Of a DNA stretch of 64,000 bases, positions 1 through 64,000 are shown one piece after another. The notes beneath the pieces were generated by a model, which was not told the origin of the DNA, searched no databases, and saw nothing but the letters and a program-made list of their open reading frames with translations. The position numbers and the translations under genes are program-made. Position 1 is the first letter of the stretch, and the number at the start of each line of letters is the position of its first letter. Source of the DNA: Tetradesmus obliquus (taxonomy: Eukaryota > Chlorophyta > Chlorophyceae > Sphaeropleales > Scenedesmaceae); contig CP126193.1 of assembly GCA_030272155.1 (NCBI GenBank), positions 6,448,001 to 6,512,000 on the forward strand. The letters are read 5' to 3'.

Positions 1-216
1 TGATGTGTCAAACATGCCTGTGCGACCCAAGGCTGCTGCGGGTTTGTCAGGGAACCCTACTGCGCCTAGTCCGTCCTGCAACATCATGCGCGACTGCTGC
101 CTCCCCAATCATTCTGCATACATACACACGCACAGTAACTTCAGCCCTAGCCAACGCAGCTCCACACCAGGTGCTGCTACTACAAAGATGTCAAAAATAA
201 CAGATTTCAAACACAC

Positions 217-3200
217 CTGGCAGAGCAAGGCCCCACGCCTCCTGATAGCGCGCACCCAGCCCACTCGCCACAGCAGCAACCAGCGACGTCAGCGGCGACA
301 TGCCACCCCTGCTGCTGCTGCTGCCGCCCTGCTGCTGCAGTGCTGCCACCAGGCTAGGGCTGAGGCAGGACTCCAGCAGCGACTGCAGCGCACCGCTGGT
401 GTTGTAACGCACGCCGTCCTGCTCTGCTGCGAGCTGTTTGAGCGGACAGGGAAGAATGCAGAACAGAGGCAGTAGAAGCAGCAGCACCAACGCCAGTCAA
501 GGGGATACCCAGTAAACAAAGCAGCGCGCAAGTGCTTGCCGAGTGAGACATATGCATCTTCATTTCAGAGCAACAGCCCCAGCCCCTCAGCATAGAAGCT
601 TGTGCAGCAGGCGCCCGCAGGGCTGCAGCTGGGCAGTCATGCCTATTTCAATTTTGATTCCCGCCCAAAATGATGCAACCAACCTTGTAGGCATTGCATA
701 AGAGAACCGGAAAATAATCTGAGAGGTGAAGAACAGTGTAACCAGGTGCAACAATGACATGTGCTGTGTGCAGACTCACCAAGGGCACCAGCAGGTGCAC
801 CACTTTTGGCAGCAGCTTGCCCGCTGCTTCAGACGCCAGCTCAGACAAGCGCCCTAGGCCAGACTCAAGCAGGCGGGCCATCGCTGACAGCTGGTCGCCA
901 CCAGCAGCGCCAGACGCACCACCCAGGCCACTGCCGGCACCTGCAGCAGCAGATAACATCACACTTTCAACAATGATCTATGACGAATGCCGCATCGCTT
1001 TTGCTGCACAAGTTGCACTAGAGCCTATTCCGCAGCAGCAGCAGCTGTAGCTTGAACATGCAAAGTCCCAACACCGCCCTGCACCTGCAAGCAGTGACGA
1101 GGCCTCGCCGTCTATCAGCAGCGCCAGCAGCTGCTGCAGCTGCTGCGGGCCCATGTGGCTGCTGCCGCTGCCGGCCAGTGCGCCCAGCACCTCGCTGGTG
1201 TGCCTGCTCAGCAGCGGCTGGCGCAGGCCGTACAGCTTCACCAGCTGCTCTGACAGGCTGGGGAGCGATGCGGCTGCATGGCAGAACGGAGGTGCAGCAG
1301 CAGCAGAAAAAGGGTTACTTGCAGGGCCAAAGGGTTGCAGCTTCGGCAGCGGCTGGCGCAGGCCGTACAGCTTCACCAGCTGCTCTGACAGGCTGGGCAG
1401 CGATGCGGCTGCAATGGCAGAAAGAGGTGCGGCAGCAGCAGCAGCAGTAGCAGCACCAGATAAGGTTAATTGCAGGGCAAAAGGCGTGCAGCTTCAGCAG
1501 CGGCTGGCGCAGGCCGTACAGCTTCACCAGCCACTCTGACAGGCTGGGCAGCGATGCGGCTGCATGGCAGAGGTGCAGCAGCAGCAACAATGTTACTTGC
1601 AGGGCCAAACAGGTGCCGCTTCAGCAGCGGCTGGTGCAGGCTGTACAGCTTCAGCAGCTGCTCAGACAGGCTGGGTTGTGATGCGGCTGCAGCAGCAACA
1701 GCAGCAGCAGCAAAAGCAGCAAAAGGAAAGGTTACTTGCAGGGCAAAAGGGATGAAGCTTCAGCAGCGGCTGGCGCAGGCCCGTACAGCTTCACCAGCTG
1801 GTCATACAGGCTGGGCAGCGACGCAGCTGCAAGTAGATCACAAGCACAGAAACAGCAGCAGCAACATGGAAGGGTTAGCTGCACGGCAAAGGAGGTGCAG
1901 CCCCATCGGTCGCGCGAACAGGCTGGGTAGCACAGCAGTAGAGATGCGGGAGTAGCAGCAGCAGCATATGTATCAGATGAAAAGAGCAAGCAGGAAATGT
2001 GCCGTCTTATGCGTGTAGATGGCGTGGTGACAGTAAGGCAGCTGCAGTTGCAGCGGCAAAGGGTGACACAAAGCGACTTCATAACATATCTCGCAGCTGG
2101 AGCGACATGCACCATTGTTCACACACATAGCAACTGCATGCCTGTGACTCTTCTCACCTGCCATGAGTGGGGCGCAGGTCTTCAGCGCAGCAAGCAGGTG
2201 CAGCACGTCGCTCACTGCTGCTGCAATGGCTGCCTCCGCTGCTGCCCGCTGCTTGTTGCTTGCTGCTGCTGCTGCGCGCGCTGCTGCTGATGGCCCGGGA
2301 AGCACCGCCTTACACACTGCAGGGCAAAAACAACACGTGCAGCAATGCTTGAGGAGCAGGCGAATGCGCAGCATGGGAGGCGCTGCCTTCAGCTCCCTGC
2401 ACTTGAGGTACTGTCATTCTAGCCTGGCAAAGGAAATCAAGTTCAAAGACGGACGCTCTGACGGCTCACAGCTGTTGCAGTGCCAACATGGCACGCCCAT
2501 CACTGCCGCTGGCAGCTGCTGCAGCTGCGCATACCATGGTTCAAGCCACAGGTGCGGTCTATACCGTGCAGTATAGCAGCAGTGAATCTTGTGTCTGCCT
2601 CAGATCCTGCTGCTGCTGCTGCTGCCTGGGTGTTGTTGCTACTGGTACTGCCTGTGCTCCCTGCCCTCACCTGCCACAATCGCCTCACTAGCTGCTGCCA
2701 GGCTGGCTGGGCTGCCCTGCAGTGCTGCCAGCACCTCACTGACGCTGCTCTGCGCCCGCTTGCGCACCTGCGCAGCAGCCACAGGAAGCATGCACACACT
2801 GCATTGTTGGAGGATGTGTTGCCTTTGTGAACCTTGCAGCAGGGATAAGTCTGAGCTGTGTAGCATAGTCTTGGCGGCTGCAGGTGACGTACAAGGGAGT
2901 TTGCGTACAACACTGCTGCGGCAAACAGTTGAATTTGATGCTGCACATGCTGAACTGACATGCATGTGCTGGGCAGCTTGCATTAGTCGGCTGTCGCGCA
3001 TTACTCCATGCGCTGAGCAGCTGATGCTGTGTATGCCGTTGCACACACAGTGGACCACTTGCTATCACGTGCCGTTTCAACCCCATGTGAGAAAGCCTGC
3101 TGCTGCGCCAGCTGTCCGTTTGCCGCACCTTGGGCCGTGCATCTGTGAGGAATGACAGCAGCAGCTGGAAGCCTGGTGCTGCTGCAGGCCATGCGCCCGG

Positions 3201-4061
3201 CTCCACTGCTGCCAGCACCTGACCCAGGCACATCAGCCCAGCCTTGGCTGCAGCAGCCTGCAGCACAACGTTTAAAGGTTGAACAGTGTGAAGTGTTGGT
3301 GATGACCCTGGCTGCAGCACATACATGCTGATGCCAGAACTGCACTGGAATATGATGCTGTGGTAAGCAAGCATCCAACAAACTGTGCAGTGTGTGTCAG
3401 AAGTCACGTGATAGCACTGCTGGCGATGCGCAGCAGCAGAGAGGTAGCTCGCACTCCAGATGCGCGCACAGGCTATACCATGCTGCAGTTTCTGCGCTTT
3501 AGAATGCGCCTAAACACATGCAGCAGCTGAGCTACAGCTGCAATTTTGCAATACAGCGTTCCCTTGCACCAGCCGCACCTGCTGCCTGTGCTGCTCCACC
3601 AGCCTCCCCAGCAGCTGCACACTGCCCACAAACTTGGAGCGCAAAACCCCATTCGGCACGCGGCTCAGCGCAGTGCCCAGCAGCGTACACATGGCCAGAG
3701 CAGTCTGCAGGAAACAGCCACGAAGTGAGCCGGTGCGTTGCTGCAGCGCTACAGCAGCACCAGCAGGGTTTCCTGCAGGGTGCTGCTGTGTACAAATTGC
3801 GAGCAGGACTACTGTGCTCACCGCGGGCGAGCTTTGCGCATCTGGCCGCTCCAGAGCGGACATGAGTGCTGCAAAGATTGTGGTCGGCGTTGCTGACATG
3901 CTTTCTGCTGCAATGACCTCCAGCACTGCTTGAAGGACGGCTAGCACTTGCTGGGACTCAGGCTGGGCACTGTGGCCATGCCTGCCGCGTATCTCCGCTA
4001 CTATGCCACCGTCAGCGGATGAAGAATCCATGCTAAGAGTTTGGAAATCGTGCTCAATCAT
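217..4061 (-). CDS. RRP12: RRP12-like ribosomal RNA processing HEAT-repeat protein, 5' and middle part (C-terminus off the left edge)
   Basis: Members of this family are HEAT-repeat proteins that help export and mature pre-ribosomal subunits in the nucleolus. Eight exons can be joined with consistent phase: 4061-3822, 3704-3579, 3257-3129, 2767-2671, 2316-2158, 1273-1085, 940-780 and 433-217. The start is the first in-frame ATG at 4061. Family-like segments in order are VPNGVLRSKF and LLGRLVEQHR (exon 2), LLLSFLTDARPK joined to VRKRAQ (exons 3 and 4), DVLHLLAALKTCAPLM (exon 5), TSEVLGAL (exon 6), and GARYQEAWGLALP (exon 8), the usual RRP12 pattern of a Tyr-x-x-Ala-Trp helix. Donors include GTGCGG as well as GTGAG. 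Four extra copies of exon 6 lie in the intron before it (separate entry). The family assignment rests on motif similarity and gene order along the protein; a related HEAT protein is the main alternative. Confidence 0.75.
1319..1826 (-). repeat. Four tandem decayed copies of RRP12-like exon 6 (cassette-like)
   Basis: Copies lie at 1408-1319, 1559-1470, 1686-1597 and 1826-1736, upstream of the real exon at 1273-1085. Each repeats the first ~64 nt of the exon (SLPSLSEQLVKLYGLRQPLL on the minus strand) and then ends in a shared tail reading ccctgcaa before gtaac. Three copies are exactly 90 nt, a multiple of 3, and all four have an AG acceptor. Copies 1 and 3 keep a GT donor, copy 2 has TT in place of GT, and copy 4 is 91 nt and so out of frame. 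They could be optional cassette exons or silent debris. Confidence 0.8.
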
Positions 4062-4504
4062 GGCGCAGCAGTCACTCGCCGAGAACAAAGTCAGTGACTG
4101 CGCATCGGGGCTTGCACGCTGTCAGCGGCACACTGCGTTAAATTTACAGCCTAGATATTACGTCTATGCTTGGATGGGACCTCCATGCTACTGCTGTGGC
4201 AGTTGCAGTAACATGCTACTTTGGGTGCAGGTCACAGCTACACCCGACGTTTCAACGGCAGGATTACTAGATGCGAATTCCAGCGTTTGACATTGCTGAA
4301 GCTTTACCAAAAATTTCTATCAACCCATCTGTGTGCGGCACCTGCTGGTGAACGGTGACAGCCCTCTCAGCACTGCTTACGAGACCTTACCCTCGCAATC
4401 GCTGGGTGACTGTACCCTTGCACCCCCCCGCACTCTATATGCTTAACGAGCATTACTAGTGTGCCGAAGCTGGCCTGCAAGGCGTTGATCAAACAAAAGC
4501 AATC
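4062..4504. promoter_or_regulatory. Divergent promoter region between RRP12-like and FBPase genes
   Basis: The 443 bp between the two divergent start codons must hold both promoters. A TATA-like stretch (ctctatatgc) lies near 4432, about 70 bp before the FBPase ATG. No coding signal was seen. The promoter role is inferred from position only. Confidence 0.4.
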
Positions 4505-5930
4505 ATGCAACTAGTTCACAGCAGCACAGGCCAGTGCCTTGGGCACCGCAGAGATGCAGTGACCGCCCCAAGGCCATCTATACATACTCGTACAGCTAAT
4601 CGGCCGTGCAAAGCACGAGTGCTGTCTCCTGGCAAACCAATCAGCGAGGCAGCACCGGCCTCTGCACCACCTAAGCAAGCAGCAGGTGAGTAAGGACGCG
4701 AACTTGGAAGTTAGATGTGTGGATTGCAGCTTCGGTGTCAAGACAGTTGCTGAGGCAGCATGACAGCAGTTCCCCCGCTAGTGCCACGTCGGACACCATG
4801 GCAACGAAACAGTCACCTGCCTCTGAGCATTTCTCAATCGCCGCCGACATGTTCAAACGCAATGCAAACTATGCATAGAATCCATATAGTTCGACAGCGC
4901 AGCTGAGCAAGAGCACCAAAGGCAATCATCCCCTGCACTCTGCTGCTGATGCGCTGCCCCTGCAGCACCCTCAGGCCCAGATTACACAGCCCCATCACGC
5001 AACTTGGCTCTGGAGCTGGTGCGTGTGACAGAGGCTGCTGCACTGGCTGCTGCTAGATGGTGAGTGGCAGCTGCCGAGGTTGGGCAGGCTGCTTCAGTAC
5101 AGTGCTGCTGCAATGCACCATCATCTTGGCAGTGCAGGAGTTTGCTTGCATTGTTTTGTAAGGTTTGCAACGTGTGTGAACTATAAGCTTGATGAGCATT
5201 ATTGATGATTACATTCACGTAACAGCATGTTGCCTTTGCAACCATTGCATGGGAGCACTGCTAGGCTGCCTTCACACCAGCTTGCCTAGTTCCCTCCCTG
5301 CCCCTGCTTGTGCTGCTTTGCCGCTCTTGATGCTGCTGCTGCTGCTGCTTCCTGCCAGGCTAGGCAAGGGTGACAAGAACTCAGCCGACCAGGCGGCAGT
5401 GGACATGATGCGCAAGGTGCTCAACGACATACCCATGGTGAGGACAAGGCCGCCGTCCCTCTCAGCTTTTTTGTCAGAGTACATGTTTGCCCGCTGCAGC
5501 ATGCTGCGACTCATCATGGTTTCAGCTCTGAGGTTTTCAATGCAGCATATTCGCACAGCACATTCAACAGCGTGCCAAGCAGTACTGCAAGCACAGCACT
5601 GCTGTACTGAACTGTGCTGCCCTCGCTGCATTCTGCTTGCAGGATGGTGTGGTGGTGATTGGCGAGGGCGAGAAGGATGAGGCGCCAATGCTTTACTGCG
5701 GTGAGTGAGCTAGGGCTCACGCCAGGCTGTGAAATTACTGGACAGTAGCCGCTCTACACCAGCAGCATGTTTGCTCATGTCCTGCGCTTGCCTAAGCCCG
5801 GATAGGAACCCAGCAGCTGCATAGCTCAAGAGCACCTTCAATCTCCTCAGCGTAGCGAGCAGTGCCAATGCATGTATTGCCTCTGTTGCTGCTGCATATC
5901 CAGCACTGGCACCACCCCTGACGGCTCACG

Positions 5931-5983
<53 letters not shown>

Positions 5984-6362
5984 CTGCAGGCGAGCACATT
6001 GGTGACGGCACGCCCCCCATGGTGGACATTGCAGTGGACCCCCTGGATGGCACCACGCTCACAGCACAGGGCCGCAGCGGCGCCATCGCAGTGAGTACTC
6101 CGCATATTTGGTTATTTCTGTCTGATGGATTGTTTACAGCTGGTTCGCTGGTCTACTTTGCATTGGTGTCGGCCCCTTGGATGGCATCACACTCGCAGCA
6201 CAGAGCCACAGCGGCGCCATCGCAGTGAGTGCTGCAAACATACAGCACACTGGCTTTTCATGAATACTACGTGCATACAAAGCAGGCAGCTGAAGCACTG
6301 CACAGCAGCATGCGAACCGGCTGAGTATACCTTGTTACTATCGCCAAACCCTGCTGCTGCTG

Positions 6363-6411
<49 letters not shown>

Positions 6412-6765
6412 TCATCGCCCTGGCTGAGCGTGGCTGCACTTATGACGCTGGGCCCTGGTTCTACATGGTCAAGCTGTTGCCTGTTGCTGCTGTCGCCAAA
6501 CCTCCTGCTGATGTTGCTGCTGCTGCTGCTGTTGCTGCTGCCAGGTCATTGCCCTGGCTGAGCGCGGCTGCATGTACGACCCGGGGCCCTGCTTCTACAT
6601 GGAGAAGCTGGCATCACCTAACACTAACCCGTGCTGCTGCTGCTGCTGCTGCTGCCGCCGCCACTCCTGCCAGGTCATTGTCCTGGCTGAGCGTGGCTGC
6701 ATGTACGACCCCGGGCCCTGCTTCTACATGGAGAAGCTGGCACCTTGCCCCTGCTCTCTGAACCC

Positions 6766-6796
<31 letters not shown>

Positions 6797-9193
6797 CGCC
6801 GCCACTGCTGCCAGGTCATTGCTCTCGCTGAGCGTGGCTGCATGTACGACCCCGGGCCCTGCTTCTACATGGAGAAGCTGGCATCACCCGACACCGACCC
6901 GTGCTGCTGCTGCTGCTGCTGCGCTGCTGCCATGTCATTGCTCTGGCTGAGCGCGGCTGCATGTACGACCCCGGGCCTTGCTTCTACATGGAGAAGCTGG
7001 CAACTTGCCCCTGCTTTCATCACCCCGCCTGCTGCTGCTGCCCCTGCTGCTGCCGCCGCTGCCAGGTCATTGCTTTGGCTGAGCGCGGCTGCATGTACGA
7101 CCCCGGGCCCTGCTTCTATATGGAGAAGCTGGCAGTGGGACCTGGCGTGGACCCACGGCGTGTGAGCCTTGATTACAGCGTAGCGCACAATCTGGAGGCA
7201 GTGGCCAACTGCCTGGGCAAGCCAGTCAGGTGAGGCGGGCTGAGGTTTTGGATTGCTGTTTGGGCCCTGCTTCTACATGGAGAAGCTGGCAGTGGGCCCG
7301 GGCGTGGACCCGCGGCGTGTCAGCCTGGATTACAGTGTAGCACGCAACCTGGAGGCGGTGGCCAGCTGCCTCGGGAAGCCAGTCAGGTGAGATTCAGGAT
7401 ATGTCATCCAATGTGCTTCATGTGTGGTTGCCACGGTAGTGCTGCTGAGATGCTGCCTGCTTGTGTTGCCACACAGCTGCAGCGGCGCGTCCATGCTCAG
7501 TGATGCCTTCTTGCTCAACCTTTTTTAATGGCCGCGGCGTCTGTGTCGCTTGCGTTGTCGCCCTTTGCAGTGACGTCACCGTGTTGGTGCTGGATTGGCC
7601 ACGCCATGCAGAGCTCACCTCAAACACCCTTTGTGATTTGTGCTGGCATATTGCTCTGTTGTGCAATGCAGTGACGTCACCGTGCTGGTGCTGGACCGGC
7701 CGCGGCACGCAAAGCTCATCGCAGACATCCGCGCAGCAGGCGCACGCATCCGCATGATCAGCGACGGCGATGTTGGGGGCGCCATTGAAACAGCAAAGCC
7801 TGAGGCCCCAGTGGATGTTATGATGGGCATTGGAGGCACTCCAGAGGTGTGGTGTGTCCGAGTCACATGATGTCAACACACTTGGTCACAGGCTGGCAGC
7901 ATGTTGTGGTTCAAAGTGTTCTTGATTCACTCTTGTGTGCACGCATGAACTCTGGAACACGTCAGTTGTTTGGCCCTGTTCAGCATGGTCCGAAGTCTGG
8001 ACAAGTTGCTTGCTTGCTTGTTGCACTGCGTCAACTGCCGTCACTGCAGGGCGTGATAGCTGCTGCCGCGCTAGAGTGCATAGGCAAATCAGCCCAATGC
8101 AACACGGCCTGACCATCTGTCTGCACCACACGACTGCTGTTGCTGCTGCTGCTGCACCTGGCAGGGCGTGATTGCTGCTGCAGCGCTCGAGTGCACGTCA
8201 AGCCCCTGTAACCTCACATACGACCTGCTTGCTTGTAATGCTGCCCCTGCAGGGTGTGATTGCTGCCGCCGCGCTCAAGTGCATGGGCGGCTCCATCCAG
8301 GGCCGGCTGTGGGCCAAGAATGAGCAGGAGGCAGAGGCCATCCGCGCCAGCGGGCGGGACCTGACAAAGATCCTGTACACAGACGACCTGGTGAAAGGCA
8401 ACGACGTGAGTTGAGGTGTTGTTGGGCCGTGGGGCTGCGTTGATTGTAGGTAATGTTTCCATAGGCACTTTTGCATTGCACATAACCCCTGCTGCTGTCC
8501 ATGCTTGCCCAAGTAAACTGTGAACTCCGCTCATAGATGTGTACTTGCTTCTACAGCTCACACCTGCCTTCTGCTGCTGCTGCTGCTGCTGCTACTGCTC
8601 CATCTGCAGTGCTTCTTTGCCGCCACGGGTGTGTCTGACGGCGACCTAGTGCGCGGGGTGCGCTTCTACAGCGGCGGCGCCTCAACCAACAGCGTGGTCA
8701 TGCGCGGCAAGTCGCAGACAGGTGCGCGGGCCAGGCTGGCAGGGCTGTGTTGTTTTGATGGCGGATGGCGCAGACGACTAGCGGTTGAGCAACTGAACAC
8801 ATTCGAGGCGCAGCAAGACGACTAGCAGCATTCAAACCGCTTGCTGCTTTCAAGCGACTGACATTGCGTCTGTAACCACATTTGCTGAACCCATTGCTGT
8901 GCTTTGACATTGTGCCACATATGTTGCCTGCAGTGCGCTACAGCAAACACCGGCACAGCAGCCGCACGCATGACAGCTTATATGCCGTCCTCTACTCACT
9001 CCTTGGCTGTGCTTCTCCTGTGGGTTGTCCTTTCCCTGCAGTGCGCTACATCGAGACGTTCCACAAGTGGGCCGGCACCGCCGCCAACCCCTCCTCGCCC
9101 TGGCACAACCAGCAGATGGGCATGATGGGCAGCCCAGGCATGATGAGCAACAGCCCGGGACCCTCAAGCGCCGTGTTCATGATGGACGACTGA
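4505..9193 (+). CDS. glpX: Class II (GlpX-type) fructose-1,6-bisphosphatase, probably plastid-targeted and possibly bifunctional FBP/SBPase
   Basis: This enzyme removes the 1-phosphate from fructose-1,6-bisphosphate; the cyanobacterial form also acts on sedoheptulose-1,7-bisphosphate in the Calvin cycle. Ten exons join in perfect phase to 422 aa: 4505-4685, 4966-5059, 5359-5437, 5643-5700, 5990-6090, 7066-7229, 7672-7846, 8253-8405, 8610-8721 and 9042-9193. Exon 1 (about 60 aa, rich in Ser, Arg, Ala and Pro, few acidic residues) looks like a transit peptide. Core motifs in order are [43 protein letters not shown], the Li-sensitive phosphatase motif [28 protein letters not shown] and RFYSGGAST. 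The C-terminus has a Met/Gly-rich tail ending FMMDD. Exons 5, 6, 7, 8 and 10 all have echo copies. Whether the enzyme also cleaves SBP cannot be read from sequence. Confidence 0.9.
5930..5981 (+). repeat. CTG triplet run (about 17 units) before FBPase exon 5
   Basis: Pure CTG run at the 3' end of intron 4, followed by ccactgcag acceptor. Unstable-repeat length for many genomes. Confidence 0.9.
6167..6226 (+). repeat. Echo copy of the 3' half of FBPase exon 5
   Basis: A copy of the exon 5 end ([18 protein letters not shown] region plus the gtgagt donor) sits about 135 bp downstream of the original. It keeps the donor but has several substitutions and an altered start, so it cannot encode the active-site motif intact. 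Confidence 0.8.
6362..6408 (+). repeat. CTG triplet run before the first echo of FBPase exon 6
   Basis: About 15 units, directly followed by the ccag acceptor of the most 5' exon 6 copy. Confidence 0.9.
6411..7003 (+). repeat. Five tandem copies of the 5' half of FBPase exon 6
   Basis: Copies start at 6411, 6545, 6674, 6815 and 6934, and the real exon starts at 7066, giving a 119-141 bp period. Each carries a CTG-rich tract, usually a CCAG acceptor, and the first ~66-70 nt of the exon (peptide [19 protein letters not shown]). None has the second half or a donor. The copy at 6934 has lost its AG (catg in place of ccag). The most 5' copy is the most diverged ([15 protein letters not shown]), consistent with it being the oldest. 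Confidence 0.9.
7258..7387 (+). repeat. Downstream copy of the 3' part of FBPase exon 6
   Basis: This repeats [19 protein letters not shown] through the exon end, with its gtgag donor, 158 bp after the original donor. It differs by few bases and encodes nearly the same peptide ([10 protein letters not shown] becomes [10 protein letters not shown]). It has no convincing acceptor, so it is probably intronic. Confidence 0.85.
7571..7620 (+). repeat. Echo copy of the 5' end of FBPase exon 7
   Basis: The stretch gcag/tgacgtcaccgtg and following bases repeat the start of the true exon at 7672, 101 bp upstream of it. The copy keeps a possible acceptor, then diverges after about 45 nt. Confidence 0.75.
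8044..8205 (+). repeat. Two echo copies of the 5' end of FBPase exon 8
   Basis: Copies begin near 8051 and 8167, ahead of the real exon at 8253. Both have a gcag acceptor followed by codons for [10 protein letters not shown], where the true exon has [10 protein letters not shown]. Similarity ends after about 35-45 nt. Confidence 0.8.
8928..8965 (+). repeat. Echo copy of the FBPase exon 10 acceptor and first codons
   Basis: The sequence cctgcag/tgcgctaca at 8928 repeats the true acceptor at 9035-9041 and the first bases of exon 10. It diverges almost at once after that. Confidence 0.6.
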
Positions 9194-9287
9194 TAGAAGA
9201 GCATGAGTACAATGAGAATGGGCGTGCAGGGACTTTGGCCTATGCTAATAGCAGGGCTGGAGCTGCACTGGCGTGTGTTGGCGCCCG

Positions 9288-9441
9288 TGCACTGGACCCT
9301 CAAGCGCCGTCTTCATGATGGAAGATTGGGTTGGGCTGTGCCACTGCCAAGCGGCATAGGCAGATGGGCATGATGGGCAGCCCCGGCATGATGAGCAACA
9401 GCCCGGGGCCTTCCGGTGCTGTCTTCATGATGCACAATTAG
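9288..9441 (+). repeat. Two copies of the FBPase terminal coding segment after the stop codon
   Basis: The segment encoding [10 protein letters not shown] is repeated at about 9296-9325, and a longer copy ([18 protein letters not shown] region with its own stop) lies at 9361-9441. Both are downstream of the TGA at 9191. They lie in the presumed 3' UTR. Confidence 0.75.
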
Positions 9442-10814
9442 TGGTATGATTTGGTGCCATTTGAGGTGAAACAGAGATAGTAAGTAATTTGTGAGCTGGC
9501 AGGCAGCAGCTCACCTTGGCTATGCTGCGTGCCGATGTGGTCATTGTGCTCTATGTTGTGTGAGCTGCTGGTGCTGTAGAAGGGTGTTGCCAGTCCTGCT
9601 GGTTGCTATGAGGCTGCAGTTGCTGAATTTTCCTGAAGCAGCAGCGTGTTGGACAGCATGTCAAGGTGGCGCATGTCGCCCAGCAGTGTGCATGCCTTAT
9701 GTGTGGACGTATGCTTGAAGCGTGGCGCCTTCTGTGGTGAAGGAGGGATTGCCGTTCCATTACACAGCTGCCGCAGTGTGCATGCACATTGTCAGCAAAG
9801 TCTCAAATAGTTGAGACAATGGACACGATTGAGTGAAGGAGCTGGTGCATTGCCACCCTTGAGGCTTGCACAAGATGCTCTTGATGTTGCGAACTGCCAT
9901 TGCAGAGAGAAGCAGGGCGGTGGTTGTACAGTTGTGTGCTTGCGAGTAGGGTTGTCAGCCAATCGTGTGGGCGGCTAGCTGACAGCAATGTCAAGCAACA
10001 TGTTATAACATTGGGGCGTCATTTGTGCTGTCAGTGGCGACAGTCGCTGCCCTCTTGTACCTGGGTTATGTGTGTGGCGTTTTGGTTGCTTGTGGAACAG
10101 TTTTGCCTTACATGTATGCTGCCAATGCATGACTGTGGATTTGTGGACCCTGAACAAGTGTGTGTTCGGATGTTTCTAGGCATATCAGCTTGTACCAGTT
10201 GTATCATTATAACAGCTCAGCCTGGTCCTGCGTTGCCATGGCTAGCCACTACAGCGTTGTAGTGGCACCATCATTCGTGCAAATTCCTGCACCAGATGGG
10301 CTTGTTGGATAGCTAACCAAGCTAGACGTTGTGCCCAAGGTTGCAACTCACCACACTTCCGATGTTCTCGAGCTCAGCCACACATACTGCCTACAGATAC
10401 TGATGCAAGTGGTGGTGTCTTCGGTTGTGCTGGCTTGACATGCTGGACTCCATAGTGTGTAACACGTGGGGTACTGCCGGCGCTGTTAACAGCCAAAGTT
10501 GGCTGCAGATTCGTGTGCCATAACTATCGATGCTGAATGGTGGTTGTTGCATGTAACACTGCCAGAGTTAGCAGCCGACTTCAAATCAGTCATGGCTGCT
10601 GAGATTCACCGCATCTGCTGCAGGAGCATCCTACATGTAGCAACAAAAGCAGCCACAGCCAAAAATAACACATTGAACAAGTTAAGGTTACAACGCAATG
10701 GTGCCACGAAAACACCATCTCACCAGTACAATGTGGCACAAGCACTGATGGCAAGCACCTCTCAAACTCCCCCCATCATAAGTTGCAGCTTATCAAGTCA
10801 CACAGTGTCAACTG
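9442..10814. other. Presumed FBPase 3' UTR and intergenic sequence
   Basis: No gene is supported here. Short open frames show no recognisable motif. The first plus-strand TGTAA, the usual polyadenylation signal of many green algae, is near 10457, so the FBPase transcript end is uncertain. Confidence 0.4.
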
Positions 10815-12241
10815 TCAGCGCTCCCTCCTGAAACTCGTGGGGTTACTCTCACTGTCGACCCCTAGCCGCTGCAGCTGTGTCAGCCCTGTCAGCTGCACCC
10901 GGTGCGGCTGTGACTTTGCTAACAGCCGCATCCGGCACGGCCGTGTCACTTCCATGCGATCATAACCCCACCGCGCAATCCCTGCATTGTCCTCCAGCCG
11001 TAGCTGCGTCAGCTGCGTCAGCGTGCCTATCTCAGCCAGGCATATGCCACTGTCCAAGCTACACCGGCGAAGGTCCAGGTGCCGCAGCTGCCGGCAGCTG
11101 CGCGTCACTGCTGCCGCTGCCTCATCGCCAACGCCGTCACCCAACTCCTTGAGCACCAGCCGCGTGAGGCCAGTCAGCGCACTCAGCGCCTGCGCATCGC
11201 CGGGCACCAAGTAAGAGTCCCATCGTATGCGGAGGTCCTTGAGCCTGGTCAAGCCTGCCACTGCACCGCAAGCCTCAACAGCCTCCCCACCATCCTGCAC
11301 CAAAAGCTCACGCGGTCTGCTGTGCCCTATGATTGCTGTCAGGTCCAGCTTGGTGAGGCTGGTTGCTGCTGCCAAGCCATCCAGGATCGCTCCCCACTGC
11401 TCCCTGCTGATGCAGCCCCATCCACACCTGTACCCCAATGTCTGCCCACAGAGCTGCGGCAACCGCGCTCACACAGGTGCTGCAGCTGCTGCATGGTGCG
11501 GCGAGTGATATTTGATTGACAGGTGCTGCAGGGCTGGCATCTGCGCTAGCGGCTGCAGCAGCTGCACAAGATCAGGCGGCGGCGGCTGATACAGGCCGCC
11601 TGGCGTATACAGGAACGTCAGGCCCTGCAGCTGCTGCAGCTGCATCACCGTCTGAAGCTGATGCAGCTGAAGCATCCCTCCAAAGTCCAGCTGCAGGAGT
11701 TGCGCAGGCAGCTGCACAGAGGTGAAACAGCCGCTGTGCTTGCCGCCGATTGACAGCTCTAGCAGCCGTGTCATGTGGGTGAAGTCCAGGGGTGGCCAAC
11801 CGGGATCGACGCTGCTGTAATCACGAGGCGGCAGCCGCAACACATGCAGCTACGTCAGGCAAAGCAGCGCCTGCATCAGCTGTGGGAGGTCATCGTTGTC
11901 AGAACCGTCCTCCGCCCACTGCCGCAGATCCTTGCACTCAGCCAGATCCAGCAGTGTGAGCTGTTTCAGCTGCGCCACAGCTGCTAGGCAGCTGGCTGCA
12001 TTTCCGCAGTCGTGGCCTGTGTTTGCTGGAGTCAGCTGCTGCAGGCTGCTCAACCGCGCTAGCGCAGCCGACGCGGCTGCGCCATTCAGCACGTACAAGG
12101 AGTAATCTACATCAAAATACAAAGAACGCCCTGAGTGCTGCCCTAGGTCCAGCTGCAGCTGCGTCAGGCTGTGTGCTGGCAGTGCCGCTAGCAGCCCAGG
12201 CGAGCCCCGCCAGTTGCTGCTGAAGCTTTCCAGGCGCAGGC

Positions 12242-12279
<38 letters not shown>

Positions 12280-12916
12280 ACAGCAGCTGGTGCTGCTGCC
12301 GCTGCCCCTGCTGCTGCTGCTGGCCGTGTTGCCGCCAGCTGCACAGCCTGCTGCAGCAGCAGCAGGGCTGTATTGAGATGGTGCTTCCATGGCAGGCCAT
12401 GCACAAGCGCCTCCGCACCATCATCCCTTCTTGGTGGCTTTTCTTGTGCAGCTATGCAAAGGCTCTTAACCAGGGCTGCATTGTTGGGCAGCCACTGCGC
12501 AAAGCTGCACAGCCGTGGCTGTGGCGCACTGGGACTGAGCACCACTGCCATGTGGCAGCCACTGCACTGCTGCACAGCCTGCCTCAGGGCTGTGCATGTG
12601 GCGGCTGCTGCACACAGCACGCCTGGGTGGCTGATGAATGCTGGATGCTGGCATGCTATAGCTAGTGCTGCCAAGGCCTTGTCCTGCCACTGTTCCTGCA
12701 ACTCTTCCTGCCACTGCTCCTGCCAGTCGCCCTGCACAAGCATTGCAGGCGGCAACAACAGCAGCAGCAAGTCAGAGCATTATAGCACGTGCATCAACCT
12801 TTGATACACCTGCTTCTAGAAGGTGTTTGCTGCATCCAAGGGTGCGGACTGCTTCGTTTCGCCCTTCTGCTGCAACTCCTGGTGCTACTGCTGCGCACCT
12901 GCTGATGATCCTCCAT
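10815..12916 (-). pseudogene. LRR protein gene with two nonsense mutations
   Basis: This is a close relative of the intact gene at 13410-15481. A tiny first exon (MEDHQQ, 12916-12899) is followed by a GTGCGC donor; exon 2 starts at 12683 with DKALAALAIACQHPAF, the same place as in the paralogue. The body has a poly-Gln tract, then LRRs of the form LTQLTLLDLAECKDL and CRQLRHLDLRRCSL. The frame is open except for TAG at 11852-11850, where relatives read LTQL or LPQL (Gln codon CAG to TAG), and TGA at 11471-11469, where the relative has MWAQ (Trp to stop). About 25 residues (GYDRMEVTRP and onward) interrupt the last repeat. Read as a recently inactivated copy; sequencing errors at both sites are less likely. 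Confidence 0.75.
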
Positions 12917-13409
12917 GACGCTAAGCGGCGACGCACAGAGGTGGTTTACACTAGTAACAACCTTCAGCGTTGAATCTCCGGCTGAGAGAGAGAGTCCGTG
13001 CTGGGAAAAAAGAGCCTGGGGAGCCTTCGAGCTGCAGGACCAGACGCAGCACAGGGACGTGACAGCCGTGAATTAGTATGCTCATACGATGGAGTGAACC
13101 AGCCAAATGACATCTTATTTAGGCACACAGCGGCCTGCCAGTCAATCTCGCCAAAACCCTTTGGTCTCAAACCTTGGCAGGCTTGGTGCCCGTGTAAGCC
13201 AGACGTTCACACTCATGTGGTGCAGTCGATTACAAAGTTTTCTCATTTTAAGCTTGCAACATACATAAGGCATCTGTGCTGCGTGTGCATTTCCTGTTGG
13301 AGGTCACCTTCCAAGCCAGAGCAGCTACTGTGCACATCTCAGCTGGACACCTTTCTGCGTCGCCGTTTTCTTAATAACAAATCACATTTTTCCTGATCAC
13401 TTTGCTGTC

Positions 13410-15481
13410 ATGGAGCAAGATCAGCAAGCTGAGCAGGATCAGCAAGTCCAGCAGGTGAGCAGCAGCAGGCAGCTGCTCCTAGCAGCAGTTGCTGTTGCTC
13501 CAGCGAGCCAGGGAAAGCTAGATGCACCCTTTGAAGCGTGCATGTACTGCGTGGTATTGCTGAGGTGTAGGCTGTGCCTGATTGCTTGTGTTGCATGCAC
13601 GACTCCACTGGACCTGACTACACCTGCTGCTGCTGCCGCTCTTCTCTGCAGGACAAGGCCCTGGCAGCACTGCTGATAGCATGTCAGCAGCCAGCATTCA
13701 TCAGTCACCCCAGCGTTCTTTGTGCAGCAGCAGCCACATGCAGCACTTTTGAGGCAGGCTGTGCAGCAGTGCAGCAGTGCAGCTTTGTGCGGTGGCTGCC
13801 AAACCACACCGCCCTAGTCAAGAGCCTTCACATGGCTGCACACGGGCCTGAGCCGCTGCGTAATGATGGCCTGCAGTGCAGCAGTAATATGGAGGCGTTA
13901 CTGCTGCTGCTGCAGCAGGCTGTGCAGCTGACAGCTATGTGGCCGATGGCAGCAGCAAGAGTAGCACCAGCATCACATGCATTCACAGCTGCAGCAGCAG
14001 CAACAGCACCGACAGCAGCAACTGCTGCTGTAGTGCAGCAGCAGCAGGGCATGCGCCTGGTCAGCTTCAGCAGCAACTGGTGGGGCACACCAGAGCTGCT
14101 GGGCGCACTGCCAGCACACAGCCTGACGCAGCTGCACCTCGACCTGTGGCAGCCGTTCAGGACGCGGCCCTACACCCGCAGGTATAAACTGGATGCTGAC
14201 ATGGCATCGGCAGCGCTTGCTCGACTAAGCAGCCTGCAGCAGCTGACCCTGGCTAACACAGATAGGTTTTGCAGCAATGCAGCGTGCTGTCTAACAGCTC
14301 TGGCGGAGCTGACTCAGCTGACGCTGCTGGATCTGGCTGCGAGTGGAGCATATGGTTATGGTTCAGCCTGGGCTTCGGAGAATGAGCTGCCCCAGCTGTC
14401 CGAGCTGCTTTTTGACCTGCCACAGCTGCGCATGCTGCGCCTGCCTGTCATCGGCCGAAATTGGCCACCCCTGGACTTCTCCCACATGACGCAGCTGCAG
14501 GAGCTGTCAAATGGCAGCAGCAAGCAGTCTAATGGTTTCAGCAGCGATGTGCGGCTGCCTGCTCAACTGCAGCAGCTGCATTTTGGACGAATGCACAGTG
14601 TAGAACAGCTTGAGACAGTGGGGCAGCTGCAGCAGCTGCAGGGGGTGGTGTTTGAGTGTGAGCTACGTGAGCTGCATGCAACGGACGGCCCGTCGCCAGG
14701 GCTGCTGCAGCCATTGGCCCAGATGCCAACCCTGCAGCACCTGTCAATCAAGTTCAATAGCATGTGGCGGGCAGCAAGGGCAACACCCATGTGGGCGCAG
14801 CTGCCGCAGCTGTGCGAGCTCAGCCTGAGCGGCCTCCAGCAGTCTGTGAGTAGGGAGCAGTGGGAGGCAGTCCGGGCTGGCTTGGCAGCAGCGACCAGCC
14901 TCACCAAGCTGCAGCTGGCTGTGTGTGTACAGCAGGACGCATCAAATGACATCACTGTTGATGCCTGGGAGCCAATGCCTGGGGAGGTTTTGCAGGTGTG
15001 CAGCGCGTTGGCAGGCTTGACGAGGCTGCAAGACCTGCGCATCCGTGCGCGCTTGCAGCCTGGTGATGCGTTGGCGCTGAGTGCGCTGACTGGCCTCACG
15101 CGGCTGGTGCTGGCAAGCGCACATGATGGCGTGGGTGACGAGGCAGCAGCAGCAGTGGCAAGCAGCTGCCGCCGGCTGCGGCACCTGGACCTCAGCTGGT
15201 GCTGCCTGGACAGCGGTGCATGCGTTGCTGAGATAGGCACACTGACGCAGCTGACGCAGCTGCAGCTGTGGGGCAAGAGTGGCATCACACGGCAGGGCCT
15301 GATGCAGCTGACAGGGCTGAAGCAGCTGCACCAGATGGGTGTGTACAATGAGACAGCTGATGTAGAAGAGTTGTGGGAAGCATTGACTTGTAGAATTGTA
15401 TGGGATGGATGCGGTGTAGAAGCGTATGGGGGGGGGGGGGTGCAATTGCTGCGCGTGGATGGATGCGATGGAACAGGATAG
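13410..15481 (+). CDS. Leucine-rich-repeat protein (F-box-like N-terminus possible), intact member of local family
   Basis: Two exons, 13410-13454 (MEQDQQAEQDQQVQQ) and 13652-15481, give about 624 aa. The intron begins gtgagcagcagcag and ends in a CTG-rich run plus ctctgcag. Exon 2 opens with a helical segment (DKALAALLIACQQPAFISHP) that could be a divergent F-box-like or adaptor region, followed by a Q/A/T-rich spacer and then about 15 plant- or RNI-like LRRs such as LTRLVLA, CRRLRHLDLSWCCLDSG and LTQLTQLQLWG. No kinase, TM or signal peptide is seen, so it is probably an intracellular binding protein. The last 15 or so residues follow a run of 13 G and may be frame-shifted (see findings). 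The ligand or partner is unknown. Confidence 0.8.
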
Positions 15482-15672
15482 CTACTGGCTGGTTGCTGTG
15501 GCAGCAGTGGACGCCAGCAGTGAATGGCTGCTGGCCTTTGAGCACACTAGTGGTGGCAATTGCTGGCTGTTTGACCAGGCTGGTAGTGGATCGCTGATTG
15601 TATAAGCAAGGTAGTTGTCAGAGGCAACATGTCAGTGCTGTGCTGCCAGCTGCCACAGTGGCTTTGCCATCA

Positions 15673-15714
15673 CAAATAGGAGTACTCCTATTTGCAAGTG
15701 AACTAGTTCACTTG
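15673..15714. repeat. Two abutting perfect palindromes (22 bp and 20 bp)
   Basis: 15673-15694 reads caaataggagt followed by its exact reverse complement. 15695-15714 reads caagtgaact followed by its exact reverse complement. There is no gap between them. As RNA each would fold into a tight hairpin. Confidence 0.9.
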
Positions 15715-15928
15715 TAGTTGGTTTCGCCCTCAAGTCACTGTGCTTTGTCGGGTGTTACATCCCTGACCATTCACAACAGCGATGGTCCCTGCACAGGTAT
15801 ATCAGAGAGCTTCGCAATATAGTCATTGACCTGGTTACACAGACTGTGTGCTGTGTGTTGATCCCGATGAAAACCCTCAGTAAACCCCCCTTGTGTGTTG
15901 GCACTTGCGATGCAATTATGTTTCACCA

Positions 15929-15965
15929 AATTTGTTTGGTGACACACTGTGTCACCAAACAAATT
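15929..15965. repeat. 37-bp perfect inverted repeat (18-bp arms, 1-nt centre)
   Basis: The arm aatttgtttggtgacaca is followed by a single c and then its exact reverse complement. It lies 215 bp after the double palindrome and is AT-richer than its surroundings. It could be a transposon terminus, cruciform or terminator-like hairpin. Confidence 0.9.
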
Positions 15966-16729
15966 CAAAGTGTGACAGTTTGACCACTTGTCTCGGCTTC
16001 AAATACAGCTTGCCTGCAAGGGAAAGTGAGCTATCTTGAAGTCAGTGCTGATGACAACTTGCGTTAGAATTCAATGAACCACATGAGTGAACGATTATAA
16101 CACTCGTCTTGTTTACATTCAGCTATGCAGCCTGCTGTCATCGTGTGTGCAAATTTCACTTGCGCCAGGCTGGTGCATGCAGCCAAAACCATAGTGCCTA
16201 TCTTCCAACAAAAGAGCCATTGACAACTAAAGTTTCAGCCTGAATCACTGCAAGTGGTGGCCGGAAGCACACCGACAATGCCGTGAAGCACATTCGCTGC
16301 TGCCACACAACAAGCCGAAATGAGTAACTTCTGCCTACTTGGCCTCAGCACATGTGATTGTAATCAGTACACGTCATGCACCTGCTGCTGCTGTGTCACA
16401 CTGCTACGGCAGCACAGGAAACAAGATGCCTGTGCTACCGATTATAGCCAATGACAACTGCACTTGGCATTATTGCAGATTACGTCCATTGTGTTGACAA
16501 GTGCTACTGCCAAACACACTCATGCTACCACTGACGCCTCTGCGTGCGCTGCACTCCCTAACGGCTGCAACGACAAGGAGCCATGACTGACGATGCCTGC
16601 TGCGTCACGGCACGCAGCAAAATGCTGCTCACCGCACCATACGTTCGATCCACTGCCGCCCAACAGCTCGCAACCATATCATGCGTCACATCACCATTCA
16701 TCTTTAGAACCATGAGTTGCTGCAGCTGC

Positions 16730-16934
16730 CTCAGCCGGGTATGTCAGACAGGCATGCCCCGCTTCGCAGGCTGCACCAGCTCAAGTCCAGGTGCCGCAGC
16801 TGCCGGCAGTTGCGCGCAAGTGCTGCTCATGCTGCTGCTGCCTCATCGCCCACGCCACCGCCTAAACCTGCCAGCACCAGGCGCGTGAGGTCAGTCAGCG
16901 CACTCAGCGCCAGCGCATCACCAAGCTCATGGCT
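16730..16934 (-). pseudogene. LRR gene fragment
   Basis: The minus strand reads LGDALALSALTDLTRLVLAG, then CRQLRHLDLSWCSLRSGACL, clearly matching residues of the intact LRR gene. It is broken by a TGA after the DEAAAA stretch and ends at another TGA. No start and no other repeats remain. It is a decayed copy in the opposite orientation to its neighbours. Confidence 0.8.
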
Positions 16935-18176
16935 GCTGACAATCAAAATAAGTGCTGCAGGAGCAGCCTACATGCAGCAGCACAAACAACCACAGCCTAC
17001 GCAACACGCTTGCACGAACATCCTGTTTATGCGGTCAGTTGCAAAACGCGTATTGCTTGCAAAGCACCGTCACAATCACGGTCATGGCATGAACGCCTCC
17101 ATAGATGCAGCAACAGCATGATAAAACTACTGCTAGCCAAGCCAGGACTGTGTGCATGCAGGTCAGGTGCACATGAGCTGCAGCAAACCATCTGCTCTGT
17201 TTTCACAGCAAAGCCTGTGAAAGTATGGCTTCAAACACCATCACCTCCCCAACACTTGCTTCTGGCCGCTGCTGCCATGCGGGTTGCTGGAAAGCCTTCC
17301 AGAACACCGAGTACCCTGCTGCTGCCACCAGGCATCCTCATTTGGATCCATGGATCCAAACTGGCCAGTCGCACCAACTACAACAACAACACTCCAAATG
17401 TTGGCCTGCCAGTACTGGAAGGCCATCGCCGGTTGCTGTTGTTGCTGGTGGTGGTCAACAGAGGCTGACATCTGCTGACACAGCAATTGCTAATGTTGTT
17501 GCTGTTCTTGACGACCAGACAACTGCTGCTGCTGCTGCAACGGCGGCCAAAACGTTCACGCTAGTTGAGCTGCTACACCTACTCATGCCACACCAGTCAA
17601 GAAACATGATACAGACACATGTTGTTGGGCGCAGGAAAACCCAGATGCATGAATGCCTGGCATATCATACGCATGGCTACCAGCTGATAACTTCTCAGAG
17701 TTTCTGCCATGTGTTTATCAACCAGCAATGTGTGGCATGCCAAACAGATGCGTTGGCCCTGCTTGCTTCCCAACACAACCAAACAACAACCTTGGTTCCG
17801 TGGTGACTGAGCAGTTGGTGAGCATGATTGCTACACGGTGACATACCTGCTGCATCACCTGCCGTGTAGAACAGATGGAGGACAATCACACAACCATCCA
17901 CAGCAGCCGCAGCCGCTGCCGCTGCTGCTGCTGCTGTTGCTGCTGCCGCCGCCAAATAGCGACTACCACATGGTCACAGCCTCATTCACAACATCAGGAT
18001 GCACAACAGATGCCGCCAAACAATGCTCATGCGTAGAATGCAGAAGGTGCTGCTTTCGGCTGCTGCTGCTGATGCTGCTGCTGCTCATATATTGACTGAT
18101 GAAACGGAGCTCCCGTTGACTGCTGAGACCCATTGGCGTTTGAGCTCCCAGCCGACTGCTTCGCGCCCCACCTCTG
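16935..18176. other. Intergenic, no gene recognised
   Basis: Only weak open frames without motifs were seen. A perfect 20-bp palindrome (tttggatcca and its complement) lies at 17341-17360. CTG-rich runs occur near 17915 and 18060. Confidence 0.4.
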
Positions 18177-18861
18177 GGGCTTGTCAGCAGCGACCAGCCT
18201 CACCAAGCTGGACCTGGCCGTGTGTGTACAGGGCACAGCACGTGACATCACGGTAGATGCAATACAGCAGGTACCTGGTGAGGCTGTAGAGGCGTGCAGT
18301 GCATTGGCAAGCTTGACGAGGCTGCGAGACTTGCAAATCCGTGCGCGCCTGCAGCCTGGTGGCTGGCTGCAGGCGCTGAGCGCGATCACTGGCCTCACGC
18401 GCCTGGTGCTGGCGAGCACAGGTGATGGCCACAGCTTGGCCGATGATGCAGCAGCAGCGCTGGCGCGTAGCTGCCGCCAGCTGCGGCACCTAGACCTGAA
18501 TGAGTGCAACCTAGGCAGCGGCGCATGGCTGGATGAGGTTCGCCGGCTGACGCAGCTGACGCAGCTGCAGCTGCAGGGCAATGCAGGGGTCACGCGGCAG
18601 GGCCTGATGCAGCTGACAGGGCTGAGGCAGCTGCAGCAGCTGGGGGTGGACACGTGGGGCTGCCAGGGTGGTGTGACAAGAGCGGATGTGCGAGAGTTTT
18701 GGAGAGCATTGACTGGCAGCACGTCTGGAGAGTGGGGATGTGGTGCAGTGAAGGAAATGGAGGACGGCAGTGGACGCGGCGGAATGGATGCAGCAGGTAG
18801 CAACTGGCTGCTTGCTGTGGCAGCAGTGGGCGCTAGTAGTGAGTGGCTACCGGTCGTTTGA
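18177..18861 (+). pseudogene. 5'-truncated LRR gene copy (C-terminal third)
   Basis: Homology to the intact LRR gene starts abruptly at 18177 (AATSLTKLDLAVCVQ) and continues through LTRLRDLQIRARLQPG, CRQLRHLDLNECNLGSG and LTQLTQLQLQG to the end. The frame stays open for about 225 codons and ends at TGA 18859-18861. The upstream 44 nt in frame are unrelated and no LRR N-terminus is found within 1 kb. A promoterless truncated duplicate is most likely; a short expressed LRR protein is possible. The open frame suggests recent origin or residual selection. Confidence 0.65.
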
Positions 18862-20506
18862 GCAGGTGGTGATTGGTTGCTGGTCGTATGAGATACAGAA
18901 TTGTTGACAGGAGGAGATTGCAGTTGACGTGTGAGCTGTGTGAGGTACCATTGTACAATGTGGTGCTGTGGTGTCAGCAGCCACATGTGCAGTGAGGCAC
19001 CTAGCATGGTAAGTAAAGCAGACATATCGTGGGCTTCATCACATGTTCACTGCTTCCCCAGGCATAACATCCCTTCTCCCACTAACAATGAAGGTCAATA
19101 AACGGTAGGATGTAACACAATGCAAGGCAGCACATGGTTGACCTAGTGACCCAGATGTTGCGCTGACATTTCTTGCGTTGACACGAGTTGTGAGCTTGCT
19201 AAGTGTGAAACAGCCTGTCTGCATGGGTTGGTAAAATGTTGAGGGCAGTGCTGCCGACAGCTTGCTAACCTTGAAGTCAAGTCAAGCTATATGCTCCACA
19301 CAACAAGGGGTGGGAGCCATTGTCAGGAGCCAACGAGAAGCTTTGGTGGCTTCAACAAAATGCAACCACGGTTGTGAGAGGTCAAAAGTGTGCTGCCTCA
19401 CACTGAAAGATGCCAAGCTGCAACAGCTCACCCACATCGTGCGGCCTGGCTTTGCACCTTGCCCATTGGCTGTGCTGCTAGTATACTACGTAGTGCTTTC
19501 AGCCAAGAATTGCACAGTTGAAGCAGCGCACATGTCGCAATCGCTTACGCTGTGTACAGCACATGCGTCATGGTATGCTTGCACATCACAGCACATGCAT
19601 CATGGTATGCAGAAGACTATTATTATTATGCATCATGGTATGCTTGCACATCACAGCAAGCTGTACCTTTCTCATCAGGCGTGCAGGCAGTGGCTGGGGA
19701 AGCAAGACCTGCACGCCACAGCCACTGTTCCGCAGCAAAACAAGCAGTGCAACAACAGCGCTCAACACGCTGCAGCAGCAATGTTAACAGAGCTGCCCAG
19801 AACAGCAGCCGCTATCACGAATGCATATCAGGGTCAGTGCATATCAGAGGCATTTGCTGAGCCAGCCACACGACGGCCACACCGCCACGCTGCAGGCGCA
19901 AATAGTATTGCTAAGTCATGACACAGTACACCCGTGCACAACATGCTTGAGCTGCGTCCTTGACACTGCCTGATGGCAGCCGCCGCTTTCGCTACTGCAT
20001 AGCATGGGCAGCACACACAGCTTGTGTCCGTAGTCTGTCTGCGGTAGTGTGTGAGCCCATCACCACCACTATGATCAGCTATGATCAGCTCAATGCTGAA
20101 AACGTCCCACCAACTGTATCACAGTGTGACCTGAACCATCCACCATCCCAGCCTCTAGGTTGGTGTTTGTAGTGGCAAGCAGCGTTCCAGCTGTACTCAC
20201 ATTCTGCTTGATCTCAAACACCATATCAACAGTAATAACACCCCCTCACACACAGACTGATGTACACAGATTACCCAAGCCATTCACCCGGACATGCATG
20301 CCATACCAATAATCATAAACAGGCCAAACCGCAGCAGCACCACACAATATGAGGGGCGCTCCACAGTACCCCACAACAGCAGTACAGCCACATCAGTGTG
20401 CAGCAGCAAGATGCCAAGTCCACAATGCAGCAGACACGATGCGCAATCAACATGCTTTCAGAGGACATCTCTGGTCACAATCAGCGCCAAAGATCAGCGC
20501 TCGCAG
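18862..20506. other. Intergenic, no gene recognised
   Basis: The first ~500 bp resemble the 3' flank of the LRR gene at 15.5 kb. Near 19551-19675 there is a short direct repeat (catggtatgcttgcacatca) in two full copies plus partials, with an (att)n run between. A long open frame here is translated repeat and is not supported as a gene. Confidence 0.4.
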
Positions 20507-23348
20507 TCATGCCAGCAAGACAATAACAGCATATGACATGCCATCAGTTGTGTTGATACGCAGCAGGAAGCAAGAGCCCCTCTTTGCTGCTGCTCGTTTC
20601 GAGGTGTCAAAGTAATAGAAGCCTCTGCCCAGGCTCTTATTGCACACCTCCCCAGACTTTGAGGCACTTGTAGCCAGCCGAATCGCTTGCGCATTCGGGC
20701 CACTTGGGCAGCGAGGCAGCTCCTTGCCAACCCATTGCTCAGAGCTGATCACTCTGGCTGCAGGGCAGATCAACTGCCGCTGGCTGGCTTTGCTTTCGCC
20801 GCTGCTGTTGCTGCTCTCAACAGAGAATGGCAGCGCCACTGTCCTGTTGACATGTGCGATCAGATAGTAAGATGTGTTGCTGCTGTTGCTGCTGTTGCTG
20901 CTGCTGTTTGCCGAGGCAGCAGCCATCCAAGGGAACTCCATATCCCACACACAGCGTGACGTCAGCACACCACTTTGAACCGTAGCCAGCTCCCTAAACC
21001 CCAGGCTCGCAGCACACAGGCAGCGGCTGCTGCTGCCGCCTCTCTTCTCACACTTGCAGCCCTCTGCCTCATTGCAGAGCTTGCTGATACTGCAGGCTCC
21101 ACATACTGTGGTGTCAACTGGAAGCTCGCTGCAGCCACTGCCAGTTGGAGGGCTCCAGGTGCCATTTGAAAGACACGTTGCACTGTAGCCCTCTCCTTGC
21201 CAGCCAGGAACGCACGTTGCACTACAGCTGAGGCCCACAGGAACTCTTGCATTGCAGCTCTGGGGAGCTGTGGCCAGAAACTGCGTGCCATTAAGCAGCA
21301 GCTGCGGCCGCCTGCAGAACTGCGGTTCTGGAGGGAGAAGCGGCCCGCAGGTTGAAACATTGCCGCTGCATGACCCAGGCGATCCGTCATCCAGGGAGCA
21401 GCTGCTTTGCGCCGCACGGAATTTGTAGCGGCAGGTGACTGTTTCCTGTGCAGCTGGTGGCTGCGGGTCTGTTGCATTGAAGCAGCCCAGCTGCTGAACA
21501 GTCCCATTGACTGGAGGAGTGAAGCCAGGCAGGCAGCTGCACACAGCGCCAGAGTCTGTAGCATTGCAAGCCGTGTTTGGTCCACACCCACCTGCCACAT
21601 CACATGCTGTTGCGTTAGTTGTGATGCAGCCCCTGCCGCCAAGGCCGGCAAATGAAGGTGGGCTGTAGCCAGGGAGGCAGCTGCAGTAGATATCTTGCTG
21701 GATCTCCTTACATGCTGTGTTTGGGCCACAGGCAGTGAGAGCATCGCAAGTTGATGACAGTTGCGCTTGTGCAGATCTGGCACGCTGCACTGTGCTGCTG
21801 GCCGTGTTGGTTGGTGGTGGCAGTATGCTTCTGCTGCTGTTAAATGTCAGGCAGAAGTATGGCTCCGCACAGTTGTCATCCCGCACGCCTGCAAAGGTGC
21901 AAGAAACACATGTTCATGGTGTACCTCGTGTCATGTGGATGCATGCGCTTAAACAAGCTTGTTCACATCCAAAACAATGAAGCACCAAACAAGGAGGCAC
22001 CATGTGCCTATTGATGCGGCGTCCTGTCAACGAATGGAAGTATTGCATCGCACAGCCACATCAGAGAAGCACGTAGCTGGCAGGCAATGGCTCTGCCCAG
22101 TCCTGCAGATGAGAAGTTCTAAGTCTACATGCGCTCGTCGCGCATATGCGTATCTCACATAGCAGTGCCAGTGCTGCTACCTTGTTGCTAACCAAACCGC
22201 TATTGAGCCATGCTACCTGCGCTCACCTGACAATGCGTCCACACATGGCGGCACCTGCTCTTGCGTCCTGCAGTCAAAGAGGGGCTCCGCCCGACCCATC
22301 TCAGCAGCCAGGCAGTCATACGCAGCACGCACATTCAGCATGCCGCCGCCCAGCACCCTGCCAGCATCCAGGAACTGCGGCTGCTGAGAGCTGCCAGAGA
22401 TGAGGCAGCGCACCACTTGGGTGTTATTGGCGCTGGGGAAGGCGTCGCGCAGCAGGAGAGCTGCGCCTGCAACATGCGGTGTTGACATGGACGTTCCTGC
22501 AAGGCAGATGGCAACATCAGCAGAGATAGAGCGTCAGGGCTGGTCAGAAGATGCGTATGCGGCAGCACTGTGCGCATGCAACGTCGACAAGGATGTTTCT
22601 GCAAGGTAGAAGGCAACATCAGCACAAGAGCACCACAACTGGTCAGCATAATATTATTTTGGCAGCGGAGCAGCAGCAGCTGCATTGTGCAACAGCAGGT
22701 GTTATAGCGAGAATCATGCACCAAAAGCTGCTGGTGAGCAAGTGGGGCCTTTGCAGAGCTCAGTTTGCTGAACGCATGCCTGCTGTGAAGCTTCCTGCAA
22801 TGAAGCTGTCGTCAAACATGAACAGAAGCTGAGCTGCCACAGGATGCTTGCGCGATGATCGCATGTTGGCGCATGCTGCTGCATCAGCTGCTGTGCAGCA
22901 GACGTGCCGCCTCTGAGGGCCATGTCATATGTCACCCACCATGCAGCATGCTGGCGTGCTGTGAGCACATTGCTGATGCACACATTGACTGCAAGCAATA
23001 ACCCCTGCTTTCCCTATGCCACCCCTGCAAGCCACACACCTGTGAGGGTCATGGTCTGCCACATGTTGCCGCTGCCAAACACAGGCCACGTGGACACTAT
23101 GACTGTTCCTGGCGCAGCGATGCGCACCGCTGCACCATAGTTGCTGCCAGAGACCAGCTGTCCAGCTGAGTTGACGTTGGCGACAGCAATGACGCAGTCT
23201 TCAAGTAGGCATGCAAATGCAGCCAGCAAACGGCACGCTTGTCGTGTTAACAAGAGGGACTCGGTTTGCTGGCTGCTCTTCTGTGGTCTGTTCGGTCGGT
23301 GTGAGATATCATACATTCAGTGATAAGGCCTACTGCTGGCAAACCCTG

Positions 23349-23393
<45 letters not shown>

Positions 23394-26258
23394 CCACACA
23401 CCAGGGAAGTACTCAGCCATCACTGCCAGGTATGAGGCCACATTAGGCTTCACAGTGACACCAAAGTCGGTGTGACATATCAAGCCGTTTAGCAATACAG
23501 CCTAGTGCTGGCAAACCCTGTGCTGCTGCTGCCGCCAACTCAGCTATGCCATGTCGCGTAGAGTGCATGTATTTGTGACTGCTACAGCAAAGCACCCACC
23601 AGGGAAGTACTCTGCCATGACTGCCGGGTAAGAAGCCACATTTGGCTTCACAGTGACACCATCAGGCTGCAGCCCGGCATCAGACATGTCCACGCCAACA
23701 TAGCTCCTGCCTCCCGACTGGCCCAGCTTGCAGCCGCCTCCCACACACACGCCTGCGCAGTGAAAAGCAGCGAGGAGAAGTGCATAGCTGAGTGAGCAAA
23801 GCGTTGGACATGTCCACACCAACATAGCTCCTGGCCCCCGACTGGCCCAGCTTGCAGCCGCCTCCCACACACACGCCTGTGCAGTGAAAAGCAGCGAGGA
23901 GAAGTGCATAGCTGAGTGAGCAAAGCGTTGAACATGTCCACACCAACATAGCTCCTGGCCCCCGACTGTCGCAGGTTGCAGCCGCCGCCCACGCACACGC
24001 CTGCACAGTAAAAGGCAGTGTGGAATGATGAGCAAAGAAAGGTTTGCAGATGTAAAGCAGAGAAACAAGCAGTCCAATTTCGCTGCTGCTGCTGCTGCCG
24101 CTACCGCCACAGCTAGTATTACCTTTGACTGTTGCTTTTTTGAGGGCTGCTGCTGCCACCAGAACTGCAACAGATGAGCCGCTTCGGCACAAATCTGGCA
24201 ACTACATGTAATCAGCTTTCACTACAGAGCATGAGTGTCTAGACGCTGCAGTTGAACAAACTGCCGCATGACGGCTGGCTTCATCAGTCCCAAGCAGCTG
24301 CTGCTGGCTCACCATTGCCAGCTGCCATGACAGCGATGCCATCAGCAGCACAGAACGCCTTCATCGCGTCATAATACAGCTGGTGTGCTGCATCACTGCG
24401 CAGCCCCTCATCTCCCAGGCTCAGGTTTATCACCCAGTGTGTGTTTGTGGCCACTGCATGTGCAATGCAAGCCACAACATCTCCGTCTCGGCCATCTGTG
24501 TATCTGCCGAAGCAGTTGCAGGACGCCACGCTGTGTGCTGCGGGGCCGATGATGCCAGCTATGCCTGCGGGGTCGTCCTGGTTGCGGAAGCGGCCGTGGC
24601 CAGCTGCTATTATGCCAAACACATGCGTGCCGTGCCCTGCACGCAACATCATTGTCTTTGTGAGCATAATGCATTCAAATTACGTGTGCTAGCAGACGCA
24701 CATGTCGCATGTGGCTGGTCTGTCCCGGCTGCAGGAGACACAACACACGCATGCTTGCTACCGCTGAGAACGACATGGAATGCCAGCCGCTGTGTGCAGC
24801 CTCAGCCGCCACTGCTCCACTGACCCATGCCAAGCGCGCCACCCGGCGGCTCGTTGCCGTCCCTTGAGAACGTGATCGACTGGTTGGCTGCCAGCTGCGG
24901 CGCCACGTTGAACTGCCGCAGCTCCACACCCGTGTCAATGACGCTGCCCATGCGTGATATATTTGGTAGCGGAAAATGCTGAGGGCCCAAATCCTGCCAC
25001 AGCTCTGCAGCAGCAGCACAAGCAGCGGTGGGGCAGTGAGGGTGTGCAGTATTGCCACACGGCCAGTTGTCAGCTGCCCTCATTTGTGTCACTCCAATTT
25101 GGAGGGCAACCATACAGTTCAAAAGATGCACAAACTACACGAGCGCGAGCAGCTTGCAGGCATGGCTCCTTGCCGGCGAGCAGTTGCATGGAAACAACTA
25201 TGACAACCAATTAATCGTCTGGCATTGTTGCAGCTGCATTGCAGCATTGCGCACCTATTGTCTTGCTGTGCGTCAAGCCCCAGTTGCTGCATGTGTTTGT
25301 AGCCGCATCGCACTCTGGCGGCAGGTACCGCCAGGAAGTGCTTGCATTGCCTGCTGTCCGCTGCCTCAACGGCGGCTGATGCTGCTGCTGCTGCTGCACG
25401 CCTGCTGTGCTGCTGCTGGTGTAGTATGGCAGCCTGCGTGTCTTCTCCAGAGCAGCGATTGTGAACAGCTGCCCGTCAGCAGTACCTGATGACACAAGGC
25501 AGCCAGCAGTGACAATGCAGCATATCAAGGCAGTATGGTCCTTGAGAGTACCTAGCTGAGCTGTCTGCAGGGTGACCGCAACAGACACGTAGGGCTGAAC
25601 AGAAGCTTCTACGCGGGCGAACGCCCAGGAGTTATGCCAGTTTCAGGTAGCCGACAAGATATGCGTGTGACAATATATGTGTGTTACTGCCTGCTGCTGC
25701 TGCTGCCGTTATGCACAGGCACTGGCATGGGCGGTGTGTCATTGCCTGGCATGGGCAGTGTGTATGGCATAGGCAGTGTGTCGTTGCCTGCTAGTCTGCT
25801 GGCCAAGCTTGTTGGCTGCTCTCGCTGCTTTGAAACGAACAGCTGCCATCTCACCAGTCTTTGCAGCACCAGCTCCAGCACCAGTGCTCATGACGGACAC
25901 AGCAGGCTCAGTAAGCGCTTCTACAGCTGCCTGTGTAGCCGCCAGTGTTGCTGCTGGGCCAAACACATGCCAGCAGGGAACCGGCAGCTGCCCTGCATGG
26001 CTCAAACCTGTTGCAGCTGCTAGCGCTTGGATGCTGGCAACTGTTGCTGCTGAGAGTGCAGAGCTGCGTGTGTGTGTGGTGGGGTTGCAGTGCTGAGGTG
26101 CCAGCCTTGCTATGACCCTGGGAATCTCATCAGGGCCTGCAGTGCAGTGCAGTGCAGCAGCACAGCACACATCATACAACATATATGGATCATGCACATC
26201 ACTGCGGATGGAAGACCGGGGCGGATTGGAGAAAAGTTTACATGTTGTTAGCAGTGCC

Positions 26259-26289
<31 letters not shown>

Positions 26290-26558
26290 TGCTGCTGCTG
26301 CTGATGCTCTGGGTGTCACTTGCATGCACACAGGCGCTGCAAGTCTGTTCAGCCGCAACTATACTGCAGCATACTGCCTTATAATCTGTACACCTTAGTC
26401 CATGATGAGTCCGATCGCCTGCAAGCGTGCAACGCTTGGCACTCACCAGCAGGACTGGCACCAGCAGCAGCATCACATATACGCAGGCAGCACAGGACCG
26501 TCAAAAACAGAGCTAAAATCCATATTGTTACATTGTGTCTGTCTCCGGCCGCTGGCAT
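20507..26558 (-). CDS. Secreted or membrane-anchored subtilisin-like serine protease (S8) with EGF-like and sushi-like C-terminal domains
   Basis: The start at 26558 encodes a basic stretch and a hydrophobic segment (WILALFLTVLCCLRICDA), a signal peptide or anchor, ending at a gtgagt donor at 26447. Later exons carry a possible prodomain (about 26140-25740), then CSNWGL, the catalytic Asp in SVIDTGV (about 24940), the catalytic His in GHGTHVFGI (about 24640), the MAAGNG oxyanion motif near 24315, SNYGAAVRIAAPG (about 23130), and the catalytic Ser in TSMSTPHVAGAALLL (about 22480). The last exon (about 21893-20507) holds two Cys-rich EGF-like repeats (CGPNTAC...CSCLPG) and a sushi-like module. 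The triad is complete, so activity is expected, probably on extracellular matrix or wall proteins. Exact exon borders in the N-terminal third are uncertain. At least two exons have tandem echoes. Confidence 0.85.
22575..22630 (-). repeat. Echo of the acceptor region of the protease Ser-motif exon
   Basis: The stretch around 22580-22630 (gacaaggatgtttctgcaagg and following) repeats 22482-22530 (the exon start and upstream intron) about 98 bp away. The copied exon start no longer encodes TSMST. Confidence 0.6.
23399..23470 (-). repeat. Echo of a protease exon 3' part
   Basis: The minus strand encodes GVTVKPNVASYLAVMAEYFPG, a near-copy of the segment at about 23597-23667. A 14-unit CTG run lies directly beside it at 23351-23392. 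Confidence 0.8.
23684..24003 (-). repeat. Three tandem copies of a protease exon 5' part, 124-bp unit
   Basis: Copies at about 24003-23930, 23883-23810 and 23757-23684 each start after a tgcag acceptor and encode GVCVGGGC(K/N)L, then RSYVGVDM. The middle and 3' copies are nearly identical across the whole 124-bp unit including intron, so at least one duplication is recent. Only the most 3' copy continues into the rest of the exon. Confidence 0.9.
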
Positions 26559-27644
26559 GCCAGCCAGACCAACACGAGCGAAACTGCGTGGCAAGACCTG
26601 CCCTCTTGCAGCAAATGCGGTGTGTTGGCTCCTGCAGTTGGTGTTGATTTGAAGACCAGTTTCAGACGATTAAATTCGGAGTCATTGGTGTCGGCGTGGT
26701 ACTATGAAGACTCTGAGAAGCTCTTCCCAGGGCCCCTGAGTGCGTGATAGAGGCAGCTCTCGAGTTAATTGCGTAAGGTTGAAAGGCTTGCAAATGAGTC
26801 AGGTTTCGACCATGCCTTGGTGCACCCGTTCCTGCACATGGACTGGGGAACGGCACACTACATGCTAGTTGTGCTTGCCGATTGACATTCAGCTGCGAAG
26901 TGATGCAGCAGCGGGTTTGCGGGTGCCATGGTTGATTAAATGTCAGCTATTAGCCATGTCATAGCATGTAGAGGCAATCTGGCCAGGTGATCTGGCTACA
27001 AAGTTCTGCCAGGCTGCTGCTGCTGGTGACATACTGTCGCAACGCTGGGAGATAGGTTTGGGGTGCTGGCATTGACATGTCTTGGTTGATGATTGGCCTC
27101 ACAGTTGGATAAAAGAACCAGCTAATGATACAGCTCACCACAAAGCAGTGATGTGTGTGCACAGTTGCATCTTGATTCCTTGGACAACAGATGCTGCACA
27201 ACTTGGTGACAGCAGCAGTGCAGGGCAAACCACCGAGGAGGTCGGCTTGTTGCTCTCAAGACAGATAAAGCTACCATCAAAACATACAGTCACAGCTGCA
27301 GCTGGAAACATGTATGCGAGGCTCAGGTTGTCCAGGGCACCGGTGTGTACCAGAACCCTGCTACTTTACCTTGTGCACATGCCGCCACGCTGCTGTTTGA
27401 GGTGCCAGCTGCCCCACCATGCAGGCCAATGACCATTTCGCTTTTCAACTATGGTTGCAATCACTGTTCAGACGCAATGAAGATGGACAACGCGTACACA
27501 CCTCGCAGCATCGCTTCGTTCTACAAAACAGCAGCAGCAGGCACACGGAAGCCATCTTAGACATTATATTGTTTCTTTATAGCTCTCTTGCATAGCCCAT
27601 CGCCCCCTCGGCCTTTCTAGCGCATAGGAGGTTCCGTTCCAACC
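26559..27644. promoter_or_regulatory. Divergent intergenic region between protease and antiporter
   Basis: The 1.1 kb between two divergent start codons presumably holds both promoters. No coding segment or clear element was recognised. Confidence 0.35.
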
Positions 27645-28522
27645 ATGGCAACCTCGCTGTTTCTGAGCGTTCAGCAGGACCCTCTCCTGCTCTTCATCAT
27701 GCAGGTAGCTAGCGGGACTAAAGGACTACTGCGCGTGCTCGTCAGTGTCGAGTAGCATCGGCAGCATCGACAGCAGCAGCAACCGTCACTGCCAGTAGTG
27801 CCTGACCACGTGTTTGGCTTGGTATGCTTGCACTGCGAAACCCAGGTGGCCCTCACGCTGGCCCTCACACGCATCCTGGGCAGGCTGTTTAGCTACCTGC
27901 ACCAGCCGCAGGTGAGCAGCAGCATCTTGAAGATGCTGTGCGGCCTGCGCACCCAATCAGTGTGTGACAGCCATGCAGCTGCAGGAAGCTGTCTTACAGG
28001 GACCGCTTGAGGCATGCGGGAGTGCAGAGTTTCCAGCACTCAAACACAGCCAGCACAAACCTACATACAGGCGTGAACTCGCAGCTTTTTTTGTGCATGG
28101 CATGCTTGTCTGTGATGCTCAACCGTCATGCTGCATCACACTTTGTCATATTGTGTTATTAGTTATGCTGAGACGCACATGCCAGGCATGTGCTGTCACC
28201 ACCAGTAGCAGCAGCAGCAGCTTTGACAACAGCAGCTCATGTGCTCGGCTGCCACGACAACAAGCCTGCAGCACTTGTGCCTGCGTGCTGGCATGTCTTC
28301 GCTTGCTTATGGGTGGTGCCATGCTGCAGCCATCACCATCCATGTGGCACAGCACCTGACACGGTACCACATGTAAGAGCTTTGTCACATGTTTCAACAC
28401 AGCTGCTGCTGCTGCTGCTGCCGCTGCTGCTGCTGCTGTGCTTCCTTGTCCTGCCGCAGGTCATCGGAGAGATCATTGCCGGCATCATCCTGGGGCCCTC
28501 AGTGCTGGGCCGCATCCCAGGT

Positions 28523-28560
<38 letters not shown>

Positions 28561-28955
28561 TGCATCATAGCAGCGTGCATTACAACAGCATATACTGCAG
28601 CCGTTCGCGTAATATCATGCAACACGGTAGCATGCAGCACGGCAGCATGCCCTCTAGATCTGCACTCCCTGGTCCTCAGGCCCAACGCTCACCCGCTCCG
28701 TTGCCGTCCCGCAGGCTTCACTGCCACGGTGTGGCCCACCGCAGCCCCCATCGGCGCCTCAGGCACCCCCTACAACAGCACCACCACCTTCTATGTGGTG
28801 GCCAACATGGGTGTCATCCTGTTCATGTTCCTGCTGGGCTGTGAGCTGGACCAGACGCTGCTGGCGAGGCAGTGGCGGCGCAGCGCACCCATCGCGCTGA
28901 GCGCGATCATGTTCCCGTTTGGTGTGGGAGCTGCGGCGAGTGTGTGGCTTGAGGT

Positions 28956-28990
<35 letters not shown>

Positions 28991-29412
28991 TGGCGCTGAG
29001 CCCAATCATGTTCCCTTTTGGTGTGGGCGCTGCGGCCAGTATGTGGCTGGGGGTGGGCAGCAGCAGAAGCAGCAGCAGCCGCAACATGGCGCTGAGCGTG
29101 GTTTCCAGCTAAGACACTGACATTCTCTTTACGATCACCAATGTGTTGTGTCACTGACTGGTCACCAACATGTCACATCAATGGCACAAACTGGTGCCAT
29201 GCCTGATCGCAGCAAGTCAACGCCGAGGGCCAGCCCCCAGACTGGCAGCCCCCGAGCTCCCGCGCCTTCATCCTATTCATGGGCGCGGCCATGTCATTCA
29301 CAGCCTTCCCTGTGCTGGCCAGCCTGCTGAGCAGCGCAGGGCTGCTGGCAGCACCCATCGGCATTCAGGTGGGTCCAGGCTGAAATGTGGGCCTTCTCTA
29401 TAGTTAGGGTGT

Positions 29413-29443
<31 letters not shown>

Positions 29444-31213
29444 TTTTCTGTGCTGGCTAGCGTGCTGAGCAGCGTGGGGCTGCTAGCAGCGCCGATTGGC
29501 ATTCAGGTGGGTCCGGGCTGCAGCAGCAGCAGCAGCGGTCATGCCCTTCACGGGCAGCTGGCTTTTATTGCTGCTGTTGCTGCTGGCGGCCACTGGGTGG
29601 GCTGCACCACAGGCTTATGGCATGATTGGGCTGTACCGGCAGCAGCAGCAGCACTCAAGGTCTCTGCGAGCCAGGCCTGATTGCTCCTCGCTTCTGGCTC
29701 TTCCGACAACCTGCCTGCTCTGTACATGGTGCCTCCGCTGCAGGCGCTGTCATGCGCAGCCATCGATGATGTGCTTGCGTGGTGCGTGCTGGCCCTGGCC
29801 TCCTCCTTTGCCAAGTCTGGCAGTGCCCTGCTGGGCCTGTACACCACCCTCCTGGCAGCAGCATACGTGGCCTTCATGATGGTCCTTGTGAAGCCACTCC
29901 TGGCATTAACACATCGCTGGCTGGCTACAAAAGGACTCGCGCAGAACCGCTACTACCTGTCATGCTTGTTTCTGCTGATGCTGGCGTCGGCGTTTACGAC
30001 GGAGGGCCTGGGTATTCATTGCTTCTTTGGGGGCTTTGTGGCTGGCCTGGTGATGCCCACTGAGGGCAACTTTGCGGAGGAGCTGGCAGTGCGCATGGAG
30101 CTGGTCGTGAGTGAGTGACACGGTGGAGGATGAGCTAATGCGGCCCAGTTGGGGGTGGTTTTGTGTGTGATGGTGAAGCTTTATATTGCACTGCCTGCAG
30201 CTGCATGCGCTTATACTGCACTGCCTGCAGCTGCATGCGCTTAGACTCCGTCCCAACCCGGCGTCTATGGTGCAGCGGGCCTTGATAGTCACTTCTTCTT
30301 CGGCAGCTTCTCTGCAACTGTCAGTGTCTGACTGCGTATGCTTGCGTCCCTGCCCTGCTTGCCCTGCCTGCAGCCGAGGTGTTCCTGCCCCTCTTTTTCG
30401 CCAACAGCGGCATCCGCACCGACCTGGGCTCCCTCTCCTCAGCCCGCCACTGGGGCATCACCCTGGCCATCATCTGCATCGCCTGCTTCGCCAAGTTCAC
30501 GCCGACCTGCCTTGTCAGCAAGCTTGTTACAAAGCGTGACTGGCGCTTCTGTGTGGCGATGGGTCTGCTGATGAACACCCGGGGGCTGGTGGAGGTGATC
30601 GCGCTGAACATCGGACTTTCCATGGTGAGCGTGCTGTGTGATCTGGAAGTGATCTGAGGTGTTGTGATGCGTAGGGTCCCATGCACTGTGTGTTCATGCT
30701 GTGGGTGTTTGCTGTGGAGGTGATCACGGCCAACATTGGGCTCTCCTGGCACGGTCAGGTCCTGGTCTCTTGTTATGCAACCAGTGCTTGAGACCGCTGC
30801 TGCGCTTACAAACATGCATCACCTGCCTGCTTTCAATGACATTGCTTTCCAATGTTTCTGCGATATGTGCTGTGCTGCAGGGCATCCTGAGTCCTCGCAT
30901 GTTCACGATGATGATCATCATGGCCATCGCCACAACCTGCATCACAGCCCCAGCCGTGCACCTCATGTACAGAAACAGACGCGATGAGCTGCTGGGAGGT
31001 GAAGGCACGCTGCCAGCCTGCCAGCAAGATGCGAACGGCAGCGATGCTGCTGCTGCTGCTGCTGCCGGAAGCTGCAGCTCTGCTGTTGCAGTTGGGCGTC
31101 AGGGTGATGATGACTCATCATCAGATGCGTGCGGCGCAGCAGACAAGGGCAGCGGTGGAGCTGCTGTGGCAGTGCAGCAGAGCAAGGATACTGCAAGCAA
31201 CGGCGCGGTGTAG
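27645..31213 (+). CDS. CPA2/CHX-type monovalent cation:proton antiporter
   Basis: Integral membrane exchanger of K+ or Na+ for H+. Eight exons join in phase to 495 aa: 27645-27704, 27846-27911, 28460-28520, 28715-28953, 29249-29368, 29744-30106, 30379-30624 and 30881-31213. Family motifs in order are QQDPLLLFI (N-terminus), VIGEIIAGIILGPSVLG, NMGVILFMFLLGCELD, FMGAAMSFTAFPVLA, AAIDDVLAW (the paired Asp of the cation-binding helix), FLPLFFANSGIRTDL, GLLMNTRGLVEVIALNIG and SPRMFTMMIIMAIATT. About 11 hydrophobic helices are visible. The cytosolic tail after residue ~430 is short, low-complexity and Ala/Ser-rich, unlike the long regulatory tail of plant CHX proteins. Acceptors of exons 5 and 7 were chosen by phase. 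Confidence 0.87.
28526..28558 (+). repeat. CAG triplet run directly after the antiporter exon 3 donor
   Basis: The donor reads gtgag followed by about 11 CAG units. It is the clearest example of a CAG run starting inside the 5' splice site. Confidence 0.92.
28990..29105 (+). repeat. Echo copies of the antiporter exon 4 3' end
   Basis: After the gtgagcagcag donor run, the sequence repeats codons for ALSPIMFPFGVGAAASMWL with a gtgggcagcag donor. A second, minimal copy (atggcgctgagcgtgg) follows. Each unit ends in CAG repeats. Confidence 0.85.
29440..29520 (+). repeat. Echo copy of the antiporter exon 5 3' end
   Basis: Encodes FSVLASVLSSVGLLAAPIGIQ with the same gtgggtcc donor as the original (FPVLASLLSSAGLLAAPIGIQ), about 148 bp downstream. 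CAG runs lie just before and just after it. Confidence 0.88.
30714..30760 (+). repeat. Echo copy of the antiporter exon 7 3' end
   Basis: The stretch ggaggtgatcacggccaaca repeats the exon end (VEVIALNIGLS), about 125 bp downstream, and diverges at the donor. Confidence 0.65.
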
Positions 31214-32440
31214 TGATGTATATGCCTGCAGGCAGTCGTGCGCCTGTTATAGTGAGGAGATGTGTGTGCCACGTGCCATGGCCGGTGCAACACAGTGTGA
31301 CAGGAGACTGGATGTTGGGGGCTTGATCAAGCAGGAAATATGCATGATCAGTGCCCTACGTTCTGGAAGCGCGCCGCTCGCAGGCTGCAAGTCGCAGCTG
31401 CTCAGTTCTTGAAGTGACTCACCGTCCATGCTTATTAATGTGGCTCCTTTTGGTGAGACTTTTTTTTGTCTTGAAGACGACCAGCAGCACTATTTTTGCC
31501 GCTCCATTGGGGCGCGGGGCCGATGGCGTTGATGCTATGGCTTGATGGGTTACATGATGATGATGATGATGACCAGCAGCACCTCAACATGCCCAGATGA
31601 CACGTGCAGCTCTCAACCGACAGCGCCACGTGGCACACATGTAGCGTTCTTAGCGTATGGCATGGATCAGGCGTCAGATGAGCAATCCTAGTCAGCACCC
31701 AAGCAGCGGCTGGCGAGCGACGCGAGGACCTTGCAAATTTGAGCTGAGCTGCTCCGCCACCGTGCTACACAGGCTACAGCAGCTTGACGCATACATTAGT
31801 GCCATGTACAGCCAGTCCCTTTAAAAAAGAAAATGCAGGCACAACACCTTTGCAGGCTGCATGTGCTGCAGGATTTGCAGACTCTGCACGTCTCTGCAGC
31901 TGTGCTTCTGGGCAGTGCATGCAGGCCGGAGAGGCAGCCTGGAGCAAGCATTGCAGAGCTTCCCTCGATCTGGGCTGTTGAGCGAATGTCCAAATGCATG
32001 CACTGTCATGCTGAGGCTGAATCAAGGGACCATGACCGGAAGGAAGCGGTTGCAGAGTCGTCAAACATTCGCAAAACAGCTGTGAGCATGTGGGCAGTTG
32101 TCACATGCATACACATCATGTCAGTAGTGCAACGTCACAGCTTGTGCACGTCTATAAACCCAGCATAGCTGTTATGCTTCCAATTGAACTGTGTCGCCCC
32201 ACCAACTAGGTACCTCAGCTGCGCACACTTGATGTTACTAACAGCTGGCGAGGCATGTTGCTGTAATACATTTTGAGCGATTCAGTCAATGCTAGAGCAA
32301 TCTTTGTCGTGCCTACATTCAAATAGACATACTCTGCTTCAGCGCAACTTCATACTCGCCCAGTCAAGCCAGCAGCTGGCACCTTGGACTTGTTGATTCG
32401 TGCCACAGGACTCGTAGCCGTCCAATCGCTCAATTTCGTG
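31214..32440. other. Intergenic, no gene recognised
   Basis: Contains a (gat)n run at about 31555-31573. Parts near 31680-31745 resemble 34925-35030, so a short dispersed repeat is likely. No supported coding region. Confidence 0.4.
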
Positions 32441-33144
32441 ATGAAGGATCAACAGGAAGAGGTGATCCAGCGTAAGACCGCCGCTCCCGAGTCAGAGGCA
32501 GAACAGGTGAGCAGCAGCAACTCGTTCTGCATGCAGCAGTCTGCGCACGAGGCGCCCGATCACGCTGCCCTTGTTGCATGCGGATTCAATCTGACCACGG
32601 TTCTAAATGATGCCCCAGGCGCTGCGCACGTGCCCTGCCTTGTACCATACATACTGCTGCTCTTGGTGACACAGGGTGTGCTGCTGTTGATGCTTCCTGC
32701 CGTCTGTTCTCGACATGCTGTTCTGTACACTGACAGGAGGCAGCCTTCAGGGCGCAACTATGATAGTTGCGGGCAGTGCAGCAGTGCGGTGTGCGCAACA
32801 CAGTAGTGTTCGACGCCGGACCTGGCAGCCACTGCTGCGACAAGAAATATAGGTGGCTGCGCAGATTTACAGAGAGCCTCGACAGCTTTGCACAGTGGCT
32901 GCCGAGGCATGCAGGGCTGGTGAAGAGCATCACAACAACATTAGGGTGCGAGCCTCCTACGCGGCCGCACACTGATCACGTCGCAGAAGCACATCAGCTG
33001 CTCCTGCAAGCCCTGCAGGCGGCAAAACATGCGCCAGCCTTGGGCACAGCAGCAGCAGCAGCAGCGGCAGCAGCAGTTGCAGCAGCTCCGCCAGCAAACA
33101 GTAATGCTTGTCCACGCAACAACACACAACAGCAGCAGCAGGAA

Positions 33145-33179
<35 letters not shown>

Positions 33180-34526
33180 TGGATGGCGCCTAGCCAGCTT
33201 CAGCAGTGACCTACCAGAGGCACCATTGCTGCTGCAGGTGCTGCCAGTGAGCAGCCTGACACACCTGCAGCTGGCCTTGCAGCCCGGCCCAGCTGCTGAG
33301 CGGGCGTCAGCAGAGCTGAGCCGGCTTGCGTGCCTTAGCAGCCTGCAGCAGCTTGACCTAGAGGGCAGGTTGGATGCGTATGAGCTGCCGCACGGCTGTC
33401 TAGCAGGCCTTGCACGGCTTCGCCAGCTGTCATCGTTGAAGGTGGTAGGCAGGTTGAAGGGCATCAGGCAGCAGCTGCTGCCACTGCTGGTGCAGCCGCT
33501 GCCGCTGCAGCGGCTGGAAGTGACTGTGGAGGACTGCTATGGCAGAGACAGAAACTGGACCTTGCCCAGCCTAGCGCAGCTCACACAACTAACTGAGTTG
33601 TCTGTTGTCGGCGCCACTACCGGGGATGCAGTGCTGCCAGCGCAGCTGCAGGTCTTGCGCTTGAGCCAGTGCAGAGACCTAGCACCTGTGCTGGCACTGC
33701 AGCAGCTGCAGCACCTCACTCTGTGTCCTGTGGAGCAGTGTCCAGTGCTGGAGCTGGCCAAGCTACCAGCACTGCAGGAGCTGTATCTGGCTTACTCTTG
33801 GTGCGGGGGAGAGGCTGCAGCGGTTGCTGCGCCTATGTGGGCGTTGCTGTCGCAGCTGCGTGGGCTGGATTTCGTGGATGGGCCGAACCAGCACATTCCA
33901 GCCATCCTGGCAGGAGCAGCAGCAGCCACTCAGCTCACCAATGATTCCGGCTTCACATACCCGAGTTACAGGGTATGATCTGAATTATGGAATATTTTCT
34001 ATATTTGCGAAGATTTTATATTTTAGCCTGCAGCTAGACTGTGGAGATATAAGTGGGCCACTGTCCCAAGAGCATGCCAGGCCAGTCTGTGCCTTCTTGA
34101 AAGACCTGACGGGGCTCAGACGTTTGGTGTTGCAAAGAGCATGCATCGTGCCTGGTGATGCGCCTGGCGCTGACGGCGCTCACTGGCCTAACTAGCCTAG
34201 TGCTGAGCCGCTTGTATGATGGGGTGGGTGAGGTGGAAGCCACAGCCATTGCGCACAGCCTGACACAGCTGCAGGACTTGACATTGTTTGGCTGCGGTTT
34301 CAGCTTGCGCAGCACGGAGCTGCTGGCTGCTGTCGGCGAGCTGAAACAGCTGACATATTTGCAGCTGGATTGCAGTTTCAATTATGATTTTGGCATTACG
34401 CCGCAGGGGTTGATGCAGCTGACTGGGCTGTCACGCCTGCAGCAGCTGGATTCGAGTGTAGGGGTCACTGATGCTTTGATGGACAGCTTCTGGGCAGCAG
34501 TGCGGCGGCCGCAGCAGCAGCAGTAG
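32441..34526 (+). pseudogene. LRR protein gene, diverged family member with a frameshift
   Basis: Exon 1 (32441-32506, MKDQQEEVIQRKTAAPESEAEQ) and its gtgagcagcagc donor match the layout of the intact LRR gene. Exon 2 runs from about 32770 through SFAQWLPRHAGLVKSI, poly-Ala and poly-Gln spacers, and LRRs such as LSSLQQLDLEG and LTQLTELSVVG to about 33975. An AT-rich insert of roughly 70-90 bp follows, which can be removed as an intron (gtatga to tgcag) in phase. At about 34160 the expected PGDALALTALTGL becomes PGDAPGADGAHW through one extra base. The remaining LRR part continues in another frame to 34526. Either a young pseudogene or one sequencing error in a live gene. Confidence 0.65.
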
Positions 34527-35632
34527 CTGGCTTTTTGCAGCGCTTCAACGCGTTGCGTGTACATGCATGTACATGTGTGTGCCTGCAGGTAGTGGCGTGT
34601 CTGTCGTGGTGTAGCAGTGGGTGCTATGTGTGTGGCACAGACACGGTGTAGTGAACAGCATTTGGCTGTTGCTTACTTGATCAGGCGAGAGCCGCTCCCG
34701 GCAATGCACGGCAACCATGCATCCAAGCGTTTCTGTCGCTGTGATGGCGTACAGGGCTGACAACTGCTCCTCCTTTCGTTCTCAGTTTTGCGCGTGGCGC
34801 GGGCACAGCTGCCGTGGCCTCTTTGGTAACATGACACCACCACCAGCACTCTTACAAGCCCAAAAAGGACAGTCGTCTTCTCAAAAGATGGCGCACGCAG
34901 CACATAGGCTGCGTGCATGTTCCAGGCATCAGATGAACAACATCCAGCAGCAAGCGGCTGCTGGCGACCGACAGGGCATATGACCCAACAGGCACAAGTT
35001 GGGACCTCGCAAATCTGAGCTGCACTGTAGCCTGCAGCTCACATCAGTAACAGCCACTTGTCACCCGCAACACCACGTGGCATTTGATGGTCAATCAAAA
35101 CTGCGGGGACAGAAAACAAAACTGCAGGGCGCAGACGCTGCGCTGCTGAGAGCCTCCACACTGTCTCTGAATGCTTGAGGTCTGCAATCAACCACATGCG
35201 CTGTACACCAGCAACAGTAGATGGCACGTCCACCGATGCTGCATCATGTATACGCAGCGATGCAGGTGTTTGCACCTGCTCAACAATCTGTGTGAAAACA
35301 TGCAACCATGCAAAGCTGTTACTGCCAATGGCGTACACGGTGCCACACACCTTGCTGCGTAACCACCCATGTTCCTCTGGCATGCACAAAGCAGCATTGC
35401 GCATGCCGCCCCGGCACCTCAACAAGAGTGTACCCCACCTCAGCAAACAAACCCAGGCAAACATGCTGCACAACATCAAACCTTTACATGCCCATGTACA
35501 TACATTGACCTGCCAACAAGTTCTGCTCTCCCAGCAACATAACCAGATCGTCATGCCACACAAGCAATGTGCGGGCCAAACGCTATCAACACAGTGTGAG
35601 GCTACAATCCCAAACCCTACAACCCCAAAACC
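34527..35632. other. Intergenic region with an unassigned minus-strand ORF (35039-35563)
   Basis: A 174-codon minus-strand frame at 35039-35563 contains a coding-like stretch (GTVYAIGSNSFAWLHVF, then TPASLRIHDAASVDVPSTV), but no family was recognised and no splice context supports it. The rest shows nothing clear. Confidence 0.25.
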
Positions 35633-38600
35633 CTACACCGGCATGCCCTCCAGCCCACCCACCAGGCCCTGCAGCAGCGGCACCCGCTGCTGCTCCGCCT
35701 GCCCTGCAGCCCACGCCGCAGCTGCATTCACCACTCGCTGCCTGCGGCCGCGCCGCCTCGCAGCAGCCCATGAAGCCGCAAGCGCCACATACACAGTCCC
35801 TAACAGCGCACCAGTCACAAAGCTCTGTGCCACATCCAGCTCAAAGAACAGCAGACACACAATGAGCACCACCCAGGTCACACGAATGCAGTCAAAGATG
35901 TAATCAGCGGCTGCAGGCGGCTCATCAATCGACCACAGCGAAGCATCTCCAGCGGCGTCAAGTAGGTTGCCGGGCTGTCCCGGAGGGGGTGGTAAGGGTG
36001 GCACGTCTGGCAGGTTGAGGATGGGGGCCTTGCAGACGTCGCAGGTGGTGCTGCCTTTGATGCGGGACCACTTCTCGGCGCACTGGCGGTGGCGCATCGC
36101 CACCTCACCCTTGCACCTGCGGATTTGTGATGGTGATGCATAAGCAGAGGCGAACAAACCCAAGCACTAACACCCATTGCATACACTGCTTGGCGGATTG
36201 GCGGTGCCGCATCGCAACCTCGCCCTTGCACCTGCACATGGATAGTAATCCAAATCTTTCAAATTCAATACGAAAATTGTTGGAGCAGTACAAGCAGTGC
36301 GTATGGCATGACAGAGTGATACCTTCGAGCATCAGCGGTGACGGAATGAGGAATTGTTGGACGCAAGGAGCCATGCGCATGTGAGACGACTAAATCAAGT
36401 CAAAGCACAGGCGCGCTGTCAATGGGGCGGACACATGTCCGCATACTGTTCAGTACCAACAATTGCTGCAAAGCAGTACAAGTATTGCATAACTCGGCGC
36501 ACCTGCAATCCAGCATCATTGCCTCCCCCGACTCAAAGTCATCTGGCGTCAGCTGGTCCAGGCAGATCAAGCAGGTAGGGTAGCTGGGCTGGCTGCTGCT
36601 GCCGCTGCGCAGCAAAGACCCTAAACCCAGGCCGCTTGCGCTGCGCCCAAACCCTAGCCCGCTGTTGCTGCGGCGGCCTAAGCTGCGCTGCTGCAGGAAA
36701 GGACTGCCGCTGCTGCTTGCTGCTGCTGCTGCTGCTGGGACAGGTGACGCTGCGCTTGCATCAAATGCAGCGGTACCTTGTGCTGCAGATGCACGAGGGG
36801 TGGTGGTGCAGCTGCTGCCTGCAACAGAAGCAGCATGCTCCAAACCTGATACCCCACCCGCTGCTGCTGCTGCTGCTGCTAAGAGCTGGTGCTCAACAAA
36901 ACTTGAGCTTCCAGGCTCCTGCTGGTCGCTGCCAGGTGCAGCTGCTAACGCGGCTGCAGCGCGCTTGAACGACTGGTTTGAAACTTGAGCAGCCGAGCTG
37001 TTGCTGCTGCTGCTGCCGGCAGCAGGCAATCCTTCTCCTATCTTGGCAGGTGTTGGCTGCGCTGCTGCAGCACCAAAGCCGCCAAATCCACCCTGCCGCT
37101 GCTGCTGTTCGGCCTGCCAGCGCTGCAGCTGCTGCAGCGCAGCACCTTCTGGCGCCTGGATCTCACCATTAAGCCCGTCTGTTAAACCCCCCGAGCTCCC
37201 AGCCCTGACTAAACCTTGCGGCGCGTCACTCACAAACCCTGGCCTCGGCAGCCCCAGCAGCCCCCTGGCTGCTGACTCACTTTCATCTGCTCTGCTGAGC
37301 CAGTGGAATCCTGTACTGCCTGGCAGTACACGCATGCCACTGGCCTGACCAGGCAGTACACGCTGTGCAGTACGGCGAGCTGTACTGCCAGGTGGCAAAT
37401 ACGTACTGCCCATGCCTGCACCAGAAGCCTGCACGCTACTGCTATATCTGCTATCTGCTGCAGCGCCCACGCCTGGTGCGGCATCCCACTCTGCGAAGGA
37501 TACAACAGAGGGATGCTGCGACCCCTGTGCTGCGCGCTGCTGCAGCTGCTGCTGCCGTAGGACTGCCGCGTGCTGCTGCTGCATCTGCTGCAGTGTGGAG
37601 CTGCGTGTGCTGCTGCTGCTGCTGGTTCTGGTGGGCTCCTTGCGTGCTGCCAGGCCCATGAATGACGCCTCTATGAGGCCGGGTGATGTGCCTAGCTCTG
37701 ATAGCCTGGAGGACACACAGCAGGATACGTCAGTGTCAATTGCGGTTGTTGGCGAGCAAGAGGTGAACCGGTGAACTTCTATCAATGTCGGATCTATGTC
37801 CGATTTGTCGCTAATTATGATGAGCTCTGGCCAGTTTCATAGTTATATACGACACTAGCAGGCTCTGCTCTCAGCAGTGATTGGTGTTTGAGCAACATTT
37901 GCAGCCTGATGCACACCTACTGCTGCACAGCTTCACCAGCAATGCCTGCTCACAAGTTTGCTTTGTCTTATCAAAGCCGCACCTGTTGTAGCTGCCAGTG
38001 CGCCGTGACAGCACCCCAGGCGACTGAGGTGACTGTGCAGCAGCAGCAGAGCCCAGCAGCCCACCATAGTAGCTTGGGGGCGAGGTGCCAGCAGCAGCAG
38101 CACCAGTAAAGCCTGATTGCAGTATTGGCATGGATCCCGAGTGCAGCGTGCCTGGAGACTGCTGCTGCTGCTGCTGCTGCTGCATGGCGTGCAGCTGCTG
38201 CAGCTGGTGTTGCTGGTGCTGCAGCAGCAGCTGCATGGTCTGCTGGTGGTGTGGGTGGTGCGGGTTGCCCGCCACAGCTGCTACAGCCTCGCCCACACTC
38301 GCTGCTGCAGCTGCAGCAGCAGGTGACAGTGAAGATGCCAGCACTCCCTCGCCGCCTGGGGAAGAGGATCCAGCAGGCAGCAGCATGTTTGACTGCAGCT
38401 GGTGCTGCTGCTGCGCGTGCAGCGCTGCTGCCAAGCCACTCCCGCTACGAAGCTGCCCTACTGACGAGCTCAGCATTTGCCCCTGCCGGGATCTGCCACC
38501 ACCACCACCAGCAGCAGCAGCAGCAGCAGTAGCGGCAAGGGTTGTGCTCTGCAGCGAGCTGCTGAAAGGCTGTAGCTGGGCCACGCCCCTGGCTTGAGGA

Positions 38601-39997
38601 CTGCGAGGCAGCGGCGGCCGCTTATTCGGCCCTGCAGCAGGTGTTCCTGCTGAAGCTGCTGCTGCTGCTGCTGCCGACTGCAGTTCCCCGCTGCTGGCAC
38701 TGCTCAAGGCATAGCCAGCCGAAAGCCCCGCTGCTGCTGCTGATAGACTTGCAGAACTGCCACTGCCGCTGCCCTGGCGCAGCGTCCTAAGGCTCTGCTG
38801 CTGCTGCTGGATGACTATGCCGTTGCTGCTCAGGCTGGCTGCTGTTGAGGCCAGGATGGGCTCCGGCAGGGGTGAGCCCTGGTTGCTGCTGCTGAGCACT
38901 GCATTGCTGGGGCTGGGGCTGACGCTGGAGGCGGAGTGCGCGCGCAGGCGGCTGCAGGTTGCAGAAAAGGTTTGCAGGAAAAGTTTGCAGGAAACGTATG
39001 CAGGAATGGCGGGCGTTTGCAGGAAACTCCTTTGAGGGTGGGTACAGAGTGGCGCAGCAACAGGGGCGATGTTTCCATAGCCTCTACTGCTCATGTGCAC
39101 TGCAAAATGCTGGTTGCTCAACTCCTGCAAGCTGTGCTGCAGTAAGCGCGCACTGCTGTCAATGTTGACATGAGGCCATGCAGCACAATCCATGCAGCAC
39201 AATCCATGCAGCAAAAAATGCTCTTGACACTGCAAACCGTACTGGGTCAGGTTCCGCAAGCTCCTGAAGTTGAACTGGCCTGCTTTATGTATCATTACAT
39301 CAGATGGGTTGAAACTTGCGCGCACAATCAGGCAGTTGCTGCTGCCTCACCTGTAGGGCAGGACACGTGCCTCAGGAATGCGCACAGGCTGTGAGTGTGC
39401 AGCAGCAGCGTCCAGCAGAGAGCCGCTTGATGAAGCAGCAGCATTAAGGCTGCCGCCGCTGCTTCCCGCGCGCCGCAGCTGCTGCTGAGGAGCCTGCCAT
39501 GCGCCCTGCCACTGCTGCTGCTGCGTAGTGCTGGTGCTGCTTTGTGCTGCGCCTGCTGCTGCTGGCTGGGTTGCTGCGTAGCTGAGGGTGGTGTTGATTG
39601 CACCAAAGTCTGGCGTCTCTGGCGGTGAGGGCCTGTCGTGGTGCCAAACATTGTTGCAGATTGTGGATGAGTTTAGCAGCCTGGTAACACCTTGTCTGGC
39701 CGGGTGTTTGCTTGCTCGTACGAGTAGAAAGGTGAACGACACATCGATGAGCAAGGCGCAAGTACAATCAACTGTGCATTGCACAGGTGCTCATGTATGG
39801 CCAGGCATTGCAAGCTTGGAAGGGCACAGTTCTTGCTGCTGTTGTTGTTGTTGCCGGTAGCTGCCCCTGGGCGTGCTCACCCTGCTCTTGCCCGAAACAA
39901 GCCATCCCATAACGGCATCATTCATCACAGTTCCTGACACAGCCTCATGAGCACGGAGCAAGACGACGTCATCGATTATGCATGAACTGCCAAGCAT
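35633..39997 (-). CDS. Large RING-CH (MARCH-type) membrane E3 ubiquitin ligase
   Basis: RING-CH proteins ubiquitinate membrane cargo. The C-terminal part is diagnostic: CLICLD in one exon (about 36550), then LDC joined to RCKGEVAMRHRQC across an intron (donor near 36501, acceptor at 36118), then TTCDVC. This gives the C4HC3 spacing C-x2-C, C-x-C, x7-H-x2-C, C-x2-C. Two hydrophobic helices follow (TWVVLIVCLLFFEL and SFVTGALLGTVYVALAASW), and the protein ends EGMPV at 35633. The long N-terminal part (about 38956-37800) is Ser-, Ala- and Gln-rich and disordered. It joins the next exon in phase (NRTGSYN/R/LSELG order inferred from an AGG split codon). Exon 1 (39997-39881, MLGSSCIIDDVVLLRAHEAV) is followed by an exon around 39650-39349. 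The border between these two could not be settled. Confidence 0.72.
36175..36240 (-). repeat. Echo of the RING-CH zinc-finger exon 5' end
   Basis: Minus strand encodes CRCKGEVAMRHRQSAKQC with its own ctgtgcag-like acceptor, about 120 bp upstream of the true exon. The essential last Cys of the H-x2-C motif is replaced by Ser, so it could not form a working finger. Confidence 0.85.
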
Positions 39998-40081
39998 GTG
40001 TGCTTGAACTGGCGATTCAATCGATCTGCATCTCCAATACCATGTTGACAGGAACATCTATTAAGATTGCTTATCATTACG
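39998..40081. promoter_or_regulatory. 84-bp divergent promoter
   Basis: Start codons of the minus RING-CH gene (39997) and the plus unknown gene (40082) face away from each other 84 bp apart. The segment must hold both 5' UTRs and core promoters if both starts are right. No TATA box stands out. Confidence 0.4.
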
Positions 40082-40787
40082 ATGGATTTTCGCCAGCAGC
40101 TGCAGAAATCACTCAAAACGTGTTGTCCTGGTCACACTGACATGGCGATGATCGCTGTTCAGGAAGTAATTGGAGGCGGACCCGAACTCAAGTTTGCTTA
40201 TTTTACCCGATATCACCGGAATTATCTGCCACCCAAGTCGTCAGGTAGGTCCTGGCCTGGTGGTCCCCTGGCGGGTGGCGCCAGGCTTTGGCAGCAGTGC
40301 AGCTGCACCTGCAGGCTGGTGTTCAGGTCATGGCTGTGCGTGCCAAAAGAGTGTGCAACGCAGGAGTTTGCACTGCTGCCACGAAACTGGCTTGAAAATA
40401 AGTCGACTGTTGTGCATGCTGCTGCATCTCGCCGTATTGATCAGCTTTAGAACCTTGGCAGCTGCTGTCAGGTCTGATCAGACCTGATTATACTAGCAGA
40501 GGTTCAGCAGAGATGCAGCACATACGAGCATTAAACCTGAGCGTGCCTGCAGCCGTTGTTACAGGATACGTTGTGCTGCTGTACAGAGCACATGCTGCGC
40601 CCCATTGGTGATACTTAGCGCTGACAGACAGCCGCTTTTTGGTTGTTTCGGAGGAATTGCACAGCACATGTGGCGCAACCATAACATGAGGCACAGCCGT
40701 CAGCGCATCACCATTTACACTGTAAATGCGCAACCTTTTTCCGTGATGGGATATTTACTGATTGCCGATGGTGAATACGTACATGAG
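40082..40787 (+). CDS. Unidentified gene, first two exons
   Basis: Exon 1 (40082-40244) encodes MDFRQQLQKSLKTCC, then ELKFAYFTRYHRNYLPP, and ends at gtaggt. Exon 2 (40654-40787) encodes IAQHMWRNHNMRHSRQRITI, then YTVNAQPFSVMGYLLIADGE, and ends at gtaaga. The split Gly codon joins the two in phase (297 nt). Codon use lacks the usual poly-Q and poly-A tracts, and the text reads like a folded domain. No family was recognised. Later exons probably continue past 41160 (an acceptor-like ttcag there), but they could not be placed. A 20-bp perfect palindrome lies in intron 1 at 40468-40487. Confidence 0.5.
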
Positions 40788-41446
40788 GTAAGACACTGAA
40801 CATCACTGCACAGTGATGTAGTGCGCATGACAGAGCCAGTGCCTCAACAGACAACACATCAGCCTGTTGCTACCACCTGACAACATGCTGCTAGAGCATC
40901 CATGCGCATACCAAATTGCTGCAGGACCAACTGACACACAGCCCAGTACTGCAGTACAGCAGCTATCATGGGGTGACTCCATGCTCATACAGATCAAGCA
41001 GCCAGTGCAGCACATTCCCTGACACACAGAAACACACACGGCATGCCTTGCGCGGAGCGCTGCAACTCACTTTGAATTTCCCCTATGAGCCTCTCGTTGG
41101 CTCCTGACTGGGGTTCCCACTCCTCGTTGAGTGGAGCATGTAATGTAATGTAATGTATGAATTTCAGGGCTGTGAGCGGCCAGCCTATGGTGACAGCCAG
41201 GCACTTGTTGACGTGCCACAAACACGAGTGCTACATGCTGCTTGGGGGTCAAACAGCGTTGAAAAAGGTGCGATGCACAACAGCATGCAAGCAACACATC
41301 CAAGGCTGCACAATGAGTGCCATTGTGCTTGCCGACATTTAGCGCATACCTCAACAGCACCCGCAGAGCACCCTCATTTCACGCTGTTGACAGCACTGCT
41401 GCACCAAGGGAGCTCAACGCGGCAGCATCCAGCGTCCCCAACATAC

Positions 41447-41602
41447 CTGAGCCACCCTGCCGGGATGCAACAAAGGCTGCGTTGCGGTGCTCCATCAGCT
41501 TCTCAATCACCTGAAACATTGCCGCAGCATCCCCCAGCAGCAGTGCCCGTAAGGCTTCTAAGCACTGAGACTGCTGCCTGTACAGATTCCGCCAGCCTTT
41601 CT
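41447..41602 (-). CDS. Probable single exon of an unidentified minus-strand gene
   Basis: Between a tgatgcag acceptor and a gtatgt donor the minus strand reads KGWRNLYRQQSQCLEALRAL, then GDAAAMFQVIEKLMEHRNAA. It is helical, with no stop and sharp splice signals. Other exons of this gene were not found, and the family is unknown. It would overlap the possible 3' part of the plus-strand gene at 40082. Confidence 0.35.
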
Positions 41603-43682
41603 CTGCATCACAAGTGAAGGTTTGACCACAGCCAAGGTGACACCAAAGTGTGCGGTTGCGTTGCCAAGTTTAACGTGCATGCACAGCAGTGTCTGCTGGC
41701 ATGTGGGCGCAGCTGTACCAGCAGTGCAACACACGGCCTAACAGTGCTGCTGTAAAACAGACTGAACAGACTCTAGGGTCCTTTGAACCGAGCACCAGAC
41801 CATACAACACATCTATGAGTTCCTGAACTACCAATGACTAGTGCAGTGGCACCAATGCATGTGTTGCAACAAGCTTGCCGTCGCCGGCTACCTCCTCTAA
41901 GCATGCCTCAACGGTGCATCACAGCAACCTGTGAGCAAAAGCAACAGCACATAAAGTAGGGATTCGTGCTGGATGCAGCACAAAACAGAAACAGAAACCG
42001 AGACTCTATGCATGTGCATTGCTAGGTTCGTGCCATCCTCACCACACATGCATAGGTCAGCGGCATGGTTTCGAGGGTGACAGGCCAAATCCAACAGAGT
42101 GAACCTGCGTGTTGCAGCATCCCTGCTCCCAGTCTGCCGCCAAACAAGGTCTCTGAACCCTGCAAACCACCAGCTGCAAAGCCCCGCGGGCCGCCTCTGT
42201 CTTTGATGCATGTGCAACAGGGTGCAAAGGTGAGCTGCTCCTATACACACCGCAGGAACTACAGCCATCACACAATCAGGCCTACCAAACCTGCTTTGCT
42301 CGCCACAAGCAATGCAGCACTACAACGGCATCGCTAGGAGCAAGTAATGCAGGAAGCGCAGCTTGCGACCTGCCCGCAAACATGTGCACAAAGCAACCGG
42401 CTGGCACCTCCGCACCACACCTCCTTTCACAGTGCATATCACCTTGTTTTGAGCGCATGTCCTCATGCTCGCACCCCCTGACCAGCTTTGAATGGCTTGA
42501 TCGCACAGCACCCAAAGGCAAGACTCAGCAATGTCATTCATAAGCATGCATGCCGCCCTCTGCCAGGGCTATAACTATGCTTGCAGCCGCTACACAGGCG
42601 CATCAAGCACACAGCCAAGCATGAAAAGCACTCAGTGCAACAGGATGATGCCACCCCTATAGTCTCCCCTGCAGTTGTTGTTAAGGCTCCCTCTCAGTAG
42701 AGCTGCTAATACTTCCCAGCACTACCTCAGGGAGGTCAATGGCTCATGATCTCTGCTACTAGCAGGCACGCATGTTAGTAACATGTTGATAACACGTTTG
42801 TAACACACAGCAACCCCAGCAGTGGCTAGAGTACTCATGCCCTGTTTTCAGTGCAGACATCCTGCAGCCTGAATGCAGCTGAGGACAGAACCACACACAA
42901 GCAAACAACATGAAGTGACATCGCACCAAACCACACCTTCAATGCATGCGGCTATGTGCTGCTCTGGTGCACGCCAAGTCACTAGCTGCAGTCCTGCTAC
43001 CACACACTGTGACTTTCGCGTGCACTGTACAAGGCAGGGCGCAGCAGAGCGCGGTGGACACCCAACAACAGCAAGTCCTAATGGCAACAAGTTTGATGCT
43101 ACACAAGGAAATACTATCCTACCAAATGCCAAGCTGCGTGGCGCATCTGTTGGTGAGACTGCAGGGTGACTAAACCTCCACACACAGACAAAACGCACAC
43201 ACACACAAATATGCGACGAACTCTACACATGCTCAGCTCCGTGACTGCACTGTGCAGTGCAACGGTACAGCCTACATCCAAAGCTGTAGTTCTGCAGCAG
43301 GAGTGCGACACTACTGCACCAAGTGAGATGCACCAAACTGCACAAAGGATCCAGTTCCATGCCTGCAGCAGCTCGCAGCAATCCTCCTGACACAAGATTG
43401 CTGCTGCTGCGCATGGCATTTGCACATTCGCAGACAGAGGTACACACATGTGGTTGGGTTCAAGGTGCAGTTGCTGACCTCAGCAGCTTGTCAGCGCTTC
43501 CAGCAGTACAACAGCAGTACAGCCGATTGCAGTACGGCAGTACAGTACAGCAGTACAGTACAGCAGCAGTACAGCTGACCTCAGCAGCTCAACACCAGCG
43601 CTTCAGCAGTACAGCAACTGCCGCTGACTCAAAGTGCACGAAGTTGAAATGATGCGTGTATTGGTAAGGACATGGAGTGTGA
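41603..43682. other. Region without recognised genes
   Basis: Only short unsupported frames. Around 43500-43585 there is a run of imperfect cagta/cagcagtaca repeats. This region may hold the 3' end of the SBP gene transcript: a minus-strand TGTAA lies near 43850. Confidence 0.35.
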
Positions 43683-43714
43683 CCCACCCACCCACCCACC
43701 CACCCACCCACCCC
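43683..43714. repeat. (CCCA)n microsatellite, about 7 units
   Basis: On the minus strand this is (TGGG)n, able to form a G-quadruplex. It lies about 230 bp past the SBP-gene stop codon on the transcribed side. Confidence 0.9.
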
Positions 43715-43940
43715 TGCATTTGTTCTCTACCTGATAAGAGACACTAACATGATCCCACTTTTGCTTCATCCTGCATAGTGCAGCAGCACTGTAACACTGC
43801 CAGACTCTTCACCACCAGCAGCAGCAGCGCCAGTTGAGTACACCTTACAGGTGTATACATAATGCCGGCTCAATATCTTAACCCCAAGCAAGTCCCAAGC
43901 CTGCTCACTGCTGCTCTGCGCCTTCCAGCAGCAAGCCCGC

Positions 43941-44628
43941 TTACTGCTGCTCAGTGCCCTCAAGCAGCAAGTCAAACAGCTCACTGAAGTCTTCATCAGC
44001 ACCTGACAGCCCCCGGAACATGTCACTTTCAGGCACAGGGAAAGCGCCAGGTGCAGCGCTGCCGTAAGCAGGGCCAGCAGCAGCAGCAGCAGCTGCAGCG
44101 GCAGCCTTGTGCGCTGCGGACGCCATGTCAGATGCTGCATGGCTGCTGCCGCCTGGAGGAGCTGCACCAGCATCAGCCATCAAGTGCTGCTGCTGCTGCT
44201 GCTGCCAGCATGGTCCAAGGTTTATGCCGCCCAGATCAGTGCCTAGCATGCCGGCTGCGCTGACACTGGGGCTGCCTGCAGCTGAGCACACCATGTTATC
44301 AGTGTAGCTCACACTTGCAACTTGCAGCTGCTGCCCTGGCATGCTGAATGGTGACAGCAGGGCACCGGGCGCACCCGCTGCTGCTGTTGCTGCTTCACAG
44401 ACTCTGGCACCTGCTGCTGCAGCTGCAGCTGCCGCCTGCATAGCCGCACGCAGCGAGTTCATTTCTGCTTCTCTGCTGCGGTTGCTGCTAGCATAATCAT
44501 GATCAGACGGCCCTGCCTGGCAGCTCATGTTGTGTTGCAGCATAGCTCTGGCACCCTGCAGATCTGACTTCCCCTGCATGCTTGGCTGCAGTTGCATCGG
44601 CTGTTGCGAGCCATCCGTAACACGCCGC

Positions 44629-44661
<33 letters not shown>

Positions 44662-47600
44662 GCTGCTGGCCAGAGCTGCTGCTTTGGTGGCGGCGGCAGC
44701 TGGCCTGGGTATGAGGAATGCTGCGGCCGCTGTGGCAGCGGCGTGGGACTGCTGCAGCCTGTTGGGTAGGGGTTGGCTGCTGCTGCTGCTGCTGCCTGGC
44801 CTGCCATGTCAGCGTCATATGACAAGGGAGCAGAGCCAGCATGTCCCATCAGGTGAGAGTCACTCGCGCTGGCACTCAGCAGCCTTGGCTGCTGCTGCTG
44901 CTGCTGCTGGGCATAAGCCTGCTGCTGCTGCTGCTGCTGCTGCTGGTCAGCAGCACTGTGTGCAAACTGCTGCTGCTGTGGCGCTGCATACATACCAGCT
45001 GAGCTTCCATGCTGCTGCTGCTGCTGTGTGTAATCTGCTTGAGGTGCTGGGTAGCTCCAGCAGTGTGGCATGCCTCCATGACTGGCCGCTGCTGCTGCTG
45101 CTGCTGCAGCAGCAGCAGGGCCGCCAACATCACTGAACCTGCCGCCCACTGCGGCACTGTGTGCCAGGTAAGTGCCGCTTGCTGTAGCATGCAGCTTGGG
45201 CGGTGCACTGTGCTGCTCTGGCATCTGCGCAGCAGCAGCAGCAGCAGCAGCAGTGCCTGCCATGCCACCCACATACTCTGCCTGTCCTGCTGCCCTGTAT
45301 GCGTCATGCATGGGTGGCAGGTACGCTTCACTTGCAGCGTTGGGCGCAGCAGCAGCAGCAGCCGCTGCCACACCTGATGGCCCCCTGAACGCTGTGCTGC
45401 GCTGCTGCAGCTGCTGGTAGTGCTGCTGCCGCTGCTGCTGGTAGCTTTGCTGCTGCTGCTGCTGCTCCCAAGGCCCTGGGATTCTCTGATGGTAATGCTG
45501 CTGCTGCTGCTGCTGGATTGGGCCGTCCCACTGCCGCTGCTGCTGCTCCCATGGCTGCTCGATCTGCATCTGCTGTCCATGCTGTTGATACTGCATTGCA
45601 GCAGTGGCTCCAGGCTGAACTCCAGGCGCAAAGCGACTGAGCAGAGGCTGCTGCACCCTCGCATCAAACCCTACTCCGCTGCTGCTGAATGCGCCGCCAG
45701 GCTGCATCACAACCGCCCCGCTGCTGCCTGCAGCATAGCTCACTGCATGCTGAGTGCTGTACACACCAGTAGCACCGGCAGCCCCTTCTGTCAGCACGCC
45801 TGGGTGGCTGTAGCGCTGGTATGCTGCAGCAGCAGCAGCGCCGTACAGACCCTCTGTACGGCTGCTGAGGCCATCTGCCGGGCCTCCTCCTGCCGAGCCC
45901 GGCCGCTTCACTGGACGCTTTGCGGCAGCAGCACCCTTGGCACCCCCGCCACCAAACAGCGACTGCTGCCGCCGCTGCTGCTGCTGCTGCTGCCCTTCCT
46001 CGCCTTCTTCTTCCTCGTAGTCGGATGCTGTGGAGTTTGAGGAAGCTGCGTTCATCGTCCGCAGCGCCTGCAGGGCCCTTGTTGCCGAGCTGCGCCGCAT
46101 GTGTGTACGCTGACTCAATAAAGTACTGCCAGCTGCCGCCGCCGCTGCTGCTGCTGCTGCCATACCGCCCGGCGTGTGTGGCGCTACAGACGGCGACGCG
46201 TCAAAGCGCGTTGTGCCTGCGTTGCTGTTGTCCTGGCTAGGGTTGGGGCTGGCTTCTTGGCAACCAGTGAGAGGCAGAGGCCTGCCGTTGTGCTGCAGCT
46301 CACCCACCCCGGCTGCTGCTGCTGCTGCTGCTGAGGCGCCGTGTTCACAGCCTTCGGAGCCGCAGCCTCCTGCTGCTGCCATGAGGCTGAACTCGATGCC
46401 CTTGTTGTGGCGCTGCTCTCGCCGCCTGTTGTTGTGGCGCTTCAGCCGGGAGCGGCAGCTCCTGCAGCGGACAAGCCAGGGCAATACTTCAATTTGTTAG
46501 TAAAATTGATTTTTATGAAATGGCAAGTGCAGCTCCTGCACCGCACAAGCCAGGGCAGCAAGTGAACGGCAGCGGTCAGTGTTGGAAGCTCAGGTCAAGC
46601 AGTCTTGCCAGCAAGCTGGCTCTGGCTGCTGCAGCAGCGCTGCTGAGTTGGTGAAGAGCAGACAGTGACCAGGAAGACAGAGTGCAGGCCACCAAGTCAC
46701 TGCCCCACAAACTCCTGGATGACCGTGCCACGCACATCTTGTCTTGGTCAAACTTGGTCAGACTTTATGAGCAACTGGACCTTGCCGCACTGCCGGCAGC
46801 AGCAGCTGGACAGTCTTTACCTCATAACACTTCCAACACGTAGTCAGAACACTCAACTGTAACTGTGAACACACACCACCAACAGCAAAGACATAACACC
46901 AGTAACCGGTTAACGCGCACCTCTTGTCTTGGTCAAACTCGGTCAACGGCTGGAACTTGCCGCACTGCTGGCAGAAGCGGCTGGGCACGCCGTCCACTGT
47001 GGCTGCCATGGCGGCCAGGTGTGCAGCACACACTCGGTGCCGCTGGTAGTAGGCCTTGCTGGAAGAGAGCACCGTGTGGCAGTCATCAACCTGCGGCAGG
47101 TGAAGTGACATTGCATGGTCAGGGAGTTGTGTGTGTAGAGTGTAAGTTTAGCAGGCCCTATCAGCAGTAGCTGGTAGTAGGCCTTGCTGGAAGATAGCAC
47201 CGTGTGGCAGTCGTCAACCTGTGGCAGGTTAGGCGCAATGCATTGATACATGTATCGTGGCACCCAAGATACCCGTGCTGAGATTTGGGTCCCTGCTGCT
47301 CACAACAGGGGTGTGTGTTCGCTGTTGTTTTTTCAAACCTGCTGCAGGGACCTGTACATCGGCTGCTGTGTGGCTGCTGATGAACTGACATCAACAGCTG
47401 CTCCACAACCCGCCTTGCGCCACTGTGGCTGTCCTGCTTTCGTCTCTACTCCTGATGCTGCCAGCGCTCCTAGATGTAGCACTTTCTCAACCGCTTTGTG
47501 GGGTTTGCTGCGGCTCAGCGTGCTAACGATTAGCTGCTGCTTCGCCTTGCACTATGTTGCTGTGCCACTCACTTTGCACACCAGGTGCGACTTGGCTGTG

Positions 47601-48391
47601 CCCCGCCTGCCGTTCTTCCCACCTGCACACCAAACACATGCAGCTGCGGCGTTAGTGACGGCGCGATATGACAAGCATCGCCTGTGCAATTGCTGCCCAA
47701 TGGATCAGCAGGTGTGCGGTCGCACCTAACAGTGAGCGTGAGTCAGCTGCCTCCATAGCTGATTGCGTCAGCACACTTTGTGCTGATGCTGTCATAACAG
47801 GTTGTTGGGCAGTCTAGGCGTCAAGCTAGCGAGGTGGTGGTGGTGATGCACATTTGCATGTGCGCTGCACCAAAGAATCTATAGCTGCTGCACCGACAGC
47901 ACGTGAGCAGCACAGCAAGATTGCCACCAACATGCGTGGTGACTGTGCGCACCCTTAGCTGGCTTGGCTTTCGCTGGGACGCTTGCAGCGGATAAGCTGG
48001 CCGCCGCTGCCGCCGCTGCTGCTGCTACCGCTGCTGCCGCGGCTGAATGCTGCTGCTGCTCCAGTGTCATTTCAGCCTCATGATTGCTTTCCATCTTCAC
48101 GCCCGCTGCTGCCGCCATGCTGTTGCCTGCAGCTGCACAGTGCAAGCCTCCCGCAGGACAGCACGAGCCGCTTCCAGCTGCTGCTGAGTCGCTGAAAGGC
48201 GAGCTCTGCTGTTCGTTACTGTGCTGACTGTTGCTTGCTGTCGCTGTGGCATGACTCCCTGCTTGCGCAGCTGCTGCCATGCTGACACTGAGCTGCTGCT
48301 CCACATCTGGCGGTGCACAGCCTGCATTGCACAGCAGCTCAGCCATAGCCCCGAGGCTACGATTGAGACGAACAAAATTGATGTTTAGCAT
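43941..48391 (-). CDS. SBP-box (SQUAMOSA promoter-binding-like) transcription factor
   Basis: SBP proteins are green-lineage DNA-binding regulators recognising GTAC-core sites. Four exons close in phase to 1059 aa: 48391-47953, 47622-47573, 47090-46921 and 46461-43941. The SBP domain is split over three exons: GTAKSHLVCKVDDCHTVLSS, AYYQRHRVCAAH, RFCQQCGKFQPLTEFDQDKR, then SCRSRLKRHNNRRREQRHN. The C-terminal zinc-binding residues and the basic nuclear-localisation tail are present. The zinc site before VDDC begins at LVC, as in the family. The remaining ~830 residues are Gln/Ala/Ser/His-rich low complexity and end in a short acidic patch (EDFSELFDLLLEG) resembling an activation motif. The first in-frame ATG was taken as the start. 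Two exon edges have echoes. Confidence 0.9.
46500..46560 (-). repeat. Echo of the SBP exon 4 acceptor region
   Basis: The segment with gcagctcctgc and cacaagccagggca repeats the true acceptor and upstream intron at about 46457-46490, roughly 70 bp further upstream. One base change breaks the tgcag/gagc match. Confidence 0.6.
47172..47235 (-). repeat. Echo of SBP exon 3 5' end
   Basis: A copy of the exon start (VDDCHTVLSSSKAYYQ) with intact ccacag acceptor lies about 134 bp upstream of the true exon. It then runs into ctactgctgatag, giving stops, so using it would truncate the DNA-binding domain. Confidence 0.88.
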
Positions 48392-49786
48392 ATTGTGTAT
48401 CTGGCGAGTCTTTGAGTCGGCAAAGATACAGTGCACTGCACTGGCCACTGGCGCACTAGCACACTGGATCCTGTTGGCAGCAACACCAGGACCACCATGG
48501 AAACAACTGCAGCTGGCTGGTATATATCATTGATGCATTTGACGTGCTGTTGCTCCTCTATCAAGCCACGGCAAAGATTGCTGCCGGTAACCGCACCTTT
48601 CCGCGCAAGCGCAGAGTGATTCGCACGTTTCTCAGCTATTCCATCAAGTAATTAATCCTGCTGTTGAAAGTTTTAATGGCTGCAAAGAGAGCCTTGCCGG
48701 CAGGCTTGCAGGATGCAAGAGCCAAAATCGGTGCTGCTACCCTGATAGTAAGAAGTTACCCCACGCAATGTTCTTAAACAATACACGGAGTGTCTAACAT
48801 GTCCAATTTTGCGAAACACTTGCCGCCAGGAATGTATTGCCGGTGGCACTACGAGAGACGGGGGGCCTGCGGCTAGAGCCTCAGCTGACAAAATGGCAGC
48901 TCACTTTCCTGCGGCAGGGCAGCATACATTGCTGTTAGAACGGCGTCGCGATGAACGCAGCTTGGATGTATGTTTTGCCAGCGTAATGAGGTATGGTCAT
49001 GACGGAGCCTTGACATGCTCGTGGCGCCTAATTCAGCAGCTGATTGAAGCAGGCAGAAGCCAAAGATGAACCATTTTTAAGTTTTCTTCAACTCAAATAT
49101 AGCCGCTGAGGTCCCGCGGCTGCCTGTTGCTCATACAAGAAATGTCCCACCAGGAACAGCCAACTCTCAGAGACTCTGGCAGCTGGCAGTAATGTGCCTA
49201 CATTACTGACCCCAGTCCTGCATCCATATGCAAACTCATACTACAAGCAAGCAGCAATGAGATAAAGCCACGTGGCTAGGCACATGCCTGCGCCGGCAAA
49301 TTGGTCAGCTGTCAACCAGCTTTCATCCTGATAACAGCACCTCAGAGCAAACACACCTCCAACATAGCCATCTATGCAGAGGCAGAACACGCAGAAAAGT
49401 GCCACGAGAAACAAGCCATGAGAACCTTTTGAAACACAGCCAATAACGCCTCCAAAATAGTTGCTGCAATGTGCAGCGTTCGCATACAAAGCCCAGCAGC
49501 CGCCAGGTGCAATGCATGACGCTGCAGCTGTTCTAGCTACGAAGCACGCCAAACATTCCTGCAGCACAATCGTCTTGATGATCCTGAGTTCCGATGCGCG
49601 TCTGCACATTGGCAGGGCATCCAACAACACCAGTCACAAGTGATGTACACACCACCATACAACACCGCAACAGCCGGCACAGCTGAGACAGCAACCAAGC
49701 CTGCTGCTACTGCACACCGCTGCCTCTGTCTGCCACCGCTGTGGCGGTATCCACAGCACAGCCTGCCATAGATGCAGGTGCTCCAT
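48392..49786. other. Upstream region of the SBP gene and 3' flank of the carrier gene
   Basis: No gene was recognised. The last ~500 bp encode short hydrophobic frames on the minus strand without motifs. Confidence 0.35.
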
Positions 49787-49897
49787 GCAGACTCACGCTG
49801 CTGCAATGTATTCGCAGGCTCACCGCTGCTGCAATGTATCTGCAGACTCACCGCTGCTGCGATGTATCTGCAGACTCACCGCTGCTGCGATGTCTCT
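49787..49897 (-). repeat. 28-bp tandem repeat (4 copies) over the carrier C-terminus
   Basis: Units start at 49787, 49814, 49842 and 49870. On the minus strand each contains a ctgcag acceptor-like site, a 17-nt piece (acatcgcagcagcg) and a gtgagt donor-like site. The most upstream (highest-coordinate) unit contains the in-frame TGA used to end the carrier CDS here. Confidence 0.85.
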
Positions 49898-52177
49898 GCT
49901 GTAACCAGCGCTGGCGGCGCCGGTGCTGTCAGAGCAACAGCACAGTCAGCCTCAGCTACTGCTGCTGCTGATGTTGCTGCTGCCTCCCGCCGCTTTGTGC
50001 CTTGGCTTCTCAGCAGGTCATAGCCCACCAGCAGCACGCCTCCACCCAGCCTGCGGCAGTGCAGCATATTAAGTGCAACTTTGTAAACTTCATTCAAGTG
50101 TAGCAGATGTGTGTGAAACCTGGGAATCAGAGATACAGGTGGTGCAGCAGCTGGTTCCATGAGTGTGTGCGTGCTGTCATGGGCAATGCTCCTCAGGCTC
50201 AGGCACTGATAAGAAGGAATTTATACCTAAATGCACGCTGCATGAGCAAGCTGCAGCAGCCCCACCTGAACACCATGTCATAGGAGTAGAACCGGTAGAA
50301 CCCTTTCAGGCCCTCCCTTGCATAGATTCTCTGCACAGCCGCCTTGAACCTGCCATTGTACTGCCTGCTGCTTGGATCGCTGCCCACATCCACCACCAGC
50401 CGCTTGCGGATGATGTCTAAGGGGTATGTTATTGACGCTGCCATGAAGGTGGTGGAGGCTGCCAGCGCAGTGCGGCCTAGCAGGGCGGTGGGGGTGACTT
50501 CAAGGCGGCGGCCGTCCTGCACAGGCAAGCACAAAATGACGAGGTTGTAACAAATTTAAATTGGCCTTTGACAATGGTACGTTGCTTGAGGCTGCCATGA
50601 AGTTGGTTGAGGCTGCCATGAATTCGGTTGAGGCTGCGAGCGCAGTGCGCGCCCGCAGGGCGCTGAGCGTTGTTCTGGCCGTGATGCCGGCCACACATGC
50701 ACACACAACAGCCATACGACGGCCTTACAACAGCCACACAACAAGCTCCAGACGCACCTCGTGCAGCAGCAGGTTTTTGGCGGTATCGTACAGCCCAAAG
50801 TAGAGTGCTTTGTAAGCAGCCATGCTGGCCACAGCCACGCCAAAGCCCTGGTAGCAGGACAGGGGGCCGCCCGCCCGCATGGCTTGCACCCACGCCGACA
50901 GCATGCCTGGCGGCGCAATGGCAGAATGTACAAGAGCACATCCATATCAGAACTGGCAGAACATATTGCGTGTGTGATTGCCTGCAGCAGAAGTGCATAA
51001 CTATGCGCTTCACCTGGACCCAGCAGTTGCCGGCGGCATGCAGCACTGATGCTGTCATGCAGGCAACTGCTGTGTATCAGCGTGTTCGGCGCGCTGCTAA
51101 CATCAATTGCACAGCTTCCTAGCAGCACAAAAGCGGCGTCAGCGCTTCAGCCGCTGCTGCTCTGGCAGCATTCTCACCGTTGCCAAACTGCCGGTCTGCG
51201 CCGCCACTGCCCAGGTCTGCTGCCAGGCGTATCGTGGCAAACTCAAACGGGTACACTAATGCCAGCGACAGTGCGCCGGCGGCTGCGCCTGCTGCTGCGT
51301 TTGCTGCGAGTGCACTAAAGGGGCTTGCTGCTGCATCATAGCGCGGCATGGCTTCCCGGAATGCATCCTGTGTGGGATGCATCAGAAGTTTGGAGAACAC
51401 ACACAATGGCAAAATGCAGTGTGACAGGCGTTGGTGAGTGGAGAGATAAGTGGAAGGGAAAGAGCAGAAGAGGCGGCACGGCACTGGACAAGCTGCATGT
51501 GAATGTACAGCCGCAGACTGAAAAGACAGCATGTGTCCTGGTGCTGCTGCTGCTGCTGCTGCTGCTGACGCTGGTACATCTGGGTTGCCGTTGCTGGGAG
51601 CTTCATGCACAACCTAACCATTCAAATAAGAATTCACGCACCTTGAATGCGAATGACATGGATATGGACGGCACATGGCGCAGCAGGTAGGGCGTGTTGC
51701 CGCGCCAGAGCCCCAGCACGCCTTGCTCCTTTGCTAGCCGCCCAAAGCTGTGCACAAAGCTGTAGCGGGGCACCTTGCCTGCAAGCCAGGGACACAGAAG
51801 CAGCAGCAGCAGCAGCAGCGGTCAGTTGCTGCGGATGTGAGATCTTATTAGTCTTGTACACAGCTGGGTGTTGCATGCAGTATCTGCAGGATTGCAGCAG
51901 GACTGGTGATGCTGGTGCATGCTGCTGCCGCTGCTGATCTGGCACAGGGACAACCAAAACCTCAACATCACGTTGCTGACGACATAGATTAGGTCATAAT
52001 GTAGCTGGTTCGTGCTGCTTTGCTTCCCTGCCGCTGCTGCTGCTGCTCACTCCGTACCTGACAGGATGCGTGGGTTGGCGTCCTGTGTCTGCAGGAGGAT
52101 CTTCACTCTGTGCACTGGGTAGGTCAGCGAGGTGTAGATGCCACTGGTGACCATGCCAGCCACAAGATCTGTCAACA

Positions 52178-52209
<32 letters not shown>

Positions 52210-52358
52210 GGCTGCTGCTGCATGTTGTGCTGCACATGTATCTGGTGCGGCTGGTGCAGGCTGCTGCTGCTGGCTGCCGCCGCTTGCTGCCGTTGTTGCT
52301 GTTGGAGCGTGTGGGCGAACTCAACAGGACTGACTACTGGGACCTCTTTACTGCTCAT
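49876..52358 (-). CDS. ADP/ATP-carrier-like mitochondrial carrier (MCF) protein
   Basis: Six exons. Exon 1 (52358 to about 52065) has a Gln-rich N-terminus and LVAGMVTSGIYTSLTYPVHR, then VKILLQTQDA (repeat 1; the PxxxR of the family's PX[DE]XX[RK] signature). Exon 2 (about 51782-51642) has GLWRGNTPYLLRHVPSISMS. Exon 3 (about 51372-51180) has LSLALVYPFEFATIRLAADL (repeat 2). Exon 4 (about 50909-50757) has GFGVAVASMAAYKALYFGLY. Exon 5 (about 50519-50270) has AASITYPLDIIRKRLVVDVG (repeat 3). Exon 6 (to 49876) has LGGGVLLVGYDLL. The exon order and LWRGN and YFGLYD motifs fit ADP/ATP carriers. The RRRMMM signature is replaced by RKRLVV, so the substrate may differ. The C-terminus is Ala-rich and unusual. 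Confidence 0.8.
50575..50700 (-). repeat. Echo copies of carrier exon 5 5' part
   Basis: Minus strand encodes RTALAASTEFMAASTNFMAAS, a stuttered copy of GRTALAASTTFMAAS from the true exon about 130-190 bp away. The gaggctgccatgaa(g/t) piece occurs twice here and once in the exon. Confidence 0.85.
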
Positions 52359-53007
52359 ATGAGCAGCCTGCAGCAACGGGCGGTGACTCCTGCTGCTGCT
52401 GCTGCTGCTGCTACTAGGTGTGCGCCTATGAGCCTAACGCATCATGGGCTGACACATGACCAGCGCTGCTGCAGGCGCGCCTTATAGACGCCTACAACGC
52501 AGCTGTAATATAACGATATCGACCTCCAACGCACTGTGCCCTTCCAACACCCTGGGGATGTTCTGTGCAATGTGTCCAATACTGCTGCTGGCGATGGTAC
52601 TCAGGGTATTGTGCCAGGCAATAGCGTAGAACACGATATTTGAGCCGTGATAGAGCTGACCAAAGTAACTTGCTGATGGTTCGTCAAGCTGCTAGCTTCA
52701 TACACTGCAGTGGACCAAGAGGCACAACGCGGGTGGTGGGCGGGAGCAGCAGCCGTGTATGTATGCTGTTCTGCGCACAGGAAAGGAAATTTGGTTTGGC
52801 TGCACTACAACGAACTATAGCAGTGCTGACAAAGCAAGCGGGACCTAAGAATTTGACTCAGTGATAACAAGAACAGTCACCGGAAGCCCTACTGTTCAAC
52901 TACTTTCCACGTCTGCCTGTGCTGGCCACATACGTCCAGTTTCGCAATCAATTTTCAGTTTGACGTACAAGGACCAAGTACACCGATAACTGCAAAGACA
53001 CCTCGAC
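52359..53007. promoter_or_regulatory. Divergent intergenic region between carrier and TPM-RING genes
   Basis: About 650 bp between divergent start codons. A (ctg)n run lies at about 52389-52412. No gene recognised. Confidence 0.35.
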
Positions 53008-54832
53008 ATGGGAAGCAGCAGAAGCAGAAAAGCATGGATGCTCCTGACCTTCTTGGTGCTCGTTTCGAGTGCACTGGCACGAGGAAAGCCTTTCCGTAAA
53101 TGGAGTCCTGGTGTTTACCCCGACCCGCAGCAGGACGTGTTTGCCTGTGGCCGAGATGGCAGGAAGTCGTCGATTTGCGACCCCGAGAACATCCTTGGCA
53201 GAGAATCAGCCAACATGGTAGATGGATTGATCAATGAGATCGCGGAAGGCACGTCTCCTTTCCGGACTGCGCAGTGTGGCGCCTCGGGACAGAAGGGCTT
53301 TCAGGTGGGAAGGGAAGAGCTGGGGAACCAGCCTTGCAGGCCTGCATGTATAAGCAGCAACACAGCAATGGGCGCGGCAGCAAACGTGATTGTAGTGTAT
53401 CCAGCAGCGCATGCAGTCCTGCAGCCAGCTGCTGCAGCTACAGCTGCTGCTGTTGCTGTTGCCACTGCTGCTGCTGCTGGTCATAATCAGGATTTAGCGA
53501 TACACCAGCAGTGTACAGCAGGAGCGCACCGGTGAATGATGCAGCTGCATGCAAACGTCATGCCTTTGTTCATTCTAGCCTGACCGGCACGGCGCCTCAA
53601 AAGTACTGGTTTGCAAACCACTTAGGGACACCTAGGCAGCGCAGAAGCTTGCCAGTCAACCTTCCGCCATAGGCTACCGCGATTACCAATCACCTGCAGC
53701 ATGTGCAGCTGATTGTTCCACCTTGCTTACAGCTGTCTGCTGTTCCAGGCAACATCATATGTTTCACATTATATTACTCTGCAACATCAGCTTTTTTTGT
53801 TGTGAGGGCTTGCCTCTTAACAAGCCTTTACATGTATGCCGTGGCCCCTGCCAACTCGACCACTGCCCGCCATACCTGGTGTCCGCTTGCCAAAACCGTT
53901 TGCGTGTGTGCCGCAGGTTGCTGTTGCGCTGATGCATAACATGGACCACGCAAAGCATGCTGACAAGGCAGCAACAACACAAGCCTTTGCAAAAGCACTG
54001 CATGATGCCTGGGGTGTGGGCAACCCGGAGTGCCAGAATGGGCTGCTGCTGCTCATGGCGATATCAGACAGACAGGTGTGGCAGCAGCTGCAAACATGCG
54101 CTGTTGCTTGCGGTGGGGACAACATGCGCTGTTGCTCGCTGCTTAAACAGCATGTGTATTGGCCTGCGAATCAACAGTGTTGCTTGCAGCCTGTGTTCAT
54201 GTGCAGGTCTTGCCATCAGTGGGGTTTGACCATGGCAGCAGCAGTGCACTCGCAGGATAGTAATGCATGCTTGCAGATAGAAAGGGCCAGCATGCTTGCA
54301 GGGTGGTCTGCATTCTTGCAGGCCGACGACAAGAGCGCTGTGTTCCATGGTTACATATGAATCCAGCAGCCCTGCACTCAACTGGCATGATGTTACCACC
54401 ATGTGCTGCCCCCCTGCCGTGCCATGCTGTGCTGCTGATCAGGTGTACATCAGCAGCGGGCGTGGTGTGAAGTCTGTGGTGTCTGACGCGCAGCTGTCCA
54501 CTGTGCTGGACAACATCAAGCCGGCACTGAAGCACGAGCGGTGCGTGCAGGGCATGGTGTGCTTGATAGCAGCAGCAGCAGCAGCAGCAGCAGTTCTGGA
54601 ACGCGCCTGAGCTTTTGGCTTTGAGAAGGGAAGTGCTGCAGGCTGTCTACAAGCGGTGTTTGCCGCATCCTTGCAGGCAGTTTGCTGTAGTTGGTGCGCT
54701 TACAGCCACAGTCACACCAGATGGGGTAGGCCCAGCTAGCTTGCTGTCGACCCTGGCTATGCTTTCCAGTGCCACTTTTTGTTCTCAGCCGCTACTGACA
54801 TTGCTTCTTTCTGCTTTCCTATGCTGCTGCTG

Positions 54833-54872
<40 letters not shown>

Positions 54873-57452
54873 TTTCCGCCTTGTGTCCCGCAGCTACGCA
54901 GATGCAGTACTGGAGGCTGTGCAGCAGCTGGGGCTGCTGGTGTCTGGTCAGACACCCGACAAGCCAGGCATTGACTCCGATGACGGCTGGGGCATCTTTG
55001 CCTTCTTCTGCATGATCGTGACTGCGGTGTCAGGCTGGGCCTGGTTCACCCAGGACAGGGAGAAGAAGCGCTTCAAGGTGGGTTCAAGGGTTCAGGGGGA
55101 AGCTTGGGTGCTGCTTGGTTTGAGAGTAGGAGCAGCTGGCACACATGCGGTGTCCGGCTGGGCCTGATTAACCCAGGACAGGGGAAAGGCACGCTTCAAG
55201 GTGGGTGGCAGGGGGCTGCTTCATCGGAGTAGAAGCATTTGGCATATGCCTTCTTCTGCATGATCGTGGCTGCGGTGTCTGGCTGGGTCTGTTTCACCCA
55301 GGACAGAGAAAAGGTGCGCTTCAAGGTGGGTGAGGCATGAGTTATATTTGTATGAGCTGCATGCTTTCACCTAATCATTTAGTTTGCCGCATGGTGTCTG
55401 GCTGGGCCTGGTTCACCCAGGACAGGGAGCAGTTGCGCTTAAAGGTGGGTTCAAGGGGTTCAGTTGAGAGCGGGTTTAGTTGAGAGCTTGGGTGCTGCCT
55501 GGTTGGGAAGTGGAAGCACCTTGCATACATGTGTGCCTTGCGGTGTGGGTGCAGCTGCGTGCAATGCACGGGGTAAGGCGGGTGGTCTGAATAGCAGCAG
55601 TCTTGCACGCAGTTGTGCACTGTGGCCGGTGCTTGAGTGCAGCTGCGTATGTTGCAGCTGCTCTTTGAAACCCACCAATAGCTCGCTCACTCAGCATTGT
55701 GTTGACACTTGCCTTGCTGTACGTGACGTGTCATTTACAACTGCAGCGCTGCGCCAGCAAGCTCGATGCGATCAAGCGCGATCAGGCAGCAATCCGTTCC
55801 CGCCAGTACGCTGCCACCAGCTGCCCCATCTGCCTGGAAGACTTTGACCAGCCAGCACCAGCAGGCACTGCAGCAGCAGCAGCAGCAAGCGGCAGCAGCA
55901 GCGCAAACGATGCTGCTGCAGATGCCGCCGCACCCTCGGCACCGCTGCTGAGCAGTGGTGCTGGCGCCGGCAGCAGTAGCAGCGCAGCGGCAGCGGAGGC
56001 CGGCAGCAGCAGCAGCAGCAGCAGCAGCAGGCGCGTGGCCAAGTCGGCATCTGGCAAGGACCATGTTGTGAGGAAGCCGTTGGTGCTGCGCTGCGGGCAT
56101 GCCTTCTGCGACCCCTGTATCAGCGAGTGAGTACTGGGCTTTTGGCTTACGTTTTAAGTGTCCTTAATATGCGTTGTTGCGTTGCCGCATCTGGGGACCC
56201 TTTCTCCCCGCGTTGCAACCTGTCAGTGGCAGTTTGGGGTTGAGGGCAGTGCTCCCTTGGTGCAGTCTGTGGGTATTTGGCCACTTGCAAGTGTTGGCAT
56301 CCATGGAAAAGCATTACTGACCAGCCTGCTGTTGCTGTTTTGTTGTTCTTTTCCACCCCTGCAGGTGGCTGAAGAGCCACACCAACTGCCCCATCTGCCG
56401 TAAGGACCTAGAGGACCAGGAGCAGCAGACACCAGCAGACGCGCCGCCGGCGTCATGCGGCGCTGCAGGCAACGGCCTAAGGGCACAGCAGGACGTCATC
56501 CAGCAGCAGGTGCGTGGCTTGAATGTTGTCTGCTTGTTTGTTTGTACTGCATTGTGTGTTTGGTGCAGCAGGTGCGTGGCTTGGCTGACATGTACTGTGC
56601 CGTTGGTGTGTTGCGGGCTCGCAAATCATCATAGCTTGGGCCATGACTCATGGCAGCCGCCGTTATTAGCACACCCAGCTCACTTCACTGCCAGCAGATT
56701 CCGGCTAGATCCAGGACCAGAATCAGAAGGTGCAGCAAGGTGGCGTGATGCTTGCTTTCAAGCGTCCTTGACAGGCTGCAAGAGATCTGCTCAGATGCTA
56801 CGGCCTGACCACACACCTGCTGCTGCTACTGCTGCTGCTGCCGCTGCAGGTGTGGCTGCCTGAGCTGGGTTTCAGGCTGCGCCGGCTGCACACGCTGTAC
56901 CCGGAATACGTCACCAGGTGGGTGCACAGCGTGTCGAGTGCTGCGTTGATAGACGAGGGACGTACCTGCGTCTGCAGTGCTGCAAACCTTGTGTGTCTCC
57001 GGCTTCACAGGAAGAGATGCTGGCCACTTGCTTGTTAGAAGTCACTACATCGTCTACCAAGCCTTTGCTGTGCATGCTGCGCTCTGTTACATGTATCTGA
57101 TGCTTCCTTTCCCGCCTGCTGCTGCTGCCGCTGTTTGTTGCTCTTGCAGCCCCATGGTGTATGCTTGGGAGAAGACATTGCTGCACGCCGCAACCTGGAC
57201 ATGGGCGTGGTCAATCTCACATGTTCGCTGCTGCTGCTGCTGCTGCTGTTACGCAGCCCCATGGTGTATGCTTGGGAGGAGGACATCGCATCAGGCCGCA
57301 ATCTGGACATGGGCATCGTGCAGCGCTTTGAGGCGCGCAACCCGGCGCGGCAGCAGCAGCTGGAGGTGGCTGGGCGGAGCGGCGCCAGCAGCTCGGCTTA
57401 CTTTGGCGGCGGCAGCAGCCGTGGTGGCGGCGGCGCAGGCAGTAGCTGGTGA
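53008..57452 (+). CDS. TPM/MOLO1-domain, transmembrane, RING-finger fusion protein
   Basis: Eight exons close in phase to 508 aa: 53008-53304, 53917-54075, 54443-54540, 54894-55077, 55747-56126, 56365-56509, 56850-56917 and 57257-57452. An N-terminal signal peptide (AWMLLTFLVLVSSALA) leads into a TPM-like domain: ICDPENILGRESANMVDGLI, then DAWGVGNPECQNGLLLLMAI, then VYISSGRGVKSVVSDAQLST. One TM helix follows (GIFAFFCMIVTAVSGWAWF). After it comes a RING-HC finger, CPICLEDF ... CGHAFCDPC ... CPICR, all eight ligands present, with about 90 low-complexity residues in loop 1. The tail has PMVYAWEEDIASGRNLDMG and a Gly/Ser-rich end. Inferred topology: TPM domain in the lumen or outside, RING in the cytosol, acting as a membrane E3 ligase. 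The partner is unknown. Confidence 0.82.
55127..55447 (+). repeat. Three tandem echo copies of TPM-RING exon 4 3' end
   Basis: Copies end at about 55200, 55326 and 55447; the real exon ends at 55077 (period about 120-126 bp). Each repeats the TM segment (VSGWAWFTQDRE region), the exon end (cttcaag or cttaaag) and the gtgggt donor. One carries a stop in place of Trp (GWA then tga), another changes several residues. Only the first joins in phase to the acceptor upstream. Confidence 0.9.
57148..57230 (+). repeat. Echo copy of TPM-RING exon 8 5' end
   Basis: Starts after ttgcag with SPMVYAWE, as in the true exon at 57257, then has small indels that shift the frame (VYAWEKTLL). It is followed by a CTG run and the true acceptor ttacgcag. 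Confidence 0.85.
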
Positions 57453-58628
57453 TGTGTGGTGTGTGTTGGCACACAGCACAGGGCATGCTGCATATGTTGG
57501 CGCTGTTGTTGTAACTTGACTGGTGGTGTGAAGACAATTTTGGTGATGCTGGGATCGTGTCCGGGTGCAACAGCTGCCAGAGACACTGACTGGTGGTGTG
57601 AAGACGATGAACATGGTGATGCTGTGATGGAGTCCGTGCTGCAACAGCTGCCAGACCTGGAGCACACCAACAGGCACTGCAGACAGTTCATTGCAGCGTT
57701 GTTGACTGGTTCACAGCATGCGGCAGCCGACACAAACAGATGCGGCTGGGACAGCAGTGGGGTTTCTGCAGCAGCTGCTTGGCTGCGTTTGACAGTAGTT
57801 GTGATGGAGTGGCACGTGGTGTGCAAATGGATGGCATGCAGTGGTTTGTGGGACAGTGTAGGTGACGTTGATGGCATAAGCATTGGCGTGTTTAAAATGG
57901 CGGGAGTGCTAGTGACTTTGACCCTACCGTAACAAAAATGCATGCATAGTCTTAGCACCAGGCGTTGTCTGGTATTTTGAGACTTCTGGGTGGCACAGTG
58001 CTCTGAAAGAATTTGTAACAACAGTATGACAGTCTGATCAGTTGATTTGCATGCAAGTGCGCACGCAGCATGCTGTGGTGCACACCCAGGGTCTCCAGGC
58101 TTCTGGAGGTGATGCCCACTCAGTGACTGGCAGCCACGTTCGAGTTCAAGTTCCGCTGCTCTTTTGCTCTCGTTGCGTTTATGTTCCCTCTTAGCAGTAT
58201 CTGCATGTAACGATTCTGGTGTACACTATTCACCACGTGTATCATTCACATCTTTAGAGATTTGCTTGCACTGAGTGATGGTCAAGTTGCCTTCTAGTGA
58301 CTGTGCTACCATCAGCAGGCACCGCTGATCAGCTGGTCAGCCGAAGGTCCAAGGTTGTGTGTTCATGCAGTTACGATTATGGTAAGCTTGGTGTGCATGC
58401 AAACATCCTTGACAGTTGTTTCTGAAGGTCCGAGCCTGGCCCTGCGACGGCCTGCCGATTCCGAGACCAAAGCGTCGGCGCCAGGTTCCAATGCCCGGGC
58501 ATTGGGCGGGCCCGCCCAAACGCCCGAGCCATATAGCCACTGGAGTTCAACCAGTAGCAGTGGCATTGCACAGTCTTGCGCTTCATTATACCTTGCTTAG
58601 GCACTGATCACTGCTGATCACAAACACG
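57453..58628. other. Intergenic, no gene recognised
   Basis: A short direct repeat (gactggtggtgtgaagac) occurs at about 57519 and 57588. The last ~200 bp resemble 61750-61930 and so are the copied promoter of the secreted-protein pair. Confidence 0.45.
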
Positions 58629-59254
58629 ATGTCCTGCAAAGCTGCTCTGCTGTGCCTGTTGGCACTTCTGGCCATTGCAGCGAGCCAAACGAACGCCGAG
58701 AGCATTGAAACTACCTCTATCACAGCTTCAGGTGGGCAGCTGGAGCAATTCGCCGTTTGTTCCGAGATCCAGAGCAGCAATTGCAAGCTTCCGCAGCGGT
58801 TACCGTCCTGCTTCAAATCACCTCCCTGACTCCCTCGACACGCAACAATTCCGCTGGCACTGAATCTGAAGATGTTGTGCGCGTTTGCAGGCGTCCCACG
58901 CCGCCTGCTGGGATACTCCAAGACTGTCACCGTCGAGTGGGTAAGCGGCACCCACTGCTGCCCGTTAGCAGACAGCGTGCAGGCTGTCAAGCATGTCTGG
59001 GATGTTAACGTAGAAAATGCACACATGCCATGCAGCAGGCCTGGTGTAAAAGCGCACTGTTGCCAAGCGTTGCGCCTGCCACATGAAGCATCATGATCCA
59101 ATGTTTGGTTTGCCCTCTGATTAGCGCGCACATCAATATCAGCAGCTTCAGAAGCATCAGTTAAATCACTGCAGACAGATCACAAGCACGCTGAAGCCCC
59201 AATACCTGCACAGCAACACACCTCTCATGCCTTTGCCGCCGCCGCCGCCACTGC

Positions 59255-59328
<74 letters not shown>

Positions 59329-59523
59329 CACGCTCAGAGCCACGGCTCCAAGGCGGCGCCAGCGCCCGCCCCAGCCCCAGCACCTGCCCCCGCTAAGAAG
59401 GAGGAGAAGGCAGAGGTGGTCTATGTTGAGGTGCCGCACTACTGCAAGTTTTGGGCCAAGTGGGGCCACATCCACCCCCACTGCGCACACTACTACTACA
59501 AGTCAGCTGGCCGCAGGCTGTGA
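58629..59523 (+). CDS. Small secreted protein with Pro/Ala/Lys hinge and conserved Cys/His C-terminus (copy 1)
   Basis: Three exons (58629-58731, 58891-58940, 59338-59523) give 112 aa. A clear signal peptide (CKAALLCLLALLAIAASQTN) is followed by VPRRLLGYSKTVTVEW, then a hinge of Ala-Pro repeats and Lys/Glu, then a compact end VEVPHYCKFWAKWGHIHPHC and a final AGRRL. The acceptor (cacacgctcag) after a 24-unit CTG run was chosen because the paralogue has no Leu run and because phase closes. No known family was recognised. Two Cys and several His and aromatic residues suggest a small metal-binding or disulfide module. Probable extracellular or wall protein. Confidence 0.72.
59252..59326 (+). repeat. 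Longest CTG triplet run (about 24-25 units, one TTG interruption)
   Basis: It lies at the 3' end of intron 2 of the secreted-protein gene, ending 11 bp before the acceptor. Read as coding it would give poly-Leu, but the paralogue argues for intron. Confidence 0.9.
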
Positions 59524-59928
59524 ATCTAGTGCGGCTGGCAGGTGTTGCTGTTGGCATGACAGTTTGCTGCGTGTGTGTAGCACTACTGTCGACCTCATCC
59601 ACTTGTTGCAGAGTGTGGTGTAGTCTCCGAGGTTCGGTACATACACCACCAATACATGGGTCACTTTAGGGCGGCTGGGCGCAGGCTGTGAGCTGCATGT
59701 CTGTGAGTGTCAAGTCAAATTGCACCAAGATTCACATGCATGGCTGGTGTTACTGAATGCAAACGTACAGCTGCTGCACGGGCTACACATTTGACAGTTG
59801 GCAAGTGCAGCAGGTGAATGGGCAGGCGTGGTCCGGTGCTGTAATACAATGCTGCACTAGGTGGCTGCCAGATACATAGCGTGTGCGATTTTGCTGACAG
59901 AGTGTATTGCATCTTGCGTGTTTTCTAG

Positions 59929-60248
59929 TTGTGCGCCACATCTCACACACACAGTCTATCACAACTGGTTGTGCGCCACATGTCACACACACAGTCTATC
60001 ACAACTGGTTGTGCGCCACATGTCACACACACAGTCTATTACAACTGGTTGTGCGCCACATGTCACACACACAGTCTATCACAACTGGTTGTGCGCCACA
60101 TGTCACACACACAGTCTATCACAACTGGTTGTGCGCCACATGTCACACACACAGTCTATCACAACTGGTTGTGCGCCACATGTCACACACACAGTCTATT
60201 ACAACTGGTTGTGCGCCACATGTCACACACACAGTCTATCACAACTGG
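59929..60248 (+). repeat. 40-bp satellite, exactly 8 tandem copies
   Basis: The unit begins ttgtgcgccaca and ends tcacaactgg. Copies differ at only a few positions (catctc in copy 1; tatt in copies 3 and 7). Because 40 is not a multiple of 3 and the unit has no stops, all plus frames stay open, giving artefactual ORFs. Confidence 0.97.
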
Positions 60249-61934
60249 GCAGCAGCAGTTGGACTTGCATGCACCTGGCAGTGCGTTTGTACACTTTGCT
60301 TTCGCAGCACTGCCAGCACAATCGGCAAGTTTCATGGTGTATGCCACTGGCAGGCGTGCCCTTGCACAAGGCTGTGCTAGTACAGTGCACAAGGCTGTTC
60401 TACTAGCGGGGGCGGTATAGTCATTGCAACTGTACGCAGGTGGTTGTTTTGGAGGTAGGACAGGTATGGCTCATGCCGTGTTGCAGCATCTCGCATTCTG
60501 CATCATAAAAGGGGGCGTCCATCACACCATGTAGTGCATCACGCACTCAAGAGCGCGATGATCATCTGTCGGTGCTGAAGCTGATCTTGTGGTATGCTGA
60601 CGCGTTATGGGCTGCATGCTGGGCTGGCAAAACCTGTGTGCCATGCCACAGTCTCATGCACCACTGCTGCAGCTGGTGCAGTACTGCACTAGTACCAGTG
60701 TGAGATGCCACTGACTGTGCAGGGAATGCTGCAAGCTACATGCCACTTGCACCATTGTAGGAGGCAGATCACTCAGTGCCCTTGGCATCTCCGCTTTTTC
60801 CATGCATACTGTTGCCATGGCCAAGATTGGGTTGGAGGCAGCTGCTGCAGCACACAGTACGTTGACTCCTGTACATCCTATTCATTGCTGCACGCTCCAT
60901 GGCATTGCATCCAGTCAATGGCCTGAGGCGGCCCTTTGTACAAGCGGTTGACGCTCAAATTTGGCTTACACGTGTATGCAAACGAGACGAGCAGCAGTAC
61001 ACAAGTTGCAGTTGGCGGCGGTCACACGCTACAAATGATGACAAATGCAAGTCACAGCAATCCCACACAAACCCTGAGTTCAACAGCAGTGTTGTGTCAA
61101 TGGCGCATTACATGCGCTACGATAAGCAGGGTGATTCACCTGCTGCTTGGCTGCTTTGTCTCTGATGGGATGCATGTAGTTGCGCTGCAGCAACTATCAT
61201 GCCAGTTGGTTGGTAGTTGTTGGTGTGACGGTGTTGGCTTGTGCTCCTCAAAGTTGTGTAGGTACAGTTGGTCCTTTGTTCATTGCATGCGCACATGGCA
61301 AGTTTTGATGTGCTGTGGTGTGCATCCAGCGATTTTAGGCCTGCAGTTCCACATATGAAAATCTTAGACGATTCTACCAGTGGCTGGTAGCAGCCTGGGC
61401 GTAACCAGTTACTGCTGTGTCTTGACTTACACTCAGTGCAGCAGGCTGCTGCAGTGGTGATGTGTTGAACGGCCACGGGCAGAAGCAAGGTATATAGATC
61501 GTTACTGCAACGTAATATACACGGATCTCAGTGCAAGCGAATGATAATTGAGTGTGTGGTGCATACTAGTGACTGTGCTGCATCTGTGCAGCAGCGGGAA
61601 CGACGTTGTGTCGACAGTTTCGACAGAGTCCAAGGTTATACGTTTAAATTGCAACGAACTGCATGATGGCTAATCAAAGCCGACTGGCTGGCGGATTTTC
61701 AAGACTAATAAGTGACTGTGGGCATGCCACACGAACAGCAAAGGTCACAAGGCTCCTACTCAATGCCACTGCCATGCCGAGACCCAAGCGTCGGTGCCAG
61801 GTTCATTTCAGCGCCTACAGCTCGAGCCATATGAGCTGCAGACCACCAAGTCGAATGCAATCGGTCGGTAGCAGTCACCGATACAACCTTTTGATTCATC
61901 CTATCCTGCTCAGGCACTGATGAGCACAAAGACG
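60249..61934. other. Intergenic spacer between the tandem secreted-protein genes
   Basis: Contains sequence shared with 63300-63880 (for example gtatggctcatgcc, gttgcagcatc, aataaaaggg), i.e. the 3' half of the segmental duplication. No gene recognised. Confidence 0.45.
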
Positions 61935-62853
61935 ATGTCCTGCAAGGCTGCTCTGCTGTGCCTGCTGGCACTTCTGGCCATCGCTGCCAGCCAGACCAAT
62001 GCCGAAAGCATTGAAATGACCTCTGTCACACCTTCCGGTAGGTGGATAGAGCAACTCGGCTGTAGCTGGCGATGGATGGAGCAGTAGCCTTCCACAGCGG
62101 TTACAGTCCAGCTCGAGGCCGAATGAGAAAGCACATGCACCTTACATGCTGTTACATTTGAATTTAGCCTATTAGTGTTCTTTATGCATTCCCAGGCGTC
62201 CCACGTCGCCTGCTAGGCTACGCCAAGACTGTCACCAAGACTGTCATATTTGAATTGGTGAGCAGCAGTGCTAAGCAGAGGCTGCCGCAGCTCTGTTGCC
62301 CCGTTGACACATTGGTAATGCAGCAGCCAGCAGGTTGTCAACTCTACTTGCAAGATTACCTTGTGAAACCATATGCTCGCTGGCCATGCAGCATCCCTGC
62401 AGTGAGTGTACGCACATGTGCAGCTGCTGCCAAAGTTTGCACCTGCCATTCCTGAAAGGCAGAGAATGAAGCATCACGATCATCTGTTCGAACAATCTTC
62501 AGTTCAGTGCATGTCGATTGCAATCAACACAACAGCCTTACATATACGTGTCAAACCTCCAGATCAGCCCTATAACACACCTCACAAGCCAACCCCGGGG
62601 CCCCGCTGCTGAGGCTGCTGCTGCTGCTGTCATCACATTTGCTCAGGTGACCAAGGCTGCGCCAGCCCCCGCTAAGAAAGAGGAGGAGAAGCCCAAACCT
62701 GTACCTGCACCTGCCCCTGCACCAGCCAAGAAGAAGACAGAAATTGTCATTGTGGAGGTGCCTCACTACTGCAAGATGTGGGCCAAGTTTGGCCACATCC
62801 ACCCTGACTGCGCGCCCTACTTTGCCAAGGCAGCAGCCGGCCGCAGGCTGTGA
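61935..62853 (+). CDS. Small secreted protein with Pro/Ala/Lys hinge and conserved Cys/His C-terminus (copy 2)
   Basis: Three exons (61935-62037, 62196-62257, 62647-62853) give 123 aa. The signal peptide is nearly identical to copy 1 and exon 1 has the same length (103 nt). Then come VPRRLLGYAKTVTKTVIFEL (with a 12-nt internal duplication relative to copy 1), a longer Pro/Ala/Lys/Glu hinge, and VEVPHYCKMWAKFGHIHPDC ending AGRRL. The hinge differs much more than either end, so the two ends are under constraint. Intron positions and phases match copy 1. Function unknown. Confidence 0.75.
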
Positions 62854-64000
62854 GCTGCATGTCTGCAAGCACCAGTTCAGGTTTCAAATGCGCACGGTTT
62901 ATGTGTATATGTGTCATCGTCACAATGTGCACCTGCAGGTGCTGTACGTTCGGAAAAGTTTGATACCTGACGTGTGCATCTGGTAACTGGGCAAGCGTGG
63001 TTTGGTGTTGTATCGTGCTGCTGCACTTGGTGGCGTCCTAGACAACATCGCTGTACGTTTCTTGACAGAGAGATTGCATCTGTGTGGTGTGTGCTCCGCT
63101 CTTCTCTCACAACATGGCAGCAGCAGCTCCAACTGCATTGGTTGCAGTTGCAGTGCGTTATTTGTGCAGTGTTGACATGTGGCAAATTGGGCTTGTTTGA
63201 TGACCTCTGTGTTTGATGCTTCCTGTCAGGAGGGAGCCTTGCTTAAGGCTGGTCCAGCAGGAGGCTGTCTTGTACATTGCAGCTGTGTGCTGTTGTTTCT
63301 GTCTCAAAAATGCAACATGTATGGCTCATGCCATGTTGCAGCATCCACATGCTGAAGAATAAAAGGGTACACTTGTTGCACAACACGGCTTTGATTTATG
63401 TGCTGAAACTGATCTTGTCGATTAACAGCAACGTTTCTTGGCTGGATTTTTGGCTGGCAAAGCTTGTGTGCCACGCTGCCCAACTTGATGCACCACTGCT
63501 GCTACTGCAATGTATGTTACCTGCAATTCTTGATACAGCTGCAGCTAATGCGGCGTGTGATGCGATGGCTTGCGTGGGCAGAGTGGCAGTCTGCATGCCA
63601 CCTGGATTACTGTACATGGTTAACCGATGATGGCATCATGACGATACCACAGGGACCTCCTGTGCCTGCATGCAAAATAGTTCCCATTGCCGTCATACAT
63701 TGTGGCCAGGGAACAGTAGGTTGACCTGTATCTACTGTGCATAAGCTCCACGGCATTACAAGCCCAATGCATGGGGCCCTATGGCATGAGGTGGCAATCT
63801 TTGAAAGTAGTTGATGATCATTCTGGCTCACTTGCGCGTGAGACCAGCAGCAGTAGACAAGTTGCGGCAGGAGGCAGGCATGCCTGCTGTGTGCACAGCA
63901 TAGGCATGCTTGGATTCACTGTCTTATACATTCTGCTGATGCCAGCGAGTGCGGTTCTTGCTGAGATTTGCCAGCAGCTGGACATCCATTAGTCATGTTG
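62854..64000. other. 3' flank of the second secreted-protein gene, part of the segmental duplication
   Basis: Shares blocks in the same order with 59700-61050. No gene recognised to the right edge. Confidence 0.4.

Follow-up and report, generated by a model that had tools for sequence, protein, structure and literature searches.

Tandem copies of exon edges, here called echoes, occur in many unrelated genes of the alga Tetradesmus obliquus and are probably relics of ordinary tandem duplications that spanned exon-intron edges. They are a known kind of mutation, occurring at high frequency: an intron-side echo is present at 63 of the 774 exon edges covered by an edge-anchored search, i.e., at about 8% of the sampled edges.

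Occurrence of Exon-Edge Echoes

The sample comprised the window, a 64-kb stretch of DNA analysed at its full length, and 25 random stretches of the T. obliquus genome, 314 kb in total. Echoes in the window were detected by TRF, self-BLAST, and edge-anchored search or alignment, and all three approaches revealed exon-edge copies in unrelated genes (Table 1). The window-wide process proposed in the initial annotation does affect many genes, but it is a property of the genome rather than of the window, since random stretches are equally dense in tandem-duplication clusters (12 in the window, 38 in 20 random 10-kb stretches). Events were found in 16 of the 25 random stretches.

Table 1. Exon-edge copies and the corresponding used exons in the window.
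Gene	Feature	Position	Strand	Support
Putative RRP12	Exon-start copy array	1197..2000	-	TRF periods 127-151; self-BLAST, alignment
FBPase	Exon 5, used copy	5990..6090	+	tblastn of P0001 and P0002
FBPase	Exon 5 end echo with donor GTGAGT, downstream	6161..6233	+	84% over 64 exon bases
FBPase	Exon 6 start, five upstream echoes	6374..7002	+	-132, -251, -392, -521, -655; 80-96% over 66-69 exon bases
FBPase	Exon 6, used innermost copy	7066..7229	+	P0001 matches 100%
FBPase	Exon 6 end echo with donor, downstream	7262..7391	+	89% over 125 exon bases
FBPase	Exon 7 start echo with TGCAG acceptor, upstream	7550..7629	+	81% over 59 exon bases
FBPase	Exon 8 start, two upstream echoes	8027..8195	+	83 and 87% over 36 and 31 exon bases
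FBPase	Exon 10 start, weak 19-bp echo	8924..8942	+	score 17 vs shuffle maximum 13.5
FBPase	C-terminal coding end, two copies downstream of gene	9289..9435	+	88% over 40 and 76 bp
Putative protease	Donor-side copy	23330-23463	-	
Putative protease	Two upstream echoes of exon 23600-23752	23807..24037	-	unit 124; nearest 96% exon, 94% intron
Antiporter	Downstream echo of exon ending ~28953	28973..29069	+	alignment score 59.5; P0121 matches first copy
Antiporter	Downstream echo of exon 29213-29372 with donor	29439..29520	+	score 60; absent from P0121
RING-CH	Exon-start echo; used copy 36069-36120	36184..36235	-	self-BLAST, hand translation
SBP	Downstream echo of donor end of exon 46921-47090	46753..46812	-	78% over 60 exon bases
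SBP	Upstream echo of acceptor end of exon 46921-47090	47170..47243	-	96% over 49 exon bases
Mitochondrial carrier	Upstream echo of exon (acceptor 50516)	50607..50708	-	75% over 85 exon bases
TPM-RING	Three downstream echoes of exon ending 55077	55146..55463	+	85-90%; absent from P0241
TPM-RING	Upstream echo of exon starting 57257	57110..57211	+	87% over 63 exon bases

Among the 54 events in 314 kb, 40 lie across an exon edge, 8 are confined to introns, 6 are complex and none is intergenic, intergenic sequence making up 8.9% of the sample by the predicted gene models. Duplications are thus not as frequent away from exon edges as at them. One of the eight intron-only events is in fact an exon edge overlooked by the gene finder, that of the RING-CH gene, whose echo is present and whose exon was recovered by hand translation. 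Five stretches outside the gene-finder training contain six edge, three intron-only and one complex event, an edge share below the overall one. To assess enrichment, 60-mers were counted that have a copy on the same strand, no more than 1 kb away, with a score of at least 25. Such copies accompany 36 of 271 exon starts and 29 of 269 exon ends, as against 2 of 123 exon middles and 2 of 205 intergenic pieces; intron middles, a class that contains the echoes themselves, yielded 120 of 1414. The reverse-strand control gave one exon start and no exon ends.

The FBPase gene is of the GlpX type (class II, PF03320), which is why a search for PF00316 as the FBPase family found no match on the window's contig. 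Its model was set by hand, and CTG repeats were masked for the gene finder; left unmasked, they gave false minus-strand exons, and masking helped. The echoes of exons 5, 6 (at both ends), 7, and 8 were seen by TRF, self-BLAST and edge-anchored alignment, with TRF periods of 119-141 for the exon 6 start, while the one reported at exon 10 is present but weak when set against 300 target shuffles. The copies of the coding end (9112-9435) involve no known splice site.

Echoes reported in the protease, SBP (both ends of one exon), TPM-RING (two edges) and RRP12 genes were likewise seen, and the annotated T. obliquus protein P0241 matches 57255-57449 in TPM-RING. In the antiporter gene two of the proposed echoes are clear, but that of exon 7 is weak (41 columns, score 20, no shuffle control). 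The mitochondrial-carrier gene, with PF00153 matches at 50292-50471, 50761-50904, and 51645-51767, is a case additional to the initial annotation.

Geometry and Copy Use

The copies lie close together and in the same orientation, with 84 direct and 7 inverted pairs within 1 kb. The described arrangement, in which echoes of exon starts lie upstream and those of exon ends downstream, holds for 119 of 139 clean echoes (66 acceptor-upstream and 53 donor-downstream) and fails for 20 (6 and 14, respectively). The nearest echo is located at 85-175 bp in 44 of the 63 edges with an intron-side echo; three of the remaining spacings are shorter and 16 longer, eight of the latter at 234-253 bp. Spacing is similar in the 16 intron-only pairs (99-166 in 9 of 16), though several of these link echoes belonging to edge events and two derive from a 51-bp-step repeat. 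Spacings show no preference for multiples of three (14 of 44). Most copies cover part of an exon, the exceptions being some whole short exons in the stretches L025 and L027.

Protein records are available for three genes, FBPase (P0001), antiporter (P0121) and TPM-RING (P0241), and in all three the inner copy is used and the echo is absent. P0001 and P0121 represent spliced sequences, because their contigs (at most 2908 and 2085 bases) are shorter than the genes with introns. In none of the three has an echo given rise to a new intron: it is contained in a single intron, and the protein records agree with the exons. The proposal that the innermost copy is functional and the outer ones decayed therefore stands as regards use in these genes, but the outer copies are not always worse: echo identity is 83, 92, and 94% at 76, 231, and 391 bp from edge 3550 of L023, and 81, 82, 84, 95, and 91% at 131 to 645 bp from edge 6367 of L027. 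The geometry, which had been considered unexplained, appears as a rule because an edge-spanning duplication survives only if the exon-joined copy still splices; the innermost position of that copy is a necessary outcome of tandem duplication across an edge, and splice-site viability selects the survivors.

Splice Signals and Breakpoints

The splice signal was copied along with the edge. Of 119 echoes, 15 could not be placed; AG is retained by 51 of the 57 acceptor echoes that could, and GT by 35 of the 47 such donor echoes. Conservation of the splice bases in echoes is close to that of exon bases, and several echo sites score as high as the used site.

In acceptor duplications the used copy retains at least 42 nt of intron (24 rows). 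Four of 44 rows were dropped from the breakpoint analysis owing to inflated extension or low-complexity sequence, among them two acceptor rows in which the intron had measured 32 and 44 nt. For the lengths of acceptor exon parts a uniform breakpoint is rejected (P 3e-6), while a breakpoint keeping at least 45 nt is not (P 0.15). Since neither a free breakpoint (P 0.09) nor a 45-nt limit (P 0.18) is rejected by the donor rows, the contrast between acceptors and donors rests on the long exon parts, found in 1 of 24 acceptor and 5 of 16 donor rows (P 0.03). A preferred register, considered as a cause of the excess of short exon parts, was replaced by this acceptor-viability limit.

Divergence of the Copies

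Divergence between echoes and exons is 9.7% at first, 9.1% at second, and 18.7% at third codon positions (57 pairs), a pattern that fits neutral decay of the echoes and not maintained exons. The exon part is less than 95% identical in 36 of 44 nearest echoes. Detectably related intron parts accompany 43 of 103 echoes, compared with 65-85 expected in equal-rate simulations, and simulations match only if introns decay 2-2.5 times faster; the exon-derived parts thus seem to decay at roughly half the rate of the intron-derived ones. When two non-functional echoes of the same exon are compared, their exon parts are 86% alike. Their intron parts are 80% alike without gaps (72% for unrelated introns) and 67% alike per length (54%).

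Copies ending exactly at splice sites, as expected from exon-specific copying, were also considered, a reading weakened to faster intron decay by the set of all echoes and the simulations. Homology as long as the unit occurs in some copies, at window position 23752 (exon 96%, intron 127 bases at 94%) and at L027 7389, while edge 4334 of L025 has a close copy with a 96% identical exon part and only four matching intron bases.

Origin of the Echoes

According to the favored explanation, an ordinary tandem duplication, typically of 100-160 bp (~125), would occur across an exon-intron edge. Splicing would continue at the copy contiguous with the remaining exon, and the outer copy would turn into intron, adding one unit of length and decaying neutrally, so that splicing would hide the duplication. 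A duplication spanning an acceptor would survive only if some 42-45 nt of intron or more remained in the inner copy, presumably including the branch point and polypyrimidine tract. At the DNA level, the copies could originate from slippage or from repair of staggered breaks. Patch-mediated break repair, as Vaughn and Bennetzen reportedly described in 2014, produces short direct tandem duplications in rice, which the algal echoes resemble. The direct orientation, the spacing, the neutral codon pattern, the use of the inner copy in three genes and the acceptor limit are the observations behind the relic explanation. Counting against it are the excessive divergence of intron parts, a residual edge excess and close copies with almost no intron homology.

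Much of the apparent confinement to edges probably arises because duplications within exons are lost and decay is slower beside a conserved exon, and a share of the edge excess is probably due to ascertainment. An excess beyond simulated random duplications persists (31 of 33 events in confident introns, with 0.47-0.80 expected as a fraction), with P of 0.024 under a 2.5-fold and 4e-5 under a 1.7-fold faster intron decay, and 1e-8 to 0.02 over the range of assumed intron decay. A ~125-bp mutational process that prefers exon-intron junctions and may be coupled to transcription or splicing is an unlikely though conceivable source, by which introns would grow mainly by copying their own exon edges over and over and exon-derived parts would be refreshed or spared from decay. 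Rather doubtful, too, is that duplication or gene-conversion refreshing is directed to edges, e.g., by transcription- or splicing-coupled damage, or that mainly the exon and a few splice-site bases are copied. The excess of edge events agrees with such targeting, as do the drop of ungapped identity next to the splice site, where ~9 nt suffice to bring it from ~0.9 to under 0.5, and the greater likeness of echo-echo exon parts than of intron parts. However, faster intron decay accounts for much of the excess, some copies have long intron homology, intron-only duplications of similar size occur, the FBPase coding end was copied as well, and the conservation of splice bases at about the exon level is predicted by constraint on the used copy alone.

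The suggestion that echoes feed alternative splicing or new protein repeats found no backing in the neutral codon pattern, the spacings or the protein records, though echoes may be used on rare occasions. More generally, it is very improbable that they are working parts under selection, such as alternative exons, decoy or recursive splice sites. Their frequent AG and GT and high-scoring sites are in line with such roles, but two free bases at the ~9% echo rate would be kept in ~82% of cases, with 89 and 74% observed; divergence at codon position 3 is twice that at positions 1 and 2, which are equally diverged, and the proteins of three genes lack the echoes. Codon positions, spacings and these protein records hold no evidence of function, and echoes look like harmless leftovers lengthening introns. 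Intron gain, whether through tandem duplication of exon pieces carrying AGGT or through insertion of introners or transposons with long target-site duplications, would explain intron sequence flanked by direct repeats, yet it is highly improbable: echo spacing differs from intron length (e.g., 134 bp in a 975-bp intron), the echo copies the same edge and not the opposite one, and no shared repeat family was found among 464 predicted introns of the 314 kb, which gave 21 weak cross-locus hits. An assembly artefact, for which no supporting evidence was found, has a negligible chance of being the cause, given the divergence of the nearest echoes, the codon-structured differences and the spread of events over random stretches.

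Comparison with Known Systems and Implications

In the potato RdRp gene, a boundary-crossing tandem duplication created a new intron (Ma et al., 2016; PMC4974935). The duplicate likewise takes in the 3' portion of an intron together with the 5' portion of the following exon and inherits splice signals of the parent edge, whereas the algal outer copy is absorbed in an existing intron, and both acceptors and donors in many genes are affected. The intragenic duplications cited in PMC3443670 and PMC4974935 are reportedly likewise frequent within genes; the alga would differ in its narrow unit and measured edge frequency (63/774). Tandem exon duplications and mutually exclusive exons, as treated in PMC9013439 and PMC6071210, share tandem exon copies with introns, while the algal copies are usually part-exon, with one splice site and no coding constraint seen.

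Gene prediction in the T. obliquus lineage can take in false exons, such as those returned by the gene finder at 7286-7386 in FBPase and 29439-29506 in the antiporter gene, judged by the protein records. The echoes represent a natural set of duplicated splice sites of varied ages in one genome, which makes testable both the lengthening of introns without transposons and the intron length that the spliceosome requires to pick the inner of two near-identical acceptors.

Genomic Setting

The genome comprises 104.66 Mb in 17 contigs, and the window (C3:6448001-6512000) has a G+C content of 56%; a published comparison of five algae tabulates 57% for Tetradesmus obliquus, together with an average intron length of 462 bp, which no other species in the table exceeds (PMC5966456). 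TRF and self-BLAST results, merged by eye with short-period repeats mostly omitted, put local direct repeats at 15 sites across the window. One fixed filter yielded 12 duplication clusters in these 64 kb, compared with 38 in random stretches totalling 200 kb, indicating that the window is typical of the genome. Gene models, which are imperfect, were produced by a small hidden Markov gene finder with a 264-kb training set; 62% of bases were classed as intron, 29% as exon and 9% as intergenic. CTG runs are abundant in the window introns, and the first gene prediction mistook such runs for exons. The acceptors of these introns show a strong GCAG consensus.

Duplications at Exon Edges

Typically, one copy of a repeat pair lies on an exon edge and its partner, the echo, within the adjoining intron. 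With 60-base probes, exon edges had a same-strand copy within 1 kb more often (starts, 13.3%; ends, 10.8%) than exon middles (1.6%) or intergenic pieces (1.0%); in the control on the reverse strand, starts gave 1 match and ends 0. The value for intron middles, 8.5% (120/1414), contains the echoes themselves. In 26 stretches (314 kb), 54 events were recognized: 40 edge, 8 intron-only, 6 complex and none intergenic, consistent with the initial annotation, which had described tandem copies of exon edges in at least eight unrelated genes. The random stretches alone contributed 32 edge, 7 intron-only and 3 complex events, and five stretches outside the training set 6, 3 and 1, respectively. All counts are given as computed, including one intron-only event, in the RING-CH gene, that a hand check of this event alone revealed to be an exon edge overlooked by the gene finder; the echo previously proposed for the RING-CH exon start was thereby confirmed. 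Among the other seven, the coding score exceeded the 95th percentile of the intron background only in stretch L018 (0.04 vs. 0.03).

Table. Coordinates of duplications and other repeats (L, sampled stretches outside the window)
Location	Position	Feature
Window	36069-36235	RING-CH exon start and echo
Window	9112-9435	two copies of the FBPase C-terminal coding end, downstream of the gene
Window	59928-60248	minisatellite, 40 bp x 8, 98%; size class shorter than the ~125-bp units
Window	49786-49899	minisatellite, 28 bp x 4, 90%; size class shorter than the ~125-bp units
Window	58452-59523, 61769-62853	apparent tandem gene pair; adjacent and related, 62% alike
Window	14879-15657, 18178-18985	adjacent stretches, 72% alike, presumably leucine-rich-repeat-like
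L018	3494	intron-only event
L027	6686-7703	dense array of short predicted exons
L025	9122-9600	dense array of short predicted exons
L011	168-373	repeat with 100% identity inside a predicted intron, shifts of 102 and 153, i.e., a 51-bp step

The arrays in L027 and L025 consist of repeated short exons, as predicted, that carry a splice site at either end; many copies are >90% alike, and the arrays could represent true exon duplication.

Spliced Copy and Decay of Echoes

The proposal that the innermost copy is the functional one holds in the three genes decided by protein records. The GlpX-type FBPase model, queried without its N-terminal part, is 100% identical to P0001 across the 347 residues of the query, and antiporter P0121 and TPM-RING P0241 lack the echo and correspond to the copy contiguous with the remainder of the exon. 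The contigs carrying P0001 and P0121 are shorter than the genes with introns, and both are thus spliced. P0241 is an annotated T. obliquus protein, i.e., a gene model; of the eight exon matches of the TPM-RING gene to it, six are at 95-100% and two have alignments that extend into the intron. The DNA thus very probably comes from T. obliquus or a close relative.

Mismatch rates at codon positions 1, 2 and 3 were 0.097, 0.091 and 0.187 in 57 exon-echo pairs, several of which share an exon and are not independent. This is the pattern expected for a freely drifting echo and an exon changing mainly at silent sites. Retention of splice bases (CAG, 0.93; GTGAG, 0.70-0.93) appears about as if constraint acts on the used copy only. 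Past these bases, ungapped identity drops below 0.5 within about 9 nt. Detectably related intron-derived parts numbered 43/103, against 65-85 expected in equal-rate simulations, and intron divergence was matched only with introns decaying 2-2.5 times faster. When two non-functional echoes of the same exon were compared, the exon parts were 86% alike and the intron parts 80% without gaps (85 pairs; unrelated introns, 72%); counted per length, the same intron parts reached 67% and unrelated introns 54%.

Unit Size and Breakpoints

An intron-side echo was present at 63 of 774 examined edges, with the nearest echo at 85-175 bp in 44, closer in 3 and farther in 16 (8 of these at 234-253 bp). Among the 44, median spacing was 129.5 (quartiles 120.5-142) and a multiple of three in 14, so reading frame has no role in it; intron-only pairs, some of them echo-to-echo, are similarly spaced. 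Four of the 44 rows, inflated or low-complexity, were excluded from breakpoint analysis; two of these were acceptor rows, retaining 32 and 44 nt of intron. In the 24 remaining acceptor rows the used copy retains 42 nt or more of the duplicated intron (unit minus exon part); the lengths of the exon parts do not fit a uniform breakpoint (P 3e-6) but are compatible with a model keeping ~45 nt of intron (P 0.15). Neither model is rejected for the 16 donor rows (P 0.09 and 0.18, respectively). Exon parts >75 bases occur in 5/16 donors vs. 1/24 acceptors (P 0.03). The inner acceptor would need a branch point and polypyrimidine tract of its own, which may set a minimum of retained intron.

Origin of the Edge Bias

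Simulations of random duplication over all sequence predicted an edge share of 0.24-0.33; within confident introns, 31/33 was observed vs. 0.47-0.80 simulated. The P value of the latter excess ranges from 1e-8 to 0.024 according to the assumed intron decay. Much of the bias thus has an ordinary cause; a smaller true edge bias is possible. Against a duplication process specific to splice sites, the FBPase coding end was copied twice at a place without a known splice site, indicating a process not tied to such sites, and intron-only duplications of similar size also occur. A search for a shared intron family found none.

Tandem duplications within genes have been published, and one in potato crosses an intron-exon boundary (PMC4974935; PMC3443670). 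The literature searched, which most subscription papers lay beyond, yielded no description of exon-edge echoes in this alga. Overall, the echoes are genuine and frequent, and at their core lies an ordinary process: tandem duplications that span a boundary pass through the filter of splicing and then decay neutrally. How often they occur, how narrow the range of unit sizes is and how slowly the exon-derived parts decay merit specialist attention.
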